Source: a virus
Length of the DNA: 64,000 nt
Virus record (IMG/VR): IMGVR_UViG_3300032083_002558
Coordinates: 1-64,000 of that record
Strand: one strand, 5' to 3'
In this document: positions 1 to 64,000 of the stretch, piece by piece
Numbering within the stretch: position 1 is the first letter of the stretch
Layout of the letters: every line of letters starts with the position of its first letter
Position numbers and translations under genes: made by a program
Notes under the pieces: generated by a model
What the model was told of the DNA's origin: nothing
The model's database searches: none
What the model saw: only the letters and a program-made list of their open reading frames with translations

Positions 1-1327
1 GGAATTGTTTTAATTTCTTTTGAATTAATTTACTATTAAATCCTTTTGGAAAATACTTTTTAAAGTTTTTATAATTCACATTATCTGGTGAATATGACAT
101 AGCTCTTATGATAGCAAGAATTGAACTACCAACTCTATTCAAATGAGATTTATTATTCACATCAAAATTCTTAATTTTTGATTTAAGATTTCTAACTATT
201 TCTCTAACAAGAATGAATAGTATTTTTCTATCACTACCAGTTATAGCTTCATTCAATTGTTCTTTGATGATTTCTCTAATTTGTTCTCTTAATTTTTGTT
301 CTGATGTAAGTTTTCCTTCATATACTTTTTTATTTTGTTGAAGGTTTTTGAATAATTTATTTTGTTTATCATCAATTGTTTTATACTTCTTTGGATTTTC
401 ATTAAAATCCACAAGAGCATAATTTAACATCTTCATCCATTTAGTATCACTATGTTTTTTACGAAAATCAGATAGCATCTTAAAAAACTTATTCTTATCT
501 TTCTTAGCTTTTTTGTAAAAATAAAAAACATTTACTCCAGCAGAAACTTCTGTAAGTTTTCCTTCAGTCATTTGTTCTGATTTAGATTTCAAAAACTCAG
601 TAGCCAAATATCTTTCTCTTCCGTATTGAGCTTTTGTCCATTTCTTACTCATTGATTTAGGCATTTCACTCAATTCAACACCTTCGTTATTCACCATCCA
701 AGCAACTCTACGAGCGTCTGAATTATATACTTTCTTATAACGATTTTCTTCTAATTTTTTCATCCACATTCTTACTTCTTTGACGGTAAATCTTCTTTTC
801 TTAGATTCTTGAATTGATTCATCAAACTCACCATCCATAGCTTTTTGTTCAATATTATCCATCATTTCTTGAGCTTCAGCATCTAATTCTTTTATCTTAT
901 TAGTAGTTCCTTCTGGCGCTCTACCATCATTATTAAAAATTGATAGGCCAATATCAGATGCTCTTTTTTGTAAATCTTTTAATTTATCTACATATTCTTC
1001 AGGTATATTACCTTCATTATCATCTATAAATTCACCAACTCGGTTATGAGTTTGTTCAGCCTTTTCACCTACCTTAGTATCACCACCTAAAAATGATGGT
1101 TTATCTGGTACCAATGAGTCTGGTTTTTCTTTTTCTTTTTTAGAAAATGGATTTAATTTAGATAATTTAGAAAGAAACCCTTTTTTCTTTTTTGATTTAT
1201 CATCAGTAGGAGTTTTAGCAACCATATCTTTTGCTTTTTTGTTCGCAGGATGTTCATCAGGTAATTGTAAAGCAGTTCTTACTTTAATCATATTTCCTGT
1301 TTTAGGATTTTTGATTTCTTTGTCCAT
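1..1327 (-). CDS. Internal-head-type protein, C-terminus cut by window edge
   Basis: The minus-strand frame is open from the ATG at 1327 to base 1, so at least 442 codons are present and the C-terminus lies outside. The protein is Lys/Glu-rich. It opens with a segment beginning MDKEIKNPKTG, then a long acidic and basic helical region. Near the C-terminal part are 'MTEGKLTEVSAG' and 'REQIREIIKEQLNEA', which carry L-x-E followed by V or A, the cleavage type used by T4 prohead proteases (inference). No enzymatic motif is visible. A GGAAG lies five bases before the ATG. An in-frame GTG four codons upstream (position 1339) is an alternative start. The gene follows the actin-like gene by 34 bases. 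I do not recognise a named family; a virion or prohead-core role is suggested by context. Confidence 0.7.
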   Translation of the reverse strand, partial: MDKEIKNPKTGNMIKVRTALQLPDEHPANKKAKDMVAKTPTDDKSKKKKGFLSKLSKLNPFSKKEKEKPDSLVPDKPSFLGGDTKVGEKAEQTHNRVGEFIDDNEGNIPEEYVDKLKDLQKRASDIGLSIFNNDGRAPEGTTNKIKELDAEAQEMMDNIEQKAMDGEFDESIQESKKRRFTVKEVRMWMKKLEENRYKKVYNSDARRVAWMVNNEGVELSEMPKSMSKKWTKAQYGRERYLATEFLKSKSEQMTEGKLTEVSAGVNVFYFYKKAKKDKNKFFKMLSDFRKKHSDTKWMKMLNYALVDFNENPKKYKTIDDKQNKLFKNLQQNKKVYEGKLTSEQKLREQIREIIKEQLNEAITGSDRKILFILVREIVRNLKSKIKNFDVNNKSHLNRVGSSILAIIRAMSYSPDNVNYKNFKKYFPKGFNSKLIQKKLKQF

Positions 1328-1361
1328 TATGTCTTCCACAATGGCCTGTCTGATTAATTCT

Positions 1362-2402
1362 TTAAGCTGACTCTTCTTGATTTTCACCCTCTTCCTCCTC
1401 TATGAGTTGTGCTTCACTTAAACAACCTCTTGCGACTGCTGTATGAGCGTCTTCCACTAATGTGAATTTCTCTACTTCTATTGGAAACTCATCTTGATTA
1501 AATTGTTCACTTACTACTTCCATAAAACCTTTAACCAATGATGTTCCACCACCGAATACAATCGGTATAGCATTTGGGAAGTTTGGAACACTTTCAGCAT
1601 TATTGAACTGATTTGTTAAATTTGTTAATAAGTAATTCACTAATGCTCCGTAATAACTTCTGATAGCATTAATGATATTATACTCATCACTTCCCTCATT
1701 ATAAATATCATTTATTGCACTTTTTGTTAAATCCAAGTTCTTAGAACTTTCTTTTATTGAAATCACTTTTGCTTTTGTAACACCACAATCGTTTGCTACA
1801 CATTCATCTATCCAATCTCCACCTCTTGCTACAGAAAAGGAGAGTGCACTCATCCCTTGATACATCACACATACATTACACATTCCAGCACCCATAGATA
1901 TTGCAATCCCAGTTAAATCATTATCCACGAGTCCTTCGTAAGCGAGAGCAACACTCTCCTCTATAACTTTTACATCGTATCCATATGTTTCAATAATCTG
2001 TTTCAATACATCTTCGTGATAAGAAACTTCTCTTGTTTGGTCTATTGGTTTGGCTGGTATACAATAAACACAAGTTTCTTTACCTTTTGACTTACCTAGC
2101 AATTCACCAATAATTGCATTCAATACAGGTAGTGCATCTTTTTCTTTTGGATTTAATAATCCACTTGACATTGGTCGTTTTAATTCTGTTGTACTAAATA
2201 TTTGTGCATAATTAAAAGCGTGTTGTCCAACGATGTGAACTTTACCACCCTTTTCAACAAATGGTATTCTTTGTCTTTTTAACATTCGTTTAACTTGATT
2301 TGCATCTCCGTCAACAGTTAAGAATACATTTCTTTGTTTTTTTATACTATTTTCTGTGGCTGTTATATAATAACTTGTTCCACAATCTAAGCCTTTTGCC
2401 AT
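1362..2402 (-). CDS. Actin/ParM-like ATPase
   Basis: 346 residues with the layout of the actin/Hsp70/ParM ATPase fold. The N-terminal phosphate-1 loop is 'GLDCGTSYY' (residues 4-12), the second phosphate loop is 'SMGAGMCNV' near 170, and the adenosine loop is 'FGGGTSLVKGF' near 283. The C-terminus is acidic. Proteins of this fold in plasmids and phages form filaments that move DNA, or anchor it. A filament role here is inference; the sequence shows only the nucleotide-binding fold. It starts at an ATG one base after the stop of the small membrane protein upstream and lies among head-protein genes. It could instead be a monomeric chaperone-like ATPase. Confidence 0.75.
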   Translation of the reverse strand: MAKGLDCGTSYYITATENSIKKQRNVFLTVDGDANQVKRMLKRQRIPFVEKGGKVHIVGQHAFNYAQIFSTTELKRPMSSGLLNPKEKDALPVLNAIIGELLGKSKGKETCVYCIPAKPIDQTREVSYHEDVLKQIIETYGYDVKVIEESVALAYEGLVDNDLTGIAISMGAGMCNVCVMYQGMSALSFSVARGGDWIDECVANDCGVTKAKVISIKESSKNLDLTKSAINDIYNEGSDEYNIINAIRSYYGALVNYLLTNLTNQFNNAESVPNFPNAIPIVFGGGTSLVKGFMEVVSEQFNQDEFPIEVEKFTLVEDAHTAVARGCLSEAQLIEEEEGENQEESA

Positions 2403-2403
2403 A

Positions 2404-2715
2404 TTAACCTCTGAGTTTCTTTAGTTTATCTTTTTGGGTTTTAACCTTACCCTTAATTTTTTCGTCTAACTTTACACTAACTTCATCTGTTGTAGTGTCC
2501 ATTATTCTATTACTCTTTATATCTACTTCTATTGGCCCCATATTCTTTTTAACTTTTGTTTCTTCTATCGTTGAAGTTTTTATTACTTCTCCGATGTTTA
2601 AGTTGGGAGACTTTTGAAACTTTAAGTTTTTTGAAACCCATATTAGTAAAACATAACAACCTACAACTACCTGCCATATAAATAGACTAATGAATATAAA
2701 ATCAAACAATTCCAC
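2404..2715 (-). CDS. Small single-pass membrane protein
   Basis: 103 residues. Residues 5-28 form one hydrophobic segment rich in Phe, Ile, Val and Trp, followed by a Lys-rich cytoplasmic-type tail of about 70 residues ending in KLRG. The start ATG overlaps the stop of the upstream gene by one base, so translation is probably coupled. It sits between the 202-residue head-type protein and the actin-like ATPase. A membrane anchor for its neighbour is possible but not shown. Family not recognised. Confidence 0.65.
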   Translation of the reverse strand: MELFDFIFISLFIWQVVVGCYVLLIWVSKNLKFQKSPNLNIGEVIKTSTIEETKVKKNMGPIEVDIKSNRIMDTTTDEVSVKLDEKIKGKVKTQKDKLKKLRG

Positions 2716-3323
2716 TATTTACCTTTTACAAAATCTCCAAGTGCTGGTATATTAACTACACCACCAATATCTGATAATCTTTTTGGTTTTACTGATTCAT
2801 CTTTTTTGATAGCTTTAGATATTGCATCTCTTCTCTTTTTCAAATATTCATCTGAATCATCTACATCACCATCATTATCAACATCTGAATCTTCTTTCCC
2901 TACAGCATCTAATTTTTCTTCCATTTCAGAATCTTCATCATCGTGTCCATAAACATGAGCTTCATCTATTTCATAGTAACGATTCAATACATGTCCCATA
3001 TCTTCATACAATGCAGTCAATCTTTGATTTAAAGCTTGTGCTTCTTTAGCAGTTTTTGTAAATTCTACAACACTACCTTTTAATGATTTCATATTTTTAT
3101 TAATTGAAACTTTATCAAACCAATCATCTTGTTCACCTAAAATGTGATGATGTGCAGATTCTGCAACTTCTGATAATTGTTTTGCAATTTCAACTATGTT
3201 GTTATTATTATACAATTGTTTTCCAACAATACCAAAGTTCTTAACACCCTCAACAACTTTATATTTGTCAATTTGTGGTCTGTCTTCAAACGCTTCTGAT
3301 AATATGTCTTTTAATTTTGCCAT
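2715..3323 (-). CDS. Protein with capsid-targeting-like N-terminus
   Basis: I choose the ATG at 3323 (202 residues): a GGGAG lies eight bases upstream and the protein then begins [13 protein letters not shown], the ten-residue peptide ending L-x-E shared with other genes here. Other starts are an ATG at 3338 that overlaps the previous stop, and a TTG at 3347. The body is helical, with a His-rich 'SAHHHILGE' and a coiled-coil-like stretch. An acidic Asp/Glu linker near residue 135-165 precedes a Lys-rich tail. T4 internal head proteins carry a ten-residue N-terminal targeting peptide removed by gp21 after L/I-x-E, so packaging in the head is inferred. No enzyme motif seen. Confidence 0.7.
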
Positions 3324-3337
3324 TTTTATGTCTCCCA

Positions 3338-3625
3338 TTATTTCCAAAATATTATTTTAGCTATTATACCCAACACTAAAGTGTAAATACCCCATAGTGC
3401 AGTGGTTACATTTTGTTTAAAATTCTTTAATTCTGTTATATCTTGTATATCGATTTGTTTTCTCCAAAAGGTATTTTTATTTACTCTAACAATAATACCA
3501 TCTTCCGGGTCTAATAATACTTCTTTAATTTCTGTTACAGTTTGATGAATTTGTTCTAATTCACCATTCATTAGTTTTGTTTCAACACATTCTAACTTTT
3601 CTATAATATCTTTATTAGTAGCCAT
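3338..3625 (-). CDS. Small coiled-coil membrane protein, XhlA/holin-like layout
   Basis: 95 residues. Residues 5-40 are a charged amphipathic helix ('[20 protein letters not shown]'), then a short '[15 protein letters not shown]' segment, and residues 72-93 form one hydrophobic C-terminal segment ending FWK. A cytoplasmic coiled coil followed by one membrane span is the layout of XhlA-type phage proteins that assist holins, but similar proteins occur in virions. It begins with ATG sharing one base with the stop of the upstream gene. Lysis involvement is only a possibility; no endolysin gene is in the window. Confidence 0.6.
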
Positions 3626-4227
3626 TATCTTTTACTCGCTGTTCTGTTTTTCATTGCTTTTGTACCACCAAAGTATTTTCTAAATCTATCTACTATCTTA
3701 TCTTTAGTTAAAACACTTTGTAAAAATTCTACTTCATATGGATAAGCCCTTGACATATCACCATGTTGAAATCCTCTGACTAAATCAAAGAAATCAATCA
3801 CACCATTTTTTGCCTTTGTCATCCAATCCTTTACCACTTTACCTTGTAGTTTTCTTAATTCTTTTGAATATTTCCTTAAAGCATCATCAACAACCATCTT
3901 TGCTTCTTTTGATGAAAATGGTGGAGGTGATGATACACCACCAAATGATTCACTTAAATCACTATTTAATAAATAATCTCTTGACTTGTTTAAATAATTA
4001 GAAGCCAATGTGATTTTATCTGTCCACCACGCTGGTAAAGAATCCTCTTTATCCATAGATTCTAATTTCTTCAATAATTCTTCAGAGTCTTCAATTGATA
4101 ATTTTAACTTTCTAATAGCAGATGGAACATCAGTATGTCCGTCTTCATTGACTTTAAAAGGTTTTCTGTCTTTATCAGTATAAACCTTACCTTGTTCTAT
4201 ATCTTTTAATAAGTCTTGAAGTTTCAT
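3625..4227 (-). CDS. Conserved-looking phage protein, probable head component
   Basis: 200 residues beginning MKLQDLLKDIEQGKV, related to the targeting-like N termini nearby but without a clean L-x-E site. A 'VYTDKDRKPFKV' segment follows. Then comes a helical region with 'LPAWWTDKI' and 'YLNKSRDYLLN' near 85-115, a pattern I associate with unnamed proteins of marine myoviruses. The C-terminus is basic ('KAMKNRTASKR'). Starts with ATG overlapping the stop of the upstream gene by four bases, indicating coupled translation. Function unknown; the position among prohead genes suggests a virion protein. Confidence 0.65.
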   Translation of the reverse strand: MKLQDLLKDIEQGKVYTDKDRKPFKVNEDGHTDVPSAIRKLKLSIEDSEELLKKLESMDKEDSLPAWWTDKITLASNYLNKSRDYLLNSDLSESFGGVSSPPPFSSKEAKMVVDDALRKYSKELRKLQGKVVKDWMTKAKNGVIDFFDLVRGFQHGDMSRAYPYEVEFLQSVLTKDKIVDRFRKYFGGTKAMKNRTASKR

Positions 4228-4499
4228 CTATCTATTCCAATATATTTTGCTTTGTTTTTATTTAAAAATCTTTCTAAATCTTTTGTTCCTTTTGGATAAT
4301 AATCATTTCTATCACCAATTAAATGAAACTCATTAAATCCATTATCATAAAGTTTAAATTTTTCATTCTTTATTTGAACTACAATTCTTTCTCTTTCATT
4401 CCTTTTTGGTATAGATGATACCTCACCACCTGGCATATTCAAATACTTACCTTTCATTTTAAACTTTCCTTCTGATAATAAGTCTTTTAATTTAATCAT
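4224..4499 (-). CDS. Small protein with capsid-targeting-like N-terminus
   Basis: 91 residues beginning MIKLKDLLSE|GKFKMKG. The first ten residues match the window-wide consensus M-x-K-L-K-x-(L/I)-(L/I)-x-E, and the next residue is Gly, a preferred residue after the cut in T4 gp21 substrates. The remainder is a compact basic domain rich in Lys, Arg and aromatics ('EKFKLYDNGFNEFHLIG'), likely beta-rich. It overlaps the genes on both sides by a few bases. Inferred to be an internal head protein; no known fold recognised. Confidence 0.7.
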   Translation of the reverse strand: MIKLKDLLSEGKFKMKGKYLNMPGGEVSSIPKRNERERIVVQIKNEKFKLYDNGFNEFHLIGDRNDYYPKGTKDLERFLNKNKAKYIGIDR

Positions 4500-4779
4500 T
4501 TTTCATAGCCGTTTTAATCTTTTGTATATCAGCCATAAGTTGTTGTGGTGTCATACCAGCAGCATCAATTACTTTATACAATATAGCAGCTCTTTTCATT
4601 CTATTCAAGTTTGCACCTTTCATAGATTGAACAAATTTATCTAAGAATCTATTTACAACTGATGGTAATTTGATTTTATCAAAATTAATTTCATTAAGGT
4701 TTTCTTCCTTAATCATACCAGTTTCTTTACGAATCTCTTGATTTTGTTTTTTAATTAAATCTTTCATATTAATCATCAT
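4492..4779 (-). CDS. Small helical protein, putative internal head protein
   Basis: 95 residues. It begins MMINMKDLIKKQNQEI and contains 'ENLNEI' near residue 28, an L-x-E site that would remove a longer N-terminal piece if cut. The rest is mostly helical and basic, with 'NRFLDKFVQSMKGANLNRMKR' and a C-terminal 'DIQKIKTAMKND'. Close spacing to its neighbours (overlap of 8 bases downstream, 6-base gap upstream) puts it in the same transcript. Function unknown. Confidence 0.65.
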   Translation of the reverse strand: MMINMKDLIKKQNQEIRKETGMIKEENLNEINFDKIKLPSVVNRFLDKFVQSMKGANLNRMKRAAILYKVIDAAGMTPQQLMADIQKIKTAMKND

Positions 4780-4785
4780 ATACTC

Positions 4786-5715
4786 CTATTTTACAACTGC
4801 CCATAATGTGTTCATTAATTGCGTTGGACTTTTATATCCTATATCTGATAATATTTTTTTCATTTTAGGATTTACTTTTTTAAATACTTTTGTTAATAGA
4901 TTAGCTGTTTGCATATCTACTGTTACTAATCCTTTTTTAGTGTTGTAACCATATGCTTGTTTATCTTTCATAACTCTAGCAGCAACATCAAATATTGTTT
5001 CTTTTGCTTCTGTAAGTTTTCCTTCAAGTTTAATTGCTTTAGCTTCTGGACTATTATATTTACCACTCTTTTTTAATTTTTTCACTAACATTTTAGCAGC
5101 TCTTTCGTTTTTAACTACTTTAATAGTTTCACGGCCACCATCTGTCACTACCCACATACCTTGTTTAGCCATTCTTTGAACTGCAGCTGATTGTTTTTCT
5201 TTGAGTTTCTTTTTAATCAAATGAGGACCTGCTGGTTCTTCACCTAATTCACCATTCTCACCATATCCACAAGTTCCTTCACCCAATATATCTTTAGCTT
5301 TATCTGATAAATATTTTATATCTGCACTTGCTATTTGTTTTAAAACTTTCTTATCTGTTTTTTTCAATAATGTCACAATCTGTTGAACAAGTGGATTGTT
5401 ATCAGGTAAAGTTCCTTTCATATCCTTAAATGCTCTTTTTAATTGTTTGATGTGTGATGAACTAAATGGTATTCTTACTTCATTCATGTTAGCCAACTCT
5501 TCACGAACCATTTTCTTAATCAAGTTTCTAACTTTCATTTCTCTTTTCACCTTGTTTGGTAATCCTTTGTGTTTTGTTTTTGCATATTTATCAACATCTT
5601 TTTTCTTCATTGACTTAGCAACTTTTCCAGCTTCACCCTCTTTAGGTTTATCACCTTTTTGCATTGACTTTACAACACCAAAAAATCTTTGTTGAGCTTT
5701 TGATGATGCTGGCAT
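4786..5715 (-). CDS. DUF3008-type modular protein with internal cleavage-like sites
   Basis: 309 residues. The N-terminus (1-55, 'MPASSKAQQRFFGVVKSMQ...') matches the DUF3008 pattern of small basic proteins. Next comes 'VRNLIKKMVREELANMNEV', a helical motif of the IIxEE...L-x-E kind. Three more sites follow: 'DILGEGTCG', 'GELGEEPAG' and 'GKLTEAKET'. These separate a helical middle, a basic 'GMWVVTDGGRETIKVVKNERAAK' segment and a C-terminal domain of about 70 residues. If the prohead protease cuts at these L-x-E positions, the product is a polyprotein of small packaged pieces (inference). Start ATG overlaps the upstream stop by one base. No catalytic motif seen. Confidence 0.7.
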   Translation of the reverse strand: MPASSKAQQRFFGVVKSMQKGDKPKEGEAGKVAKSMKKKDVDKYAKTKHKGLPNKVKREMKVRNLIKKMVREELANMNEVRIPFSSSHIKQLKRAFKDMKGTLPDNNPLVQQIVTLLKKTDKKVLKQIASADIKYLSDKAKDILGEGTCGYGENGELGEEPAGPHLIKKKLKEKQSAAVQRMAKQGMWVVTDGGRETIKVVKNERAAKMLVKKLKKSGKYNSPEAKAIKLEGKLTEAKETIFDVAARVMKDKQAYGYNTKKGLVTVDMQTANLLTKVFKKVNPKMKKILSDIGYKSPTQLMNTLWAVVK

Positions 5716-6032
5716 TACATTAACTTTCTAAAATTCTTTTTATATTTTTTTGTGAAATCAACTATATTCTTTTTATAATTATCTAAAAAGTCAGCAGCTT
5801 CATCATTTAATCCTTTTTTTCTTAAACTATCATATAAATCCAAATAAGACTTTTGTAATCCTTTTAAAGACTTATCTATATTTTTAGCGTGTTTTTTATA
5901 TTCGAAAGCAGGGCCTTCATTTATATTAAACTCATCTTTGATAGATTCCAATACTTTATTCTGTTTAGGTTTGGATTCTTTTTTCTTCTTATCATTATAT
6001 CCCATTAAAGATTTATAATCCATTTTACTCAC
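5715..6032 (-). CDS. Small Lys-rich prohead-type protein
   Basis: 105 residues, about a quarter Lys, predicted all-helical. 'FNINEGPAFEYKKHAKNI' near residue 35 contains an I-x-E|G site of the prohead-protease kind. In T4 the gene after protease gene 21 is scaffold gene 22, and this gene occupies that place, overlapping the protease gene by eight bases. It is far shorter than T4 gp22 (about 270 residues), so a scaffold role is only a positional guess. It could be a core protein of the gp67/gp68 type. Confidence 0.6.
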   Translation of the reverse strand: MSKMDYKSLMGYNDKKKKESKPKQNKVLESIKDEFNINEGPAFEYKKHAKNIDKSLKGLQKSYLDLYDSLRKKGLNDEAADFLDNYKKNIVDFTKKYKKNFRKLM

Positions 6033-6648
6033 CCCTAAATATATCGTTAATTATATTTTCAATTTTACAATCGTGACAACACACACCATCTCTTGTTCCA
6101 ACACCTTCGTGTAATTTACCTTCATTTGTTGGTGATAGAAATGCTCCGTGTGTAGATGGATTTGATACGAAATCAAATGCAATAAGTTCAAAGTCTGGTT
6201 GAACCTCTACTGAATCATCTTCATTCATTTCTTTTACTGAACCTAATCCTCTCGATGATATACCTAATTTAATACCACTTTTAAATAATTCTTTTAAGAT
6301 GTTTCCAGCTGGTGTACCAAGTACTTCAACTGTTCCCATTAAATCATTGTCTTTCCAATGCATTTCTAATATATTATGAGAAACATTGTTTAGATTCACC
6401 ACAGACGAGTCAGGATGGTCAAGTTCACCTAATGCTCTTCGTTCTTTAATTTGAATTTTTGAATATTTTTCGGCTTCTCGCATTAAAGTTTCTCGTGGAT
6501 ATACTCTTCCATTTTGATTCTTTGCTTCTGCTCTTTGTAATACACCTTTAACAACCAATCTTCCATCATTGTTTTTCATTGACTCATTGATTTGTTGAGG
6601 GGAAACCTCAAATGGTATATAATCTACTATTACTTGTTTTGACATCAT
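6025..6648 (-). CDS. 21: Prohead core protease, T4 gp21-like
   Basis: 207 residues with the layout of the T4 gp21 family (peptidase family S80, herpesvirus-assemblin-like fold). 'RVYPRETLMREAEKY' near 48-62 is typical. 'ALGELDHPDS' supplies the predicted catalytic His78, and 'KLGISSRGLGSV' the predicted catalytic Ser (131 or 132). It acts in the prohead, cutting core and capsid proteins after (L/I)-x-E. Its own sequence has candidate self-cutting sites at 'INE22|S' and 'LHE181|G'. The tail beyond the second has a 'CCHDC' cluster that may bind metal. A start two codons after an in-frame Met is possible. It ends in an overlap with the next gene. Confident family assignment. Confidence 0.92.
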   Translation of the reverse strand: MMSKQVIVDYIPFEVSPQQINESMKNNDGRLVVKGVLQRAEAKNQNGRVYPRETLMREAEKYSKIQIKERRALGELDHPDSSVVNLNNVSHNILEMHWKDNDLMGTVEVLGTPAGNILKELFKSGIKLGISSRGLGSVKEMNEDDSVEVQPDFELIAFDFVSNPSTHGAFLSPTNEGKLHEGVGTRDGVCCHDCKIENIINDIFRGE

Positions 6649-6654
6649 TGTCTC

Positions 6655-7122
6655 CTATCCTATTACAAATTCTGCAGTTCCTGTTATCTCACCTGCTATT
6701 ACTTGCCAATTGTCACCATCATACATTAAAGTTACACTTCTTCCAGGAAGATTTGATGTTAAGGTATTACCAGCTGCAAAATTAGCTGGTGTGATAACTA
6801 AATCATTACCGCCAAGTCTTGTACTATGTACTATTCTTTTTACTTGTCCTAAAATTCCATTAGCAAGTGATACATGTGTTCTAGAACCAGCAGAAACACA
6901 CAATGATGTTGTAGTCTTTAAAGATAAAGGTACAGCATTATCTGCACCATTACCTCCTAAAACTGGTCCCTCCAAATCTTCACCTGGTGAACCACTGGCG
7001 TTTTGTGAATCAGAAATTCCAGGGTCTAACGCAAATCCCAAAGCCTTTTTCTGTTTTGGTGTTAAACCAGTTCCATAGTCTGATGTTAATATTTGCTTTT
7101 TACCTTGAAATAAAACTCCCAT
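6655..7122 (-). CDS. Virion surface-type protein, copy 1 of a tandem pair
   Basis: 155 residues. The N-terminal 'KQILTSDYGTGLTPKQKKAL' and the second half ('HVSLANGILGQVKRIVHSTR', then 'DLVITPANFAAGNTLTSN', then 'YDGDNWQVIAGEITGTAEFVI') match the next gene closely. The C-terminal half looks like a beta-sandwich. The region near 35-60 is Gly/Asp/Ser-rich. Such small beta proteins beside the prohead protease are often capsid decoration or head-fibre proteins, which is inference. It overlaps its paralogue by one base. Confidence 0.65.
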   Translation of the reverse strand: MGVLFQGKKQILTSDYGTGLTPKQKKALGFALDPGISDSQNASGSPGEDLEGPVLGGNGADNAVPLSLKTTTSLCVSAGSRTHVSLANGILGQVKRIVHSTRLGGNDLVITPANFAAGNTLTSNLPGRSVTLMYDGDNWQVIAGEITGTAEFVIG

Positions 7123-7574
7123 TATGCTATCACCATTTCTGCTGTTCCTGTTATCTCACCAGCAACTACTTGCCAATTTAAACCATCAAATAATAATTGA
7201 ACAGCTCTAGCAGCTGCATTTGAAGTTAAGGTATCACCAGCAGCAAAAATACTATCACCACCAATTCCATCCTCAGGTGTGATAACTAATGCATTACCAC
7301 CCAGTATTGATTTATGTATAATTACTTTTAATTGTCCTTCAACACCCTTACCTAATGTTACATGTGTTGCACTAGCTTTTGTTGATACTAAAGACACTGT
7401 GGTTGTTGATGATAAAACTGTTGCATTACTTGTACCATTACCAGCGATTACAGTTTCAGTACTATAAACAGTCGGTTTTAATACCCAAGCTCTACTGAGT
7501 TTTTGTTTACTAGTTAAACCTGTACCATAACCTGATGTTAGAATCTGTTTATCACCATCTATTATTTTTGGCAT
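7122..7574 (-). CDS. Virion surface-type protein, copy 2 of a tandem pair
   Basis: 150 residues, paralogue of the adjacent gene: 'KQILTSGYGTGLTSKQKLSRA' at the N-terminus, 'HVTLGKGVEGQLKVIIHKS' in the middle, and 'FDGLNWQVVAGEITGTAEMVIA' at the C-terminus. The two differ most in the linker near residues 35-60, as expected for an exposed or adaptive part. Both are likely virion proteins made in similar context, from one ancestral duplication. Exact role (decoration, fibre base) unknown. Confidence 0.65.
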   Translation of the reverse strand: MPKIIDGDKQILTSGYGTGLTSKQKLSRAWVLKPTVYSTETVIAGNGTSNATVLSSTTTVSLVSTKASATHVTLGKGVEGQLKVIIHKSILGGNALVITPEDGIGGDSIFAAGDTLTSNAAARAVQLLFDGLNWQVVAGEITGTAEMVIA

Positions 7575-7584
7575 TTATAAACTC

Positions 7585-7890
7585 CTATTTCCAAGCATTT
7601 CGTTTCAACCATATATCTCTTAATATATCGCCAACAACATTTCTAATTAATTTTGTTATTTGTTTTAAATCTTTATCATCAATAGCTTCTTTTACAAATG
7701 TAAAACCAGTGCTCTTTTTAAATCTTTTTTTCTTTTTCTTTTCATCTTCTTTTGAACTAAAAGCAAATGGAGTTGAATATCCTGCAACATTACCAGTGGT
7801 GGTTATTTCTTCTAAACTTTCTTCGTCTAAAAGTTCAAGTGTTAGTTTTTTAACTAACTCTTTAAATAACTTTCTGTTTTTTATTTCCAC
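7585..7890 (-). CDS. Small Lys-rich protein of the head cluster
   Basis: 101 residues starting at GTG within the end of the upstream gene (29-base overlap). The N-terminal amphipathic helix 'KELVKKLTLELLDEESLEEI' is followed by 'TTTGNVAGYSTPFAF', a run of Lys and a C-terminal helix ending 'KRNAWK'. The 'TTTGNVAGY' segment followed by a Lys block looks like a conserved element of marine phage head proteins, though I cannot name the family. Position between portal and protease genes parallels the small core genes 67 and 68 of T4 (positional inference). Confidence 0.6.
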   Translation of the reverse strand: MEIKNRKLFKELVKKLTLELLDEESLEEITTTGNVAGYSTPFAFSSKEDEKKKKKRFKKSTGFTFVKEAIDDKDLKQITKLIRNVVGDILRDIWLKRNAWK

Positions 7891-8737
7891 TTTTTTTCAC
7901 TTCCTTTACAAGTTCTAAATATCTCATTGTTTGAATAACATACTCATCTTTAACAACATCTGATTTATCATCAATACCACAGAATTTGTTAATGGATTTT
8001 ATAGCTTCACTCATTTTGATTTTTACAACTTTATCTTGTAAGTTTTTAGAATGTGTTTGTAAATCTTTCTTTAAACCTTTTACAATCTCTCTTAAAGTAT
8101 CTTTTAATGAATTAGTATTAGATACATTGTTAATATACTCACGAAGTAGATTCTTTTGAGCTGAACTTAATTTTGTATATTTTTGATTAAATTTTTCTAA
8201 AAGGGTTCTATAAGTTAATATTCTTAAATCTTCATCATCTGGTAAAGTAGTAACAGTTTCTGATAACTTAATAGATTTGTCAGTTGTTGTCACATGTTCC
8301 ACAATATTAAAATGTGATTCTGTTTTTTGGTCAGGTGACAAAGATTTGTTATATTCAAATAATGTAAAAATAGATGCGTAAGTTTTATAATGTGGAACTT
8401 TAGAAGACATAAATTTCTGTAGATTATAATTAGATTGAATCTCTTTAATTAAATTATATCTCTCTCTTCTAAGTGTAGAATTATTTAAATCTTTTCTGGC
8501 TTTCATAACTTCATTAATGAAGTAATCAGCCTTTGTATCAGACTTAAATTTCTTTGTTATTAATATATTGTATAGAGCTAGTTCTTTACCCAACTCCGTG
8601 TTTTCGTTAAACTTTTCTTTAACGATTTTTACCGCTAGCCCATTGTCTTTATTTAGCACATCAGATGTAATCTGCCTTAGCAAAAATTCAAACAATAAAC
8701 CTGTGTTGCGGATTTTATTGTGTTTAACTTTACGCAT
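7862..8737 (-). CDS. Helical head-cluster protein, possible prohead core/scaffold
   Basis: 291 residues, Lys-rich and mostly helical, beginning MRKVKHNKIRNTGLLFEFLLRQ. The C-terminal third is highly charged ('EIVKGLKKDLQTHSKNLQDK'). No catalytic motif is seen. It lies directly downstream of the portal gene, in the region that in T4 encodes prohead core proteins, and its helical, charged composition would fit a core or scaffold protein. That role is inferred from place and composition only. A copy of the 18-bp intergenic motif lies about 41 bases before its start. Confidence 0.65.
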   Translation of the reverse strand: MRKVKHNKIRNTGLLFEFLLRQITSDVLNKDNGLAVKIVKEKFNENTELGKELALYNILITKKFKSDTKADYFINEVMKARKDLNNSTLRRERYNLIKEIQSNYNLQKFMSSKVPHYKTYASIFTLFEYNKSLSPDQKTESHFNIVEHVTTTDKSIKLSETVTTLPDDEDLRILTYRTLLEKFNQKYTKLSSAQKNLLREYINNVSNTNSLKDTLREIVKGLKKDLQTHSKNLQDKVVKIKMSEAIKSINKFCGIDDKSDVVKDEYVIQTMRYLELVKEVKKSGNKKQKVI

Positions 8738-8777
8738 TGTCGAGTCCCCATTTTGTTTGGATACTATATATGTAATT

Positions 8778-8795
8778 ATTCATATATAAATATAA
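8778..8795 (-). promoter_or_regulatory. 18-bp repeated intergenic motif, copy A
   Basis: Coding-strand sequence TTATATTTATATATGAAT, identical to copies at 24986, 27091 and 49509. It lies in the 81-base gap between the portal gene and the next gene, 41 bases upstream of the ATG at 8737. Candidate phage promoter; the other strand reads TATAAATA, the T4 late-promoter core, but pointing away from the gene. Confidence 0.5.
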
Positions 8796-8818
8796 TGTTT
8801 TTTGTAAATACATTGATT

Positions 8819-10603
8819 TTATTCCTCTTCATCTAAAATAATTTCTTCATTTAACATAGATTTATCTAAATCTTTACCAAACTTATCTTTAAGTGAATTT
8901 AATAAACCTTCTCTTGCAACAATCGTTCCACCTTTTGATGTAGCCAATGGAGAACCACCTTTAAACTCTCGTTTTCCATATCGTTCTGTTTTGTGTTTTG
9001 TTGCATCTTTTATATCTTTGGCTGAGTATTCATTACCAAATTCTTTCTTACCAGTTCCACTTCGTCTATCCCCACCATGTTCACCACTCTGTTCTTCCAT
9101 ATCATCAGTTGGTTCTGTTCCTTCATCGGCTGGGTCTGTTCCCTCAGTTTCAATTTGTTCCATTCTAAATTGTTGTTTTCTATCTTCAATCACACCATTG
9201 AATACATCAACTTTTTCTTCATCATTTAACTCAAAAATATTATCATATATCCATTGCCTTGAAAATAATTTGTTTTCAATCAAGTCATTAGCAATATCTT
9301 TTTTCTGTGTTAATAATTCTAATTTCTCTTGTTGATGTATCATTGATGGATTTGTTAACTCTAATTCAAAATTAATCAACTCAGCATCATCAAACCCTTG
9401 TGTGTATAAGTGAACAATAGCAATCTTTTCTAATTCAGCTACAATAATTTTTTGTAGTCTTTCAATTGTTCTTGCGAATCTAACATCTTCAGCTGCTAAT
9501 GTAGCTTTTGAACCTACATTCTCATCATATCCCAAAAATGCTTTAGGAACTTTAAGAGCTGCCATCATTTTATTTTTTAAATACTCTACATCTTCAATTG
9601 CACCATCATTACCCAAACCTGGTAAAGTATCAATTTGAGTTCCACTATCACCACCACGAACAGGTAAGTAATAATCTTCTGTTACGGATTCCATATTGTA
9701 TTTTAAATTATATTCACCATTTGCATTCATCACAGGTGTCTTTTTCATTTTACCAATAATTTGTTGCATAAAGTTATCTACTTCATTTGGAGGTATATTA
9801 CCAATGTCAACTTTGAATACTCTTTTCTCTGGTGCTCTCATCATACGATGAATCAACATAGCGTCTTCCATAAGAGTTAATTGTTTAAATACTCTTCTTG
9901 CACCTTCTAACATTGATTTACCATAAGGTAAGTAATTTGTATCTGCAAGATTTCTGAAATGAGCAACTTCATAATTTTCGTGAACATCATTTGGTTTTGA
10001 ACTTCTTGTTGATTCTGAATATTGTTGAATTTCAAATTGAACTAATTTAGGATTACTTGGGTCATGTCCCTCTAATCTATTTACTTCATATACTGAAAGA
10101 GGTTTTACATTAACAACTCCGTGTTTATCCAATATATCTAAATGTAAGTAGAAATCACCATATTTAACCATATTTCTAATATAACTCCATAGATTAAATT
10201 CAATGTTTATTATGTCATAAAATAAGTTATGTAAAATTTTATGGACTTTTGGATTATTAGTTTTAATTTTCATTATTCTGTTTTCAATATTATCAACCGT
10301 AGATTCATCACAATAAATATCCAATGCTGATGATATGATTGGGTCTGCATCCATTAATTCATAATCTCTAAATAATTCTTTTCTAGCTACATCATACGCA
10401 CTTGCATTTTGTTTGGCTTGATATGCTGAATTACCATATCCACTTGAATTAATTCTATTATATCTATCAATAAAATTAGATGTTAGTGCAGTTTGAGAAA
10501 ACTCGACATCCTTGACTTTTACTTGCCCGTCATTTGTTTTTCTAACTACAATTTGATTTTGAAATAATTTTCCTAATTTCTGTAATATATTTTCGTCTGC
10601 CAT
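8819..10603 (-). CDS. 20: Portal vertex protein, T4 gp20-like
   Basis: 594 residues, close to the length of T4 gp20 (about 520) with an added acidic C-terminal tail. Diagnostic segments include 'RKELFRDYELMDADPIISSA' and 'ALDIYCDESTVDN' in the N-terminal third. 'RAPEKRVFKVDIGNIPPNE' and 'LGYDENVGSKATLAAEDVRF' lie in the crown/stem region. The portal is a dodecamer at the head vertex through which DNA is packaged and ejected. The tail after residue 485 is Glu/Asp/Gly-rich and ends 'SMLNEEIILDEEE', with an L-x-E site that could be trimmed by the protease. It follows the terminase gene by ten bases, matching the T4 17-20-21 order with genes 18 and 19 missing between. Confidence 0.9.
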   Translation of the reverse strand: MADENILQKLGKLFQNQIVVRKTNDGQVKVKDVEFSQTALTSNFIDRYNRINSSGYGNSAYQAKQNASAYDVARKELFRDYELMDADPIISSALDIYCDESTVDNIENRIMKIKTNNPKVHKILHNLFYDIINIEFNLWSYIRNMVKYGDFYLHLDILDKHGVVNVKPLSVYEVNRLEGHDPSNPKLVQFEIQQYSESTRSSKPNDVHENYEVAHFRNLADTNYLPYGKSMLEGARRVFKQLTLMEDAMLIHRMMRAPEKRVFKVDIGNIPPNEVDNFMQQIIGKMKKTPVMNANGEYNLKYNMESVTEDYYLPVRGGDSGTQIDTLPGLGNDGAIEDVEYLKNKMMAALKVPKAFLGYDENVGSKATLAAEDVRFARTIERLQKIIVAELEKIAIVHLYTQGFDDAELINFELELTNPSMIHQQEKLELLTQKKDIANDLIENKLFSRQWIYDNIFELNDEEKVDVFNGVIEDRKQQFRMEQIETEGTDPADEGTEPTDDMEEQSGEHGGDRRSGTGKKEFGNEYSAKDIKDATKHKTERYGKREFKGGSPLATSKGGTIVAREGLLNSLKDKFGKDLDKSMLNEEIILDEEE

Positions 10604-10613
10604 TTTTTACCTC

Positions 10614-12227
10614 TTATTTAATTAACCAAGTTAAATCTTCTTTTTCACCTACACCATTATCCATTTCATATGGATTTTTAGATGGTTGTCCAATAGAACC
10701 TATTCCAAAACCTGCCGTGTGTTCCGATTTGTTTCCATTTGACTTCAACATTGAGTTCATTGTTGCCCATTGTTGGTCATTTTTGTCTTTCTGTAGTCTA
10801 AGAGCTGTATCTCTAACCCAAAGTGCTATTGAATAAGACATAACTAAGTCGTCATTGTAACCTTGCATTGCTTCTGCTTTTGATTGTGAAACTCCAGTCT
10901 TGTATATAAATACAAATAATTCATCAATTAATCGATTTGAGTGAAGTTTTACTAATTTTTCTCTTGTATATTCCTCCATTTTAGCTATTGCTAATGGACG
11001 AGTCTTTGCTGTTGTTGAAAAACCAGGCACCATATTTCTATCTTGTGCTCTGTATTTATTTGTAATGTTATGTTCCGTATCAACAACTTGTAAATCTTTT
11101 GATTGATAGAATAGATTCTTATACCCTCTATCAATAATAGTTTGTATTGTAGCCCAACCGATATTGTTGTTCTCAACTACCAATAAAGCATCATTATATT
11201 TTGTTGCAACTTCAATTAAGAAGTTTCCATAATCCGTTGTACTCAATTGTCCTTTGTATTCAGCACATTGTTCCATATCTTCTACTTCAAATACTTGACA
11301 AGCAGAAAAGTCACTTCCATCACCACGAGCCACATCAGCAACCACTATATATTCTTTTGTATAATCAGGTTGTCTCCAAACCCACATACCTCTATCTATT
11401 CCAACTTCCTCTACAGGTGCTTCTATCATCTCATCTTTATACCATTGTAGAATTGCAGGGTCAACTACACTTCGTCCACTTGATAGAAAATCTGTATCAC
11501 ATTCTTGAGCAGCTTGTGACGGCCCTAAAATCTTATCTTGTTCATCTCTCCAAACTTGGTCTCTTTCAGGATGGTCTGTCCAATGAAGTTTGATTGTATT
11601 AAATTGATTCGTACCTTCCTCAGCACCTAACCATTGTTTATGAAACCAATTACCCACACCATTAGGTGTTGATAAAGCAATACATCCACCACCAGTTGAT
11701 AGTGTTTGTTGAGCAGCTGTCCATATCGTATCAATTCTATCAATGAACGCCGCCTCATCAATTATCAAAAGAGATAATGCTTCTGAACGACCAGCAGATT
11801 CATTTGAAGCAATTGCTTTAATCTGTGAACCATTTTTAAATCTTAATGATAATTTATTTATCTCTTCCGTTCCAGTCTTCAACCATTGAGGCATTCCCTC
11901 ATACATCACTCTAACTTTTGTAACAAGGTTTTTAGCAGTTTCTTTACCTGTAGCAATAACAAGAATGTTCTTATCATTGTGAAATAACATCAACCACAAA
12001 GAGTATCCAGCTGATAAAGTCGATATACCTAATTGTCTAGCTTTTAAAATAATATTATAACGATTATCTTTAAATTCTGTTAAACACTTTTCTTGAAATG
12101 GATATAAATCAAACTTCACCTTACCTTTTGTAGGATGTTGAATAGTACAATACTTTCTCATAAAATGTACCGGGTCAGATGCACATTTCAAGTATTCCCT
12201 TTGTATAGCTTGTTTTAAATCACTCAT
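10614..12227 (-). CDS. 17: Terminase large subunit, T4 gp17-like
   Basis: 537 residues: an N-terminal packaging ATPase and a C-terminal RNase H-fold nuclease. The ATP-binding loop is 'LKARQLGISTLS' (61-72), a deviant Walker A in which the usual GK(S/T) lysine is absent and Lys62 may serve instead, as proposed for some other terminases. Walker B is 'LLIIDEAAFID' (153-163). Nuclease acidic motifs are 'VVADVARGDGSD' near 297, 'LLVVENNNIG' near 350 and 'YNDDLVMSYSIALW' near 460. It cuts concatemers and pumps DNA through the portal encoded next. The first base of its gene region lies one base after the stop of the upstream membrane-protein gene. Confidence 0.92.
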   Translation of the reverse strand: MSDLKQAIQREYLKCASDPVHFMRKYCTIQHPTKGKVKFDLYPFQEKCLTEFKDNRYNIILKARQLGISTLSAGYSLWLMLFHNDKNILVIATGKETAKNLVTKVRVMYEGMPQWLKTGTEEINKLSLRFKNGSQIKAIASNESAGRSEALSLLIIDEAAFIDRIDTIWTAAQQTLSTGGGCIALSTPNGVGNWFHKQWLGAEEGTNQFNTIKLHWTDHPERDQVWRDEQDKILGPSQAAQECDTDFLSSGRSVVDPAILQWYKDEMIEAPVEEVGIDRGMWVWRQPDYTKEYIVVADVARGDGSDFSACQVFEVEDMEQCAEYKGQLSTTDYGNFLIEVATKYNDALLVVENNNIGWATIQTIIDRGYKNLFYQSKDLQVVDTEHNITNKYRAQDRNMVPGFSTTAKTRPLAIAKMEEYTREKLVKLHSNRLIDELFVFIYKTGVSQSKAEAMQGYNDDLVMSYSIALWVRDTALRLQKDKNDQQWATMNSMLKSNGNKSEHTAGFGIGSIGQPSKNPYEMDNGVGEKEDLTWLIK

Positions 12228-12228
12228 T

Positions 12229-12588
12229 TTAGTCCAATTGTCCTGCTAAATAAACAGTACTAGATGTAAAGAAGACACCACCAAAGAACCATAAATATCT
12301 ATTGTGATACCATTTTGGTTTTATGGTTTTAATCATATCTTCTTTGATTTTAATTTGTTCCTCATAAAGTTTTGCATTTTCATCACAATCATCTATGTAT
12401 TCATCATATTCTTGAACTTGACTTTCTAAATTCGTATAAGCACTTTCACATACTTCTCTTTTAAATTGAAGTTCTTTAATATTGTTTGTCATATTAATAA
12501 CTTCTTCTTCTGAAAAACAAGTTCCTTCACAAATGTCTTGTGTGAATGAAAAACTTAGTAATAATATTAATAGTAATTTAGTAACCAC
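12229..12588 (-). CDS. Exported coiled-coil protein with C-terminal membrane span
   Basis: The open frame continues upstream to 12696, but that part is the out-of-frame shadow of the previous gene. I place the start at GTG 12588 (119 residues): GGAGG lies eight bases before it and the protein then begins with a signal-like MVTKLLLILLLSFSF. A Cys-containing segment ('DICEGTCFSEEEV') and a charged coiled coil (35-90) follow, then a hydrophobic C-terminal segment ('YLWFFGGVFFTSSTVYLAG'). The start overlaps the upstream stop by eleven bases, so it is probably coupled. Two membrane-active ends with a coiled coil recall spanin or membrane-tether layouts, but no family is recognised. Confidence 0.6.
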   Translation of the reverse strand: MVTKLLLILLLSFSFTQDICEGTCFSEEEVINMTNNIKELQFKREVCESAYTNLESQVQEYDEYIDDCDENAKLYEEQIKIKEDMIKTIKPKWYHNRYLWFFGGVFFTSSTVYLAGQLD

Positions 12589-13081
12589 TTCTACCACCTC
12601 CCATTGAACCACCTGATGTTCTGGTTCTTGTACCACTTGTTCTACGCGTTGATGTTTGAGTTCTTGTACCACTAGTTGATGTTTGCATTCCTCCATTATT
12701 TCTTACAAATACATCTTGTTCATTACCATCCATTGTATGTTGTGTCATAAAATTGGAAGTTCTACCAATTGGTGTTATTGTATGATGGTGTAATTTAGTG
12801 TTCGCAGGAACTACATTTCCATTGCTATAAAAGTAATTACCATTACCAAAAGTTGAACCATCACCAACTTCAAATGGTGTAATAACATCCTTAATTACAT
12901 TTTGATTTGTTCTGTTACCTCTTAGCTGTTCAAGTCTTTGTGATGTACCTTCAATTCCACCACCTTCTGTTGAAAATGGTTCACCGGCTATCATTATAAC
13001 TTTACCACTGTAACTTACATCAGTTCCAGCTATTTTGTATGAAATATTATTTCCATTTGTATGTCCTGGTTCATGTGGCAT
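12578..13081 (-). CDS. Gly/Thr-rich structural-type protein
   Basis: 167 residues. Residues 1-120 include 'ISYKIAGTDVSYSGKVIMIAGEPFS' (split by a turn) and 'LHHHTITPIGRTSNFMTQH', likely beta-rich. The C-terminal 40 residues are a low-complexity Thr/Ser/Arg/Gly tail with repeated 'TRTQTS', 'TRRTSG' and 'TRTRTSGG' units. The His-rich 'KLHHHTIT' could bind metal. It lies just before terminase and may be a virion protein. Its stop overlaps the start of the coiled-coil membrane gene. Family not recognised. Confidence 0.6.
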   Translation of the reverse strand: MPHEPGHTNGNNISYKIAGTDVSYSGKVIMIAGEPFSTEGGGIEGTSQRLEQLRGNRTNQNVIKDVITPFEVGDGSTFGNGNYFYSNGNVVPANTKLHHHTITPIGRTSNFMTQHTMDGNEQDVFVRNNGGMQTSTSGTRTQTSTRRTSGTRTRTSGGSMGGGRSGY

Positions 13082-13386
13082 TATTTCTTCTCCTTACTAA
13101 AGTTTTTTAAGAAATCTTTAGCTTCTTTATTGGAAACTTTCTTTTTCTTATATTTTTTATTTTTTATTTCTTTAATAGCTTTTTTCCTATTTTCTAAACT
13201 CTTTTTAATTGCTTTTTGTGACTTCTTTTTACCCTTTAATGCATTAGAAACTCTTTTAGAATCTTTCTTCAACCCTTTAAGTTTCTCATCTTTTTTACCA
13301 GCACTTCTACCTGATAAAAATGCAACAAGGATTCCACCACACAAAACAAAAAATCCTATAACATATTTTTTTATTTTACTAAACAT
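13081..13386 (-). CDS. Small membrane-anchored Lys-rich protein
   Basis: 101 residues: a hydrophobic N-terminal anchor (residues 8-24, 'VIGFFVLCGGILVAFLSG') followed by a tail in which more than a third of residues are Lys or Arg ('KGKKKSQKAIKKSLENRKKA'). A single membrane span with a basic helical tail inside the cell is the expected arrangement. Stop and next start overlap by one base. Function unknown; could be a holin-associated or DNA/membrane-tethering protein. Confidence 0.6.
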   Translation of the reverse strand: MFSKIKKYVIGFFVLCGGILVAFLSGRSAGKKDEKLKGLKKDSKRVSNALKGKKKSQKAIKKSLENRKKAIKEIKNKKYKKKKVSNKEAKDFLKNFSKEKK

Positions 13387-13387
13387 A

Positions 13388-13537
13388 TTATTTACCGAAA
13401 GGTAATTTATCCCATACAGGTTTAATTACTGCATCGAATATAATATCGTCTTTTTTACTTGGAGATAATTTTACGATTTTTTCTAATGTATAAAATCCTA
13501 ACATTATCCATTCCCAATTTGCCATCATCCAATCCAT
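13388..13537 (-). CDS. 49-residue membrane-associated protein
   Basis: A short gene with ATG at 13537, preceded by GGAG seven bases upstream, ending one base before the next gene. The protein starts MDWMMANWEWIMLGFYTLEK, a short Trp-rich hydrophobic helix, and continues 'IVKLSPSKKDDIIFDAVIKP'. A hydrophobic helix followed by V-x-x-(T/S)-P-(T/S)-K-K-D-D is a pattern I associate with small holin-like or membrane-associated phage proteins; that link is a pattern impression, not an established assignment. The reading frame, ribosome site and tight packing make it a real gene. Confidence 0.7.
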   Translation of the reverse strand: MDWMMANWEWIMLGFYTLEKIVKLSPSKKDDIIFDAVIKPVWDKLPFGK

Positions 13538-13547
13538 TTTACTTCTC

Positions 13548-14048
13548 CTATTGTGTGTTTTTATTTATTGACATTTCTACTTCACCATTTGCTAGGGCGT
13601 TAGCCACTGTTTTATCAAATGGATTTTTCTTTCTTTGCTCTGTCATTTCATCTACCCATTGTCTCATTTCTTCTTCAATGGATTTCATATTTTTAAAATC
13701 TTTTAATCTACGATAAGCAAACCATCTTAATTTTGAATCAAATTGTAAATCCATTTCATAATTAAGTTGACAATGATAACATCTACCATCAGCTTTATAT
13801 GTATCTTTATCCCATTTTTTTAAGATAAGTTTTTTACAACCAGAACATTTATTATCCCAAGAATGATGTCTAACATTGTTTGTATTTTTTGTTCTATATC
13901 CATCTCGTTGTTCCCACTCATTACCATCAGAATCAGTCCATTTATCACCAACTTCTCTTTTTTCATCTTGAGAAGAATATCCAACTTGTATTTTACTCTT
14001 ATAGTTTCCATCCAACATATCTTGGACTTTTTGTAAATTTTTACTCAT
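13548..14048 (-). CDS. Four-Cys zinc-ribbon protein
   Basis: 166 residues. The central zinc ribbon is formed by 'CSGCKKLI' and 'GRCYHCQLNYE' (C-x2-C...C-x2-C, near residues 68-95). Before it comes 'MLDGNYKSKIQVGYSS', after it a charged helical region ('DLQFDSKLRWFAYRRLKDF', 'MRQWVDEMTEQRKK'). The protein probably binds nucleic acid or acts as an assembly adaptor. It lies upstream of the packaging genes, where a small terminase might be expected, but it lacks anything I can identify with gp16, so I do not call it that. A relative of the intergenic motif lies just upstream. Confidence 0.65.
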   Translation of the reverse strand: MSKNLQKVQDMLDGNYKSKIQVGYSSQDEKREVGDKWTDSDGNEWEQRDGYRTKNTNNVRHHSWDNKCSGCKKLILKKWDKDTYKADGRCYHCQLNYEMDLQFDSKLRWFAYRRLKDFKNMKSIEEEMRQWVDEMTEQRKKNPFDKTVANALANGEVEMSINKNTQ

Positions 14049-14063
14049 ATTTCCTCTTATTCT

Positions 14064-14078
14064 TGTATATATAAATAT
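14064..14078 (-). promoter_or_regulatory. Relative of the repeated intergenic motif
   Basis: Coding-strand ATATTTATATATACA, sharing the ATATTTATATAT core with the 18-bp copies. It fills most of the 30-base gap before the zinc-ribbon gene start at 14048. Candidate promoter. Confidence 0.4.
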
Positions 14079-17000
14079 CTAAAAATAAATTAAACCTGTA
14101 ATTTGATTGATTGGAGCAAATGCACCTGTGAATTTATATGTTTTTCCTTTATATTTAAACACTATTCCTTCACTTGGAACGATAGCATCCACACCACCAA
14201 TCTTGTTTAATTTATCTAATTGTAATTTTAATGTATTTAATTTATTCTTATTACCACTAGCTTTTACATTCTCTATTGATGTTTTTAATTTTTTTCTAAT
14301 ACTTTGAACTGATTTATCTGGATTAGCAGCCATAAATCCTTTTACATTCTTTAATATTTCCGCTCCAACTCCAAAGAACAATTCTTCAAATGGTTTCATA
14401 TTTTCTTTAACCATTTTTGCGTGATTTTCTTTATCAGTCTTCAATACCCATTCTAAAAATTCAGATTCATCTTTTAATTCTTTTCTTATTGTAGGTATCT
14501 TATATGACTTATCAAAGAAAGCCCATCGTTTAGTTAGATTTTCTAAAATATCGTCTGTAATATCATAGTTAAATTGTTGTGCTGCATTATAAATATATTC
14601 TTCCCAATATGATTGATGATATAAACCTAATGTATCATTATCTTTTAATCCATATTGATTTCTTAATTTATTCAATTCACCAATAAATTTAGATTTCATT
14701 GTTCCAAAGTCTTGATGTTTTGGTACATCTAAAAATACAGGTTTTCCTATCTTGTATTTCTTTTGAATGTTTTGGTTTCTTTGTTTAATCATACCAGCCA
14801 ATACTCTTCCACTTCCTTTTACTTCACCTTTTACATTTCCTTTGTCGTCATAAACCAATGCTCCGTGAAATACCAATTCAGCTTTATCATAATTAACTAC
14901 ATTTTCTGATTTAGGCCACATTACCTCTAAATTCATAAAGTTATATCCATTGTTGAATATCTTTTCTTTTTGTTTGTCTGATAATGATTTGATAGCTTTT
15001 TCTAAATCTTTCATAGCAAATACAAAAGCATCTTTTATATCACCTCTACCTTTGAATTTACTTATGATACCTTTTGTATCCAATGCAGTTTTTCCACCAT
15101 TCTTAATGTGTCCTTTATTTCTAGCTGCAATAAGTTTTCCGTCTTTCCAACTTATCATAATGTTTTGTCCATCTAATTTCTCTGTAACTCCATCTTCACG
15201 ACTTAATGTTCCACCTAATCCATTTTCTATAATTTTTTTTAAATCACCAAAAGTTAAATCCTTATCATCAAATGGATGTGCCATATGTCCGTAAGCTCCA
15301 CCTTCATTCAATAATTCTTTTTTCCACCAATCTTTTGTAAATACATTTTCTTCAACTTCTTCTTTTTCTTGTTGTTTAATTGTATCCACAGTATCTTTAG
15401 CAATTTGTTTTTTTATATCTTTATCTTGTTTAGTGAATTTCATCAATTCATAACCAACCTCTTCGGCTTTTGTTTTCATCGCTCTAAACCATTTATTGTA
15501 ACCTTTTACTCCTGTTAGGTTTTCTTGGTTGTTTGGTGTAACTCCTGTTCCTATTCCGGCTGGTAAATACGATACAGAATTATGAGGACCAATTGGCCAA
15601 CCATCTAACATTTCATATTCACTTGGTGGTAAGTCATCTGAATTGTTTTGTAATATATAATTAATTACAGTCCAACCAAGTTTTTCTGCTTCTTGATTAC
15701 CTCTACCTTTATAATGTTCTGCATTTTTAAACATTAAACTTGGACCTGAATCCACACCTTGAATACCTCCAGCATTTGCGGTGTTTGAAACTTCTAATAA
15801 TTTACTCATATCAGTATGAATTAAAAACTCATCTATTTCTTTTGATTTTTCAATTCTAAATTTAAGAGCTGGTCTTCCATTGATTAATAAATCACCTTTT
15901 TCATTCCAATCCATTGTTTTAATAACAACCTTTTTGTTTTTGAATTTACCCATTCTAACCGTATCACCTATGTTGATTGGTAATTTAATGTCTTCACTCA
16001 ATTGATTTCTTAATTTTTCTATTTCTTTTTGTATCTTTTTTTGATTTGGTGAACCTGGCATTTGTTTGAAAGCTTTAGAATATAATTTACTTATTTGTAA
16101 TTTTAATGCTCTATCCTTTTTACTACCTTTTTTAAACCAATCTTCATTTATGTCTTCTGTAGCTAATCTTATCAACTGAGATAACATTTGTGGATTTGAT
16201 GTTAAGTATTTTACTAATTGGTTTTTGTTAGTTAATAACTTATTAGGTATTTTTAATTTTTTAATAGCTTTTTTAAAATCAACGTCATGTAATAAATCTC
16301 TATCCTCACCATCAAAGTGTTTTTTGTTTTTTGGTTTTTCTTTTGTATTATCCCAAGTAACGACATCATTTTCTTTTACAGGTTCCCAACCTCTTTTGAT
16401 TTTATCTTTTTTTCTTTTTTGGACACCTGCTTTAGAATCACTACTATCATCAAAGTCATATGTTTCAGGTTCTGCCTCCAACCCATCAATGTGTGGACCA
16501 CTATGATATTGATGATGTTTAAGAAATTGTTTAAATTTTTTCTTATCTGTTGGGCTACTTATTTTCATTTTTTTATATTTATCTGTAACTTTGTTTGGTA
16601 ATGATTCATTCATTTCAAATAATTTTTTAAATTTATTCACCATCATTTGAAACACACCATCGTTAAAGTAACCAAACATCTTCTTAAATAACTTAGCTCT
16701 TTGTTTATCATCAAACTTATCTGAACCCAATAATTCTCTCATTGTAGTTCCACTAACTTCTTTACCACCTACTGATATTGAAACATGTGGTGCAACTAAA
16801 TAATATCCATTTTCACCATAACCTTTTAAATTTTTTTTGTTTTTTAAATAATCTTGGAAATACTTTCCACCACCTCCTAATCTACCTGCATCTTTAGCAC
16901 CGAATACATAAACGAATGCTGTTGTTTTTTTATCATATTTCTTTTCTAAATTTTTTGCAACATAAGGTGATTTTTCTTCTATGATGTATTTTGACTTAAC

Positions 17001-17234
17001 ACCCATTTTAGACATATGTCTGACTTTTTCTTTAAAGTTCATTGGGTGTCTTGGTGGTTTCTTTATATTGGATGTTGTGATGTATGCTTCATCAACTTTG
17101 GATTGTAACCATTTATATGTTTTTAAATGATGAGGGCCGAATGGTTGAAATCTACCACCGTATATACCAATGACTTTTTTTATTCCATTGGCTTCTAAAA
17201 TTGGTTTTATTATTTCTTCTACAAGTCTATTCAC
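14079..17234 (-). CDS. Nucleotidyltransferase-ligase polyprotein
   Basis: 1051 residues, GTG start with GAGGA five bases upstream. Residues 20-200 form a nucleotidyltransferase of the NadM/cytidylyltransferase superfamily: 'GGRFQPFGPHH' (26-36, the phosphate-binding motif) and 'VSGTTMRELL' (160-169). A Lys-rich linker follows, then a region with a small 'GDTVRMGKFKNKKVVI' beta domain near 423. Residues 650-1051 resemble an ATP-dependent RNA/DNA ligase: motif I 'TEKLDGQNI' (Lys686), 'NLEVMWP' near 768, 'SEGIVFKY' at 1021 and 'YKFTG' at 1033. L/I-x-E sites occur at residue 14 (|Ala), 364, 414, 481 and 644 (|Gly, directly before the ligase). The protein may be packaged and cut into separate enzymes (inference). 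Substrates unknown. Confidence 0.8.
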   Translation of the reverse strand: MNRLVEEIIKPILEANGIKKVIGIYGGRFQPFGPHHLKTYKWLQSKVDEAYITTSNIKKPPRHPMNFKEKVRHMSKMGVKSKYIIEEKSPYVAKNLEKKYDKKTTAFVYVFGAKDAGRLGGGGKYFQDYLKNKKNLKGYGENGYYLVAPHVSISVGGKEVSGTTMRELLGSDKFDDKQRAKLFKKMFGYFNDGVFQMMVNKFKKLFEMNESLPNKVTDKYKKMKISSPTDKKKFKQFLKHHQYHSGPHIDGLEAEPETYDFDDSSDSKAGVQKRKKDKIKRGWEPVKENDVVTWDNTKEKPKNKKHFDGEDRDLLHDVDFKKAIKKLKIPNKLLTNKNQLVKYLTSNPQMLSQLIRLATEDINEDWFKKGSKKDRALKLQISKLYSKAFKQMPGSPNQKKIQKEIEKLRNQLSEDIKLPINIGDTVRMGKFKNKKVVIKTMDWNEKGDLLINGRPALKFRIEKSKEIDEFLIHTDMSKLLEVSNTANAGGIQGVDSGPSLMFKNAEHYKGRGNQEAEKLGWTVINYILQNNSDDLPPSEYEMLDGWPIGPHNSVSYLPAGIGTGVTPNNQENLTGVKGYNKWFRAMKTKAEEVGYELMKFTKQDKDIKKQIAKDTVDTIKQQEKEEVEENVFTKDWWKKELLNEGGAYGHMAHPFDDKDLTFGDLKKIIENGLGGTLSREDGVTEKLDGQNIMISWKDGKLIAARNKGHIKNGGKTALDTKGIISKFKGRGDIKDAFVFAMKDLEKAIKSLSDKQKEKIFNNGYNFMNLEVMWPKSENVVNYDKAELVFHGALVYDDKGNVKGEVKGSGRVLAGMIKQRNQNIQKKYKIGKPVFLDVPKHQDFGTMKSKFIGELNKLRNQYGLKDNDTLGLYHQSYWEEYIYNAAQQFNYDITDDILENLTKRWAFFDKSYKIPTIRKELKDESEFLEWVLKTDKENHAKMVKENMKPFEELFFGVGAEILKNVKGFMAANPDKSVQSIRKKLKTSIENVKASGNKNKLNTLKLQLDKLNKIGGVDAIVPSEGIVFKYKGKTYKFTGAFAPINQITGLIYF

Positions 17235-17249
17235 AATATTCCTCTATAT

Positions 17250-17278
17250 AATATACGACATTTTTAGTAATTAAACAA
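17250..17278 (-). promoter_or_regulatory. Sigma70-like promoter of the nucleotidyltransferase-ligase gene
   Basis: Minus strand: -35 TTGTTT (17278-17273), 17-base spacer, -10 TATATT (17255-17250). The region resembles the promoter at 46214: both contain AAGCTTG, ACTAAA.ATGT and TCGTATATT. It lies 16 bases before the GTG at 17234, so the leader would be very short, with only the GAGGA ribosome site. Confidence 0.55.
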
Positions 17279-17285
17279 GCTTTAT

Positions 17286-17546
17286 TTACATAACATTTTT
17301 GTTAAACCAAGCTTTTAATTTAGTGCTTAATTCATATGAATCGTCATCATTAAGTTTTCTTGATTCTTTTCTCAATAAACCAATTATTTTAGTAAAAGCT
17401 CTATCGGCTTTTCCTTCTGTAATTTTTTCTTCTGCTTTAACACAATTACGATATGTTTTACCAAACATTTTTTTTGTTTTACGAGTTGGATGTGTCTTAT
17501 ATCCTTTTTGACACTTTTCTGATATTAAGTCTTTTAATTTTACCAT
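17286..17546 (-). CDS. Small basic protein with capsid-targeting-like N-terminus
   Basis: I prefer ATG 17546 (86 residues) to the TTG at 17561. It then starts MVKLKDLISE|KCQKG, one of the ten-residue peptides ending L/I-x-E. The body has 'YKTHPTRKTKKMFGKTYRNC', a basic segment I associate with unnamed phage proteins, then a second site 'KITEGKADRAF' (I-T-E|G) and a helical C-terminus. The gene overlaps the upstream gene by seven bases. Expected to be packaged in the head and trimmed twice, leaving small basic peptides (inference). Confidence 0.7.
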   Translation of the reverse strand: MVKLKDLISEKCQKGYKTHPTRKTKKMFGKTYRNCVKAEEKITEGKADRAFTKIIGLLRKESRKLNDDDSYELSTKLKAWFNKNVM

Positions 17547-18658
17547 GTTCGACACGCCCAATATCTAGCTTTATATTTTGGTCCTGGATTATCACAATTA
17601 TGTCTTGCTCTAAATGATTTTCTAGCTCCAGGATTTGATTTTCTGATTCTCATCGTTCCACCTTTAGCATCACCACCTTGTCCAAAATGAACAACTACTG
17701 TATTACCTTTATCATTCTTTACATAAACTTTAAACTTTTTCTTATCACCTTGCATGATTTTATTTAATTTAACTTTTCTACCTTGATATTCTGCTTCTTG
17801 TAAATCCTCACCATTAAATTCAAAGGTATATCCATATCCTTTACCATTTACTTCATAGTAAACTTCTTTTACACAATTAGGCACCATCTTGTCACCTTTT
17901 TTCTTCATACCAAGTTGTTTATATCCAACCCAACAAGTTCCTCGTTTTTCTTCAATTGATTCTTTTTTAGATTTATTGCCCCAATTCTTAGCACCTACTT
18001 TTCTACATTTAACCAAAGCACCACTCGCATAAGCAGAAGGCCATACATCATATCTTGCTTTTACTTTATGATAACAAGCATCTTTCTTTTCTGATAATAC
18101 TTCACAATACTCTTCAAGAATAATTTCTGTTAATTTTTCTTTGGATATATCCATTACACTCTCCGATTTTTTCTTTTTACCAGCACAGTGTGCTTTTTGA
18201 CTGAATCCTTTTGGATTACTACAATCTATTGACTTTTTATATTTTTGACTCCAACCTTCATTTTTCTTTTTAGTAATCTTTTTCATCTTATTTATATAAG
18301 CTCTATAAACACCAGCTTGAGATGTTTTACCCATCTCTTTTGCTCTTTGTTCCATAGCTACAGCTGCTTGTATTTTGTGAGCGTGTGATTTACCACTTCC
18401 GTTTATTTTACTCACACTAGCTTTCGCATCTTTTACCGTTGCAAACTTTAATCCTTTAATAGTTCCCTTTGGGTTCTCATCCGTGTATAAATCCGAATGT
18501 TTCTTTGAACCTGCTGGTTGTCCTTTTTTTCTTGGTACTCTTGGATTCTTTTTTTCACCCATTTTAATTTGTCCTAAAGGCCTTGGCCCACATCTCTTTC
18601 TATATTGTGCATCACTTTCACCTGACTTCTTTCTTCTTGGATTACAATTCTTAGGCAC
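17540..18658 (-). CDS. Modular basic protein with conserved viral-type domains
   Basis: 372 residues, strongly basic, with several short modules. They are an Arg/Lys-Pro N-terminus ('NCNPRRKKSGESDAQYRKRC'), 'SGKSHAHKIQAAVAMEQRAK' near 90, and 'IDCSNPKGFSQKAHCAGKKK' near 145. A linker 'KLTEIILEEYCEVLSEKKD' (170-190) has L-x-E sites. Then comes 'ARYDVWPSAYASGALVKCRK', a DUF5872-like segment, and a C-terminal domain ending 'RARHNCDNPGPKYKARYWAC'. Eight or more Cys recur in C-x-N or K-C patterns. These modules recur in unnamed proteins of marine phages and large viruses. Likely packaged and cleaved; biochemical function unknown. Confidence 0.65.
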   Translation of the reverse strand: MPKNCNPRRKKSGESDAQYRKRCGPRPLGQIKMGEKKNPRVPRKKGQPAGSKKHSDLYTDENPKGTIKGLKFATVKDAKASVSKINGSGKSHAHKIQAAVAMEQRAKEMGKTSQAGVYRAYINKMKKITKKKNEGWSQKYKKSIDCSNPKGFSQKAHCAGKKKKSESVMDISKEKLTEIILEEYCEVLSEKKDACYHKVKARYDVWPSAYASGALVKCRKVGAKNWGNKSKKESIEEKRGTCWVGYKQLGMKKKGDKMVPNCVKEVYYEVNGKGYGYTFEFNGEDLQEAEYQGRKVKLNKIMQGDKKKFKVYVKNDKGNTVVVHFGQGGDAKGGTMRIRKSNPGARKSFRARHNCDNPGPKYKARYWACRTW

Positions 18659-19367
18659 CTGTTTTCACCTTAGTGGTTTTTTGTCCTTTACTTTTTTCAC
18701 CACCTTTTTTAGAATCACCTGCTTTTTTCTGTGCAGCTCTTTTTCTATTAACAAAAGCCGCTATACCTTTCTTTCCAAGTTTTGCTGCTTTGTTAGCAGA
18801 TAAACATGCAGCATATGCATCACCTTTTTTACCACCACCACATTTACCAAGTTTTTTACCTGTTGAACTATATCTATCCCAACCACCAGCAGTAGTTCCA
18901 CCAGCTCCACCTTTTTTAAACCATTGACTTAAATTTTCATTAGTGACTTCAGGTTGTTGAGCTCTATCAATAATCACATTAACATGTAGTTGAATGAAGT
19001 GTGTATCTTCCTCTTCTTCACCGTGTCCAGTTATTTCTGCAATTCTACCTAATTGAAAAGAAATCGTATTACACAATTTAACGGCGTGGTCGATTGGGTC
19101 GTGGTTTAATGGTTCTTGAGCAACAACTTGTTTTTCCATTTCAAACAAGTGGTCGAAATCTTTAGCTGATTGAATAACTAATTCTTTAGCATCTTCATTT
19201 TGTTTTAATTTTTCATAAAGAGTTACAGCAGATTTACAAATATCAAAGTGTTTGGTTTGATAACCAAATATATCAATGTTTTCACCACCACCAAAATGTT
19301 CAGGTGCATTTTCTGGATATTTGTTTTCTTGTTCTTGTTCAACTAATAATGTTTTTAATTTAATCAT
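18651..19367 (-). CDS. Protein with capsid-targeting-like N-terminus and basic C-terminal domain
   Basis: I choose ATG 19367 (238 residues): GGGA lies six bases upstream and the protein begins MIKLKTLLVE|QEQ. A longer frame to 19412 exists, but it is occupied by the overlapping cysteine-rich peptide gene. Residues 15-150 are an acidic helical domain ('CKSAVTLYEKLKQNEDAKEL', 'EEEEDTHFIQLHVNVII'). Residues 160-215 form a Gly/Lys-rich module ('SQWFKKGGAGGTTAGGWDRY', 'KCGGGKKGDAYAACLSANKA') of a type seen in unnamed viral proteins (DUF6321-like). The tail is a Lys/Gly stretch. Probably a packaged protein; function unknown. Confidence 0.68.
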   Translation of the reverse strand: MIKLKTLLVEQEQENKYPENAPEHFGGGENIDIFGYQTKHFDICKSAVTLYEKLKQNEDAKELVIQSAKDFDHLFEMEKQVVAQEPLNHDPIDHAVKLCNTISFQLGRIAEITGHGEEEEDTHFIQLHVNVIIDRAQQPEVTNENLSQWFKKGGAGGTTAGGWDRYSSTGKKLGKCGGGKKGDAYAACLSANKAAKLGKKGIAAFVNRKRAAQKKAGDSKKGGEKSKGQKTTKVKTGA

Positions 19368-19434
19368 TGTGATTCCCTTGACAGCAATCACATTCACATT
19401 TACAATTTTCACAACACTTACAATTACTCATCAT
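19360..19434 (-). CDS. 24-residue cysteine-rich (metallothionein-like) peptide
   Basis: A tiny gene between two others. It starts at ATG 19434 (or the adjacent ATG 19431), with GAGGAG a few bases upstream, and its start overlaps the stop of the 73-residue gene. Its stop overlaps the start of the next gene in an ATGATTAA arrangement. The peptide is MMSNCKCCENCKCECDCCQG followed by NHND: eight Cys in sixteen residues with C-x-C, C-C and C-x2-C spacing, the pattern of metal-thiolate clusters. Metal binding is inference. Coupling at both ends argues for a real gene. Confidence 0.65.
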   Translation of the reverse strand: MMSNCKCCENCKCECDCCQGNHND

Positions 19435-19645
19435 CTTTCTCCTCTTCATCCTCTTCAGTAGCTTCGTGAGAATGTTCTTTTAATTCAACAACTTCTAACA
19501 TAGAAGTTGGAATGTTTTTAATTGTTTTGTTACCGAACTTTACATCGTATTTTGTAATAGTTCCATCTTCAAATAATGTGTGATGAATCACTTCACCTAC
19601 AACATCACCATACTTTTCTTTATCGGTGGAAGACTTCCACTCCAT
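19424..19645 (-). CDS. Small protein with acidic tail
   Basis: 73 residues. Residues 10-50 ('KYGDVVGEVIHHTLFEDGTI', 'KYDVKFGNKTIKNIP') look like a small SH3-like beta barrel; the last 18 residues are almost all Glu, Asp and His ('HEATEEDEEEKDDE'). It lies directly after the 35-residue gene (nine-base gap) and its stop overlaps the start of the cysteine-rich peptide. Function unknown. Confidence 0.6.
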   Translation of the reverse strand: MEWKSSTDKEKYGDVVGEVIHHTLFEDGTITKYDVKFGNKTIKNIPTSMLEVVELKEHSHEATEEDEEEKDDE

Positions 19646-19654
19646 ATGAGTCGC

Positions 19655-19762
19655 TCAGTTATGGGCAACTTCTTTGTTTTTCTTTATGATTTGAGGATGA
19701 GCATCAGTTTCAGCAAGTACTTCTTTGATGATTTCTCTCAATGATTCTTTTGTTAGTTTCAT
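19655..19762 (-). CDS. 35-residue peptide of the LREIIKE type
   Basis: ATG 19762 overlaps the TGA of the exported gene upstream (ATGA), with GGAG eight bases before it. The product begins MKLTKESLREIIKEVLAETD and ends KNKEVAHN. Residues 1-18 form an amphipathic helix with the LRxIIKExLxE pattern seen at the start or inside other proteins here, ending in an L-x-E|T site. It may be a stand-alone targeting peptide, or the remnant of an N-terminus once joined to the downstream 73-residue protein; no single-base shift was identified that would join them. Confidence 0.6.
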   Translation of the reverse strand: MKLTKESLREIIKEVLAETDAHPQIIKKNKEVAHN

Positions 19763-20319
19763 AGTTTAACTCCTAAACCGACTTTAAATTGAAAGTCTTC
19801 TTGTTTGTTATAGTATTCGTGTTTATATAAACCAAATACATTAATTTTTTCTGTTAACCATTTCTTTATTTCTGATTTTAGATTAATGATATTGTTCTCA
19901 CCTAAATCAGACTTAAAAGATAATCCAACATTGTATTCTAAATCGTCTTGTTTTAATTTTTTATTGTATCCTAAACTAGCCAACTTATCTTCATCTTTAA
20001 TCGATATACCGAATTTCCATCCGTTATCATCAATACCAAAGTTATAAGTTGTATAAAAAATATCCTTTGATTCTTTGTTCACATAATCCACACCATAATA
20101 AATAAAATCATTAACGGTATGTGAAAACTTAAACACATCATCTATGTATTTTTCACCTAATTCTCGTTCCCAATCTCTTTTTAATAAATATCTAAATTTT
20201 TCGTTTGTGTTCTCTATTTTAACAGAAAACTCATAATCTAATTTTTTTTCTACATCATTTGGTGTTCTTACACTTAGTGATGTTGATACAATTGTTGCTA
20301 ACAATAATTCCTTTATCAT
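19759..20319 (-). CDS. Exported beta-rich protein, probable outer-membrane type
   Basis: 186 residues. A short signal-like N-terminus (MIKELLLATIVSTSLS) is followed by alternating aromatic and charged strands ('FIYYGVDYVNKESKDIFYTT', 'YNVGLSFKSDLGENN'). It ends 'FQFKVGLGVKL', similar to the last strand of outer-membrane barrels though with Leu rather than Phe at the end. The predicted small barrel or periplasmic sandwich fits with its neighbours, all of them exported. The start overlaps the upstream stop by four bases. No family recognised. Confidence 0.6.
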   Translation of the reverse strand: MIKELLLATIVSTSLSVRTPNDVEKKLDYEFSVKIENTNEKFRYLLKRDWERELGEKYIDDVFKFSHTVNDFIYYGVDYVNKESKDIFYTTYNFGIDDNGWKFGISIKDEDKLASLGYNKKLKQDDLEYNVGLSFKSDLGENNIINLKSEIKKWLTEKINVFGLYKHEYYNKQEDFQFKVGLGVKL

Positions 20320-20522
20320 TTCTTCTTTCCATACTTTGTATGGTAAAATCTTTTTCTATCTATAACCTTACCAGTTTTTGTGTCAAATGTAGTTTCCAAC
20401 ACATATAACTTATTCGTCTTTAGACTTACATATGTTGTAACCTCTATTTTATATCTACCTATTTCAGGTTCTGCTGATACCATAAATGATACCAGCAGTA
20501 AACCGATTAATAACTTTTTCAT
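20316..20522 (-). CDS. Small exported protein
   Basis: 68 residues. A good Sec signal peptide (MKKLLIGLLLVSFMVSAEPE, probable cut after VSA) leaves about 50 mature residues forming beta strands ('YKIEVTTYVSLKTNKLYVLE'), with a basic end 'TKYGKKK'. It starts one base after the lipoprotein gene and its end overlaps the next gene. Periplasmic location is well supported; function unknown. Confidence 0.65.
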   Translation of the reverse strand: MKKLLIGLLLVSFMVSAEPEIGRYKIEVTTYVSLKTNKLYVLETTFDTKTGKVIDRKRFYHTKYGKKK

Positions 20523-20523
20523 A

Positions 20524-21510
20524 CTATTGTCCTATTGGAATCCTATTGAAGATTCTTCGTTCAGTTCTTCCCATAACATCACAATCACCATTGTCATTGT
20601 TAAACTCATCACAATTGAAATAAATATCATTTCCATTATAAGAATACGAACCATCATCACAGAAACCATCACCTAACCAACCTTCAGGTGCACATATGTT
20701 ATTACAATCTTCAATCAAACCAGGTGAACATTCACCAGGTATAACTTCACAATCACCTTCATCAAAGTTTAGTTCTTCACACCATAAATTAATTGGAGTT
20801 ACATATTGTCCACAATCATCACCACCATTGTATAAACAATCTTGGTACATATTAAAAGCTTCTTCACTTGGGTAAATTGCATATGCTCCATCATCACAAT
20901 AACTATCACCTATCCAAGAAACAGGTGCACAATTTCCATCACAATCTAACATCATTTCACCATAATTTAATGAATACCATTCAGTATTACAATCATTAAA
21001 TTCACAATTACCATCATCTACATTTGCATTCATATCATAATTTATAGCGTCATCATTCATACAACCATAAACTATATCATTTAATTCAATACTAAATGAA
21101 AAATCTAATCTATTTGGTCTTGTGTTTGTTATTTCTAAATAATAAATTCCCTCTGTTACAATACCAACCTCAACACCATTTCCATTTGTTGCAAAAGAAT
21201 ACAAAGGTGGTGGAGCTCCTAACTCACCATCACATGCTTCAAATAAAGCACAATGAAAACCAGCTTGGTTTAAATTTATTGTGAATAAAGTGGTTTCACT
21301 TAAATCAAAAGCTAACCAAGTTGTAGCTCCACCCTCAAGTGATGCTTCAAACTCCACACTATTCCAATCATACAAATTAGATGCTTCACAACCAACCAAT
21401 ACAGGTTCGTCATCATTACCACCATCATCAGGTGATGTTGGACTTGAACCATCACAACTGAATGTGAATAGTAACATAAAACTCATTAGATACATTAATA
21501 ATTTATTCAT
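20524..21510 (-). CDS. Lipoprotein with Notch-like calcium-binding-type repeats
   Basis: 328 residues with a lipoprotein signal ending 'LLFTFSC' (Cys19 would be lipidated), then a Ser/Asp/Pro linker. Residues 40-150 look like a beta domain ('WLAFDLSETTLFTINLN', 'GIYYLEITNTRPNRLDFSFS'). Next is 'GCMNDDAINYDMNANVDDGN', a motif of secreted proteins in marine bacteria. Two Asp/Cys-rich repeats follow: 'CDGNCAPVSWIGDSYCDDG' and 'CNNICAPEGWLGDGFCDDG', each later closed by a GDC, resembling Lin12/Notch repeats that bind calcium. Its place is the cell envelope. It may have been acquired from a host gene (inference); role unknown, perhaps surface binding or exclusion. Confidence 0.75.
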   Translation of the reverse strand: MNKLLMYLMSFMLLFTFSCDGSSPTSPDDGGNDDEPVLVGCEASNLYDWNSVEFEASLEGGATTWLAFDLSETTLFTINLNQAGFHCALFEACDGELGAPPPLYSFATNGNGVEVGIVTEGIYYLEITNTRPNRLDFSFSIELNDIVYGCMNDDAINYDMNANVDDGNCEFNDCNTEWYSLNYGEMMLDCDGNCAPVSWIGDSYCDDGAYAIYPSEEAFNMYQDCLYNGGDDCGQYVTPINLWCEELNFDEGDCEVIPGECSPGLIEDCNNICAPEGWLGDGFCDDGSYSYNGNDIYFNCDEFNNDNGDCDVMGRTERRIFNRIPIGQ

Positions 21511-21521
21511 TTCATTTCCTC

Positions 21522-21899
21522 CTAAAACTTATTTCCAAGTATTTCCTCAACTACTTCGTCAAGTTCATCTGTTGTTGTTTTCAAAGTGAAACTCATATCA
21601 CCTTGAAGTCTTTTAACTTCTTCCCCATCATCAAAAAAGATAATCGTTGGAAGTATCACTACATTATTATCAGCTTGAATATTTGGAAAATTATCAATAT
21701 TCACTCGATACACTTTTGCATCAAATGAATCCCATTCATCAATTGCTGTAACTTTATTCACTTCATTCCATCCAGCCCAAAACTCAACAGCCACTAAACC
21801 TCTATTGGTTGCTTTATTGAAATTCTCATCTGTTAATTCTCTTACACCACCGAAAAGGGATGTAATCATTAAACATAGTATAAATATTTTCTTAAACAT
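21522..21899 (-). CDS. Exported thioredoxin-fold protein lacking the active-site cysteines
   Basis: 125 residues: signal peptide (1-18), then a thioredoxin fold. 'LVAVEFWAGWNEVNKV' (35-50) aligns with the active-site region of thioredoxin, but the W-C-G-P-C motif is W-N-E-V-N, both Cys replaced by Asn. The conserved cis-Pro is kept in 'VILPTIIFFDDGEEV' (Pro84). The protein thus has the fold but cannot do dithiol chemistry. A binding or scaffold role in the periplasm is inferred. It lies between the MshEN-like and lipoprotein genes, spaced 9 and 11 bases. Confidence 0.75.
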   Translation of the reverse strand: MFKKIFILCLMITSLFGGVRELTDENFNKATNRGLVAVEFWAGWNEVNKVTAIDEWDSFDAKVYRVNIDNFPNIQADNNVVILPTIIFFDDGEEVKRLQGDMSFTLKTTTDELDEVVEEILGNKF

Positions 21900-21908
21900 A
21901 ACCTTCTC

Positions 21909-22586
21909 CTACTTATCTAATTTTTCTTCTAATTTTTCAATATCTTTTAGTAAATCTTGAATCTTTTCTTCAAGAACCATAATTTTGTTTCTCGACATTT
22001 CATCTTTCATCTTATACTCACCACGAGATGGTGGCCAAGATGAGTTAGGGTCAACAGCATAAACACCATCACCAATTGGTGTAAACTTGTTTTCTAAATC
22101 TGTAAGTCTTTTATCCATTGTTGTTTCTAATGATGTTAATCTTTTATCCATATCAACAACTAAAGTATTGTCTTGTGATTCCAATGCTCCAAATCTCGTA
22201 TCCAACTCACCCATAAATGTAAAATACATTGTAATACCTGATACTAATAATGAACCTATATAAATCATAGTTTTTAAATCAATGTTAAACTTTGATGTTT
22301 GTAGATTGTCCATTGTTAAGTCTGGCGCACTTTGTGGTGGAGGTGGAGCAACAGGTGGTTGTTGATACATCTGTTGTTGTGGTTGAACAGGTGGTGGAGG
22401 TGGAGGAGGAGGTGGAGGTGGTGGAGCTTGTATGTCCAACGCTTCCATTAATTGTTCTTGAGTAATCATACCCCATTGTATAAGAACTTGTCCTACTTGA
22501 GCATCCTCACCTTTAACAGCCATCACACCATCAACTTGTTGTTGTGTAACATATCCTTTTTGAACTAATATTTCACCTATTTTCAT
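21909..22586 (-). CDS. MshEN-like domain, poly-Pro linker, membrane span and coiled coil
   Basis: 225 residues in four parts. Residues 1-53 contain two copies of a 24-residue pattern, 'KIGEILVQKGYVTQQQV' and 'QVGQVLIQWGMITQEQLMEA', resembling the MshEN domain (R-L-G-x-x-L...G-x-I) that binds cyclic-di-GMP in type II secretion and pilus ATPases. The first Arg of each motif is Lys and Gln here, so ligand binding is uncertain. Residues 55-66 are a run of about 12 Pro inside a Pro/Gln linker. Residues 105-125 span the membrane, and the rest is coiled coil ('KIQDLLKDIEKLEEKLDK'). The MshEN part should face the cytoplasm and the coiled coil the periplasm. Confidence 0.72.
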   Translation of the reverse strand: MKIGEILVQKGYVTQQQVDGVMAVKGEDAQVGQVLIQWGMITQEQLMEALDIQAPPPPPPPPPPPPVQPQQQMYQQPPVAPPPPQSAPDLTMDNLQTSKFNIDLKTMIYIGSLLVSGITMYFTFMGELDTRFGALESQDNTLVVDMDKRLTSLETTMDKRLTDLENKFTPIGDGVYAVDPNSSWPPSRGEYKMKDEMSRNKIMVLEEKIQDLLKDIEKLEEKLDK

Positions 22587-22595
22587 TCATAACTC

Positions 22596-23684
22596 CTAAA
22601 AGACTGTGTAATTCAATCCTACTTTTAATTCATAGGAATCAATACTCCAATATCTTAAATATCTTGCTTCACCAAATACACCTAAATTTCTATTAAATTT
22701 CCAACCAGCAACTAAACCTAAATCAAAATCAATATCACCACTTTCATAAATAAAAGAATATTCCGTAAGTCCTTTACTGATTGGTAGTATTGAAGCCCAT
22801 CCGTGAACCCAATACTTTTTATCATATAAATAATAATCTAAACCAATAACCAATGAAGCCTCATATTGCCAACCAAGAGCATTAACCTCTTCTTCATTAT
22901 AAAGATTAATTATATCACCATAATAGTATTCATAAAACTCATCATCGGTTTCTGCAATTAATTCACCATTTTCATCAAACCATTCATAGTTACCAAATTC
23001 ACCAGGGTCTTGAACACCATTATCGTTTAAATCATCAAACCAATACTCATCATCATATCCATATTCATAAGCCAATGTCCACCATTGTCCGTTAGAACCT
23101 TGTAACCAATCATTGAATGGAAACAATCCATAAGCTGGATGTCCTCTAAAGTTACCACCTGCAGTGAAGTTCCAACTTGTTCCAAGTGGTTTCCTCCATC
23201 TGGCATCTAATTGTGCAAATTCTAAATCCTCTAATCCAAAGTTAGCATAAGTTCCTTTAACTACAAAGTTATCACCCAAGTATCTAACCCAAGATTCTGT
23301 ATCAACAAACTCTTCACCAAAAGAACGAATGGCTGAATACTTAACCAAGTATTCCCAACCACTCACATTACCAATTGTAGCAACATCTGATAAATTCTTT
23401 TCTGAACCATCATAGAAGTTCTTACCTTTAGCTTGATATTTAAATCTTGCAAGTTTCCTTATACCGAATGAAACATTGTATGAACCCTCAACTTCTTCTG
23501 TTGTTTCAACAAATGTTCCCAAGTCTTGGTTAAAGTCAAATTGTTGTTTTGGCTCAAATGGTGATTGAACACTTACACTTGTATAAAATGTAGAATACTT
23601 TAAAAAGTTATCTACAAAATAATTACTACCTTCACTTCCTAATAAGATAGCTGTTGTTAATAAGATTGATAGTAATTTTCTCAT
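22596..23684 (-). CDS. Outer-membrane beta-barrel protein
   Basis: 362 residues with a Sec signal (MRKLLSILLTTAILLGSEG) and many alternating strands rich in Tyr, Trp and Phe ('WWTLAYEYGYDDEYWF', 'YWVHGWASILPIS'). The C-terminus 'SYELKVGLNYTVF' ends in Phe, the signature by which the Bam machinery recognises barrel proteins. A long acidic loop near 210-250 contains 'DDLNDNGVQDPGEFGNYEWF', an EF-hand-like Asp/Asn-rich loop that may bind calcium. Outer-membrane location in the infected host is well supported. Whether it blocks other phages, replaces a host porin or serves elsewhere is unknown. Confidence 0.78.
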   Translation of the reverse strand: MRKLLSILLTTAILLGSEGSNYFVDNFLKYSTFYTSVSVQSPFEPKQQFDFNQDLGTFVETTEEVEGSYNVSFGIRKLARFKYQAKGKNFYDGSEKNLSDVATIGNVSGWEYLVKYSAIRSFGEEFVDTESWVRYLGDNFVVKGTYANFGLEDLEFAQLDARWRKPLGTSWNFTAGGNFRGHPAYGLFPFNDWLQGSNGQWWTLAYEYGYDDEYWFDDLNDNGVQDPGEFGNYEWFDENGELIAETDDEFYEYYYGDIINLYNEEEVNALGWQYEASLVIGLDYYLYDKKYWVHGWASILPISKGLTEYSFIYESGDIDFDLGLVAGWKFNRNLGVFGEARYLRYWSIDSYELKVGLNYTVF

Positions 23685-23695
23685 TTACTTTTCTC

Positions 23696-24112
23696 CTACT
23701 GTATTTTATTCTCGTGTTTATTTACTACTCTTGTTAATTCTGTTAATAAATCAACACAAGAAGTATCCACTTTATATTTTGACAAGTCCAAAAGTGGTAA
23801 AGGTTTTTCTATTTTAATGTCTTTCAGTTTGTCATTCTGAATCACTAATTTACTTCCACCTACGATAATACCATCCACTACATCATAAGTAAAGAATGTT
23901 GTAGACCAGATTCCTACTCTGACTATTCTGCCAGGTTTACCATCTACTTCTACTACATCGTCTTCGTTGTAATCATTACCCTGAAATATCATAAATCCAG
24001 CTACAAGTTTTTCAATTGTAGACCTGAAGAGTAATGTTAAAATACCAACTATAAATAACCACCCGTATTCACCGAGAATTAATGAAACCTGATTTTGGAT
24101 TTCATTTTCCAT
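23696..24112 (-). CDS. MscS-like channel fragment
   Basis: 138 residues. Residues 15-43 are hydrophobic with Gly and Ala ('YGWLFIVGILTLLFRSTIEK', 'LVAGFMIFQ'), matching the pore helix of small mechanosensitive channels. Residues 46-95 match the MscS beta domain: 'DVVEVDGKPGRIVRVG' and 'DGIIVGGSKLVIQNDKL' (compare D-x-V-x-V-x-G-x-x-G and I-P-N). Full MscS is about 280 residues with three spans and a large C-terminal cage; this version keeps only the last span and beta domain. It might form a minimal channel or poison a host channel (inference). First gene of the envelope cluster. Confidence 0.7.
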   Translation of the reverse strand: MENEIQNQVSLILGEYGWLFIVGILTLLFRSTIEKLVAGFMIFQGNDYNEDDVVEVDGKPGRIVRVGIWSTTFFTYDVVDGIIVGGSKLVIQNDKLKDIKIEKPLPLLDLSKYKVDTSCVDLLTELTRVVNKHENKIQ

Positions 24113-24167
24113 ATCAGTTCTCCAATTATTGGTTATATGTTAGTGTAACCTACTTATTATCAAAAAT

Positions 24168-24959
24168 CTATTTGTATCCTATACCTTTACTTCTTTTTTT
24201 ATTACCTTTTAAAATCAAATTATGTTTAACCCACATTTTACCTATCACATTTCTTATAGGTTTCTTTATAAATTTATCTATATATTTTTTTGTCAATTTT
24301 CCAAACTTAGCTTGAGCTTCTTTTGGTTTTAAAAACTTTGAATTATCAACAATTACAAAATTACTACCAAACAAAGATTGAAATGCACCTAAGTTCTTTT
24401 GAACATCTTTCCACGATTGAACCAATATGTCTTCTGGTAATCTTCTTGCTCTTTCTTGATTTCTTTGTTTAGCAACTTCTAATGATGTATTAACAAATAC
24501 CATATATGTATCATATCCAAGTTTTTCTAATTGTTTTTTTTCAGCTTTTATCTTTCCAAGATTATGACCTGTTCCATCAATAATCATTCCAAGTCTACCT
24601 TCCATATATTTATTTTTTCTATCTCGTGTCATTAACTTGGCTTTTTTTCTAACTGTCATATTTTCTGAATCTTCATCCCCACCAGCAATAGCATCAAACA
24701 CTTCTTCTGGCCATTTATCAATATCTAATTTACCTGTACCGAATGTTTCAAATCCATATTTTTTTAATAAAAATTCAAACTCTGTATCTGAATTAACTGC
24801 TTTCAATCCACTAACCGATACATTGATTTTTTTAGGAATACCAAACAATTCACCAGCAACATAAGATTTACCAGAACCTGGCCCTCCAGCCATAAAAACG
24901 GCTTTCAATATACCTTTGTCAAAGACTCCCTCTTCCAATAATTGTTTTAATTTAACCAA
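24168..24959 (-). CDS. P-loop kinase with capsid-targeting-like N-terminus
   Basis: 263 residues. The start is TTG 24959, with AGGAG seven bases before it. The first ten residues are MVKLKQLLEE|GVF, the shared targeting-like peptide. The enzyme follows: Walker A 'GGPGSGKS' (25-32), an Asp-containing 'IIDGTGHN' strand (126-133), and an Arg-rich lid ('KQRNQERARRLPED', 164-177). This arrangement belongs to zeta-toxin/polynucleotide-kinase-like P-loop kinases; substrate (nucleic acid end, sugar nucleotide or other) cannot be told. The C-terminus is very basic ('ILKGNKKRSKGIGYK'), as for a nucleic-acid-binding protein. Preceded by copy B of the 18-bp motif. Confidence 0.75.
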   Translation of the reverse strand: MVKLKQLLEEGVFDKGILKAVFMAGGPGSGKSYVAGELFGIPKKINVSVSGLKAVNSDTEFEFLLKKYGFETFGTGKLDIDKWPEEVFDAIAGGDEDSENMTVRKKAKLMTRDRKNKYMEGRLGMIIDGTGHNLGKIKAEKKQLEKLGYDTYMVFVNTSLEVAKQRNQERARRLPEDILVQSWKDVQKNLGAFQSLFGSNFVIVDNSKFLKPKEAQAKFGKLTKKYIDKFIKKPIRNVIGKMWVKHNLILKGNKKRSKGIGYK

Positions 24960-24985
24960 AATGGTTCTCCTATTAATATAGTATT

Positions 24986-25003
24986 ATTCATATATAAATA
25001 TAA
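24986..25003 (-). promoter_or_regulatory. 18-bp repeated intergenic motif, copy B
   Basis: Identical 18-bp sequence to the copy at 8778, in the 55-base gap between a fibre gene and the kinase gene, 27 bases upstream of the kinase start. Candidate promoter. Confidence 0.5.
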
Positions 25004-25014
25004 CAAAAGTTTAA

Positions 25015-26127
25015 TTAAATGGGAATTATTGTTCTATCTAAACGAACACTACAAGAAATAAAACTTCCAGCTGCATTTAATCTAACATCAGAATTACTTA
25101 TATCAGTTGTAAAATTAATTAAGTTCAAACCTGAATTTATTTGTGCATATTCCGTATTTGAAGCTGTTGAATTATGATGTAAAACCAATAATTCACTCAC
25201 TTGATAATTTGAAGCACTTGTTACTTGTAAAGTGTATTTTGCTGAACGAAAACTTCCAGTATTAAAAGTATCAATTACTGATGATGAATTAGTCATTTGA
25301 ACAAATTTAGTTTTAAATAAATCACCACTTGCACTTATGTTTCCACTTGCGGTTATATGATTGCCTTTTATAAAGCCAGTTGTTGTGAAGTTATTCATTG
25401 AAGCTGAATAAAATCCACCCATTGAAGCTGAATCTACTGAGAATGTTCTAGCAGTAGCACCTGTGAAAGTTCCTCCACCATTGTTTAATCCATCTCCAGC
25501 AGTTAGAGCGTTTGTTGTTGTTCCAATTGTTGTTGATGTGAACGCATTTGAACCAAGTTCTCGTGTTCCAACAATATTTGAACCATCTATCATTACAGCT
25601 GTTGCTTCCGAACCTTGATTTGATAATCCATTTAATATTAAACCAGCACTAGTTATTCTTCCACTTGAACTTATGTTTCCACTTGCAGTTATGTGATTAA
25701 ATTTAACATTATCGGTAGTTCTTAAACCTAAACCTATATCACCACTAATACCTGTGACTCCAGAGGTTGTTTTTCTTACAGCTCCTTGATTCACACTTGT
25801 AATATCTGTTAAAAATGAACCAGTTTGATTTGATAAAACAAATGGAATATTACCTTTAGTTATTGAACCTGTCACATTCAAAGAGCCTGTGAATTGATGT
25901 GTATCATCCAATGAATTACCAAACTGTGTTGAACCTGATAATTGTTGTGTTGTGATGTTTGTTACTGATGAGGATACAATGTATTGTTGTGCAGTTAAAC
26001 TTCCAGATATTTTTAAATCACCTATTTCATTACCTGTCAAATCATATAGACGATTATCTGAACCTGTTCGTTGTAATAAATTCTGAAAGGTGTCTTGGAT
26101 ATTCTTATTCGTTAAATCAAACGACAT
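25015..26127 (-). CDS. Tail-fibre/adhesin protein
   Basis: 370 residues. It opens with 'MSFDLTNKNIQDTFQNLLQR', a helical attachment segment, then fibre repeats of the ITASGN type ('HITASGNISSSGR', 'HITASGNISASGD'). The last 110 residues ('FNTGSFRSAKYTLQVTSASN' ... 'FISCSVRLDRTIIPI') are shared with the fibre at 39695 and probably form the receptor-binding tip. The middle has a block also found in the giant fibre ('GDGLNNGGGTFTGATARTFS'). Functions as a trimeric tail or baseplate fibre (inference from composition and repeats). Confidence 0.75.
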   Translation of the reverse strand: MSFDLTNKNIQDTFQNLLQRTGSDNRLYDLTGNEIGDLKISGSLTAQQYIVSSSVTNITTQQLSGSTQFGNSLDDTHQFTGSLNVTGSITKGNIPFVLSNQTGSFLTDITSVNQGAVRKTTSGVTGISGDIGLGLRTTDNVKFNHITASGNISSSGRITSAGLILNGLSNQGSEATAVMIDGSNIVGTRELGSNAFTSTTIGTTTNALTAGDGLNNGGGTFTGATARTFSVDSASMGGFYSASMNNFTTTGFIKGNHITASGNISASGDLFKTKFVQMTNSSSVIDTFNTGSFRSAKYTLQVTSASNYQVSELLVLHHNSTASNTEYAQINSGLNLINFTTDISNSDVRLNAAGSFISCSVRLDRTIIPI

Positions 26128-26139
26128 AACTTATAACCT

Positions 26140-26697
26140 TTATACCTTTGGTAGTTTTTTAATAACTTCTCGTATGAATTTTTTTGTTCCACCTTTATAT
26201 TCAATTTTATTTGAATAGTTTTCAAGTATTGAAACAATTCTTTTTTTATCCTTTACAACCTTTTGTAATGTGATATTATTTTTTTTAAAAAATTCTACAA
26301 TTTCATTGATTGAATTAGAATCATTTTTAACATTTTTAATTTTGACTTGTGGTTTTGTAGATTCTTTTATTTGTTTTTTATTACCTTGTGATTTTACCTC
26401 AACCGTTACTTTCTTTGATGTTGATACAACAAAGTTAGATTGCCAAGGTTCAATCAAAGTATCTTCAGCTATAACTTCTAACTTTATATCACCTGTAGTG
26501 TTTTCATCCAATAAACCTTTTAATTTTTTAATAGGAACTTTACAATTTCCATCTTTTGTTATTGTTCCTGGAAATAAAAGAGTTAAATCTTTCGTTTCAA
26601 CCAATATTCTAGCACTTGAATTTTTTAAATCTGCACCTTCTAAGAATAAATCACATTCAAATGTTTCTTGTTTATCTGTGTATAATTTATACGCCAC
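26140..26697 (-). CDS. Virion-type protein of the fibre cluster
   Basis: 185 residues, GTG start with GGAG seven bases before. Residues 1-90 form a beta domain ('CDLFLEGADLKNSSARILVE', 'PIKKLKGLLDENTTGDIKLE'). Residues 95-125 are a Lys-rich linker. The C-terminal 65 residues are helical and basic ('IVEFFKKNNITLQKVVKDKK', 'GTKKFIREVIKKLPKV'). I associate the N-terminal pattern with unnamed structural proteins of marine phages. It overlaps the upstream gene by 11 bases. Role unknown. Confidence 0.62.
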   Translation of the reverse strand: MAYKLYTDKQETFECDLFLEGADLKNSSARILVETKDLTLLFPGTITKDGNCKVPIKKLKGLLDENTTGDIKLEVIAEDTLIEPWQSNFVVSTSKKVTVEVKSQGNKKQIKESTKPQVKIKNVKNDSNSINEIVEFFKKNNITLQKVVKDKKRIVSILENYSNKIEYKGGTKKFIREVIKKLPKV

Positions 26698-27079
26698 TTT
26701 TTATCTCCAATTTAACTTTTCCTATGATGGTTTCAGCTACTAACTCTACATCATCGACTTTAACTTCAACACTACCAACTTCTGTAACATCATCATAAAC
26801 TTTTTCACCCTTAATTCGACAAATCAAATGAATAAGTTTTTTCTTCTTATTATCGTCAAGTTTATTTAATCTATCTTGTCTAGCTCTTCTTGAACCACTT
26901 CCAATTCCATCCATTATTTCTTGAATGAAATTTACATCGCCCCAAGTTACATCTGCTGTTCCCCAACTAAGTATTACATTCGATGGAATGTTATCATTTT
27001 GTTGGTCTTTACCAACTTGTAAAACATCACTATTCCATTGAATTGGAAATTTTTCAGCATTTTGATGTGTTTTTGCCAT
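26687..27079 (-). CDS. Small virion-type protein of the fibre cluster
   Basis: 130 residues. 'FPIQWNSDVLQVGKDQQND' and 'VILSWGTADVTWGDVNFIQE' near the N-terminus are followed by an Arg/Lys-rich helix ('GSRRARQDRLNKLDDNKKKK') and a beta C-terminus ('VEVKVDDVELVAETIIGKVK'). No known enzyme motif. A copy of the 18-bp motif lies 12 bases before the ATG, so the gene begins a transcription unit with the downstream genes. Probably structural. Confidence 0.6.
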   Translation of the reverse strand: MAKTHQNAEKFPIQWNSDVLQVGKDQQNDNIPSNVILSWGTADVTWGDVNFIQEIMDGIGSGSRRARQDRLNKLDDNKKKKLIHLICRIKGEKVYDDVTEVGSVEVKVDDVELVAETIIGKVKLEIKSGV

Positions 27080-27090
27080 TATATAGTCCT

Positions 27091-27108
27091 ATTCATATAT
27101 AAATATAA
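27091..27108 (-). promoter_or_regulatory. 18-bp repeated intergenic motif, copy C
   Basis: Identical to copies A, B and D. It lies 12 bases upstream of the ATG at 27079 and 27 bases past the stop of the next upstream gene. Candidate promoter. Confidence 0.5.
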
Positions 27109-27134
27109 TAAAAGTTAAGAAAGATTGAATTTTA

Positions 27135-27878
27135 TTAATCCACTCCAATTACTTTTCCAATATTTGCAGTAGCCACACCATTTACTTTTCCAATACTTCC
27201 AGCAGCTAAACTTACAACTTTATGACTATAACCTGATGTAGCAAGGGTTAATTCTAATTTAGGGTCTTTACTTGTTCCCGCACTATTTGCATAAAATATT
27301 TTAATTTTTACTTCGTTTGAAGTTCCTGGGTCAGTACCAGTTTTATCATAGTTACCTATTAAACCTGTATTTAATATTCCACTTCCTACTGCACTATTTA
27401 TAGCCGTTATACCAGCGGAATTTATATCTATGGTATGATAACCTTCTGTGGTTGATATTTGTGTACTACCATAATTAGTCATAGTGCCAGGTCGGTCAAA
27501 ATCACCAGTATCACCATCTAAAGTATTCCAACTAACAAGATAAACCGTTGATTGGTCTGTTCCAGTATCACCAAGATTATCACTATATACTTTAAATTGA
27601 GCAGATGCTACAGTACCTGATTCACCTGATAAATCAAATGCAAAGAAAGACCTATTACATTCCCATGTATTGGAAGTTCCTCTACCAAAAAACTTTGCAT
27701 TATGAATACCCTCATCAAAACTTGCAGCACTATCATTGTGATTATTACCAGTAGAATCTCCTATCAATTGAGCCCAACTTGCCCCACCTACAATTGTACT
27801 TAGTGAGTTTTCAACATAACTATCTGGTTCTGCATCACCACCTGCACCACCAAGTGCAAATATCGTAGAATCTGGCAT
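27135..27878 (-). CDS. Fibre-associated beta-sandwich protein
   Basis: 247 residues. The body is a beta-sandwich with 'TWECNRSFFAFDLSGESGTV' and 'STVYLVSWNTLDGDTGDFDR', similar in outline to the DNRLRE/carbohydrate-binding-type domains (CBM96-like) found in secreted proteins. The C-terminus has two copies of a short motif, 'GSIGKVNGVA' and 'ANIGKVIGVD', of a kind found at the ends of other marine phage fibre proteins. Carbohydrate binding is inferred. The gene abuts the methyltransferase-like gene with no gap. Confidence 0.6.
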   Translation of the reverse strand: MPDSTIFALGGAGGDAEPDSYVENSLSTIVGGASWAQLIGDSTGNNHNDSAASFDEGIHNAKFFGRGTSNTWECNRSFFAFDLSGESGTVASAQFKVYSDNLGDTGTDQSTVYLVSWNTLDGDTGDFDRPGTMTNYGSTQISTTEGYHTIDINSAGITAINSAVGSGILNTGLIGNYDKTGTDPGTSNEVKIKIFYANSAGTSKDPKLELTLATSGYSHKVVSLAAGSIGKVNGVATANIGKVIGVD

Positions 27879-28445
27879 TTAAAACTCCTTCATTGGTAAA
27901 TAATAAATTGTACTACCTGTAAAATAAGTATTTGAAGGTGGAGATACATTTATTGATTTATAAGTAACATTTTGTATACCATGATAATTCGACCTATTGT
28001 TTGAACGGTCGTGCCACCAAGTTACTTTTGTCCCACTTTTTGTCCAAGTGGATAAACTTGATGAAAATTGTTTTGCATTATCATCACCATAAGTATCATA
28101 AAATATTCCATCATATGTTCCTAATGAATCTTTGACATCATACCAACTTTGAGATACAATGGTTACATTGGATTTTCCATTTGCCCATTCTACGGCTTTT
28201 GGAATTATTTCAGGATGATTTTCAACAATAATATGAGAATCAATACTATGAGAATGCATATATCCAGCTGATATTCCCATACCGAAACCTATTTCCAATA
28301 TGTCTCCACCACCTTCGGTTACATAAGCTGCAGAAGCTGACATTACATCATCTTCCCAAGACATCATAACTTCATTATCCATTCCATCTATTGTGATTTT
28401 ATCAGATTCAAATACTAATGATTGTGATACATACCAATTACTCAT
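27879..28445 (-). CDS. Guanidinoacetate-methyltransferase-like SAM enzyme
   Basis: 188 residues with the pattern of the GAMT/arginine delta-N-methyltransferase (RMT2) family. 'MMSWEDDVM' (27-35) aligns with the substrate-side W-E segment. 'DILEIGFGMGISAGYM' (48-63) is the SAM-binding motif I with the family-specific G-F-G-M, 'HIIVENHPEII' gives the acidic residue that holds the ribose, and 'YDGIFYDTYGDD' (111-122) corresponds to the D-G-I-x-Y-D-T-Y block. The protein lacks the C-terminal extension of eukaryotic GAMT. It lies inside a tail-fibre operon. It might methylate a guanidino group on a fibre protein or small molecule (inference). Family call is fairly secure. Confidence 0.78.
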   Translation of the reverse strand: MSNWYVSQSLVFESDKITIDGMDNEVMMSWEDDVMSASAAYVTEGGGDILEIGFGMGISAGYMHSHSIDSHIIVENHPEIIPKAVEWANGKSNVTIVSQSWYDVKDSLGTYDGIFYDTYGDDNAKQFSSSLSTWTKSGTKVTWWHDRSNNRSNYHGIQNVTYKSINVSPPSNTYFTGSTIYYLPMKEF

Positions 28446-30964
28446 TAAGCACTCACTTCAACAAATGTGTTATCAGGATTAAACCAAATTTGTCCGTTTG
28501 ATGCATCTAAACAATAACCAACAACTCTAACTATATCAGTATTACCTGATGGTGCTGTAGCTGTGGCTTGTCCTGTACCACCCGTAGCTAAAAACAATAC
28601 ATCACCAACCGCACCAGGGTCGTGGTCTAATGTAACCGTACCTCTTAACAACATTCCATTTGTATCTGAAGCTGCTCCTAAAGCAACAGCTAATAAACCA
28701 TCACAGTTTGCAACGGCGTCAGCATCAGCTAACTCCCAAGTTCCATCTGATTTGTAATGATAAATTTTACCATTATCCATTGATGTCGTACCACCAAAGA
28801 AAACCACATCACCTTGATGGTCAGCATCAGTATTAGATGTTTTATTAAATTTATTTGTAGTTATTGTCGCGGTTCCACTAACACCAAAATCACCTGAAGC
28901 TGATAATGAACCTCCAGCCATTGTAAGATTATTTCCAGTCTGTGTTAAAGTTACATCACCATTATCAAAGTTTATAACTCCACCTTCAGCAAGAAATAAA
29001 TCTGACCATTGTCTATTAGAAGCACCCAAAGCTAATCCATTACTTGTTGCAGGTTGTAGACTAGTAGTGTTTAATTTCATTTCATCATTGTTACCTACTC
29101 TAAATCCTATAACATTATCAGCAGTTGCAAAATCAATTAAATCCGTAGAGTCTCTACCGATTTTTAAACCAGTATTTAGAATTGAATCTACACCTGTTAC
29201 ATCCCCATCTATTCCAGTCAATTCACCAATGATATTTCCACTACAACTTATATTTCCACTTGCGGTTATGTGTGATTGAACATTTAAATCCCCACCCACA
29301 TCTAATTTAGAAACAGGTGTTGTATCCGAAATACCAACTCTTGATAAACCAGCATCTCCAAATATAAGTTCATTTTCACCTGAATCCATATAGGCAAAGT
29401 TCGCATCTACTTCACCTGTATTAAATGTATATGTATCTCCAGCTTGTGCATTAAATTGTATTCCACCTGTACTTAAAGAAATTAGGACAGATGTTGCAGT
29501 GTCAGCTCTAACTGAATCTACATCTATTGTTCCTACATTTGTAATGTTTCCGTCACCAAAATCAGCATTACCATTTATATCTAAACTCGCGCCTTTTAGA
29601 GCTCCACTTGCACTTATATCTCCTGCAGCTGTAAAATCATTCATTGAAGCAGAAAAGAATGGAGCTAATGAAGCTGAATCTACAGAAAATGTTCTAGCTG
29701 CAGCTCCATCAAAAGTTCCACCACCATTGTTTAATCCAGCACCTGCAGTTAAAGCATTTGGTACTTTTAATACTGATAAACTATCAGATGATAATTCCAT
29801 TGTCGAAGTATCAGCTGAATTTGTGTTTAACATTGTTCCTTCAACTGAATTTGCTGCAATTGTCACTACACCACCATTAGTCATTGTCACATCACCACTT
29901 AATGCTGCGGCAGTAAAACCAGTTCCATCACCAATTAAAATTTGAGTGTTTGTTACTGCTTTGAATGATGGGTCACCTGTACTATTTGCATCTCTTACAA
30001 GAACTGTATTCGCAGCTGCATGTGCTAATTTTGCAAGAGTTATTGATTCATCAGCAACAGTAGCACTTACATTTGATAATCCAGCTCCATCACCACTAAA
30101 TGAAGAAGCAGATACGAACCCACTTGCACTTATGTTTCCAATAACTTCTAATTTTTCACCGGGCGTTGATGTTCCAATACCAAGATTTCCTGTTGAGCCA
30201 GTTAACATCATTTTCTCAGTAAAATTATACGCACTTCCATTATTTATACCAAATTTTATACTTCCTTTCGCTGATAAATGAACATCTGCTTTATTTCCTA
30301 AGGCTTCTACAATATAATCATTTCCTGTTCCAACAGTAAAAGTATGTGATTTATTACTCGCACCAGTGGTTTCAATAACCAAAGAATTAGCACTTGATAC
30401 ACCACTATCATCAGCCTCACCAACCGTAAGTCTTGATGTATTGTTTGAAGTAAATACAGTCATTGAACCTGAAACTGATAAAGTGTTTTGTGGTGTGGGT
30501 GTTCCAATACCAACTTTTCCAAAATTACCACTACTGGTTACAATAAGTACATCCGTACCAGCAGTATTTTCTATTAAAAGATATTTTTGATTACTATCTG
30601 AACCTGATATATGTAATTGTGAAGTAGCTCCTGCTGTTCCAATACCAACATTACCACCACCACTTTGTAAAGCCACAGTGTTAGAACCAGATATAAAAAC
30701 ATTAGTGGTTTTACTTCCAAAAATAATATTTTTACCACTACCATCATCTCTAATTTCACCATTTTGTTCAAATACAATATCTACATTATTTGTTCCATCA
30801 CCAATAAAAACATCAGAAGCACCATCACCTAACAATACATCCCCAAGAACATTACTGATGACTAAATCATCACCATCAGCTTTTATTTGTCCTGAACCAG
30901 AACCAGCTGAACTTGAAAATTGTATTAATCCCGATGAGGGTGTTATCAGTACATCACTAGCCAT
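28445..30964 (-). CDS. Tail-fibre protein with ITASGN repeats
   Basis: 839 residues, low in Cys, rich in Gly, Ser, Thr and Asn, with repeated fibre blocks: 'NVGIGTAGATSQLHISGSDS', 'LTAGAGLNNGGGTFDGAAAR', 'SHITASGNISCSGN'. The C-terminal 120 residues ('GDVVFFGGTTSMDNGKIYHY', 'GDVLFLATGGTGQATATAPS', 'VGYCLDASNGQIWFNPDNTF') look like a separate beta tip domain. It forms part of a multi-gene fibre cluster with shared repeats. Expected to be a trimeric tail fibre (inference). Confidence 0.75.
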   Translation of the reverse strand: MASDVLITPSSGLIQFSSSAGSGSGQIKADGDDLVISNVLGDVLLGDGASDVFIGDGTNNVDIVFEQNGEIRDDGSGKNIIFGSKTTNVFISGSNTVALQSGGGNVGIGTAGATSQLHISGSDSNQKYLLIENTAGTDVLIVTSSGNFGKVGIGTPTPQNTLSVSGSMTVFTSNNTSRLTVGEADDSGVSSANSLVIETTGASNKSHTFTVGTGNDYIVEALGNKADVHLSAKGSIKFGINNGSAYNFTEKMMLTGSTGNLGIGTSTPGEKLEVIGNISASGFVSASSFSGDGAGLSNVSATVADESITLAKLAHAAANTVLVRDANSTGDPSFKAVTNTQILIGDGTGFTAAALSGDVTMTNGGVVTIAANSVEGTMLNTNSADTSTMELSSDSLSVLKVPNALTAGAGLNNGGGTFDGAAARTFSVDSASLAPFFSASMNDFTAAGDISASGALKGASLDINGNADFGDGNITNVGTIDVDSVRADTATSVLISLSTGGIQFNAQAGDTYTFNTGEVDANFAYMDSGENELIFGDAGLSRVGISDTTPVSKLDVGGDLNVQSHITASGNISCSGNIIGELTGIDGDVTGVDSILNTGLKIGRDSTDLIDFATADNVIGFRVGNNDEMKLNTTSLQPATSNGLALGASNRQWSDLFLAEGGVINFDNGDVTLTQTGNNLTMAGGSLSASGDFGVSGTATITTNKFNKTSNTDADHQGDVVFFGGTTSMDNGKIYHYKSDGTWELADADAVANCDGLLAVALGAASDTNGMLLRGTVTLDHDPGAVGDVLFLATGGTGQATATAPSGNTDIVRVVGYCLDASNGQIWFNPDNTFVEVSA

Positions 30965-33559
30965 TTATATTCTCCCACTAATTCTTTTTTTAATCGTATT
31001 AAAGTTACTTCTTACAACAGGTTTGTTTGGTGTATTTCTATCTAATCTAACCTCTGCACTTCCTGCTTTATCAAATCTAACAATTGGTTCTTTAATAAAA
31101 AAGTGTTCTTCTCTTGTATTCGTACTTGAAACTCTTACACCATAAAGTAAATAAAATCCACATTTTTGTGGTTGTATAGTTAGTGTTTTATTTTGAAAAT
31201 CTCCAATACTTGCATTTGTATATGCAACATCTTCACGAAATCCAACACTTTTGTTTGGATTTGGTTTATTAGTACTTGTGTATATAGTTGTATCGTATTC
31301 ACCGAGATTATATCTACCCATTTTATAATCACCACTCATTTTTGCTGTTAATCTTGGATATGTAAAATTACCATCCGTTCCTACGGATTGTAATTCACAA
31401 GATAATCTAACGGTTGTTCCTGCTGGAACATATACAATATCCATCACACCAGCCGCACTATCATCACCGAACTTCACTTTCCAATAACCACCATCACTTA
31501 CCCATTCTTTTAAACATTGTCCTATTTGCATAGCCAATCCATCTATTTCATGATTGTATTCTTGATACACAGCTTTTCCTGTTGTTCCAGTTGTTCTATC
31601 CCATTCAGTTCTTGGATGTGACGCCATACGAAGATAATTTGAATATTGAACTGGTGTGAAACCCTCAGGTGCTGTTACATCCCATCTGTTTTTAATATAT
31701 GAATCTAAAAAGTATACAGGACCAGTTCCATCACCCATATAAGGCCAATAAGTAAAACCATCCATATGGAATCTATCATTAAGTTGATTTGGTGATGAGT
31801 AAAAATCATAATAAGGTCTACCTTGATTGTTTAACATAATCCAATGTCTTCTGTTAACATTTTCTCTTGTATGATACCATATTGTTCCATAACTTTCAAC
31901 TCTTGTTATATACATATAATTAACATCACAATAAACTTCTGAACTGTTATCTAATAAAAATCCAGTATGGTCGGAACGAGTCATATAACAACCATTGAAT
32001 TTTGCATGTGCTCCATAACCCCAATTATACATATTGTAATAACCATCATATGAAACAATGTTTCTTGTTTCCATACCCCAAGAACTTCTAACCATAAATC
32101 CACGATGTGTATCGTTAGAATTATTCGCACTACCATCCCAAGTACAATTTGTAGCTTCTGATTGATAACCATAATTCAATGTATCAGTACTATCAGGGTC
32201 TAATCCACCATTGTATCCAGCAATACAAACTCCAGCTCTATAAAAGTTATTGTTTGTATTTCCACCTAATCCTTTGAATTGTACATCTTTAAACCTAATA
32301 CGCCGCGTAGCTGCATTATTACCAAGACTACCCCAATTCTCAATATAAACAAAAACTCTATCATCAGCATCGTCACAACGAATCACACAATCTCTTGTAA
32401 GAATTGTAACTAAACTTCCTACTTTATGAACATATCTAACTTGGTCGTCTAATGTTACTGTAGTTCCAGCAATAGCAGTGATTGTATATTTTGTGTCATA
32501 ATCCCAACCAGTATTTGTATCATTGTTTACATCAATTAAAATTTCATCACCAACTGCTAAATCAGAAGCATTACCCACCACAATATCTGCAGTTGAATCA
32601 GCTGATTCAATAGCAGTTGTTAGAGTGGTTGCATTTCTTCTAACTTGTGAACCACTTGCTGCAAAAAGTTGAGTTCCTGAAGGAGTTGTATCTGTAAGTA
32701 AATCTTTCCCATGTCCATTTAAATGTCTTCTTTCATTTCCTGTTTGATAAATTGTTTTACCTATTAAGTTAGCTATTGTACCTGATACATTTGCATCAAT
32801 TCTAATAAAATTTCTTAAAAAGTCAATTCCAGTTATTGATACAACATTTCTATCACTACCAGTTCCAAATATTATTTTGTATCCTTCTCTAAATACTTTT
32901 GCATTATCAACAAGTATCATTCTTGGATTTACAAATCTTTGAATTGTAGCAGTTGGAGATACGAATTGTCTGTAATAAATTTTGTTTGCACCTGCTGTTG
33001 TATCAACATCGTGAACCCAAAAACTTTCATCATCACAATGTTTATATCCTGTAAATCTTGAATACACAGAAATCCAATCACCAGCTGCAAAATTAGAAGC
33101 TGATATAACAGGTAAATAATCTTGATTGTAATCAATATAATTTGAACAACTTATAGCTGTGATTAATGCCTTATCCGTACCTTCACAAATAACTTGAGTT
33201 CGTGTTTGTGTTTCACACCATATAGCATGTTGTTCTGAATTTGTTCCTTTTAAAACTAATTCAGTATTTGCTTTCATTTCAAACTTACCAGCTGAATCGG
33301 ATTCACCTTCTGTAAAATAATTTGATTCACCACCATAAATTGTAGCTCTACCATTAAGTTTAAACTGACTTCCACTTTGAAAAGATAAACAACCATGTAC
33401 AGTTATATCACCATAACCATTTGTTGGCATATCTATTGTACTAGCAGTAACACTATGTCCAGCAGCAATAGTGAAAGTATCACCATCTGCAGGTGTAGCA
33501 CCACCCCAAGTTGCTGATGCTGTAAAATTACCTGATTGATTTGAGGTTAAAGCTGCCAT
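30965..33559 (-). CDS. Large beta-helix/G8-like tail protein
   Basis: 864 residues. The N-terminus ('GNFTASATWGGATPADGDTF', then 'TIAAGHSVTASTIDMPTNGY') resembles the G8-type domain of extracellular and phage proteins. The middle is a long beta-helix-like region with many aromatic and Asn residues ('YNWGYGAHAKFNGCYMTRSD'). The C-terminal part ('GTTVRLSCELQSVGTDGNFT', 'RLDRNTPNKPVVRSNF') is a beta sandwich. It is likely a tail spike or fibre component that meets polysaccharide (inference). It follows its neighbour with no gap. Confidence 0.65.
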   Translation of the reverse strand: MAALTSNQSGNFTASATWGGATPADGDTFTIAAGHSVTASTIDMPTNGYGDITVHGCLSFQSGSQFKLNGRATIYGGESNYFTEGESDSAGKFEMKANTELVLKGTNSEQHAIWCETQTRTQVICEGTDKALITAISCSNYIDYNQDYLPVISASNFAAGDWISVYSRFTGYKHCDDESFWVHDVDTTAGANKIYYRQFVSPTATIQRFVNPRMILVDNAKVFREGYKIIFGTGSDRNVVSITGIDFLRNFIRIDANVSGTIANLIGKTIYQTGNERRHLNGHGKDLLTDTTPSGTQLFAASGSQVRRNATTLTTAIESADSTADIVVGNASDLAVGDEILIDVNNDTNTGWDYDTKYTITAIAGTTVTLDDQVRYVHKVGSLVTILTRDCVIRCDDADDRVFVYIENWGSLGNNAATRRIRFKDVQFKGLGGNTNNNFYRAGVCIAGYNGGLDPDSTDTLNYGYQSEATNCTWDGSANNSNDTHRGFMVRSSWGMETRNIVSYDGYYNMYNWGYGAHAKFNGCYMTRSDHTGFLLDNSSEVYCDVNYMYITRVESYGTIWYHTRENVNRRHWIMLNNQGRPYYDFYSSPNQLNDRFHMDGFTYWPYMGDGTGPVYFLDSYIKNRWDVTAPEGFTPVQYSNYLRMASHPRTEWDRTTGTTGKAVYQEYNHEIDGLAMQIGQCLKEWVSDGGYWKVKFGDDSAAGVMDIVYVPAGTTVRLSCELQSVGTDGNFTYPRLTAKMSGDYKMGRYNLGEYDTTIYTSTNKPNPNKSVGFREDVAYTNASIGDFQNKTLTIQPQKCGFYLLYGVRVSSTNTREEHFFIKEPIVRFDKAGSAEVRLDRNTPNKPVVRSNFNTIKKRISGRI

Positions 33560-33750
33560 TATTCCATTTCATCCTCTGGATTTGTTTCAAACATTTTGTC
33601 ATATTCTGTTGTATTACCTGCTATCTCAAATGATAACTCATCATTTGTATCAATGATTGTAGAATCCGTTACAGATAATACTATTTGTTTAACATCATTT
33701 GAAACCACTATTTGTTTTGTAGATTTATCATAATTTATTTTTATTATCAT
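33559..33750 (-). CDS. 63-residue protein at end of giant fibre gene
   Basis: I place the start at ATG 33750, overlapping the TGA of the giant fibre gene (ATGA), with AAGGA seven bases before it; the reading frame upstream of this is a shadow. The product begins MIIKINYDKSTKQIVVSNDV and forms short strands, then ends with an acidic 'YDKMFETNPEDEME'. Perhaps a fibre assembly helper, judged by place and size only. Confidence 0.6.
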   Translation of the reverse strand: MIIKINYDKSTKQIVVSNDVKQIVLSVTDSTIIDTNDELSFEIAGNTTEYDKMFETNPEDEME

Positions 33751-36700
33751 TGATGATTCCTTATTAATTCTATATCTTTTCTTGTTCCATGTATGATATA
33801 ATAACAATGAATATTTTCTTTTGTTTTAAACATACCATTTATATCTATAAATATTTTATTTTCTTTAATTTCTTTAACAAACAATTCTTGATGTTTTCCA
33901 ATACTTGTTAATTGAGTTGTAATTGTATTTTCATCAACCAACCATTCCCATTCTTTAGGTAAATAAATCACATTATCACCTTTTAATTCACCTCTATAAA
34001 ATACATCATTTTGTTGTCCCTCTAAAACACCATATTCTAACTTACCACCCTCTGGCTTGTTTATTACAAATGATTTAGAACCAGCTATTAATTTACCACC
34101 AATCGTTATAGTTGAAGTACCTGAACCACTTATATTACCTAGTACTTCTAAGTTTCCACTTGCAGTTATATTTGTATTTGTTGAAATAAATCCACTTGCA
34201 CTTACATTACCTGTTATTCTTAATTCTCTCTCATCACCCATAAATTCTGCATATGCTGTTGCTCCGTGTTCAATTTGTATATTATCATCAGGAGCTAAAA
34301 TAATATCTTCATCTGCAGATATTACTAAATCCTCAGCTGCACCCGTATTTGCTTTTATGAATGTATCAGTTGAATCAAAGAATATTGCTTTGTTCTCAGC
34401 TATTGTTATGTTATCTGCAAAATTTGAAGTTCCATCCACATCAATGTTATCTAAATTTGCTGTTCCGTTTACATCAATGTCACCTTCTAAATCTATGTTA
34501 CCATTAATTGTTGCATTCCCACCAATAGTTAGGTTTGAAGCACCTGAACCACTTATGTTTCCTTGAACTTCTAAGTTATCTGTGGTAGTTATATCACCTG
34601 ATGCAGATAGTATTAAATCACCTCTTCTATTAATTAATTCAGTAGCACCTGCGTTGTGTTTTAAAACAAATTGTTGTGGGTCATTAGTAGCACTATCGTT
34701 TTGTGATGATAATAAAACATCTTGGTCATTAGCCAATGAAAGTATTGAACCAGTAGCATCAGTTCCAGGAGTTACTTTTATTCTACCACCAGCAACTATC
34801 TCCAATTTCTCTGTTGGAGTAGCCGTTCCAATTCCAATATTTTGAGAACTACCTTGTGCAAACAATGTATTACTTCCACCAGCTTTAACGTGGAAGTCAA
34901 TATCTCCACCATCACCAACCACTATATTGTCTTGTGAACCATCTTCAGTAATAGTTATAAATGCTTCATTACCAGCTTTAAAAGTTAAAGTATCTGTTCC
35001 AAATGATATTAATGTATTTGTATCACCAATATGAGTTATGGTACTACCAACAACAACGGTGTTGGCTGATAATTCACCACTTGAACTTATGTTTCCACTT
35101 GCGGTTATGTGAGTTGTAGCTACATTAGATAGGTTACCATCAACAGTTATGTTACCCTTAACCTCTAATGTTGTAGTGCCCGAACCACTCATTACCAATG
35201 CTGCATCAGTTTGTGTTAAATTTATTTCACCATTATTAAAATTAATAACAGCTGCATCAGCAAGGAATAAATCAGAAAATGCAAGACCAGCTGAACCTAA
35301 CGAATGACCATCATTAGCTGCTGGAAATAAAGCTGCATTATTTAATTTTAATTCATTACCAGCGTTAACTCTAAATTGTATTTGATTGTCTGTTGTGAAA
35401 TCAATTAGGTTGTCAGCATCTCTACCGATTTTTAAATCTGTTGCGAATGTGTTACCACCAATGGTAGCACTTACATTTGATAAATTTGAACCATCACCTA
35501 CAAAACCACCACTTGCACTTACGACTCCACTTGCGGTTATGTGACCAGTTACATTTATACCACCATCAGATGTTTCAAATTTTGTAGAATTGTTATGTTT
35601 TAATTCTGTTCCAGCTCCTTGTGTGAATACAGCAATTGTGTTACCATTATTTTGAGCTCTTACTCTTATTTCAGTACCATCTATATATAAAGCACCTGTT
35701 CCTTTATCTTGTATGTAACTATTTGAACCATTATGCCATATATGTAAATCATCACCAGTTCCAATTTTTATTTTTTTATTATCTTCTAAATTTATTTCAC
35801 CGAATGAACCAGTTCCTGTAAGAGCAATTACATCACCACTCGCACTTATGTTACCACTTGCGGTTATGTGTGAGGATACTCTTAAATCTCCAGTAATGTC
35901 TAATGAAGCACTTGGTAGAGCCATATTAATACCAACTGTATTATTTCCACCATCTACAAATAACATATGTGTATTAGCGTTAGACTCAACTCTAAAATCC
36001 ATATCAGCACTTAAATCATTAACAACAACAGCGTCATTAGAACCCTCTACAAGTCTAATCATTTCAACAGCACCGGCTGTAAAAGTTATTTGGTCACTTG
36101 TAAAAGCTATTTCTGTATTTGCATCTCCTAAATGGATGATTTTCTCAGCAACATTTATATTTTTTGAGATTAAAGTACCACTTGAACTTATATCACCAAG
36201 TGCAGTTATGTCATCCGTTGATGTAATTTGTTCTGCAGTTATTGTTCCAAGAGATGTGATGTTTCCACTTGTTAAAATGTTTCCACTCGCACTTATGTTT
36301 CCACTTGCAGTTATATGTCCATTTACATTAATACCGCCATCTTTAATATCTGCTACTTCTGTATTATTAGCATAAAAGTTTATTTGATTTGTATCTTCAA
36401 AATCTATTTTAGTTTGGTCATCTTCTCCAATTTTTAAATCGGTAGCGAATATAGAAGTTATAGTTGTTTGAGCAGCTGTAATAGCTACATCATTTGCGTT
36501 TGCAGTTATACCATCACCACCAATTACATTAACTGTAGCTGAGCCCCCAAGTGTTATAGAACCTCCACCAGTTAAACCAGTTCCAGCAGTTACGGTTACT
36601 GCATCTTCAGCTAATTTAGCAATAGGTATTTCGTCATTATCAATTTCTGCTACGATGATAGCAGCTAATCCATCGGTAACTGCATCAGCATCAAGAGTAG

Positions 36701-39662
36701 CTGCTTTAATTGTTCCACTTGAACTTATATTTCCACTTGCGGTTATGTGTGAAGATATTGCAGCTCCTAATGCAATTGTATCAGTAGTAGCCTCCGTTAA
36801 GGTTATCATATCTACACCACCAGCTGCAAGTGTTATTTTATCAGTAGCAAATGCTATTTTTGTATCAGTATCACCACTATGTACTACACTATCAGAGAGA
36901 AATATATCATCACCAACCACTAAATCATCTTTAACAGTTAAATCATCAAAAAATCCATTACCACTTGCACTTATGTTACCACTTGCAGTTATATGTCCGT
37001 TGAATAAATGTGTATCTATTATCGCGTCACCAAATATATTTGAACCTTCGGTTTGGATAGTTGATGAAGTTATAAATGATGATGTGAAATGTGTTACATT
37101 AAGTTTTGTAGCTGTCAAGTCTGAAATTGTAACTGCATTAATCGTTCCACCATTTATTTGATTACCACTAATTGTGTCTGCACTTATCTGTCCAGCGATT
37201 GTATCAGCTGTAATTGAACCACCCAATACAGTTGATGTTCCAGCGATTGTAATGGCGTCTTCTGCTAATTTAGCAATAGGGATTTCATCATTATCAATTT
37301 CAGCAACAATAGCTGCGGCTAATCCATCAGTAACAGCTGCTGCGTCAAGAGTAACGGCCTTTATAGTTCCACTCGCACTTATTTCATTAGCAGTTAAATA
37401 TCCAGCTGAACCAGTTCCAACAATAGTTATATTATTAAATCCTAATATATTTCCATTACTACCACTTATGTTTCCACTAGCAGTTATGTGAGATGATATT
37501 GCAGCCCCAAATGAAATTGTATCAGTAGAGGCTTCTGTAAGTTTTAACAATTCTGTAGCACCAGCTCTAAATGCAATTGAATCTGTACCAAATACTATTT
37601 TTGTATCAGTATCACCTATATGTCGAATATCACCAGCAACACTCAAAACACCTCCTACAGATAAGTCAGCTGTAATTTCAGCGTCATCCGATGAAAAAAG
37701 GTGTTCAGCAGATACTGTACCAGCACTTGAACTTATATTTCCAATAGTTGTAAAACTATTCATTGATGCAGAGAAAAATGGAGCAATTGAAGCTGAATTT
37801 ACAGAAAATGTTCTTGCAGTAGCTCCTGTAAAAGTTCCTCCACCATTATTTAATCCATCACCTGCAGTTAGTGCATTTGTTGTCGTACCAATAGTTGTTG
37901 AGGTAAAAGCATTTGAACCTAATTCTCTTGTTCCAACAACACTTGAACCATTTATCATAACAGCTGTTGCTTCCGAACCTTGATTTGATAAACCTTTTAT
38001 TGTTAATGTTTTTAAAGTAGTCGTACCACTAGCACTTAAATTTCCACTAGCAGTTATCTGATTAAATTGAACATTATCAGATGAACCGAATTGAGCTGAT
38101 GAGCTGATTGTGGTAGAACCTTTTAATATATTAGCTACAGTCGCTGTTCCACCTAATGTAGTTGAACCAGCTCCCCCAATTGTAATTGCATCAGAGGCTA
38201 ATTTAGCGATTGGGATTTCATCATTATCGATTTCACCAACAATAGTAGCAGCTATCGTATCATTAATTAAAGAATTTATTTGTGCTGAACTTGAAACTAA
38301 TGTTTTTGCAGTAACAACTTCATTAGCACTTACTCTTGTTGAGAATGAAGCACTTGATTCTACAATTGAACCACTTATATCCGTAGCGATTTGAGCAGAT
38401 GAACTAATTACTCCTGCTCCTTTTAACCCACCTGCGTCTAAAGTCAATGTATCAAATGTTACATCACCATCAGTTCCTAATCCATTAACATCAACATCTA
38501 CACCATTAAGTTTAAACTTTCCTTGAGAAGAGCCAGCAGATGAAGCACTAACTAAACCAGCTGGAAGTTGAGCTGAACTACTAAATACCCCTGCTCCTTT
38601 TAATCCCCCAGCGTCTAAAGTTAATGTATCAAAAGTAACATCACCATCAGTACCTAAACCATTTACATCTACATCGACACCATTAAGTTTAAACTTCCCT
38701 TGAGATGAACCTGCAGCCGATGCACTAAATATTCCACTTGGTAATTGAGCAGATGAACTAAATGCTCCAACACCTTTCAATCCTCCAGCGTCTAAAGTAA
38801 GAGTGTCAAATGTTGGGTCTCCGTTTGTTCCCAATCCATTAACATCCACATCGACACCATTTAGTTTAAATTTACCTTGTGATGAACCTGCAGCTGAACT
38901 ACTTACAACCCCACCTGGTAAAGTAGCACTTACATTTGTTAATCCAGCACCATTACCCTCTAATCTACCAAATGAACCAGTTGATATTGAAGAGCCACTT
39001 ACATCCCCTAAAAATTCAGTATCTTTACTAACTAATATTTTTTCACTTGAATTTGTAGTTGTAAATTTTATATAGGAGTTTGAACCTTCAGTAATGTTTA
39101 GAGCATCTGCCAAATTATCTGTAAGTGTGATTTTATTTTTTGTAGTATTACCACCAAATGTTATGTTAAGTCCTTGTGCAGCATCATCAACGACAATACT
39201 ATCAGCTGCAAGAGAACCAACATTTGTAATGTTATTATCACCTAAAGATAAATTTCCAGCCAAAGCAGTAATTGTAGTTGAGCCAATTGTTCCACCATTA
39301 ATTTTATCACCACTAATTTCATCATTATCTATCTCAGCTACAATTGCTGCAGCTAATCCATCAGAAACAGCTGCTGCATCTAAAGTAGCTGCTGTGATAG
39401 TTCCACTCGAACTTATGTCTCCACTTGCGGTTATGTTAGGAACAATTGTCGCAGTAGCTCCTCTAATAGAGGTCTTTTGTGTGGCGTTTCCAAATCTTAT
39501 TTGGTCACCATTTGCAAAATATTTTACAGATTGTTTATTACCAGCATTGAATTGAGTAGAAGTTATTGTTCCACTTGAACTTATGTTAGAACTTGCAGTT
39601 ATATTGGTGGTTTCTAAACCATTTTTTATTTTAAAGTTTTTTGACACAGCTTCACTCTCCAC
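33747..39662 (-). CDS. Giant repeat-rich tail fibre
   Basis: 1971 residues built from repeats. About a dozen copies of H-I-T-A-S-G-N-I-S-(A/S)-S-G and variants lie through the length. Three near-identical 59-residue units occur at 38414-38944, and blocks such as 'LAAIIVAEIDNDEIPIAKLA' recur. The C-terminal 110 residues are unique ('KSFVINKPEGGKLEYGVLEG', 'GKHQELFVKEIKENKIFIDI') and may be a tip or chaperone-like end. Repeats suggest a long rod whose length changes by recombination. Starts at a GTG 14 bases downstream of a motif copy. Confidence 0.78.
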   Translation of the reverse strand: MESEAVSKNFKIKNGLETTNITASSNISSSGTITSTQFNAGNKQSVKYFANGDQIRFGNATQKTSIRGATATIVPNITASGDISSSGTITAATLDAAAVSDGLAAAIVAEIDNDEISGDKINGGTIGSTTITALAGNLSLGDNNITNVGSLAADSIVVDDAAQGLNITFGGNTTKNKITLTDNLADALNITEGSNSYIKFTTTNSSEKILVSKDTEFLGDVSGSSISTGSFGRLEGNGAGLTNVSATLPGGVVSSSAAGSSQGKFKLNGVDVDVNGLGTNGDPTFDTLTLDAGGLKGVGAFSSSAQLPSGIFSASAAGSSQGKFKLNGVDVDVNGLGTDGDVTFDTLTLDAGGLKGAGVFSSSAQLPAGLVSASSAGSSQGKFKLNGVDVDVNGLGTDGDVTFDTLTLDAGGLKGAGVISSSAQIATDISGSIVESSASFSTRVSANEVVTAKTLVSSSAQINSLINDTIAATIVGEIDNDEIPIAKLASDAITIGGAGSTTLGGTATVANILKGSTTISSSAQFGSSDNVQFNQITASGNLSASGTTTLKTLTIKGLSNQGSEATAVMINGSSVVGTRELGSNAFTSTTIGTTTNALTAGDGLNNGGGTFTGATARTFSVNSASIAPFFSASMNSFTTIGNISSSAGTVSAEHLFSSDDAEITADLSVGGVLSVAGDIRHIGDTDTKIVFGTDSIAFRAGATELLKLTEASTDTISFGAAISSHITASGNISGSNGNILGFNNITIVGTGSAGYLTANEISASGTIKAVTLDAAAVTDGLAAAIVAEIDNDEIPIAKLAEDAITIAGTSTVLGGSITADTIAGQISADTISGNQINGGTINAVTISDLTATKLNVTHFTSSFITSSTIQTEGSNIFGDAIIDTHLFNGHITASGNISASGNGFFDDLTVKDDLVVGDDIFLSDSVVHSGDTDTKIAFATDKITLAAGGVDMITLTEATTDTIALGAAISSHITASGNISSSGTIKAATLDADAVTDGLAAIIVAEIDNDEIPIAKLAEDAVTVTAGTGLTGGGSITLGGSATVNVIGGDGITANANDVAITAAQTTITSIFATDLKIGEDDQTKIDFEDTNQINFYANNTEVADIKDGGINVNGHITASGNISASGNILTSGNITSLGTITAEQITSTDDITALGDISSSGTLISKNINVAEKIIHLGDANTEIAFTSDQITFTAGAVEMIRLVEGSNDAVVVNDLSADMDFRVESNANTHMLFVDGGNNTVGINMALPSASLDITGDLRVSSHITASGNISASGDVIALTGTGSFGEINLEDNKKIKIGTGDDLHIWHNGSNSYIQDKGTGALYIDGTEIRVRAQNNGNTIAVFTQGAGTELKHNNSTKFETSDGGINVTGHITASGVVSASGGFVGDGSNLSNVSATIGGNTFATDLKIGRDADNLIDFTTDNQIQFRVNAGNELKLNNAALFPAANDGHSLGSAGLAFSDLFLADAAVINFNNGEINLTQTDAALVMSGSGTTTLEVKGNITVDGNLSNVATTHITASGNISSSGELSANTVVVGSTITHIGDTNTLISFGTDTLTFKAGNEAFITITEDGSQDNIVVGDGGDIDFHVKAGGSNTLFAQGSSQNIGIGTATPTEKLEIVAGGRIKVTPGTDATGSILSLANDQDVLLSSQNDSATNDPQQFVLKHNAGATELINRRGDLILSASGDITTTDNLEVQGNISGSGASNLTIGGNATINGNIDLEGDIDVNGTANLDNIDVDGTSNFADNITIAENKAIFFDSTDTFIKANTGAAEDLVISADEDIILAPDDNIQIEHGATAYAEFMGDERELRITGNVSASGFISTNTNITASGNLEVLGNISGSGTSTITIGGKLIAGSKSFVINKPEGGKLEYGVLEGQQNDVFYRGELKGDNVIYLPKEWEWLVDENTITTQLTSIGKHQELFVKEIKENKIFIDINGMFKTKENIHCYYIIHGTRKDIELIRNHQ
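38414..38944 (-). repeat. Three 177-bp tandem units inside the giant fibre gene
   Basis: Units start near 38414, 38591 and 38768, each 177 bp (59 codons). Each encodes 'LDAGGLKG', 'SSSAQLP' and 'GKFKLNGVDVDVNGLGT', differing at a few residues. The DNA has diverged mostly at third positions, so the duplication is not very recent but the protein is conserved. Confidence 0.75.
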
Positions 39663-39676
39663 TATATTGTCTATAT

Positions 39677-39690
39677 GTTATAAATATAAA
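39677..39690 (-). promoter_or_regulatory. Relative of the repeated intergenic motif
   Basis: Coding-strand TTTATATTTATAAC, sharing the TTATATTTATA core with the 18-bp copies, in the 32-base gap before the giant fibre gene. The downstream half (TATGAAT) is replaced, so only the core is preserved. Confidence 0.35.
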
Positions 39691-39694
39691 TTTT

Positions 39695-41161
39695 TTAAAT
39701 TAATGTCCTAACGAATTTCACACTACAACTAATAAATGAACTATTACCAAGTAATCTAACATTTGAATTACTAACATCTGTAGTAAAATCAACTAAATTC
39801 AAACCTGAATTTATTTGTGAATATTCGGTATTAAATGCACTTGAACTATTCTGTACAACTAACATTTCACTTGATTGAATATTTGATGCACTTGTTACTT
39901 GTAATAAATATTTACAAGTTTGAAAACTTGATGTATTAAATGTATTAATAACGGTAGATGATGCAGCTGTCATTTGAACAACCTGACCTAATAAAACAGA
40001 ACCTGTAAATTGATGTGTATCATCAACTGAATCACCAAATATCGTTGAACCACTTGAAAATGATTGTGTTATGTTTGAAACAGTTGAATTAACTATATAT
40101 CTATTACCAATTATATCACCACTTGCACTTATATTACCTGCTACTTGTAATGCTACAGTTGGAACAGATGTTCCAATACCAACATTCCCATTGGAGTCAA
40201 TTCTTATTCTTTCAGTATCAGTTCCATTAAGTGTTGTAAAGAATTGTAGATTTGAATCAACTGAAGCATTAAAACCGATTGAAGAATTATATGCATTATC
40301 TTTTCCAGCTATTATAGCACCAGCCGGCTGTGAAATTGCTCCTCCACCAGTATTATCTTTATGTTTAAATTCAATACCAGCACCTTTATCAGTTCCCGTA
40401 TCAGTATTTGAATTTTCTATTGTTATTATGGAATTACCACCATCGGTATCTTTAGAAAATATAAATTCACCACTAGCTGTTATATTACCTAGTATATTAT
40501 CAACACCACCAATGTTTACAGTAAAACTATCAGAACCGCTTATTTCATAAACATCTGCATCTACATCATAACCCATTCTTAATGCTACTTCTGAAATACC
40601 TCTTTCATCTACAAATTTTACATATCTATCCGAGCCTGTATCTATTAAAATTGGAATATCAGAATTAACATCAGAACCACCTGCAAAAGTTAAAGTATCA
40701 GTAACAACCGTATTACCTAAATTTGCATTACCTTGAAATATATTTGCCTCATCATCTACTGGCAATCTAACTTGGTCTGTATAAATCCATTGGTCACTTG
40801 GTAATCCTAAAGTATTAGTTACCTTTTCACCTATGAATTTATATCTTAATAATCTATCGTATTCTGTATCTAATGATGTGAATACAATTGAACCAGTATT
40901 TTGACTACCACTTAATGATGCACTTAGAAGTGTGTTTTGTTTAAATTTTTTGGTCGCATCAGTATCACCTGTGAATTTGATTTCATTTTGAAACGAACAA
41001 GAAACAGAACCTGTAATTCTACCATATGCTACAGAGGCGGAAAGTGCAAAACCATCTGTAGCTGTATTGACAAAACTAGCGACAGTACCACCTTTTGTAA
41101 TATAGGATGTTTTTTTACCCTCTACACTTTCTAATAATATTCTTAGATTATAAGTTGGCAT
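39695..41161 (-). CDS. Tail-fibre protein with shared C-terminal tip
   Basis: 488 residues. The N-terminal 150 residues form a beta domain ('MPTYNLRILLESVEGKKTSY', 'TDATKKFKQNTLLSASLSGS') that may attach to the baseplate. The middle holds fibre blocks ('GNITASGEFIFSKDTDGG', 'GNVGIGTSVPTVALQVAGN'). The C-terminal region ('TFNTSSFQTCKYLLQVTSAS' ... 'FISCSVKFVRTLI') is homologous to that of the fibre at 25015. Probably a receptor-binding fibre (inference). Confidence 0.72.
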   Translation of the reverse strand: MPTYNLRILLESVEGKKTSYITKGGTVASFVNTATDGFALSASVAYGRITGSVSCSFQNEIKFTGDTDATKKFKQNTLLSASLSGSQNTGSIVFTSLDTEYDRLLRYKFIGEKVTNTLGLPSDQWIYTDQVRLPVDDEANIFQGNANLGNTVVTDTLTFAGGSDVNSDIPILIDTGSDRYVKFVDERGISEVALRMGYDVDADVYEISGSDSFTVNIGGVDNILGNITASGEFIFSKDTDGGNSIITIENSNTDTGTDKGAGIEFKHKDNTGGGAISQPAGAIIAGKDNAYNSSIGFNASVDSNLQFFTTLNGTDTERIRIDSNGNVGIGTSVPTVALQVAGNISASGDIIGNRYIVNSTVSNITQSFSSGSTIFGDSVDDTHQFTGSVLLGQVVQMTAASSTVINTFNTSSFQTCKYLLQVTSASNIQSSEMLVVQNSSSAFNTEYSQINSGLNLVDFTTDVSNSNVRLLGNSSFISCSVKFVRTLI

Positions 41162-41817
41162 TATGATTTTGCCTTACCTTTTATTGGTATATTAATAGCA
41201 CTACCTTTAACATTGTGAGTTGTACCAGTTAATGAATTTTTACGAGTTGGAACACTATTTTTACCAAATGAGAATTGTCCTAAAGCTGTTTTGGTTTCGT
41301 GTTTAGATTGTAAAACTTTTGGTGAATCAGCATTAATTAAATTTTTTCTTATGTTAATTGGAAATATACATCTATAATTCATAGCGCCAATAAATTTTTT
41401 TGGTATTCGTTGTATGTCTGCTCTTCTTCCATATCGTTTGTTTTTTAAACTACCAACAATAGTTAAAGTACCCTTTCCATCTTGAACTTCTTTATATGTT
41501 CTTAATGGGTCTTTTAATATCTCTACAAAACAAGTAGCAACACCATTACTTTGTTTTAAAGTGGTAACATCGGATTTCAATACAACATTATTACTTGATT
41601 TAAATTCAAAAAGAATACGAGAATTTTCTCTTAATTGATAATTTTGATTTTTTGAATCCAATATAGATAAGTTAAAATAATGTTTTCCAAATGATAAATT
41701 ATCAGACAATCCATTTATATTAAAAAACATTGGATTGTTTGAATTACCTTCAAGAAAAACATCAATTTCATCTAAATCATATCTATTCGCGTATGTTGCA
41801 GTGCTACTAAATTCCAA
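41161..41817 (-). CDS. Fibre-cluster structural protein
   Basis: 218 residues, TTG start with GGAGA six bases upstream. Residues 1-125 form an Ig-like beta domain ('FGKHYFNLSILDSKNQNYQL', 'RILFEFKSSNNVVLKSDVTT'). The C-terminal part is Lys/Asn/Gly-rich and basic ('HETKTALGQFSFGKNS', 'NIPIKGKAKS'). A relative of the repeated motif lies 20 bases upstream, so this gene opens the fibre transcription unit. It may link fibre to baseplate; not a recognised family. Confidence 0.6.
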   Translation of the reverse strand: MEFSSTATYANRYDLDEIDVFLEGNSNNPMFFNINGLSDNLSFGKHYFNLSILDSKNQNYQLRENSRILFEFKSSNNVVLKSDVTTLKQSNGVATCFVEILKDPLRTYKEVQDGKGTLTIVGSLKNKRYGRRADIQRIPKKFIGAMNYRCIFPINIRKNLINADSPKVLQSKHETKTALGQFSFGKNSVPTRKNSLTGTTHNVKGSAINIPIKGKAKS

Positions 41818-41837
41818 GAGATTTCTCCATATAAGAT

Positions 41838-41853
41838 TTCATATATAAATATT
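41838..41853 (-). promoter_or_regulatory. Relative of the repeated intergenic motif
   Basis: Coding-strand AATATTTATATATGAA, one or two bases different from the 18-bp copies, 21 bases before the TTG start at 41817. It marks the left part of the 114-base gap between the fibre operon and the divergent plus-strand gene. Confidence 0.45.
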
Positions 41854-41889
41854 GAATAAAGAAATTATTTGAATTTATATTTTTGATTT

Positions 41890-41916
41890 TTAATAATTCT
41901 TAATAATTATTATTAA
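41890..41916. promoter_or_regulatory. Candidate operator palindrome
   Basis: TTAATAATTATTATTAA at 41900-41916 is a perfect inverted repeat with 8-bp arms around one T, preceded at 41890 by a direct copy of the half site (TTAATAATT). It lies just before the ribosome site of the ribbon-helix-helix gene, where an autoregulatory operator would be. In such A+T-rich DNA chance palindromes are common. Confidence 0.35.
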
Positions 41917-41931
41917 ATAGAGGAATTTATT

Positions 41932-42096
41932 ATGGAAAAGAAAATAAGGTCAATATCAATATCTGAAATAATAGATAGTAAACTTATAAATGATAGTAAG
42001 TCAAGAGGATTGACTATATCAGCAAATCTATCAAGAATATTATTTGATTATTTTAAAAACGAACCTAAAGACACAGATAGAATTTTAAAGCTTTAA
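41932..42096 (+). CDS. Ribbon-helix-helix DNA-binding protein
   Basis: 54 residues, the only plus-strand gene found. ATG 41932 follows AGAGGA with seven bases of spacing; the TAA overlaps the end of the convergent recombination gene by four bases. The product begins MEKKIRSISISEIIDSKLIN. A basic beta strand 'IRSISIS' is followed by two helices ('EIIDSKLINDSKSRG', 'LTISANLSRILFDYFKN') with the G-x-(T/S)-x-S turn, as in the Arc/MetJ/CopG family. These proteins bind DNA as dimers and usually repress transcription. Its place between the fibre and recombination operons suggests it controls one or both, or itself. Good fold match; targets unknown. Confidence 0.75.
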   Translation: MEKKIRSISISEIIDSKLINDSKSRGLTISANLSRILFDYFKNEPKDTDRILKL

Positions 42097-45000
42097 TTCA
42101 TCACCACTTTACTCAAACCATTGTTTACATTAATTGGAATCAATGTATCCATATAATCTTTGATTGTATCCAAGTGAGTAATAATCATTGTGAAATCAAA
42201 TTGAGTTCTCAAGTATTGAAATGCTCCCTGCATATTAGCAATATTATCAGAATCCAATGCACCGAATCCCTCATCTACAATTATGAAGTTTGGACGAGGT
42301 AATGTTGATACATTGATTAATCCAATACGAATAGCAAGAGAAGATACGAATCTTTCCATACCTGATGATAATTCAAGATTCCATTTATCATCACCATAAC
42401 ATATAAATGCATCAATCATTTTATCTTTCATCTCTAATTCAATATGGAAACCAGCATTCATATTTTCTAATACATTGTTGATTTCTCGTTCAATCGAAGG
42501 AATAGCTTTTGAGATTAATTCATAAGGAACACCATCTTTAGAAAGAGCTAAAAGATATAAATCATAATCCAATATCTTTTGTTCTATATCAACAAGATTT
42601 TGAATATCATCTTCTATTTGTTGTTTTTGGTTTTTAGCAACTGATAGTGTTGATAATACTTTTTTATAATCTTTATCTATGGATATTGAATCCATTTGTA
42701 GTTTAGATATTTTAGAAGTTAAATTAGATATTTGTTCATTTAATCTTTTATTGTTTTCAATCTTTTCTTCTAACTCATAGTATCTTTTTACATTAGATTC
42801 CAATGTAGTTAATTCACTTTCAATGTGATTTAATCTACTTTCTTGTGTAGAAATCTTACCACCAATCTTAACAGCATCGTGTTGTATTTGATTTAATTCT
42901 TCAGAGAATATTTTAAACTCACGATTTCTTTCTTCTGCATCACCTAACTTTTCAAGTCCATATGATGACTTTTTATAATGAGCAGTTAAATTAGAATGTT
43001 CATCAAATAATTCTTTTATTTTATTTTGTATTTCATCTTGTTCGTGTATTTGTTCTTTACCATTTTTTATACAAAATTCACAATTTTCATCGTATTTAAA
43101 TTTCATTAAATCTGCGTTGTGATGATTTAAAGATTTAGTTTTTGATTCATTAAGTTTTAAAGCATTCTCATAATCTCTAACATCTTTTTTTAGTTCTTTA
43201 TATTTTTCATAATCTTCTTGTATTTTTTCTTCATCTATTTCAGAAAGTTTCTTATGATAATCCATATACATTGGACGAAGTTGTTCTTTGTATTCTTTAT
43301 CATCTTTAAGTTGAGATTCAATAGTTTGTTTTTCAGATATAAGGTTTTGTTGTAAAGTTTTTAATTCTTCAATATCATATGTTTCATCTATTTTATATAG
43401 TTTTCTAACTAAATTTATTTTATCAGATTCTAATTCGGTTAATTTATTACCAATTGATTTATCTTTTGTATTCAATTCATCTTCATCTTTTTCCATTTCA
43501 ATGATTCGTTGATTAATAGTACCTAATTCTTTATATGAATCTTTCTTTTGGAATTGTCGTAACATAACTCGTTCTTCATTTGAATCGGATTTGGCTATAG
43601 TTTCGAGTTGTTCAAACACCTCAATATCCATAAAAGTAGAAAGAATTTTTTTTCGCTCAGATTGTTTCTTGTCAAGGAAGTTCATACCATTGGTTTGTAG
43701 CGATAACGAGGTAAGGATGAAGTCGTCAAATGTTCCTAACACTTTCTTGATTTCCTCATTAGTTCCCCCACCATACTGAGAATTAAAACGGGCTGCTCCA
43801 CTTAAATCCACTTCTTCACCACCTTCGTCTATCATATAGAACTTAACCTTAACTGGACACTGATGAGATACTTTACCATTCTTATGATTCACTCTTTTGT
43901 AAGTTGCATCTCTTTCAATCCAATAATCCATACCATTGATTTCTAAATTCAATTTAGCTCTGAATGTAGTTTTCTTTTTATTCATTACATCCAACGCTCG
44001 ATTAGTTCTACTACATACATCATAGATTGTATATGCAATAGCATCCATTATAGCAGATTTACCACTATGGTTAGGAGCAACTACACCAACCGTTCCATCC
44101 AATTTAGTAAAGTCTATTTTGTTTCCTTTACCATAACAAAACATATTGTCAAATTCAAATGATTTAATTTTCCAATCCACATTCCTTGTAATATCACCAT
44201 CATATATTTCTGGTGAGTTATTCGTCATATCATTTATGTGTTGTACTCTTTTAATTGTTTCTTCATGTATGCCTTCAACATTTCTTTTCAAGAAATCTTC
44301 AATTAATTCATTCTGATAATTAATATCTCTTACATCACCGATGTCCAACTTATTCTCTCTATCACCACCAATTGAAATATTATCTTGTCTTTCCGTTACA
44401 ACATCTTTAAGCTTTGGATACTTCTTTCTTACATCCATTTGAATGTCTTTAATTTGTTCCAATGTTGTATTTGTATACTTTATCTTAATACTACCTTTTG
44501 GTGGTATGAAATTCATTTTGTTTTGAATCACACCATCTACCACTTGTAGTATTTTATACCCATAATCATTCTCTACTTGATGATATTCAGCTTTTCTTTT
44601 TTCTACATCCCATAATAGAAATCCGTGACTTGGTTCTTCTGAATAATTTTGTTGAATCAAAGAACCTGGATATGCAACTCTTTCATCTACATCTAAGAAT
44701 TGTCTTTTATGTATATCACCCAACATCACCATATCATAACCTTGAAATGTATCAACCTTTACTCTATCGTCTTCCACTTGAAATCCATTATCATAAAAGT
44801 GTTTATCCACTCCACCGTGAAATAGTGCAATCTTGTTATCACCCATATCTTTAGGGTTAGGTAAACCTGTTGTTAATTGTTTACCTTCTTTATCAATATC
44901 AAATATAGACATAACACCAAAGTCAACATTATCCATTGTATAAACACCTGATTGTTTCCAATAATGTAAATTAGGTGTAATCTTTTTAACTAAATCAATA

Positions 45001-45293
45001 ATAGGAGAAAGTGTGTCTTCTCTTGATTTGTTATTTAAATTACAATCGTGATTACCTGGTATGATAATTGTAGGAGCAATCTTACATAATTCTAAAAAGA
45101 AGTTTGCAACCATTCTTACTTCTTCGGGTGAGGTATCCAATTTTCCATGAACTACATCACCACCAATGTATATAGCATCTGGTTTTAAGTCTTTTAATTG
45201 TTTATATAGATTTTTAAATACTTGTCTGTATTCTACAAATCTATGTAGTTTTCTAATATGTATATCTGCTAAATGAGCAATTGTTTTAACCAT
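42093..45293 (-). CDS. Mre11-Rad50 (gp47-gp46) fusion recombination nuclease
   Basis: 1066 residues joining two T4 proteins. Residues 1-340 are the Mre11/SbcD/gp47 phosphoesterase: 'HLADIHIRK' (7-15), 'YIGGDVVHGK' near 45, 'IPGNHDCN' near 98 and 'LFHGGVDKHF' near 167 supply metal ligands. Residues 370-1066 are the Rad50/SbcC/gp46 ATPase: Walker A 'APNHSGKSAIM' near 403, a coiled coil with zinc hook 'CEFC' near 738, signature 'LSSGMERF', and Walker B 'FIIVDEGFGALDSD' near 1020. The complex resects DNA ends for recombination-dependent replication. In T4 and in bacteria these are two genes; here one chain. ATG overlaps the primase stop by eight bases. Confidence 0.92.
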   Translation of the reverse strand: MVKTIAHLADIHIRKLHRFVEYRQVFKNLYKQLKDLKPDAIYIGGDVVHGKLDTSPEEVRMVANFFLELCKIAPTIIIPGNHDCNLNNKSREDTLSPIIDLVKKITPNLHYWKQSGVYTMDNVDFGVMSIFDIDKEGKQLTTGLPNPKDMGDNKIALFHGGVDKHFYDNGFQVEDDRVKVDTFQGYDMVMLGDIHKRQFLDVDERVAYPGSLIQQNYSEEPSHGFLLWDVEKRKAEYHQVENDYGYKILQVVDGVIQNKMNFIPPKGSIKIKYTNTTLEQIKDIQMDVRKKYPKLKDVVTERQDNISIGGDRENKLDIGDVRDINYQNELIEDFLKRNVEGIHEETIKRVQHINDMTNNSPEIYDGDITRNVDWKIKSFEFDNMFCYGKGNKIDFTKLDGTVGVVAPNHSGKSAIMDAIAYTIYDVCSRTNRALDVMNKKKTTFRAKLNLEINGMDYWIERDATYKRVNHKNGKVSHQCPVKVKFYMIDEGGEEVDLSGAARFNSQYGGGTNEEIKKVLGTFDDFILTSLSLQTNGMNFLDKKQSERKKILSTFMDIEVFEQLETIAKSDSNEERVMLRQFQKKDSYKELGTINQRIIEMEKDEDELNTKDKSIGNKLTELESDKINLVRKLYKIDETYDIEELKTLQQNLISEKQTIESQLKDDKEYKEQLRPMYMDYHKKLSEIDEEKIQEDYEKYKELKKDVRDYENALKLNESKTKSLNHHNADLMKFKYDENCEFCIKNGKEQIHEQDEIQNKIKELFDEHSNLTAHYKKSSYGLEKLGDAEERNREFKIFSEELNQIQHDAVKIGGKISTQESRLNHIESELTTLESNVKRYYELEEKIENNKRLNEQISNLTSKISKLQMDSISIDKDYKKVLSTLSVAKNQKQQIEDDIQNLVDIEQKILDYDLYLLALSKDGVPYELISKAIPSIEREINNVLENMNAGFHIELEMKDKMIDAFICYGDDKWNLELSSGMERFVSSLAIRIGLINVSTLPRPNFIIVDEGFGALDSDNIANMQGAFQYLRTQFDFTMIITHLDTIKDYMDTLIPINVNNGLSKVVMN

Positions 45294-46206
45294 ATAATCT
45301 GCCTTTTATAATATCTGAAAATGTTGATTGTTGAGTTGTATTGAGTAACTCCCAAAATCTTGTGAAACCTAATTCTGATGGGTCTTTATCCTTCATATTT
45401 AATAAGTATGTTGAAATTCCATAATCCATTAAAAACTTACTTAACTTAATTGCGTCTTGTCTAGCATCCTCATCCAATGCCACATATATTGTTTTTACTT
45501 TTTTTTCTACTAATCTCATAACCAATGTCTTACTTGGAAACTTACCTAATAAAGGTATAGCATTTCTTCTAATAGCAATAGCATCAAATACACCTTCAAC
45601 TAAAACAATAGGTTCATTCCAATTTATAAACATCTCAAAACACACTGTATCCTTTGACATCGGTGGATTTTTGTATTTAAACTTACTATTTGGAAACATA
45701 TCTCTAGCTATAAAATAATTCAATTTACCATCAGCATCATAACTTGGAATAATAATACGATTAGAATACCCATTTGATGAACAATAACCCATAGAATAAC
45801 GAAGAATATCTATTCCACCTATTCCTCTCTTCTTTAAATAACTTATGGCATTTCTATATAATGGGTCTGTTGATGGTTTCCAAAGTGGTTGATAACATTG
45901 AGGTAAACTGACATTATATTCTGTCTTTTTATCTTTTTCATATTTAACACCTTTATAATCACCAAGTATTCTTAATACTTCTGATATGATTTGTTTAGGT
46001 GCGTTTATTTTTCTAAGTAATATTCCAATCTTATGACCACCAGCATTACAAACCCAACAATGCCACTTTTGTGTTTCAAAGTTTACTTGAAGTTTCTTTT
46101 TATGATGATTACAAAAAGGACAATGGAAAGCATGTTCCCCACCTTTCATTTCATAACTTGGATATAAAACTTTTTCTAATAATTTAACTAATTCGTATTT
46201 ATACAT
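45286..46206 (-). CDS. DNA primase, DnaG type
   Basis: 306 residues. The N-terminal zinc site is 'FHCPFCNHHKKK' (Cys29, Cys32) and 'WHCWVCNAGGHK' (Cys50, Cys53). The TOPRIM domain has the catalytic Glu in 'VLVEGVFDAIA' (Glu204) and the D-x-D in 'VALDEDARQD' (Asp245, Asp247). It makes RNA primers for lagging-strand synthesis. Smaller than bacterial DnaG (about 580 residues), closer to T4 gp61 (342). A sigma70-like promoter at 46214-46243 puts the transcript start within a few bases of the ATG, and no ribosome site is seen, so the message may be nearly leaderless. Coupled to the fusion nuclease gene downstream. Confidence 0.88.
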   Translation of the reverse strand: MYKYELVKLLEKVLYPSYEMKGGEHAFHCPFCNHHKKKLQVNFETQKWHCWVCNAGGHKIGILLRKINAPKQIISEVLRILGDYKGVKYEKDKKTEYNVSLPQCYQPLWKPSTDPLYRNAISYLKKRGIGGIDILRYSMGYCSSNGYSNRIIIPSYDADGKLNYFIARDMFPNSKFKYKNPPMSKDTVCFEMFINWNEPIVLVEGVFDAIAIRRNAIPLLGKFPSKTLVMRLVEKKVKTIYVALDEDARQDAIKLSKFLMDYGISTYLLNMKDKDPSELGFTRFWELLNTTQQSTFSDIIKGRLYG

Positions 46207-46213
46207 CTAAGAC

Positions 46214-46243
46214 AATATACGAAACATTTAGTATTAAAGTCAA
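46214..46243 (-). promoter_or_regulatory. Sigma70-like promoter of the primase-recombination operon
   Basis: Minus strand: -35 TTGACT (46243-46238), 18-base spacer, -10 TATATT (46219-46214). Closely resembles the promoter at 17250. The -10 box lies only about 8 bases before the ATG at 46206. Confidence 0.6.
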
Positions 46244-46749
46244 GCTTTATTTTCATAAAGTGACATTACTAAACCATCGTACATATCGATATTCCTTTTA
46301 TCCCAATTTCCCCGTGCAGTTTCTTTACACCATTTTTTGGTATTGTACATTTCTTCAATTTTCATTTTAACTAAATCTTTTGCTTTTATTCCCTTGACTC
46401 TAGCTTTTCCAAATACTTGTTTTCTAGCAGTCATTGGATTTATGTTATTAACTCTATAATCAAAGTGTTCTAACATAAAACAAAGTATTGCATTAAACTT
46501 AGCTAATTTGATAATAACTTGTTGTGAAGTTCTTCCACCAGCAAATCCTGATAAACTATCTTCAATATTAATATCAAGTACATCATTAATATACGAACTT
46601 TCATTCAATTTTTCAAGCACTTTTTCAACTTTATCTTTGGGTGTTTGTTCTTTTTTGATGTCGATGAATCCCATATCGAGAATCTTCTTATCTTGTGTGA
46701 ATGCATAACCGACACAAGTCGTTGATGCATCTAATCCTAATATAACCAT
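46240..46749 (-). CDS. RuvC-like Holliday junction resolvase
   Basis: 169 residues of the RuvC/RNase H-like nuclease fold. Acidic residues expected at the active site are in 'VILGLDASTT' (Asp7), 'INIEDSLSGF' (Glu63) and C-terminal 'DMYDGLVMSLYE' (Asp155/158). It cuts branched DNA during recombination and clears it before packaging, a role T4 fills with the unrelated gp49. The C-terminus overlaps the promoter of the primase gene, so the two genes may be separately transcribed. Assignment is firm at the fold level. Confidence 0.85.
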   Translation of the reverse strand: MVILGLDASTTCVGYAFTQDKKILDMGFIDIKKEQTPKDKVEKVLEKLNESSYINDVLDINIEDSLSGFAGGRTSQQVIIKLAKFNAILCFMLEHFDYRVNNINPMTARKQVFGKARVKGIKAKDLVKMKIEEMYNTKKWCKETARGNWDKRNIDMYDGLVMSLYENKA

Positions 46750-46756
46750 TTGTCTC

Positions 46757-47647
46757 CTAAATGTCTAATTTTATTTTAAATCTTGTATTTATCTTATCAC
46801 TTTTTATAATTGGTCTTGGTAGAGTAGCTTGAATTACAGGTGTATCATAATCACCCCTCTGATACAAATTAATTGTTGTAATATATGGTTGCCAGGCACT
46901 ACTTGAAAAAGTTGATGCTACATATGGTGTTCCTAAAGTTAGTGGTTCTGTACTTCCACTCAAAACATTTCTAATTGAATAATTCATTGTTAAATTAAAA
47001 TCTTGAGGTATTAAAGTAACATTATATTCGTGAGTGGTAATTGTGTGTTGTGAATCAAATTTTAATGTATAGTTTGTAGCTAAATCAGAATATTTAACAC
47101 TACCACTCCAAGAACCCGTTTCTGTAATTACTGCTAAACCTTTATCATAAAATATATTACCAACGTAATTATCAGATGATGAAGCATTTGTTATACTTTG
47201 TGAATGATGTGCATTAGTTGAATATAAATTACCAAAACCATCATCTATAATTATTGGATTAACACTATTGTTATCTGCATTAGAACCTGAAATATCTGTG
47301 AATTTAAAACTACCCTCTTTTATTTTTTCACCATAATACTGAGATGGAATTATGATTAAAGAACTATTTGGGTATCCGTGATATTTAGTTAGAAATTGTT
47401 CACCATTCGTTGGTTTTATTGACATATTACTTGATGGAGCTGTAAATTTTGTTTCACCCTCATATTTAGGAGAACCACTTGTATAAAACATTACATTTAG
47501 TGAGTCCCAATAGTTGGTGTTTATTGAACCAGAAGTTATTTTTTTTGATTGAACACCAAGAGATGATGTAGTAAGGTTTTGAGTATAATTTACAATATTA
47601 TTTTCAATTATAGTTGATGATTTATCAATCTCTCCAAATACATGCAT
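46757..47647 (-). CDS. Virion structural protein, beta-rich
   Basis: 296 residues with Ser/Thr/Asn-rich beta domains ('KYHGYPNSSLIIIPSQYYGE', 'HTITTHEYNVTLIPQDFNLT'). The C-terminal 50 residues ('YITTINLYQRGDYDTPVIQA', 'RPIIKSDKINTRFKIKLDI') match in pattern the ends of other marine phage virion proteins and the C-terminus of the next gene ('YITSVQLYNASGDMVAVGNL'). Probably a tail or baseplate protein. Coordinates abut the resolvase gene. Confidence 0.65.
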   Translation of the reverse strand: MHVFGEIDKSSTIIENNIVNYTQNLTTSSLGVQSKKITSGSINTNYWDSLNVMFYTSGSPKYEGETKFTAPSSNMSIKPTNGEQFLTKYHGYPNSSLIIIPSQYYGEKIKEGSFKFTDISGSNADNNSVNPIIIDDGFGNLYSTNAHHSQSITNASSSDNYVGNIFYDKGLAVITETGSWSGSVKYSDLATNYTLKFDSQHTITTHEYNVTLIPQDFNLTMNYSIRNVLSGSTEPLTLGTPYVASTFSSSAWQPYITTINLYQRGDYDTPVIQATLPRPIIKSDKINTRFKIKLDI

Positions 47648-47659
47648 AGCAACCTATCA

Positions 47660-48760
47660 TTAATAAGTTAATTTAACTTTTATTGTAGCTTCTGAACTAA
47701 AGTTTTTCTTCAATGGTGTTGAAAGATTTCCTACAGCTACCATATCACCAGATGCATTATATAATTGAACTGATGTAATATATACTGATGGATTACCTTT
47801 CATTGTTTTTTGTCTTACTTCATTTAATGAACCTGAAATAAATGTTGGGTTATTTGAAAAATTCATTTGGCCACTTCTAACTCTACAGAAATATTGAGCA
47901 CTTACTTGGTCTTCTTCATCTCTAAATTCAAGTTGAGCTCCAGTAGGTTGTAAACAATTTACAAATCTTAAAGCAGTTTTTTTATTTGCATCTACAGCTG
48001 TAGTGTATCCAAAACCTTTTTGAGAAGCTGAATCAAATGCTACAACACCATTTAGTTCAGAATGTTTACCTGGAATTGAACCTGATAATTCTCTAGCACT
48101 AAGTACCATAATTCCCATATCAGGATAAAAGAAACCAAAGTTTTTTACTGTAGCTGCACCAGCGATAACACCGGTAGAAGATGCACTTACAATATTATAT
48201 CTATCACCAACAGGTGTAGCGGTTGGATTTGTTGTACTACTATCATCTTTTAAATATAATGCTGGAGCCCCAGCAGTTGCAGAGGTTGAACCACTTAATG
48301 CTATTTGCCAAGTTCCTTTATTAATTCTATCTTTCATATTTGAACGTCTAGCAGAAAGAACAAATATTTCAGTATCTTTTCCACTAGCAACAGCACTTGT
48401 TGTTGCTGGGGACGAAATAAAAAATCCACCAGTTACTTCTGTAGGTGCTAAAAGTAAATTAGCATATTGTTTATAAATAGCTTCAGTTGGAGCTTTAATT
48501 GCATTAGCATCATCATCTGAACCAAGACCACCTGTACTACCAAATGCAACATTAAATTCTTCAACAGTTGGTGTTGCATTATTTGATATTCCAAAGAAAT
48601 AAGTTTCGTTGGTATCTGATAATGATGTTGAAACCACATTAGCAGCTGCTAAAACTGCGGCACCATTTGAAAAATATGGACTTGTTACTTTTTCCGTTTG
48701 GGTTATTTTATCCATACCCTCCGTTGAATCTAAACTTATATTTCCTCCAGCTATAGCCAT
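47660..48760 (-). CDS. Virion structural protein, related C-terminal domain
   Basis: 366 residues. Most of it is Ala/Thr/Ser-rich with short beta stretches ('ETYFFGISNNATPTVEEFNV', 'GIMVLSARELSGSIPGKHSE'). The C-terminal 'PSVYITSVQLYNASGDMVAV', then 'GNLSTPLKKNFSSEATIKVK', shares a pattern with the neighbouring gene: Y-I-T-x-(V/I)-x-L-Y and a beta end ending I-K-(V/L)-x-x-x. Expected in the virion tail. Follows the next gene by 21 bases. Confidence 0.65.
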   Translation of the reverse strand: MAIAGGNISLDSTEGMDKITQTEKVTSPYFSNGAAVLAAANVVSTSLSDTNETYFFGISNNATPTVEEFNVAFGSTGGLGSDDDANAIKAPTEAIYKQYANLLLAPTEVTGGFFISSPATTSAVASGKDTEIFVLSARRSNMKDRINKGTWQIALSGSTSATAGAPALYLKDDSSTTNPTATPVGDRYNIVSASSTGVIAGAATVKNFGFFYPDMGIMVLSARELSGSIPGKHSELNGVVAFDSASQKGFGYTTAVDANKKTALRFVNCLQPTGAQLEFRDEEDQVSAQYFCRVRSGQMNFSNNPTFISGSLNEVRQKTMKGNPSVYITSVQLYNASGDMVAVGNLSTPLKKNFSSEATIKVKLTY

Positions 48761-48781
48761 TTATATATCTCCTAATTTATT

Positions 48782-49480
48782 TTACCCAATGGATGTTGTT
48801 CTTATTGCTGTTACATTTTTAGTAACATTGTTTATTACTCTAAATGAATTATAAGCTCCAGTTTCAATGTGCACTACATAAACATTTGTTTCTTTCCCTG
48901 CAGTGTCTTGTTGAATTGCACTTAAATCAAATGCGTTACCATTAAATCCATATTGTTGAGCAAATGGGATGTCTTGTTCTTGTAAAAATTGTCTACTTGT
49001 TCCACTTAAATTACTCATAAGTGAAGAATTTGTAGAGATAAGTGCTGGGTCTTGAATAACAAAGTAGTATTGAAATCCACCAAGTGTCACATTACCAGTA
49101 GATGTGTAACCAACTAAATCAACAGAAATCCTAGCAGTTTGTTTACCTTCTTTAAGTGTTAAAATAGTTCCATCAGCACTGTCCAAATTACCTAATTGAA
49201 TTGCAGGAACTGATGTTGTGTTTTGATTTAATGATATTAATCTATTTCTCAGATTATATTCACTATGAACACTAGCTTCTAACATTGGTAATTTTTCAAT
49301 ACCTTCACCATAAAATGCTGAACCACTTGGATGGTCTGGATTCCATAAAGTATAATCCACACCTGTATCAGAAAGTGTAAATGAAGTAATATTTAAATTA
49401 CCACCATTCTTTAAAATTTCTCTACCTTTTTTTGTCAATACTGCATCAACCGTAATTGAACCGTTATCTAAATATCCCAT
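48782..49480 (-). CDS. Virion structural protein, tail/baseplate type
   Basis: 232 residues. The N-terminus 'MGYLDNGSITVDAVLTKKGR' followed by 'ITSFTLSDTGVDYTLWN' is a pattern common in structural proteins of marine myoviruses: a start with D-x-V-L-T-x-x-G-R. Beta-sandwich rest ('TARISVDLVGYTSTGNVTLG'). Ends 'NVTKNVTAIRTTSIG'. A motif copy lies 29 bases before its start, so it opens the tail transcription unit. Family impression only. Confidence 0.68.
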   Translation of the reverse strand: MGYLDNGSITVDAVLTKKGREILKNGGNLNITSFTLSDTGVDYTLWNPDHPSGSAFYGEGIEKLPMLEASVHSEYNLRNRLISLNQNTTSVPAIQLGNLDSADGTILTLKEGKQTARISVDLVGYTSTGNVTLGGFQYYFVIQDPALISTNSSLMSNLSGTSRQFLQEQDIPFAQQYGFNGNAFDLSAIQQDTAGKETNVYVVHIETGAYNSFRVINNVTKNVTAIRTTSIG

Positions 49481-49508
49481 TTTTATCTCCTAATTTCGAA
49501 ATACTTTA

Positions 49509-49526
49509 ATTCATATATAAATATAA
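49509..49526 (-). promoter_or_regulatory. 18-bp repeated intergenic motif, copy D
   Basis: Identical to copies A-C. It lies in the 74-base gap between two large structural genes, 29 bases upstream of the ATG at 49480. Candidate promoter. Confidence 0.5.
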
Positions 49527-49554
49527 ATAAAATGAAAAAATACTCGAATTTAAA

Positions 49555-52500
49555 TTAACCATAAATTATTTTATTATTATTATCTATTGTTGGATTACCA
49601 CTACCAACTTTTAACTCATTTTCACCACCAGTTACTTTTACTCTGTAGAATGAAGCTGTAGAATAATCTTCATATTGTACATTTAATTGACCTGGATTTT
49701 TATTTTTTGTTCCATTATTCATATTAGTTATATAATGGTCTACATATCGACTTACATGATTTCTTGGAAAAATAATATTCCCATCAGAACCAGTAGAAAA
49801 ATATCTCGTTTTACCCATCATTCTTCCAGTTACAATTCCTGCACCTGTTGCAAACTTTTTACTATCATAAGTCACTGAACCATTCACATTATCCGTTAAA
49901 TATAATCTGTTATAAAATCTTGATGAATTACCAAAGTCACTTGCTTTTCCAAATGAGGCTGAATAATACTCAGTATCCCCAACAGCATGAAATATAACTC
50001 TCGTATCAATATGATAAGTATTAAATGTTGCTTCTGAACCACTTTCAAAATAATTTATAAATTGAACATCAGCTGAACTTGTTCCCCAATTTTTATGAAT
50101 ATCTACAAAAGATTCATTTGCTGTTGAAGCGTAATCAATTGTTCCATCTTTTGAAGTTGGAACTGATGAATCCGTTAATGATGGTGTTGTTGTTATTGAA
50201 CCTGATTTTGGTCTTTCATAAGTTGTTGTGTTTGTAACATTAGCACTTATAGAACCACTTTTTGGTTGTTCATATGTTGATGTATTTGTAACATTAACAC
50301 TAGCTGAACCTGATTTTGGTCTTATGTATTCTGATGTTGGGGAACTAACTACTGGATTAACACTACCACTACGAGTATTTGGATTTGCTTCAACACTATG
50401 TTCTTCATTTTCATACTTTTGTTTTTCTAAAATAGTTGGTTTTATCTCAACACCAAAGTTAGAATTTTTATCACTAAATGTTGAACGAGCTGGAACTACT
50501 GTCTTTATTCCTTCCACAATAGAAGAATTAAACATATTCTCATGAGCTCTTATAAATTTATTTGTATCAACAGATATTGGATGTGCTTCAAAAAATTCAT
50601 CTCTAAATGTATCAAACTCATTATATGAATGAGAGTAATAGTTTCTTGGATTTCCATATAGAGTTTCTAAATTAAATCCACTTAAATTATCTATAATAAA
50701 ATTGTCAACAAATGTTTGTGGTGAACGATATAATTCTAATTTTTCAGATGTTTTAAATAATGGTTTACTATTTTCTCGTGTTAATAGTTTTACAGCTGAT
50801 TGGATAGGACTTAAATCTCCAACAACATTTCTTTTAGGATTTATTAAAATATTATTGTCATTTGCTTTAGAAACATTATCTTGTAAAGTTAATTTTGTAA
50901 CTTCGATTAAATCAAATCCATATACACTTCCCGTATTAAATGTACTTCCAGCTTTTGTAAAAGTATAATCTAAATAAGTAGTTGTCGGTGCTGCATCTAC
51001 AATATTCATTGTTTGTGTTGAACTTGATATTGAAGCACTTGTATAATTTTCATTTAATTTAAAATGATAAACTAAATCATTTTTATGTGAATTAATTGTA
51101 TTACCAACAGTAGAAAATTTATTAAGTGTATGTTGTCTAAATTTAGATGTACTTAATGCTGTAGACCACCCTCTTATTTCTGATAGTGAACCACTAAATA
51201 TCTCACCAACAAATAAATTAGATGATGATAATGCATGTTTTGAACCACTTGACATCCAATTTTTATTAGCCAAAGCGTTTTTATCACCCGCCGTTCCACT
51301 GCCTGATAATGACATTGTTACATAGTTATAAGTTTTTATTTTTTTACCTTCTTGAAGTGAACTATGTAATCTATATTCATTTGTAATATTAGTTGAAGTA
51401 CTACTTGTCATTCTTTGTAACATTACATTCCACAATTGACCATCTGACATATTTGAATAGTTAGTTGACATTGATACTGCGTTTGATGCTATAGCGAGAG
51501 AACCTGTAAGAGAATTACTTAATCTAAATTCAAATGATGAACTAACTCCATCAGAACTTGGGATTAATCTTAAATCCCATAATGTTTGAGCACCACTACC
51601 ACTTGATTTTAGAATTGTTTGTGTATTGGTAGTATTATTGTGTTTATAAATAAATTCAAATGTATTTATATTCGCACTATCCATCCACCAATCTAAATTT
51701 AAAATTCTTTTGTTAACTGAAGAAAAGTTATAATTAAAAAGTTTTTCTTTTTTTGAAGTAAAGGAAAAACTTCCAGTTGAAGTATCTAAAGATAAATCAA
51801 TACCACTACCCGATGGTGGAGTATTTACAAAAATTCTTGGGTTTGACTCCTCCGTTGAACCACCAAATTCTTGAAATTCTAAAACATCAGGTGGATAACC
51901 ATAAGTGTTCAACAATGCTCTTACTGAATTTTTTGTTCCTTTTGATTTGTATATGTATAATAAATTATTTAGAGTTTTTCTCCAAGTTTGATTTTTAATA
52001 TCATCAATTGAAGTTACACCAGTTAAATATTGTCCCAATGTATCTGTTAAATTACCACTAAATGGATTTATAGCTTCCCAACCCATATTGGATAATAACA
52101 TTGGTAATGTGTTATCAGGTGGTGAATTTGTTTTCTTATATCCTCTTTTGTGGATTGTTCCCATTGAATCAATGTGATTTCTAATTAAATCATATTGTTC
52201 ACCTTGTAGTGCAAGAAAATCTTTCATATCATTATATTCAGAACTATTTTGTATATAAAGAGGTAAATTGTTTTCAAATGAATGGATATTATCAATATCA
52301 AAATTTTCTGCTTTTGTTAATAATGCATTATACCAAGTGGTAAAATCATTTGAAGTTGTTTTATACACAGTATCAAATGGTAAAACATTATTTGGATTGT
52401 TTAAAGTTACATTTACATTAGTTATAAAAGATGATGTTGTTTTTCCACTACCAACATTAGCCCATCTTACAAAAAATGGGTCACCAGCTGGCATACACGA

Positions 52501-54378
52501 GCCGGTAAATCGAATACCAGATTGTGTTATGACTGTTGTAGGATATTTACCAGTTGAATCTTTTATCGGATTAGAACCTGTTTTTGGATTGTTACTTAAA
52601 ATTGTATAGTGTGTTGAACCGTTAGCAAAATTTGTTATTTTTCCAATATCAAAATCAATAGGAACACCATCACCATTGGCTACATTGGTTGGTGCCCAAT
52701 ATGACATTGATGCTTCATAAATAAATCTTCTATATTCACTTCCAGTTATAGCTGGATTTTGTATAAGTTTTTGGTGAAGAGAATCGTTAGGTAATTGAAC
52801 AGGTAATCCATTGTGGGTCATATTGCTTTGAACATTATCCCATCTTAAACCAGGACCACCAAATTCACCACCCTTTGAGCTAGTAATAAATTCATCACCT
52901 TTTAATAAAAATGATAAATAAATAGAACCACTATAATTAAACAATGGTTTGTTTTGAATTAAATTTTTACCATTAAATACATCTACTCTTGTGTCATCAC
53001 CCATATTCGTTGTTGTGTGTTTATACACAACATCAAAACCATCAAATGCATTTAATTGTGTACCTTCATCACTTAGTAAGTTAACTGGTGTTGAATCAGT
53101 ATAATTTTTACCCAAACCAGGAGCTGAAGCAGTTGATTCACTCTGCCCATCATAATATAAAAATCTTTCATAAGGTGTAAACCCTTTTATTTCATCATTT
53201 ATTTTTTTAAATAAATCTGTTCTTTTCTGAACTAAGAAAGTTGAGTCACCAACTATAGCTCCCCCATTAGCTGACAATGAACTTGATATATCTGAATAAT
53301 ATCCTTGAATGGTTTCTACTTTTGTTTTAAAATTTTCTAATTTCTTTTTAGCCGAACCAAAGAATGTGTGATTTTCAAAAAACCTAAAGTCTGTATTTAG
53401 ATTTGGATAATTGTATCCACTAGATGATATTAAAGTTTCAATAACACCACTATCAATAGAACCAGTTAAATCATTATAATTTTGAAATTCTACATCATTA
53501 CCATCAGGATTAATCCAATTCTCTTGTGCGTCTGATTCTAATCCATCGCCGAAGAAAACATCAGGTACTTCAGAAAAATAAAATATGTCTTGAGTTTGTG
53601 TGGTTAAAACTTCCCTCTCAATAGTGACTGGTGATGTAGTTGAAATTGTAGTTGGTATTGCATTATAAAGTTTTAATATTAAGGATTGATTATCTTTACC
53701 ATCCGTCAATGCATCAAATTGATAATTCATTATTGGAATGTGGTCACCAGTTCCAATATTTAATACATGTTTGAATTGGTAAACACCCGTATTGTCAGTA
53801 AATTCATTTATTAATGAATCAATAAGTGGTGTTTGTAGATTCGGGCCCGCAAGTGGTGAGTCATTTGTAATAGAGGTATCTAATACTTTTAATCTAACTT
53901 CTTTTCTTGAAGTTGAAATTTGTTTAATTACAAATGGTAATAGATATTCTTCTTGTTTTAAAAAATCAATTTGGATTCTATAATTACCTTGTGGTAATTC
54001 AAATTTGTTAAATATTTCATTTGGTTTTAAATAAACAGTTTCATCAGGATTTTTATATATTTTGAAATCATTTTGATATGGATTACTTGTGTTATTACCT
54101 GGATAATAATCACCAATAACAATTGTATCAATTAAATTTTCTTGATTATCTGTAAATGGTGATATGTTTACTTCATATGCTGAAGTTTTTAATGTAGCAA
54201 AGAAAATAGCTTTTCCATCTATACCATTATCACTATTTGGTAAATCAACAATAGTGTTAATAGCCTCTGTTGGGTAAACAGTTAGTCTAATGTAATGTTC
54301 TTCAGTAAGAAATGCATCATCTTGAGTAACAACCAATTCTTTATCTTGTTGATTAAATTCAAATTCAAAATCTGGCAT
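49555..54378 (-). CDS. Large tail/baseplate structural protein with LamG-like domain
   Basis: 1607 residues. N-terminal 170 residues are beta-rich ('FNQQDKELVVTQDDAFLTEE', 'PQGNYRIQIDFLKQEEYLLP'). Residues near 930-1120 resemble a LamG/concanavalin-like domain ('NTFEFIYKHNNTTNTQTILK', 'SGSLSEIRGWSTALSTSKFR'). Near 1390-1450 there are three copies of a T-Y-E-x-P-K-S-G-S unit with intervening 'SVNVTNT' strands. The C-terminal part is beta-rich with Tyr and Asn. Likely part of the baseplate or tail fibre network; sugar binding by the LamG part is inference. Start ATG overlaps the stop of the upstream gene by one base. Confidence 0.7.
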   Translation of the reverse strand: MPDFEFEFNQQDKELVVTQDDAFLTEEHYIRLTVYPTEAINTIVDLPNSDNGIDGKAIFFATLKTSAYEVNISPFTDNQENLIDTIVIGDYYPGNNTSNPYQNDFKIYKNPDETVYLKPNEIFNKFELPQGNYRIQIDFLKQEEYLLPFVIKQISTSRKEVRLKVLDTSITNDSPLAGPNLQTPLIDSLINEFTDNTGVYQFKHVLNIGTGDHIPIMNYQFDALTDGKDNQSLILKLYNAIPTTISTTSPVTIEREVLTTQTQDIFYFSEVPDVFFGDGLESDAQENWINPDGNDVEFQNYNDLTGSIDSGVIETLISSSGYNYPNLNTDFRFFENHTFFGSAKKKLENFKTKVETIQGYYSDISSSLSANGGAIVGDSTFLVQKRTDLFKKINDEIKGFTPYERFLYYDGQSESTASAPGLGKNYTDSTPVNLLSDEGTQLNAFDGFDVVYKHTTTNMGDDTRVDVFNGKNLIQNKPLFNYSGSIYLSFLLKGDEFITSSKGGEFGGPGLRWDNVQSNMTHNGLPVQLPNDSLHQKLIQNPAITGSEYRRFIYEASMSYWAPTNVANGDGVPIDFDIGKITNFANGSTHYTILSNNPKTGSNPIKDSTGKYPTTVITQSGIRFTGSCMPAGDPFFVRWANVGSGKTTSSFITNVNVTLNNPNNVLPFDTVYKTTSNDFTTWYNALLTKAENFDIDNIHSFENNLPLYIQNSSEYNDMKDFLALQGEQYDLIRNHIDSMGTIHKRGYKKTNSPPDNTLPMLLSNMGWEAINPFSGNLTDTLGQYLTGVTSIDDIKNQTWRKTLNNLLYIYKSKGTKNSVRALLNTYGYPPDVLEFQEFGGSTEESNPRIFVNTPPSGSGIDLSLDTSTGSFSFTSKKEKLFNYNFSSVNKRILNLDWWMDSANINTFEFIYKHNNTTNTQTILKSSGSGAQTLWDLRLIPSSDGVSSSFEFRLSNSLTGSLAIASNAVSMSTNYSNMSDGQLWNVMLQRMTSSTSTNITNEYRLHSSLQEGKKIKTYNYVTMSLSGSGTAGDKNALANKNWMSSGSKHALSSSNLFVGEIFSGSLSEIRGWSTALSTSKFRQHTLNKFSTVGNTINSHKNDLVYHFKLNENYTSASISSSTQTMNIVDAAPTTTYLDYTFTKAGSTFNTGSVYGFDLIEVTKLTLQDNVSKANDNNILINPKRNVVGDLSPIQSAVKLLTRENSKPLFKTSEKLELYRSPQTFVDNFIIDNLSGFNLETLYGNPRNYYSHSYNEFDTFRDEFFEAHPISVDTNKFIRAHENMFNSSIVEGIKTVVPARSTFSDKNSNFGVEIKPTILEKQKYENEEHSVEANPNTRSGSVNPVVSSPTSEYIRPKSGSASVNVTNTSTYEQPKSGSISANVTNTTTYERPKSGSITTTPSLTDSSVPTSKDGTIDYASTANESFVDIHKNWGTSSADVQFINYFESGSEATFNTYHIDTRVIFHAVGDTEYYSASFGKASDFGNSSRFYNRLYLTDNVNGSVTYDSKKFATGAGIVTGRMMGKTRYFSTGSDGNIIFPRNHVSRYVDHYITNMNNGTKNKNPGQLNVQYEDYSTASFYRVKVTGGENELKVGSGNPTIDNNNKIIYG

Positions 54379-57300
54379 TACAATGCTCCATTTTTATTTC
54401 CAGTTTTCTTTGGAAGTTTTATTTGTGAATTTTTTATCATACTTCTATTTTTTTGATTCTTTTTAATTCTATAATCTCCAATTAATAAACCTTTATTTAT
54501 CTCACCACTAGAATCATCGATAGATTTTCCAGTTAACTCACCAGTATTTAATTCTAATTTACAACTTTGTTTTAAATCATTGTCCTGATTATCACTTATA
54601 AATATCTGTCCGATTGAACTTTCCAACGGAAAAGTTGTTTCGTCTGTATCTCCATTCCATATTTGTGAATTATATGATTCAAGTAGATACATAGGGTCAT
54701 CAAAATATTGTGTATTTTTAAAATTCTCTATATTTAGTAATTGAGCCTCAATATTTATTTCCTCTACAACTACTAAACTTTTTATTTTAAATGTAGTTTT
54801 TGATACACTATCTGATATTATTACCAATTTAGCAGGGAATATTACCTCATTATCAAAATCATCCACACCATCTTTTGCAATAAATTCAATTGTTTGAATA
54901 TTATCAGATGGATATAACTCAGTTGAGTTATCATTATACCAGGGAGCGACAACACCATCGGCACCCATTAATGTAAGACGACAACTATTGAAAGTCCCTC
55001 CACTATCATTAAAACCTAAATCCTCATCATAACCATCAGCTCCATTTTCAAGTTTATATTCAATTTTATATGTTTTGTTAGGTTGAATTAGAGCTTCTTT
55101 AGAACTTAATCTTAAAGTTGTGTAACAATTTCTTGTTTTTATAAAACTTACACTTCCACCATCTTCAGAATTTACCACCATAAAATCATTAGGGTCTGGT
55201 TCACCATCGTGTTGACAATTTTGATGACCTTCATTGTACACATCCCAATTTGTAATAGAATCCGTATATGTCATTTCTGCATCTTCAGTCCAATATATTT
55301 CTGTGTATTCATCTTGGTCAAAATAATTATTATCTAAGTCAACTGACTCTTGTATTAAAAATGTTTCACTTGAAAATAATCCCATATAATTAAGAAATGG
55401 ATATGGATATAATAAGTTTTCTTTTGGTGTAATACAATTAAATCCAGAATAATATGAACCACCAGCACCCCATTGAATTTCTTCATTGAATACAGGTACT
55501 ACTTGAGTTACATCATTTACAAGATGTTTAAAATAATAATTACATGTATTTTGTGGTGTTATTTCAGTATAATCATTTAACCCTAAATCTTGGTATGTAT
55601 TTCTATCACTTTCTTGTTCAGTAGCTACTGTACCATCGTCATTGAACTCAAGCCCCCAATAAGTAGCAGGACTATCACCCCCAGCTTCATTCCAGGGTAA
55701 TGCCCCTCCTAATTCACCAGCCCAATAATGAACCCACCAATAGTCTGAATCAAAGTTATTTTGTTGGTGTCTTAAATAAATTTGACCAAGTAATTGTTCT
55801 TCATCACCTGAAGCTTCATCAAATGCTTGAATTTGATTCGTATATGCAGTTATTTGATTTCCTATGTCGGGTCTTCCATATTCATTCATCCAAATCTCAA
55901 CATCAGTATCATTTAAAAAATTATCACCACTAACATTAAATTGGTCAAAGTATATAGGAAAAGGTAAGTTTTTTAAATAATCTTCTTCTAAATAAGTTGG
56001 GTTTGGATATGGAACAATTAAATTTTCTTCTGATAATCCTAGCAATTTATTCATATTATAACTACCAGTGTTAAAATATCTTACTTGTTCTAAATCCATT
56101 TGTTCTATGTTTTGACCAAGTTCATCATTTTCTTTAGCGTTTTGTAAAAGCCTTTCATCAATAATATCCGCATCACCTATTTTACCTCCACCCAATATAT
56201 CATCAATTGATTTTAAATATTTTGAATCCTTACTTACACCACCAATCACAGGTGTAGTATAAGGCCAAGGCAATGTTCTATAATCTTTTGCACCCAATTC
56301 ACCAAAGTCTTCAAATTCACTTATCGGTATATCTAAATAAATTCTTGATGTTAATAATTTATATCTTAATGGTTCAATTTTATTAAATGGTGGAATTTGA
56401 GAATTTAAATAACTATTATCCCAACTATCATTTTTATATGGTATATAATTAAAAACAAATATTTTTATTTTTTTAATACCAGGTGTGGTATAATTATGGT
56501 TAAAAGTTTCTGAATAATCTTTAAAAATAAATGTATTGTTATCTTGAGCTGCTGTGATTTCATTAATATCAGTAGGTTTTTTATCAAATACATTTTGAAC
56601 TGATGTAAATTCATCATCTATATCATTCCAATGAACAACACAAACTTTATAATGTGGTGATATGTTTTCTGCAAAACCTTTTTCTATAAAAACACTATTG
56701 TCTTCTGCGGCTTGTTTATATTCTGCAACATCAACTCTTAAATTAACAAATGTCGGTGATGAACAAATTTGTCTATCTAAATCATTAGTTTTAAATCCTT
56801 GTAAGTTTTTATCCAATCTGTTATTGATTGTAACTTGTGAAAATGGTGTGAAGTTTTTTCTCCAAAGATAATTATTAGAAATTGCAGATGTAAAAGGTTC
56901 TTGAAAAATATTAACAGACATGAAATCTACATCAAAATTATTTTCTTTAATTGGATTTCTACCTTGCATTTTGCCGATAATTTCCTGGTCTAAATTATTA
57001 AAGTCATCAGCTGCTACACCTTGTGAAACTGTAACAGTAACTGAAAGATTTGATATATACCAAGCAGGTTTATCACATTCATCATTTGATTTGTCTGGAT
57101 GGCCTTCTCTTACAAAAAGTGATGTGTCGTCAGAATTAACTACAATTGGTTCTCCTGACAACTCACCAGGTGAAGCTGGAGATGTTGATGTATTTATAAA
57201 ATCTCTTGGACGTAGTTTTAAAACATAAAATCTTCTTCTTCTACTACGACCACTTTTATTTGATTTTAACCATGTGACGATTTGTATATAATTTTCTTCA

Positions 57301-58043
57301 GAACCAGTTTTTCCATCTTCTTGAAAAATACTTGTTAGTCTCTCTTCAGGAATTAGAATATCATCCTTCGGTTGAAAAGCACTGAAAGTATTTGTAGCTA
57401 TTGAAGTATCCCAATTATCAACAGATGATGAAATAAAATTATCTAAACCTACTTTTAATCCTATTTCTGAATCATCTAAATAATCACCACTTTGTATTTG
57501 TAAATTTTCTGTTATATCTGGTGAAAGATTTTTAACAATATATTTGTCTCGTAAAAAATCAAATTTAGGATGGTCATTATTAGATATATTACCTGGTTGA
57601 AGTCTAAACCAACGCGCTGTTTCAATACCATCATCAGTTTCTGAACTTCCTTCACCACCACCAATAAAAAAATCTTCAATAGTTCTATATGCTCTTATAT
57701 CATTATTATTATCAAAACAATCAAAAGTTTTTCTATCACAAATAAAACCACGAAAATCACAATCTATGTGTTCATCACTAGTACTATTTTCTCTTACTTG
57801 TAAATCATTTATTTTTATTCCACTTACTCCAACATTTCTTAATTGATTTTGTACAATATAGTCTCTTGTGGAATCCGCAGTAACACTTGAGTGTAAACTT
57901 TTATCTGAATATTTATCAATTGGTTTTAAAACACTATCTGATTCTTCAATAGGTTGAAAAGTATCCATATCATCATTATCATAATAATACTGACCATATG
58001 AATATGGTGTTGGTTTATTTTTAAATTGTTGTATTTTGGCCAT
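54378..58043 (-). CDS. Large tail protein, paralogue of the next gene
   Basis: 1221 residues. Ends 'NKGLLIGDYRIKKNQKNRSM' ... 'GNKNGAL', matching in outline 'NKGFVISDYKPKSDIETLEN' ... 'KSNGAF' of the gene upstream. It also shares the 'LPFPIYFDQFNV ... GRPDI' block with it ('LPFPRYFQEFDI ... GRPDI'). Beta-rich, with many Asp and Asn and repeated 'YLKSIDDILGG' type segments. The start is one base from the upstream stop. Role probably in the baseplate or a long tail structure (inference). No enzyme motif seen. Confidence 0.68.
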   Translation of the reverse strand: MAKIQQFKNKPTPYSYGQYYYDNDDMDTFQPIEESDSVLKPIDKYSDKSLHSSVTADSTRDYIVQNQLRNVGVSGIKINDLQVRENSTSDEHIDCDFRGFICDRKTFDCFDNNNDIRAYRTIEDFFIGGGEGSSETDDGIETARWFRLQPGNISNNDHPKFDFLRDKYIVKNLSPDITENLQIQSGDYLDDSEIGLKVGLDNFISSSVDNWDTSIATNTFSAFQPKDDILIPEERLTSIFQEDGKTGSEENYIQIVTWLKSNKSGRSRRRRFYVLKLRPRDFINTSTSPASPGELSGEPIVVNSDDTSLFVREGHPDKSNDECDKPAWYISNLSVTVTVSQGVAADDFNNLDQEIIGKMQGRNPIKENNFDVDFMSVNIFQEPFTSAISNNYLWRKNFTPFSQVTINNRLDKNLQGFKTNDLDRQICSSPTFVNLRVDVAEYKQAAEDNSVFIEKGFAENISPHYKVCVVHWNDIDDEFTSVQNVFDKKPTDINEITAAQDNNTFIFKDYSETFNHNYTTPGIKKIKIFVFNYIPYKNDSWDNSYLNSQIPPFNKIEPLRYKLLTSRIYLDIPISEFEDFGELGAKDYRTLPWPYTTPVIGGVSKDSKYLKSIDDILGGGKIGDADIIDERLLQNAKENDELGQNIEQMDLEQVRYFNTGSYNMNKLLGLSEENLIVPYPNPTYLEEDYLKNLPFPIYFDQFNVSGDNFLNDTDVEIWMNEYGRPDIGNQITAYTNQIQAFDEASGDEEQLLGQIYLRHQQNNFDSDYWWVHYWAGELGGALPWNEAGGDSPATYWGLEFNDDGTVATEQESDRNTYQDLGLNDYTEITPQNTCNYYFKHLVNDVTQVVPVFNEEIQWGAGGSYYSGFNCITPKENLLYPYPFLNYMGLFSSETFLIQESVDLDNNYFDQDEYTEIYWTEDAEMTYTDSITNWDVYNEGHQNCQHDGEPDPNDFMVVNSEDGGSVSFIKTRNCYTTLRLSSKEALIQPNKTYKIEYKLENGADGYDEDLGFNDSGGTFNSCRLTLMGADGVVAPWYNDNSTELYPSDNIQTIEFIAKDGVDDFDNEVIFPAKLVIISDSVSKTTFKIKSLVVVEEINIEAQLLNIENFKNTQYFDDPMYLLESYNSQIWNGDTDETTFPLESSIGQIFISDNQDNDLKQSCKLELNTGELTGKSIDDSSGEINKGLLIGDYRIKKNQKNRSMIKNSQIKLPKKTGNKNGAL

Positions 58044-61000
58044 TAAAACGCCCCATTAGACTTTTTATGTTTCATTACAATCATATTTTTTATTTTTTTA
58101 TTTTCCAATGTTTCAATATCAGACTTTGGTTTATAATCAGATATAACAAATCCTTTATTATTTTCTCCACTACCATCATTTAAAACATTTGTATCAATCA
58201 TATCTACTGATAAATTTGTTAATAAGTTTTGATTTTTTTCATACTCATCAGTTATATTTCCTTCTAATGAAAATGGAATGTTGTCATTTGGAAAATCATC
58301 TTCAATGAATTTTCCATCTAGTCCATATCTTGGTAATACAGGATAGTAATAATTATTTAACCACTCTTGTTGTGAATAAGTATCCACTACCATAGCAAAA
58401 CTAACAATATTAAAACTCATAAATGGTCCAGTATAAATTACGTTGAAATCAAATTCGTCATAATTCATTGGTCCTTCTAACATAATTCCCTCACCTTTAT
58501 CAAATCCTGTACATCCAAGTAATGGGTGACAAAACTCAACCGTGCCTGGTATAAATGTCATAAGATTATAATTTGTATTAGGGTATATTTTATCTATGTT
58601 GTTACAAAATGTTCCTTCTTCAGTACTATAACTACCTGGACAATTAAAACCTTCACCAGCAGCTTCAGCATATGCTTCAGCCCCATTTACATATTTACTT
58701 TGACAATTTTCATCACCTTGTGCACATACCAATTGACCTATCACATCACCCGAAAAATATTCAGGTGATAATATTTCTTCAAATTCATAAAATGGTTTTG
58801 GGTCTATTATTGGAGATGAATTAATATTAATACCCTCTCTATTATAAATAGAGTAATCTTCAGGAATAATGTTTTTCCAATATCTTGAATTATCGGGTGT
58901 TCCAATTTGTTCTAAATCTTCTTCTTCAAATCCAAGCAATTCCCATATGGATTTTGGTGTATCATAATATTTTATACTTGTAATATCTAAATCACCAATA
59001 GATTTACCAAGTTGTTCTTTAAGTGAACTAAATTGTTTTCCAGTATATTGTTCCGTTTGTCTTTCTATAGTTGGATTTATATAAACTTCAGGTGGATTAT
59101 AAGTATCACTTTCACTTATTGTGGGTAAATTTACATTCCTCTCTTCATCAATATCAGTCACTATACAATCAAATGTTTCCCATTCACCCCCATCATCATC
59201 AATAGCTGTACCAACTGCTTGTGTTACTGCATAATCACCACCATTGAAATCACCATCACCTCCAAAAACTGTAGCACAAGCATAAGTACTAATAGCAAGT
59301 TCAAGTAATGGTTGGTCAAAAAGTTCATAGTTAAGTGGCATAGAATTATAATCATCAAATGGTTTAACCAATGTAACATTAAAACCCATTCCTATATTCT
59401 TAATACCAACAATTCCAATTTGAGCTCTTTCTTCTGACATGTTGTGTAATACAACTTCTGCTATATCAGGCCTTCCTTCAAAAACCCATCTATTATATGT
59501 TTCAACAGTTAATTCATTTTCATCAAGTATATCAAATTCTTGAAAGTATCTTGGAAATGGTAAAGTGGCTAAATATTCATCCGATGTATTTTCAGTTATT
59601 TCAAGTGGTGTTTGATAATAATTTAAAATATCAAATGCGCCACTGTCATTATATGAATCATCCATTTTTTGAAAAGCTAACTCTGTTTGTAATCTATCTG
59701 ATATACGTTTATAATTAACATCCACTAATGAAGTATTTGATAAATCTTCTAAAGAATAAAACCTAATATTTTTAACTGCTAAAAATGTAAAATCTCCATC
59801 AATATCATCATTAACATTTTTAAAATCAATAGCTCTTATTTTAATATCACCATCTTCAGTTGTAAATTGTGCTGAAACTCTTTTATGAAAATTACCATCA
59901 TTATCAATACCCAAATCTTCAATTATTGCAGAGACTTCACGATGCTCATTAGTACTATTCCAAAATGTTATATCCAATGAATCAATTGTTCCATCATGTT
60001 TTAAATCAAATGATTCCACATATGTAACACCAGGAATTACAGGAACATTATTACTCATAAGAAATTCTGTGTTTGTATTACCTGTTAATTCATTTACTCT
60101 AAGAGTTTTATACCAACCATCTTCACCACCTAATTCCACTTCTATAGCTGGTGTAGTAAAATTAGCTCCATCTGTACCGTTGTACCCGTGAAAATCTTTT
60201 GTGAGTAATTCACTTTCTACTAATAAATTATTAAATGTAGTTGTATCAATAATACCAAGATTTCTTTTTAAAGATTTATAATAAATACTTTGTTCTGAAT
60301 ATCCACCTATAAGTGGTAAAGTATTTTTATATGGAATAAATGAAAAACCATCAGTTCCAAAATATGTAAAGTCTTCATCTAACCCCTCATTAATGTTAAT
60401 TTTTATCCTAAATTTTTTATTATAACCAACACCTAAATTACCATTATACTCTCTATCACCAGGATTTAGTGAGTATGAGTATTCCTCAGCTACTGTTATA
60501 AACATAGTTCCTTGTACTTCATATGTTCCAGATTTTTCATAAGTATGATAAACAGCTACATCTGTTCCTATGTTTTTTGGTTCAGTTGTAAATTCAATTG
60601 GTGAACCATCACCCCAATCCACATCAGAGATATAAAATTGTTTAAATTCAAATTCCTCTAAAAGTATTTCTCTATTTGGTGATAATGTATTGTCATATGG
60701 AAATCTTGGATAAAAATAAAATTGTACTTCCAATGGCGCAGTTGTATCGTTAAATTCTTCTATTACTTTATCAGGATTAGTAGTTGGTTTAAATCTATCA
60801 TAATATTCTGTTAAACTTACTAATCCATAATCATTTGTTCCTTTTTTCTTTCTCACGTCAACATCTGGATGAAAATCATAAGCTTCTTTAAATTCAACAT
60901 TATCTATTAAAATCACAGAAGCATTATCTTCTAAATAAGATAAATCATCATTTGTTTCAGTATACAAATCTCCTTCAAATTTTGCATAATCTAAAGGTGT

Positions 61001-64000
61001 TAAATATAAATTTATACCTTTGTATGAATTAAGATTATTATCGGTATTAACTTCAAACACATACTCCATTTTTTGCCATTCATTTATTTTATTATTTGTA
61101 AATGAAGCTCGTGTTTGTTTACAATATCTGTCTTCAGTCAAAATAGCAGAATAATGATTTGGATTTTTACCATATGGTGAACATTGTGAAGTTTTATATT
61201 CTTTTGTTTCTATTTTAGATTCTGCAAATGACTTATTTTGATTACTAACCTTAGAATTATCAAATTCTAAAACAGTATGTATACCTGTATTTTTTAAATC
61301 AACTCCAACACCTAAGTCAATTGTTTTCATCATAAAAGATAATTTAAATTTTTGTTTTTTTCTTCGTGCAATTTCTGGTAAATCATCTCTATCTATAAAA
61401 GTAGTAAGACCTTGTCTTGGGTCATATCCAGATACACCATTTTGTATAAGTGGTTTCAAAGTATCAACTACAATACATTTATTATGTGAAAAACATTCTA
61501 AATAACTCGCTCTCCAATATGGTGATATGTTATTTGAATAATGGTTTAAACTAAAGTCCGTTGCAACGCTATCAATTAAAGTCCAATTCTCAGCTTCATA
61601 AATTTGTCCCCAACCCAAATTGTTCCAAGACGCGTCTGTATAGGTATATCCAACATCTCGTCCATTACCATTTTTAATACCATTTTTATAAACATATTGT
61701 TCAAATGATTCATCTTTATCATTAATAAAATTTTCAGATAGTTTGTTTTCACTATCATAAAAGAAAATACCTAATGATTCTTTACCATCATTGTCTGATA
61801 AATAATATAGTTCTTGACTTGAATTTAATTTTAATATTGAATTACAAGCTTCCACACCAGTATTGAAAAATGCTTCAGTAGGGTCTTCGTAATTTATAGT
61901 TACAGACCCATTACCTTGTATACCAGCTTGTGCCATTTCAACCGATGAACCATCTTTACACACGGCTCTCATTTTACTAAAGTTTATATTGTTATTAAGT
62001 TCAGTATTACAATCAAAAGTTCTTACATATTGTTCTTTTGTCATATCTTCTGCTTCAGTATCACCCGCATTACCATCATATGGAGCATCAAAGTAAATAG
62101 GTGGAATGTCCATACCTTTATAATAAATTCCATCACCATCCGCGTTACCACCTGGTAAAGTCATAAATTCTATATAATCACAAGCATTTAAACCATCTTC
62201 TCGTAAATCAATTCCACTCAATACATCTAATTCATTTTTCATCGTTGGTTCAATTTCTACATTTGGTATTTGAAAATCAGCAAAAAATGTTAGTGCTTCT
62301 ACCTCACCAATAAATTCATCAACTAATTGAAGATATGAACCTCTTATACCAGCACAATCCATTTCATTAAATGAAATTGGTGGTAAGGGGAATCCAATTC
62401 TTATCAATACATCTCTGTTCAATTTTTCATCATTTATAAAAACATCTTTAATATATTCTTCACCTTCTATAGTAGCAATAATGTCGTCAACACCACTACT
62501 ATCAAGTCCAAAACCATCAGTTGGATTTGGAATTTGAGTATCTTCAGTAATAGACCTAAACCATGTTTCTATTGGGTGATTTGCAAATATGTTCATTATT
62601 ATTCTAAAGTACAATGGTTTATCAAATAAAATTTGAAATGCTTCAGTAACCAATGCATCACCACCACAAAAATCAATACCTTTGGAGTGACTGTCACCTA
62701 ATGTATATGTTTCATTATCAACTTCTGGAATGTCTCCAGAACTAAATGGTGACTTGGTAAAACCTATCCCTAAATCATAATCTTCTTTTTTTCCAGTATA
62801 ATCACCTACAACAATACCCGCATTATTTTCAATATCTTGACAACTTAATTCTCTATAAATTGGTAAATTATATAATTCAGTTCCGTCCTTATCCACACCA
62901 GTTTGAAATCTATCAAATACTTCATTAAGTACTCCAATATCATATTCAGCATCACCAAATATAACACTATCTCCATTATTTAAACCATCATTAAAATCAT
63001 CCCATGTGTCTTCATCGACTACACTCGTATGAGTAATTGGTTCAAAATATCTATTCTCGTTTTCGACATCTCTATTATATTCTATAGCATTGCTTTCTGA
63101 AGAATCATCAAAATCAAACCTTGTTCTAACAAATGGATAATGGTAAAGTGATGGGGTTGTAATATCACCCTCACCTTCATCATTATAATCAAAGTTTCTA
63201 AGAATTGTATCATAATAATAATCAAAAACAATATTGTGTCCAAATCTACCATGTGTTCCTAATGAATTAACACAATGACCATCAAAGTGTACTTTTGGAA
63301 TTAAATTTTGTTCATCATCAAATTCTTGAATACTACAATCTACTTGATTACATGCCTCTGCATTATAAACATTTCCTACATTAAGTTCACTATCACCATA
63401 ATATAATTCAGTAATACTTTCCACATCACTAAATGGAAATTCACCACCGTATCTAACTGTTCCATCGTGAGTGTTTGAAAGACAACATAAAAGATTAGGA
63501 GCGTCAGAATAAGTAGTATCTACTCCACCATATGTACAACTACCATCATCTAAACATGCGTCAGCATCAGGTGGACAACCTTCATAACAAGGGGTAGGGA
63601 TGTCGGGGTCATCACAATAGTAATTATCTGCACCTGGGTCAAAACAACCACGTATATAAGTATTAATACTGTCATCAGGAGTATCACCTGCATCACCACC
63701 GGAGTTATGAGTCAATATACCATTAGCGAAAAAAGTATGGTTGTCTTCAATGGTTATATCATATGTTCTAATGTATGGTTCTACAATGTGTTCAATTTCA
63801 GTAACCATTACTTCTTGTAATTCTTCACCATTGTAATGATACAATGTATCACCAACTTTTAATTGTTCGGTGTCTTTTCCTTTATTACTTTGTTTAACCC
63901 ATTTATGTAATCTATTACATCTTTCAGCATCAGCTGCTACGAATACTTTATCTTTTGACCAAAATGGATTTGCAATTGTGTTGTGAGTTTCCACACCATT
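58043..64000 (-). CDS. Very large tail protein carrying an intein; N-terminus outside
   Basis: The frame is open to the right edge, so about 1985 codons are present and the start is outside. The first 99 codons are the C-terminal part of an intein (63704-64000). The host protein resumes at Ser 63703 with 'SGGDAGDTPDDSINTYIRGC', then an Asp/Cys-rich segment ('GCFDPGADNYYCDDPDIPTP' ... 'CLDDGSCTYGG'). Many beta domains follow. One has PKD features ('DVDWGDGSPIEF', then 'VYHTYEKSGTYEVQGTMFI') near 60500-60640. The C-terminal 300 residues are homologous to the next gene. Likely a long tail or baseplate component; assembly needs protein splicing if the intein is active. Confidence 0.72.
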   Translation of the reverse strand, partial: NGVETHNTIANPFWSKDKVFVAADAERCNRLHKWVKQSNKGKDTEQLKVGDTLYHYNGEELQEVMVTEIEHIVEPYIRTYDITIEDNHTFFANGILTHNSGGDAGDTPDDSINTYIRGCFDPGADNYYCDDPDIPTPCYEGCPPDADACLDDGSCTYGGVDTTYSDAPNLLCCLSNTHDGTVRYGGEFPFSDVESITELYYGDSELNVGNVYNAEACNQVDCSIQEFDDEQNLIPKVHFDGHCVNSLGTHGRFGHNIVFDYYYDTILRNFDYNDEGEGDITTPSLYHYPFVRTRFDFDDSSESNAIEYNRDVENENRYFEPITHTSVVDEDTWDDFNDGLNNGDSVIFGDAEYDIGVLNEVFDRFQTGVDKDGTELYNLPIYRELSCQDIENNAGIVVGDYTGKKEDYDLGIGFTKSPFSSGDIPEVDNETYTLGDSHSKGIDFCGGDALVTEAFQILFDKPLYFRIIMNIFANHPIETWFRSITEDTQIPNPTDGFGLDSSGVDDIIATIEGEEYIKDVFINDEKLNRDVLIRIGFPLPPISFNEMDCAGIRGSYLQLVDEFIGEVEALTFFADFQIPNVEIEPTMKNELDVLSGIDLREDGLNACDYIEFMTLPGGNADGDGIYYKGMDIPPIYFDAPYDGNAGDTEAEDMTKEQYVRTFDCNTELNNNINFSKMRAVCKDGSSVEMAQAGIQGNGSVTINYEDPTEAFFNTGVEACNSILKLNSSQELYYLSDNDGKESLGIFFYDSENKLSENFINDKDESFEQYVYKNGIKNGNGRDVGYTYTDASWNNLGWGQIYEAENWTLIDSVATDFSLNHYSNNISPYWRASYLECFSHNKCIVVDTLKPLIQNGVSGYDPRQGLTTFIDRDDLPEIARRKKQKFKLSFMMKTIDLGVGVDLKNTGIHTVLEFDNSKVSNQNKSFAESKIETKEYKTSQCSPYGKNPNHYSAILTEDRYCKQTRASFTNNKINEWQKMEYVFEVNTDNNLNSYKGINLYLTPLDYAKFEGDLYTETNDDLSYLEDNASVILIDNVEFKEAYDFHPDVDVRKKKGTNDYGLVSLTEYYDRFKPTTNPDKVIEEFNDTTAPLEVQFYFYPRFPYDNTLSPNREILLEEFEFKQFYISDVDWGDGSPIEFTTEPKNIGTDVAVYHTYEKSGTYEVQGTMFITVAEEYSYSLNPGDREYNGNLGVGYNKKFRIKININEGLDEDFTYFGTDGFSFIPYKNTLPLIGGYSEQSIYYKSLKRNLGIIDTTTFNNLLVESELLTKDFHGYNGTDGANFTTPAIEVELGGEDGWYKTLRVNELTGNTNTEFLMSNNVPVIPGVTYVESFDLKHDGTIDSLDITFWNSTNEHREVSAIIEDLGIDNDGNFHKRVSAQFTTEDGDIKIRAIDFKNVNDDIDGDFTFLAVKNIRFYSLEDLSNTSLVDVNYKRISDRLQTELAFQKMDDSYNDSGAFDILNYYQTPLEITENTSDEYLATLPFPRYFQEFDILDENELTVETYNRWVFEGRPDIAEVVLHNMSEERAQIGIVGIKNIGMGFNVTLVKPFDDYNSMPLNYELFDQPLLELAISTYACATVFGGDGDFNGGDYAVTQAVGTAIDDDGGEWETFDCIVTDIDEERNVNLPTISESDTYNPPEVYINPTIERQTEQYTGKQFSSLKEQLGKSIGDLDITSIKYYDTPKSIWELLGFEEEDLEQIGTPDNSRYWKNIIPEDYSIYNREGININSSPIIDPKPFYEFEEILSPEYFSGDVIGQLVCAQGDENCQSKYVNGAEAYAEAAGEGFNCPGSYSTEEGTFCNNIDKIYPNTNYNLMTFIPGTVEFCHPLLGCTGFDKGEGIMLEGPMNYDEFDFNVIYTGPFMSFNIVSFAMVVDTYSQQEWLNNYYYPVLPRYGLDGKFIEDDFPNDNIPFSLEGNITDEYEKNQNLLTNLSVDMIDTNVLNDGSGENNKGFVISDYKPKSDIETLENKKIKNMIVMKHKKSNGAF
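63704..64000 (-). other. C-terminal half of a mini-intein (Hint domain)
   Basis: Encodes 'VETHNTIANPFWSKDKVFVA' (block B-like, with a T-x-x-x-x-N-P-F variant of the usual T-x-x-H-P), a 'LKVGDTLYHYNGEELQEV' strand, then blocks F and G: 'YDITIEDNHTFFANGILTHN' directly followed by Ser. Only about 60 residues separate blocks B and F, so there is no homing endonuclease in this part. The junction HN|S is the canonical splice end. The N-terminal Cys/Ser and first extein are outside the window. Confidence 0.8.

Follow-up and report, generated by a model that had tools for sequence, protein, structure and literature searches.

The gene at positions 1362–2402 on the minus strand of the window (the whole 64,000-nucleotide stretch analysed here, taken from an uncultured virus contig of 67,902 bases) encodes, by its profile matches, an actin of the Volactin family and not a ParM. 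We propose that this protein would form a membrane-tethered filament that organises virion assembly, a reading to which we give a probability of about 0.48. It builds on the family membership and predicted fold of the protein, an intact ATP site, purifying selection on the gene, its conserved pairing with a gene for a small membrane protein, a C-terminal tail which that protein has in common with a second phage protein, and the joint presence or absence of the three genes. To our knowledge, most phage-made cytoskeletons described are tubulins (PhuZ), beside a few actins that segregate DNA. The PhuZ spindle of nucleus-forming jumbo phages, as described in the accounts available to us, is alike in being a phage-made cytoskeleton that organises infection, whereas it is built of tubulin rather than actin and belongs to different phages. 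If our reading is true, T4-like and huge phages would have in volactin an actin from another family, one linked both to the membrane and to head genes.

The volactin gene and its predicted ATP site

The open reading frame marked here by the first-pass annotation is borne out, being intact on the minus strand with 346 codons for amino acids, while the same interval read on the plus strand contains 21 stops (the GC content of the window is 30.9 %). Paired in turn with the genes of 79 same-clade relatives, the window gene gives a median dN/dS of 0.12, which corresponds to purifying selection, and we therefore regard it as a maintained gene.

The protein matches the Volactin family of Pfam (PF25216) with an E-value of 1.8e-74, scoring 251.5 bits where the cut-off is 35, over profile positions 1–321 of 321. 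Its MreB_Mbl score of 25 bits lies below the cut-off of 27, no ParM/StbA family is among its Pfam matches at E ≤ 1, and no match to Hsp70 of Pfam was found. In alignment A1, at E ≤ 0.001, Volactin is matched by each of the 27 viral rows and MreB_Mbl by 17 of them. The PHROGs match, to phrog_691 ("partition protein"), is weak and partial (E 0.002). In a profile search of PDB sequences MamK came first (1.4e-13), followed by FtsA, MreB and BeeR, and only the profile reached these. VolA (HVO_2015) of Haloferax volcanii belongs to the same Pfam family and has the actin fold; the accessible text of its report describes dynamic filaments and membrane patches formed in vivo and an effect on cell shape (PMC10869688).

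An AlphaFold2 model computed with a 34-row alignment (A2) of phage, bacterial and archaeal sequences has the actin fold, with a mean pLDDT of 89.5 and a pTM of 0.88. The nearest solved structure is the MamK filament (Z 27.9, rmsd 3.0 over 298 residues), then Mbl, the BeeR filament and MreB at a Z of about 26 and eukaryotic actin at about 25, with actin-fold matches spanning residues 1–339 of the 346-residue model; Foldseek likewise gives MreB at E 1e-13. Close as MamK, Mbl/MreB and BeeR are in structure, their sequences are only 14–19 % identical to volactin. Where the first-pass annotation had spoken of an actin/ParM-like protein, the assignment to the actin superfamily stands, with filament-forming members nearest, and the ParM-like label gives way to Volactin, MamK and MreB being among the nearest solved structures.

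The three nucleotide-binding loops that had been read from the sequence are present and are invariant across the 34 rows at the residues named below, to which K217 is added:

1362..2402, minus strand: volactin gene, intact ORF of 346 aa, matching PF25216 over its full length
2373..2393, minus strand: phosphate-1 loop, residues 4–10 (G-x-D-x-G-T), with D6, G8 and T9 invariant
1956..1958, minus strand: E149, invariant, aligned with the E of SEPF in MamK
1875..1898, minus strand: phosphate-2 loop, residues 169–176 (S-x-G-x-G-M-x-N), with S169, G171, G173 and N176 invariant
1806..1820, minus strand: GDWID loop, residues 195–199, with G195, D196, W197 and D199 invariant
1539..1553, minus strand: adenosine loop GGGTS, residues 284–288, with G285 and G286 invariant

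We take E149 to be a possible hydrolysis-supporting acid, in the role it has in MreB-type actins. In the volactin of one huge-phage relative (L109:9968-12178) an intein, with 56.6 bits for Intein_splicing against a cut-off of 35.8, immediately follows the phosphate-2 loop, and in two others, L113 (L113:9968-12049) and L114, a different intein-like insert sits directly before the GDW loop, scoring 32 bits in L113, just below the cut-off. These positions agree with a working ATP site, because inteins tend to occupy conserved active sites.

With this fold and this site, volactin is very probably a filament-type ATPase, one that would polymerise. The alternative of a monomeric, chaperone-like assembly ATPase of the actin/Hsp70 superfamily, similar to EutJ and folding or maturing head parts, would suit the location of the gene among head genes, and EutJ does appear both as the top PDB match of the single sequence, at a non-significant E of 0.098, and at rank 43 in Foldseek. 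We nevertheless consider it unlikely, given that the nearest structures are filament formers, that Hsp70 is missing from the Pfam matches, that no substrate-binding domain is seen in a model spanned by actin-fold matches, that VolA polymerises and that volactin has a conserved membrane partner. A monomeric Hsp70-like fold had been named in advance as the result that would count against filament formation, and the fold predicted here is that of actin.

Head-gene neighbourhood and the membrane adaptor

Toward volactin the window runs through terminase, portal, prohead protease, small core-like genes and a transmembrane (TM) protein, in keeping with the setting of head-type and membrane-protein genes described by the earlier reader:

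10614..12227, minus strand: large terminase (PF03237 2.3e-08, phrog_2 5.7e-50)
8819..10603, minus strand: portal, gp20-like (PF07230 1.7e-72)
6025..6648, minus strand: prohead protease, gp21-like (PF03420 3.1e-28, phrog_207 4.7e-55)
2404..2715, minus strand: TM adaptor, 103 aa, stop 1 nt before the volactin start, one predicted transmembrane helix
2407..2538, minus strand: conserved adaptor tail, residues 60–103, ending KGKVKTQKDKLKKLRG, common to a second phage protein in relatives
2..1387, minus strand: core-like gene after volactin, its start overlapping the volactin end, cut by the record end (large single-linkage cluster 0, a loose grouping)

Because the record stops 1.36 kb past the 3' end of the gene, that flank is known from relatives only. 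In the T4-like relatives volactin lies between the prohead protease and the bS21/capsid genes, with core-like genes after volactin in many loci. Past these the order is bS21, a scaffold-like gene (so called from position alone, with no Pfam or PHROG match naming it), the gp23 capsid gene (PF07068, 1e-75), a neck-type gene (a head-tail adaptor PHROG, 2.2e-11) and later the tail sheath. The bS21 cluster is present in 75 of 81 contexts, its Pfam identity having been tested on one member (L040:5010-5261, PF01165 4.3e-14). We observe that bS21 stands on the same strand as the volactin and capsid genes between which it lies, whereas the phage bS21 near capsid genes already known is, in the available text, on the opposite strand (PMC9723584). 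In two huge-phage groups, whose volactins are related to those of LR745208 (huge-A) and LR756511 (huge-B), the positions are as follows: in huge-A loci L083 and L100 the gene is near a sheath-like gene, judged by eye and left without a name by Pfam and PHROGs, and in huge-B loci L190 and L193 it is directly before the large terminase.

Such positions could point to a structural or packaged protein, with volactin or the tail-bearing proteins described below built into the virion or prohead core, and the location among head genes in T4-like phages, beside TerL in huge-B and near the sheath-like gene in huge-A would all fit. The volactin N-terminus is without the leader-like start seen on several neighbours, however, and an ATP site so conserved suggests catalysis, which makes this explanation very improbable in our view.

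Two further features of the region may be recorded. Six window proteins (2715–3347, 3625–4227, 4224–4499, 17286–17561, 18651–19412 and 24168–24959), chosen by eye out of 8 that a loose pattern had flagged, begin with a short KLKxLLxE-like peptide that resembles the leader by which T4 internal proteins are targeted to the capsid. Between protease and portal, the genes at 6655–7122 and 7122–7574 are tandem duplicates, with a 129-nt stretch 77 % identical at a spacing of 467 nt.

Upstream of several genes of the window we found a motif close to ATATTTATATATGAA (core TATTTATA) that begins 24–55 nt before gene starts and is possibly a promoter. The core has 8 sense copies in 7 intergenic gaps, against a shuffled mean of 1.0 and a maximum of 5; one "gap" entered in the count (1–1361) is really coding. 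The T4 late-promoter word, TATAAATA, has 0 copies in the window intergenic gaps scanned, and no Rfam family reaches its gathering score within the window.

8785, 14070, 24993, 27098, 39679, 41844 and 49516/49522, sense on minus: intergenic copies of the ATATTTATATATGAA-like motif
8785..8792, minus strand: nearest upstream intergenic TATTTATA copy, perhaps the promoter for a run of genes of which volactin is the last

The adaptor gene is a regular companion of volactin in these phages. Its family is the immediate upstream same-strand ORF in 55 of the 74 loci having any upstream ORF, and among the 54 loci whose sequence extends 1.5 kb or more upstream of volactin, a search with the tail profile detects a tail protein in the first 1.5 kb in 53, all but L062. 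A hydrophobic stretch (19 residues, mean hydropathy 1.72 or more) occurs in 69/69 members over 80 aa, and since positive charges follow this stretch in the nine members printed, the C-terminus is probably inside. The AlphaFold model (mean pLDDT 61) has a confident helix at residues 2–30, is disordered between about 31 and 93 and shows a short helix of low confidence at 94–101, with the C-terminal 45 residues forming the conserved part of the protein. It is on balance likely that the adaptor would tether volactin to the membrane in vivo.

ParR is the adaptor encoded beside ParM, and its tail is the likely actin contact, as we suppose for the adaptor here. An actin fold with an adaptor-like gene next door, which resembles the ParR/AlpA layout, could also mean segregation of the ParMRC or AlpAC kind, in which filaments push or pull phage DNA by way of a DNA-binding adaptor at a centromere site. 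AlpC and its co-transcribed adaptor AlpA, of prophage CGP3 in Corynebacterium, segregate in this manner according to the accessible text of the report, where alpA and alpC are early genes (PMC4446434). AlpA binds DNA and serves replication, whereas the T4-like adaptor has a membrane helix and a tail in common with a neck-region protein, and Pfam and PHROGs recognised no DNA-binding domain in it or in the nearby genes scanned, a search that diverse ParRs could escape. Neither a centromere-like nor an iteron array is among the 20 largest direct-repeat families listed (window 1–8000 and L040) or in the tandem-repeat list, where the volactin gene itself holds only two repeats, of 11 and 13 nt in 2.2–2.4 copies. 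The gene lies among head genes rather than early ones, and its family is an actin family different from ParM, with the phage partition family matching weakly and in part. ParMRC-type segregation by volactin thus finds little support, and we judge a role of this kind highly unlikely. The first-pass remark that the gene has no centromere-like repeat or DNA-binding partner beside it agrees with these scans, and among the functions it offered, the positioning of capsids or an assembly role fits the gene location better than the positioning of replicating DNA.

A second protein with the same tail and the proposed role

In T4-like relatives a second protein, encoded between the neck-type and sheath genes about 5–7 kb past volactin, carries the tail of the adaptor without a hydrophobic stretch (0/16). 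Aligned by hhalign, the two tails match at 98.7 % (E 3.5e-16), with 0 of 100 column-shuffled decoys as good. A motif, L[KR]x[LM][KR] within the 20 C-terminal residues, which was drawn up with the tails already in view and takes the T4-like ones as its model, is found in 9/13 adaptors and 10/10 second proteins against 19/1834 background C-termini, these being non-redundant counts in which the members of each set are related, so that tests on them are not independent. Redundant tails were removed before the profile comparisons and motif counts; the contig-cut second proteins of L014 and L028 were left out of the tail profiles, alignment, motif counts and hydropathy count, and that of L004 was left out of the first three and kept in the hydropathy count. 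On L040, a 113-kb contig scanned as pieces over all but its last 475 bases, the motif occurs in the adaptor and the second protein only among 382 stop-to-stop frames of at least 60 codons, and no other tail-profile match falls below E 1. The window has the motif in the adaptor only, because the record stops short of where the second gene would be expected. In L040 the second tail protein adjoins a gene for a cysteine-rich protein with a Hint/intein-like domain (L040:10843-12006).

The three genes are jointly present or absent in the loci compared. Wherever a volactin-anchored locus extends as far as the sheath gene, the second protein is there (10 of 10). Searching with the L040 capsid protein yielded a capsid-anchored set of at least 80 loci, 46 of which cover the region to the protease or volactin (5 with volactin, 41 without); of 80, 34 do not cover this upstream region and 64 do not show the sheath gene. 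Among the 16 with the sheath in reach, the second protein is found in 5/5 with volactin, 0/3 without, and 6/8 whose volactin status is undecidable. The volactin-positive loci are 55–80 % identical to L040 in capsid sequence. A sister group at 51–55 % (L293–L354) holds all 41 volactin-negative loci and keeps the protease-to-capsid order, and in it volactin, adaptor and second protein were not found at E 1e-5 in 62/62, only 41 of which cover the upstream region. Volactin is also absent anywhere in 10 chosen volactin-negative contigs (32–238 kb, from part of the 62 loci, and possibly fragments), and is present in 7 of 8 positive-clade contigs, the eighth, L280, having no more than 1.7 kb of sequence before its capsid gene. 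The joint pattern is probably one gain or loss event, which links the three genes and does not count as many independent events. Since the volactin-less sister group keeps the head-gene order, volactin is not a general requirement.

The adaptor looks like a dedicated partner, since the tail conserved next to volactin is found again on a second protein near the neck genes. Taken together, the actin among head genes, its putative tether to the membrane and the further partner encoded near the necks fit a filament that holds or moves heads at the membrane, and we suggest the following sequence. Volactin would be made late, with the head genes, and would polymerise on ATP; the C-terminal tail helix of the TM adaptor would bind the filament and so tether it to the inner membrane; and the second protein, through the same tail, would link assembling heads or necks to the filament, its association with necks being suggested by gene position. 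In this way proheads would be held or moved at the inner membrane, and virion assembly would be spatially organised. This seems reasonable beside T4, whose prohead assembly starts on a portal bound to the inner membrane, as stated in the available text of PMC9958956.

A single-helix membrane adaptor, an MreB-like fold and the effect of VolA on Haloferax cell shape are also what one would expect if volactin and the adaptor instead disrupted or re-used the host cytoskeleton or envelope (shape, division, lysis timing), with no direct part in assembly. Such a host takeover leaves unexplained both the location among head genes and the occurrence of the same tail on a protein encoded beside neck-type genes, and we regard it as improbable next to the tethered assembly filament.

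Volactin and similar tails in other groups

A search of IMG/VR gave 132 confirmed relatives of the window protein (the best 80 of 132 at 72–95 % identity), 30 huge-A relatives of the LR745208 volactin, two of them at 100 %, and 108 huge-B relatives of the LR756511 volactin, of which the best 80 were kept. Among 50,697 annotated phage records, three tblastn queries matched only the two uncultured huge phages LR745208 and LR756511, and no cultured phage with volactin was found. In GTDB genomes there are 288 matching stretches; the best 80 of 288 are mostly from Planctomycetota, the other taxa among them being Omnitrophota, Archaeoglobaceae, Thermoplasmatota, Halobacteriales and Methanolobus. As far as sequence assignment goes, the family thus reaches beyond haloarchaea to Planctomycetota, Omnitrophota and viruses. 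In the literature on VolA, AlpC, phage tubulins, bS21 and T4 heads that lies within reach of a full-text search, with subscription papers and bioRxiv-only preprints mostly outside that scope, we found no report of volactin in phages.

One cellular match, L195, comes from a Pelagibacter MAG; its 72 % identity and its adaptor tail mark it as a phage contig. Pelagibacter was set aside as a host, the label being that of the MAG bin. The virus of the window is of T4 type and probably marine, a setting suggested by this MAG and by IMG sample numbers. Among cultured phages the nearest capsid proteins belong to phages of Flavobacterium and Microcystis, at about 50 %, and to one of Rhodothermus, at 34 %.

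A 76-row tree (10 of 81 T4-like, 12 huge-A, 14 huge-B and 40 cellular rows, volactins outside 320–370 aa, whether intein-bearing or truncated, being left out) supports huge-A, huge-B and the T4-like group with L195 each at 100/100. It sets T4-like, huge-A, Planctomycetota and Omnitrophota apart from archaea at 99/95, with huge-A joining the bacteria at only 87/81. The tree is midpoint-rooted, with several long branches.

Tails of a similar kind stand before volactin elsewhere. In Planctomycetota the product of the preceding gene (51 clustered proteins, 3/51 with a hydrophobic stretch) ends like NIEVKQK..GGGIAANLARLKKLKGG, and in huge-A an ending like ..ALSALKALRKxxK is seen on 25 proteins whose genes lie no more than 3 kb upstream, in some cases separated from volactin by another gene. 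Profile comparison gives 90 % for Planctomycetota with huge-A, 71 % for the T4 second protein with huge-A (best decoy 24.2 vs. 24.4) and 49 % for the T4 adaptor with huge-A, each with 0/100 decoys as good; Planctomycetota with the T4-like tails reaches only 14 % over 9–11 columns, with 1 and 0 of 100 decoys as good and reversed decoys at 13.2 and 15.7 vs. 17.5. Across groups, single sequences are non-significant: the T4 adaptor profile finds its best cellular upstream protein at E 11 and its best huge-A tail at 0.076, and the second-protein profile finds these at 1.8 and 0.23. The likeness across groups is therefore one of profiles and is weak for single sequences. In the non-redundant sets the post hoc motif is found in 11/26 upstream proteins of Planctomycetota and 11/16 of huge-A, and in 0/9 of archaea and 0/54 of huge-B, the huge-B proteins having a conserved end of their own (WAIPDF..KINFGK). 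An archaeal upstream protein was considered as a tail relative and rejected, at 0.2 % against Planctomycetota (9/100 decoys as good) and 0.15 % against T4-like tails (35/100). Judged by eye, the few Planctomycetota loci that were printed look chromosomal, and so the partner they have in common with the phages would most simply be volactin itself.

In archaea a membrane protein is encoded before volactin in 12 of 12 loci with upstream sequence:

L255, L259–L262, L265–L267, L270, L271, L273 and L274: archaeal loci with an upstream membrane protein (DUF7139 in L271)

A membrane partner therefore recurs with an unrelated protein, and in this respect the archaeal relatives compared here are like the window. 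They differ in that the window protein is phage-encoded among head genes with a different, one-helix protein upstream, and in that VolA acts in cell shape whereas the role proposed here is virion assembly. A broader version of the proposal, which we hold to be doubtful and put forward tentatively, is a membrane-anchored phage actin cytoskeleton for virion assembly with interchangeable adaptors (a TM anchor, a neck-region protein and other soluble proteins) that would have a short C-terminal volactin-binding tail in common in phages and Planctomycetota. The tail motif offers a testable partner motif for volactin, whose binding factors are called as yet unknown in the accessible text of the VolA paper (PMC10869688).

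Several smaller observations were made in the course of these comparisons. The 595-kb LR756511 encodes a gp23-like capsid protein (523524–524954, 31.6 % to L040) about 24 kb away from its huge-B volactin (548810–549799). Several huge-B loci have a homing-endonuclease-like gene just before volactin, with a GIY-YIG domain in L190:3674-4432. In Omnitrophota, L242, L247 and L249 have two neighbouring volactin-family genes, and L247 and L249 encode a further downstream protein with an LRKLR-type tail. The window holds a 177-bp tandem repeat of 2.9 copies (38391–38898) within a 1971-aa ORF and, at 19759–23684, several genes with signal- or lipoprotein-like starts, which we would guess may hint at a host on the Bacteroidota/Marinimicrobia side.

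Follow-up and report, generated by a model that had tools for sequence, protein, structure and literature searches.

A ten-residue start peptide of uncultured T4-like viruses as a probable lineage-specific capsid-targeting propeptide

Introduction

What is the role of a ten-residue peptide that opens several otherwise unlike genes of one virus? The window, by which we mean the whole 64,000-nucleotide stretch analysed here (positions 1 to 64,000 of IMG/VR record IMGVR_UViG_3300032083_002558), contains five minus-strand genes, starting at 3323, 4499, 17546, 19367 and 24959, that begin with the tag M-x-K-L-K-x-[LI]-[LI]-x-E, as the first-pass annotation had described. That annotation proposed a set of proteins packaged in the head and delivered with the DNA. 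Phage proteins injected with the DNA are known for a few model phages only.

In phage T4, the prohead protease gp21 cuts at L/I-x-E, and within the ten-residue capsid-targeting sequence (CTS) residues 4 and 7 serve targeting, whereas residues 8 and 10 serve processing (PMC9026906).

Results

Five genes of the window share a start peptide

In the translated starts, the glutamate falls at exactly residue 10 in all five proteins and is followed by Ala, Gly, Lys, Gln and Gly, respectively (Table 1; slashes mark predicted cuts throughout). The cargo that follows the tag differs, with no pair of the five proteins matching by BLASTP. Translation starts at ATG in four genes and at TTG in the gene at 24959. 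Shine-Dalgarno-like sites precede the starts at 3323 (GGGAG) and 19367 (AAGGG), for which good ribosome sites had been claimed, as well as that at 24959 (AGGAG); the site at 17546 is weak, and the 4499 start is without one, while its homologues in relatives start at the same Met.

At the amino-acid frequencies of the window, the tag has a probability of 1.1e-7 per start, so that about 6e-6 tags would be expected in 60 genes. A looser pattern occurs away from gene starts only twice in 20,780 amino acids, one occurrence being the 19367 tag itself, read within a longer open frame.

Several of the leaders have counterparts in relatives. Among 13 orthologues of the 2715-3323 leader, Lys3, Lys5 and Leu8 are kept in all, and Leu4 and Glu10 in 12 each. 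Tagged proteins resembling the 4224-4499 product are present in L008, L012, L038 and L173, and the counterparts of the 17546 leader in L044 and L048 read MIKLKELISE/KCWKGYEKKGTKKMFGKTYPNCVKKE. The window also holds a sixth, degenerate leader, on the 3625-4227 protein; resembling proteins in L057, L059 and L061 have the leaders MIKLKSLLKE, MKKLKDLLNE and MIKLKDILNE. A pattern built for the family of window 4492-4779 gave no matches.

Table 1. Leaders, candidate cut sites, cargo and head genes of the window.
Feature	Position	Strand	Details
Internal second-class motif REQIREIIKEQLNE/AITG	248..289	-	Candidate cut; same ORF as the leader at 1387
Second-class leader VKIKKSQLKELIRQAIVE, MKLTK class, then D	1334..1387	-	Translated ORF, which runs off the contig
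Ten-residue leader of 202-aa protein (2715-3323)	3294..3323	-	Predicted cut before Ala11
Degenerate leader MKLQDLLKDIE of 200-aa protein (3625-4227)	4195..4227	-	
Leader MIKLKDLLSE of 91-aa protein (4224-4499)	4470..4499	-	Translated start
309-aa protein containing DUF3008, near protease	4786..5715	-	
gp21-type prohead protease (Peptidase_S77)	6025..6648	-	Pfam PF03420 and PHROG head maturation protease
T4-type portal (gp20)	8819..10603	-	Pfam Portal_T4, E 2e-72
1051-aa multi-module protein	14079..17234	-	Leader, cytidylyltransferase-like domain, module starting DIKLPINIGDTVR, RNA-ligase-like domain
RNA-ligase-like domain, KLDG motif	14082..15302	-	Weak family match (PF09414 subthreshold in 6/9 members)
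Internal junction LLNE/GGAYGHM before ligase-like domain	15303..15314	-	Predicted cut; 79 homologues
Leader VNRLVEEIIKPILE of 1051-aa protein	17193..17234	-	Relatives: MNKLVEEIIKPILE and MSLKKLIEEITKPVIDE
Leader MVKLKDLISE of 86-aa Cys-containing basic protein (17286-17546)	17517..17546	-	Translated start
372-aa mosaic protein	17540..18658	-	Candidate junctions VLSE/KKDACYHKVKARY and DLQE/AEYQGRK
Leader MIKLKTLLVE of 238-aa protein (18651-19367)	19338..19367	-	Translated start
Second-class leader MKLTKESLREIIKEVLAE in 35-aa ORF	19709..19762	-	Translated ORF
P-loop polynucleotide-kinase-like cargo domain	24168..24929	-	Predicted mature N-terminus GVFDKGILK; Pfam Zeta_toxin/AAA_33
Leader (M)VKLKQLLEE/G of PNK/zeta-like kinase	24930..24959	-	TTG start; translated start

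The same peptide lies on many cargoes in related viruses

The check that had been suggested, a search of relatives for this N-terminal peptide on cargo of other kinds, yielded 217 tagged proteins, which sort into 91 unrelated cargo clusters; these include the P-loop kinase and NUDIX- and HAD-enzyme-like sequences. The bearers belong to a large group of T4-like bacterial viruses that are uncultured and, for the most part, marine. The strict tag gave at least 120 matches in IMG/VR, where a scrambled tag of the same composition gave none; cellular genome contigs totalling 257 Gb yielded 13 matches, mostly not at gene starts. With p of about 1e-7 per start and no match to the scrambled tag, chance origin was rejected. 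In 80 contigs selected by their protease, all 62 tagged ORFs lie on the protease strand.

Across the 217 proteins, conservation drops sharply, not gradually, after Glu10. Residue 10 is Glu in 51 of 54 starts not selected on this position (two of the other three have Glu one residue later), residue 8 is Leu or Ile, and the residue after the predicted cut is highly varied, Lys being commonest. Such a profile bears on the idea that the tagged genes are old paralogues of one duplicated ancestor, recognisable only at the N-terminus. For some cargo families a single phage does encode several members, but conservation is lost sharply at residue 11, the clusters include domains as different as those named above, and one kinase has several leaders or lies inside a larger protein (see below). 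With 91 unrelated clusters, common ancestry of the cargo was rejected, and we regard it as scarcely credible.

The common start might instead be a feature of the mRNA, either a mobile 5' gene cassette or a start region rich in A, that spread through recombination and was selected for translation, not as a peptide. Recombination at gene starts may well be the route by which the tag spread, and its Leu and Ile codons lean somewhat more towards A than those elsewhere in the proteins (TTA 0.70 vs 0.51; ATA 0.81 vs 0.45), as is usual near starts. The Glu codons, however, are at background (GAA 0.84 vs 0.84) and the Lys codons near it (AAA 0.82 vs 0.76), 200 distinct DNA versions encode 104 tag peptides, the hydrophobic positions interchange (L/I/M/F), upstream ribosome sites vary, and the scrambled peptide of the same composition is absent. 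Selection on the mRNA as the main cause was rejected on the codon usage of Glu and Lys and the number of DNA versions, and is very improbable.

The Glu-ending motif recurs in a second leader class and at domain junctions

Related L/I-x-E ends had been noted in two further places, and both hold: after residue 14 of the 1051-aa protein (VNRLVEEIIKPILE/ANG) and in the 35-aa peptide (MKLTKESLREIIKEVLAE/T). Among protease-selected relatives, 51 ORFs have the same leader class as the latter. Several window proteins hold internal L/I-x-E junctions, and the modules of the 372-aa mosaic protein are common to 391 phage records.

The junction preceding the ligase-like domain reads L[LI]xE/GG in 53 of 79 homologues and LLLM in 26. 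All 26 of the LLLM type have an in-frame Shine-Dalgarno sequence and an ATG at exactly the junction residue; a Shine-Dalgarno sequence is present in one of the 53 homologues of the E type. For the domain itself, the top Foldseek match, T4 Rnl2, was not significant (poor model from nine sequences, pLDDT 68).

The kinase cargo was modelled with AlphaFold at a mean pLDDT of 81, and its best Foldseek matches in the PDB were bacterial polynucleotide kinases (E 2e-7), with T4 PNK also listed; a phmmer search of the PDB returned nothing. Pfam favours Zeta_toxin for this domain and the fold matches favour PNK. A single-protein scan of viral contigs for the kinase yielded two loci only, so the comparison uses homologues picked out by pattern from loci that had been retrieved for other purposes. 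Scored without requiring Glu, the junction reads hydrophobic-x-E/G in 21 of 21 informative homologues; what precedes it in them is either unrelated sequence or a leader specific to the lineage. The same kinase is preceded by at least seven different leaders, or is embedded in a larger protein.

A gp21-like protease and T4-type head genes accompany the tag

The gp21-like protease gene placed at 6025-6648 is borne out by a Peptidase_S77 match (Pfam E 3e-28; 99 bits to PF03420, against a cut-off of 27), and the conserved His and Ser motifs GE[LM]DHP and [IVL]S[ST]RG are present in 80 of 80 relatives. Among tagged contigs longer than 40 kb, 20 of 30 have a T4-type head gene, against 1 of 10 controls (p = 0.0024); beyond S77, the portal search covered the S77-lacking contigs of both sets and the capsid search the S77-lacking tagged contigs only. 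For the S77 protease alone, the counts are 16 of 30 and 1 of 10 (p = 0.018). As most contigs are fragments, the reach of this test is limited.

The capsid gene of the window's own phage lies off the contig. In relatives, the cuts of the capsid protein predicted by position only are QLIDE/AS, QLISE/NS, ELIKE/AS, QLINE/FT and QLITE/NS, and the L/I-x-E end of the tag agrees with these as well as with the specificity of T4 gp21.

A basic and amphipathic peptide (K-L-K-x-L-L) could also be an uncleaved docking helix, one that binds the scaffold, the portal or some other late structure and is retained by the mature protein. Docking by itself predicts neither a Glu10 as fixed as the Lys and Leu positions, although it stands at the peptide end, nor an x-x-E ending that recurs at internal domain junctions (where a start codon can replace it at the same residue) and matches the predicted capsid cut. 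These observations count against docking, which we consider improbable.

Homologues of window modules have been detected in cyanophage virions

Mass spectrometry of cyanophage virions found NMNAT/cytidylyltransferase, the leader of which is MKKFSAFLNE/A or MKSFLQFLKE/A (PMC3037559, PMC9602691). The 2715-3323 cargo has a 48-residue module in common with a virion protein detected by mass spectrometry in cyanophage S-SCSM1, and the N-terminal part of the 4786-5715 product is homologous to its virion protein ORF93. The virion-detected homologues of window modules begin with a leader of another, cyanophage type, or lack a recognisable one.

Discussion

Taken together, the evidence makes it likely, at a probability of roughly 85%, that the start peptide acts as a capsid-targeting propeptide of the T4 type, specific to this lineage. 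The proposal of a head-packaged protein set is supported, every computationally testable prediction having agreed with the data; packaging, cutting and delivery in this phage, like binding to the core, are steps that we infer from sequence. Tagged proteins would attach to the prohead core during its assembly by way of the basic, amphipathic part K-L-K-x-L and be enclosed as the shell closes. The gp21-like protease would then cut after Glu10, leaving the mature protein in the head, and the cargo would enter the host together with the DNA. The label is modular, beginning many unrelated cargoes and coexisting with the longer leader class (MKLTKSKLKEIIREE...L-N-E), and the same cut motif would separate enzymes in large proteins of several domains (cytidylyltransferase-like, PNK-like kinase, RNA-ligase-like). 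Targeting and simple trimming are inseparable by sequence alone. Further points that tell against the reading are the difference in letters from the T4 CTS, the variable residue behind the predicted cut, the degenerate leaders of some homologues such as 3625-4227, and the other or unrecognisable leaders of the virion-detected homologues.

A related reading agrees with the targeting propeptide up to the last step: the tag is a packaging and protease signal, but the cargo works inside the head, in DNA condensation or core assembly, with no task in the host. Small, basic proteins are numerous among the cargo, and T4 IPIII influences head assembly (PMC9026906). The PNK-like kinase, NMNAT/cytidylyltransferase, RNA-ligase-like, NUDIX-like and ART-like proteins, in contrast, belong to catalytic families with no evident role in the head, and we think an exclusively in-head role possible but unlikely.

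The targeting-propeptide reading has close parallels in T4. The CTS of IPI, IPII, IPIII and Alt likewise has ten residues, beginning with Met and having hydrophobic residues at 7 and 8, then any residue, and Glu10; it is modular, on proteins of divergent sequence, and a gp21-type protease with L/I-x-E specificity is encoded in the genome. Only Met1, the hydrophobic residues 7 and 8, and Glu10 are common to the T4 CTS MKTYQEFIAE and the tag (M-I-K-L-K-D-L-L-x-E), whereas MKSYKQFLSE and MKKFSAFLNE, leaders from cyanophages, resemble the T4 sequence far more. Unlike in T4, the cargoes here are far more numerous and more enzymatic, and there is a second, longer leader class together with internal junctions in multi-enzyme proteins.

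In cyanophages (T4-GC190; S-SM1, S-SCSM1), the virion NMNAT/cytidylyltransferase, an enzyme class related to one in the window, has a ten-residue leader ending F-L-x-E/A, on which the accessible text of the papers does not remark. These are single-enzyme genes with cyanophage-type leaders, whereas the protein in the window combines several enzymes and starts with another leader. Agrobacterium phage Atu_ph07 has a run of proteins (gp53-gp62) with a common short leader, M[RK]W-x-QL-x-E, also ending in L-x-E; they sit in the block CDS 31-76, for the whole of which 29 virion-detected proteins were counted. Unlike with the window tag, the cargo there is one paralogous, ART-like family. In the phiKZ-related phage SPN3US, propeptides of injected head proteins are cut after Glu (by gp245, at A-x-E), but they are mostly long (111-254 residues, with two of 20 and 24) and lie on head and ejection proteins, and SPN3US is without a short leader common to many unrelated enzymes. 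The phage-injected polyvalent proteins of Iyer, Aravind and colleagues also unite several enzymes and are believed to reach the host along with the DNA; the window differs in that its modules are split by prohead-protease-like junctions and small single-domain cargoes bear one N-terminal tag.

For T4-like phages at large, we think it somewhat more likely than not that lineage-specific, interchangeable zip codes of 8-18 residues ending in hydrophobic-x-Glu form a general protein-delivery system. Each virion of this large uncultured clade would then carry an extensive and rapidly exchanged set of enzymes (for RNA repair and NAD synthesis, NUDIX, ADP-ribosyltransferase and others of unknown kind), part of them from multi-enzyme proteins cut by the prohead protease, a start codon sometimes replacing the cut site.

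Should the tag indeed direct packaging into the head, sequence alone would show which proteins a very common uncultured group injects. A location, and hence a hint at function, would then be assigned to at least 91 cargo families, which mostly lack one. The tag could also serve as a short label with which foreign proteins are brought into phage heads. Among the cargo are enzymes that could repair cut RNA and restore NAD, both of which are targets of bacterial defences, and, if injected, they would be in time to act ahead of any phage gene expression.

A shared start peptide on unrelated proteins

The window spans bases 1–64000 of a 67,902-base linear IMG/VR fragment with a G+C content of 31%, and its minus strand carries T4-type terminase, portal and prohead protease genes. 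Five window genes had been read in the first-pass annotation as sharing a ten-residue start peptide (the tag, M-x-K-L-K-x-[LI]-[LI]-x-E, with a predicted cut, ↓, after Glu10) on widely differing cargo. Both points were borne out: given the window's own amino-acid frequencies, the motif is expected by chance at 1.1e-7 per start, and pairwise BLASTP found no similarity among the five tagged proteins. A looser form of the pattern occurs twice inside proteins in 20,780 residues, one occurrence being the 19367 tag within a longer frame. Coordinates are collected in the table.

Features of the window and of related phages
Feature	Position	Description
Tagged starts	3323, 4499, 17546, 19367, 24959	24959: (M)VKLKQLLEE↓G
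Prohead protease	6025–6648	gp21-type (Peptidase_S77)
Kinase	24168–24929	cargo behind the 24959 tag
1051-residue protein	14079–17234 (-)	ligase-like domain 14082–15302
202-residue tagged protein	2715–3323
309-residue protein	4786–5715	near protease
Mosaic protein	17540–18658	contains KKDACYHKVKARYDVWPSAYAS...
Second-class leader	19709–19762; 1334–1387	MKLTKSKLKEIIREE(LLNE/IQKLNE)
Shine-Dalgarno + ATG	26 loci among L226–L289 (related phages)	replaces L-x-E exactly at ligase-like domain start
ParM/actin-like protein	1362–2402	weak PHROG partition match
Adjoining paralogues	6655–7122; 7122–7574	50% identical
Secreted lipoprotein-like ORF	20524–21510	contains GCMNDDAINYDMNANVDDGNCEF
ART-like gp53–gp62	39484–49507 (Atu_ph07, L322)	leader M[RK]W-x-x-L-x-E

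Separately, the ParM/actin-like protein lies amid head genes, and the two paralogues beside the protease are possible head decoration proteins. The GCMNDDAINYDMNANVDDGNCEF segment is of a kind known from marine Bacteroidetes, a possible hint to the host.

In 80 IMG/VR contigs sampled solely by the presence of a protease relative, the tag begins 62 ORFs, with 62 on the protease strand and 0 on the opposite strand. When residue 10 was left free in the selection, Glu occupied this position in 51 of 54 start peptides (M-x-K-L-K-x-[LI]-[LI]-x), and in two of the other three it came one residue later. The strict nucleotide pattern for MIKLKDLLxE matched at least 120 stretches in IMG/VR, nearly all of the matches listed being gene starts; its scrambled control, MILKKLDLxE, had no match in IMG/VR, and the scrambled peptide lacking x-E had 22. 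The tag pattern matched 13 times in 257 Gb of contigs from bacteria and archaea, mostly outside gene starts, one match having the same cargo as a viral one across the residues shown.

The same N-terminal peptide, sought on unrelated cargo in related phages, was indeed found there: 217 distinct pooled proteins fell into 91 BLASTP clusters once the tag was removed. Positions 3, 4, 5, 7, 8 and 10 hardly vary, and conservation ends at residue 11; because this pool was motif-selected, only the break at residue 11 is informative. The tag uses Glu and Lys codons at close to background frequencies and occurs in 200 DNA versions; the peptide, not the DNA, is therefore conserved.

Among tagged contigs longer than 40 kb, a Peptidase_S77 gene was present in 16 of 30, compared with 1 of 10 scrambled-tag controls (Fisher p = 0.018). 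At least one T4-type gene for protease, capsid or portal was present in 20/30 versus 1/10 (Fisher p = 0.0024), a comparison that leans slightly toward the tag since the controls were searched for protease and portal only. As the contigs are fragments, these head-gene counts are lower bounds.

Many different small proteins in the related loci L069, L072, L075 and L077 carry leaders of a second, likewise widespread class, MKLTKSKLKEIIREE(LLNE/IQKLNE), with about seven such leaders each in L072 and L075.

Resemblance to prohead protease sites

T4 gp21 cleaves after L/I-x-E, and in the ten-residue T4 capsid targeting sequence (CTS), residues 4 and 7 act in targeting and residues 8 and 10 in processing (PMC9026906). 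In relatives, the major capsid protein has predicted maturation sites that read QLIDE↓AS, QLISE↓NS, ELIKE↓AS, QLINE↓FT or QLITE↓NS, and the end of the tag has the same shape.

The kinase shows this resemblance most clearly. Its homologues start G-[VIL]-x-D-x-x-I-[FL]-K-A, and in 21 of 21 informative homologues the Gly directly follows a hydrophobic-x-Glu sequence (18 scored by script and three with the offset corrected by eye; one more was cut off by a contig end). The start leaders themselves vary (MVKLKQLLEE, MIKLVDLLNE, MIKLQNIIE, MVHLKQILLE; MIPFILKE in HTVC008M and MKTFAELQE in Melnitz), while other homologues sit within a larger protein behind unrelated upstream sequence (TSEVTE in Atu_ph07, SIRE in L272, KVTE in L287).

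The RNA-ligase-like domain, which forms the C-terminal part of the 1051-residue protein, begins GGAYGHM. Upstream residues are available for 79 sequences, the window's among them; the GG directly follows L-[LI]-x-E in 53 and LLLM in 26, with residues farther upstream unrelated between the groups. An in-frame Shine-Dalgarno-like AAGG[AG] lies closely 5' of the ATG in 26/26 LLLM forms, and in only 1/53 of the L-[LI]-x-E forms; the window has no internal Shine-Dalgarno and ATG before GGAYGHM (15302). Either way, by cutting or by internal initiation, the ligase-like domain would become a protein of its own, beginning with the same glycine, and we infer that this exchange of cut motif for start codon is difficult to account for unless the domain is active in free form.

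Virion proteins of other phages

Other phages offer experimental support. The cytidylyltransferase T4-GC190 of cyanophage S-SM1 (MKKFSAFLNE↓AERS) is among the proteins that PMC3037559 reports from purified virions, and its S-SCSM1 homologue, named NMNAT (MKSFLQFLKE↓AAES), is among those that PMC9602691 reports from virions; both leaders have ten residues to the Glu and are close to T4 MKTYQEFIAE. The 202-residue tagged protein shares a 48-residue module with S-SCSM1 ORF92 (56%, E 3e-10), and the N-terminal DUF3008 part of the 309-residue protein matches ORF93 (56%, E 1e-16), both labelled virion proteins in the S-SCSM1 record. Over 45 residues, one module of the mosaic protein has 93% identity with a cyanophage protein that carries a structural annotation. 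In Atu_ph07, the ten consecutive ART-like proteins resemble a battery of Alt-like enzymes; for the block containing them, CDS 31–76, PMC6102473 gives a block-level figure of 29 proteins detected in virions.

The 42-residue module KKDACYHKVKARYDVWPSAYAS... of the mosaic protein recurs at up to 95% identity in 365 phage records, mainly cyanophages, an unusually high conservation across distant phages.

Cargo and overall reading

The kinase structure model is confident (pLDDT 81), with polynucleotide kinases as its best solved relatives; in Pfam, Zeta_toxin is preferred. The RNA-ligase identification of the ligase-like domain is weak, and further tagged cargo includes candidate NUDIX, HAD and ART enzymes, judged by eye. 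The HTVC008M genes for the kinase, a cytidylyltransferase-like protein and a ligase-like protein (KWDGAP motif, by eye) lie close to one another.

According to T4 reviews, T4-like phages may generally use the CTS to carry a variety of proteins (PMC9026906). A search of a limited set of papers found neither a description of this tag nor a census of such leaders. Although its letters differ, the tag behaves like the T4 CTS on every computational criterion, which supports the reading first given to it. On that reading the tagged proteins would be packaged, cut and delivered, and it is a reasonable idea that the virions may deliver an RNA-repair and NAD kit.
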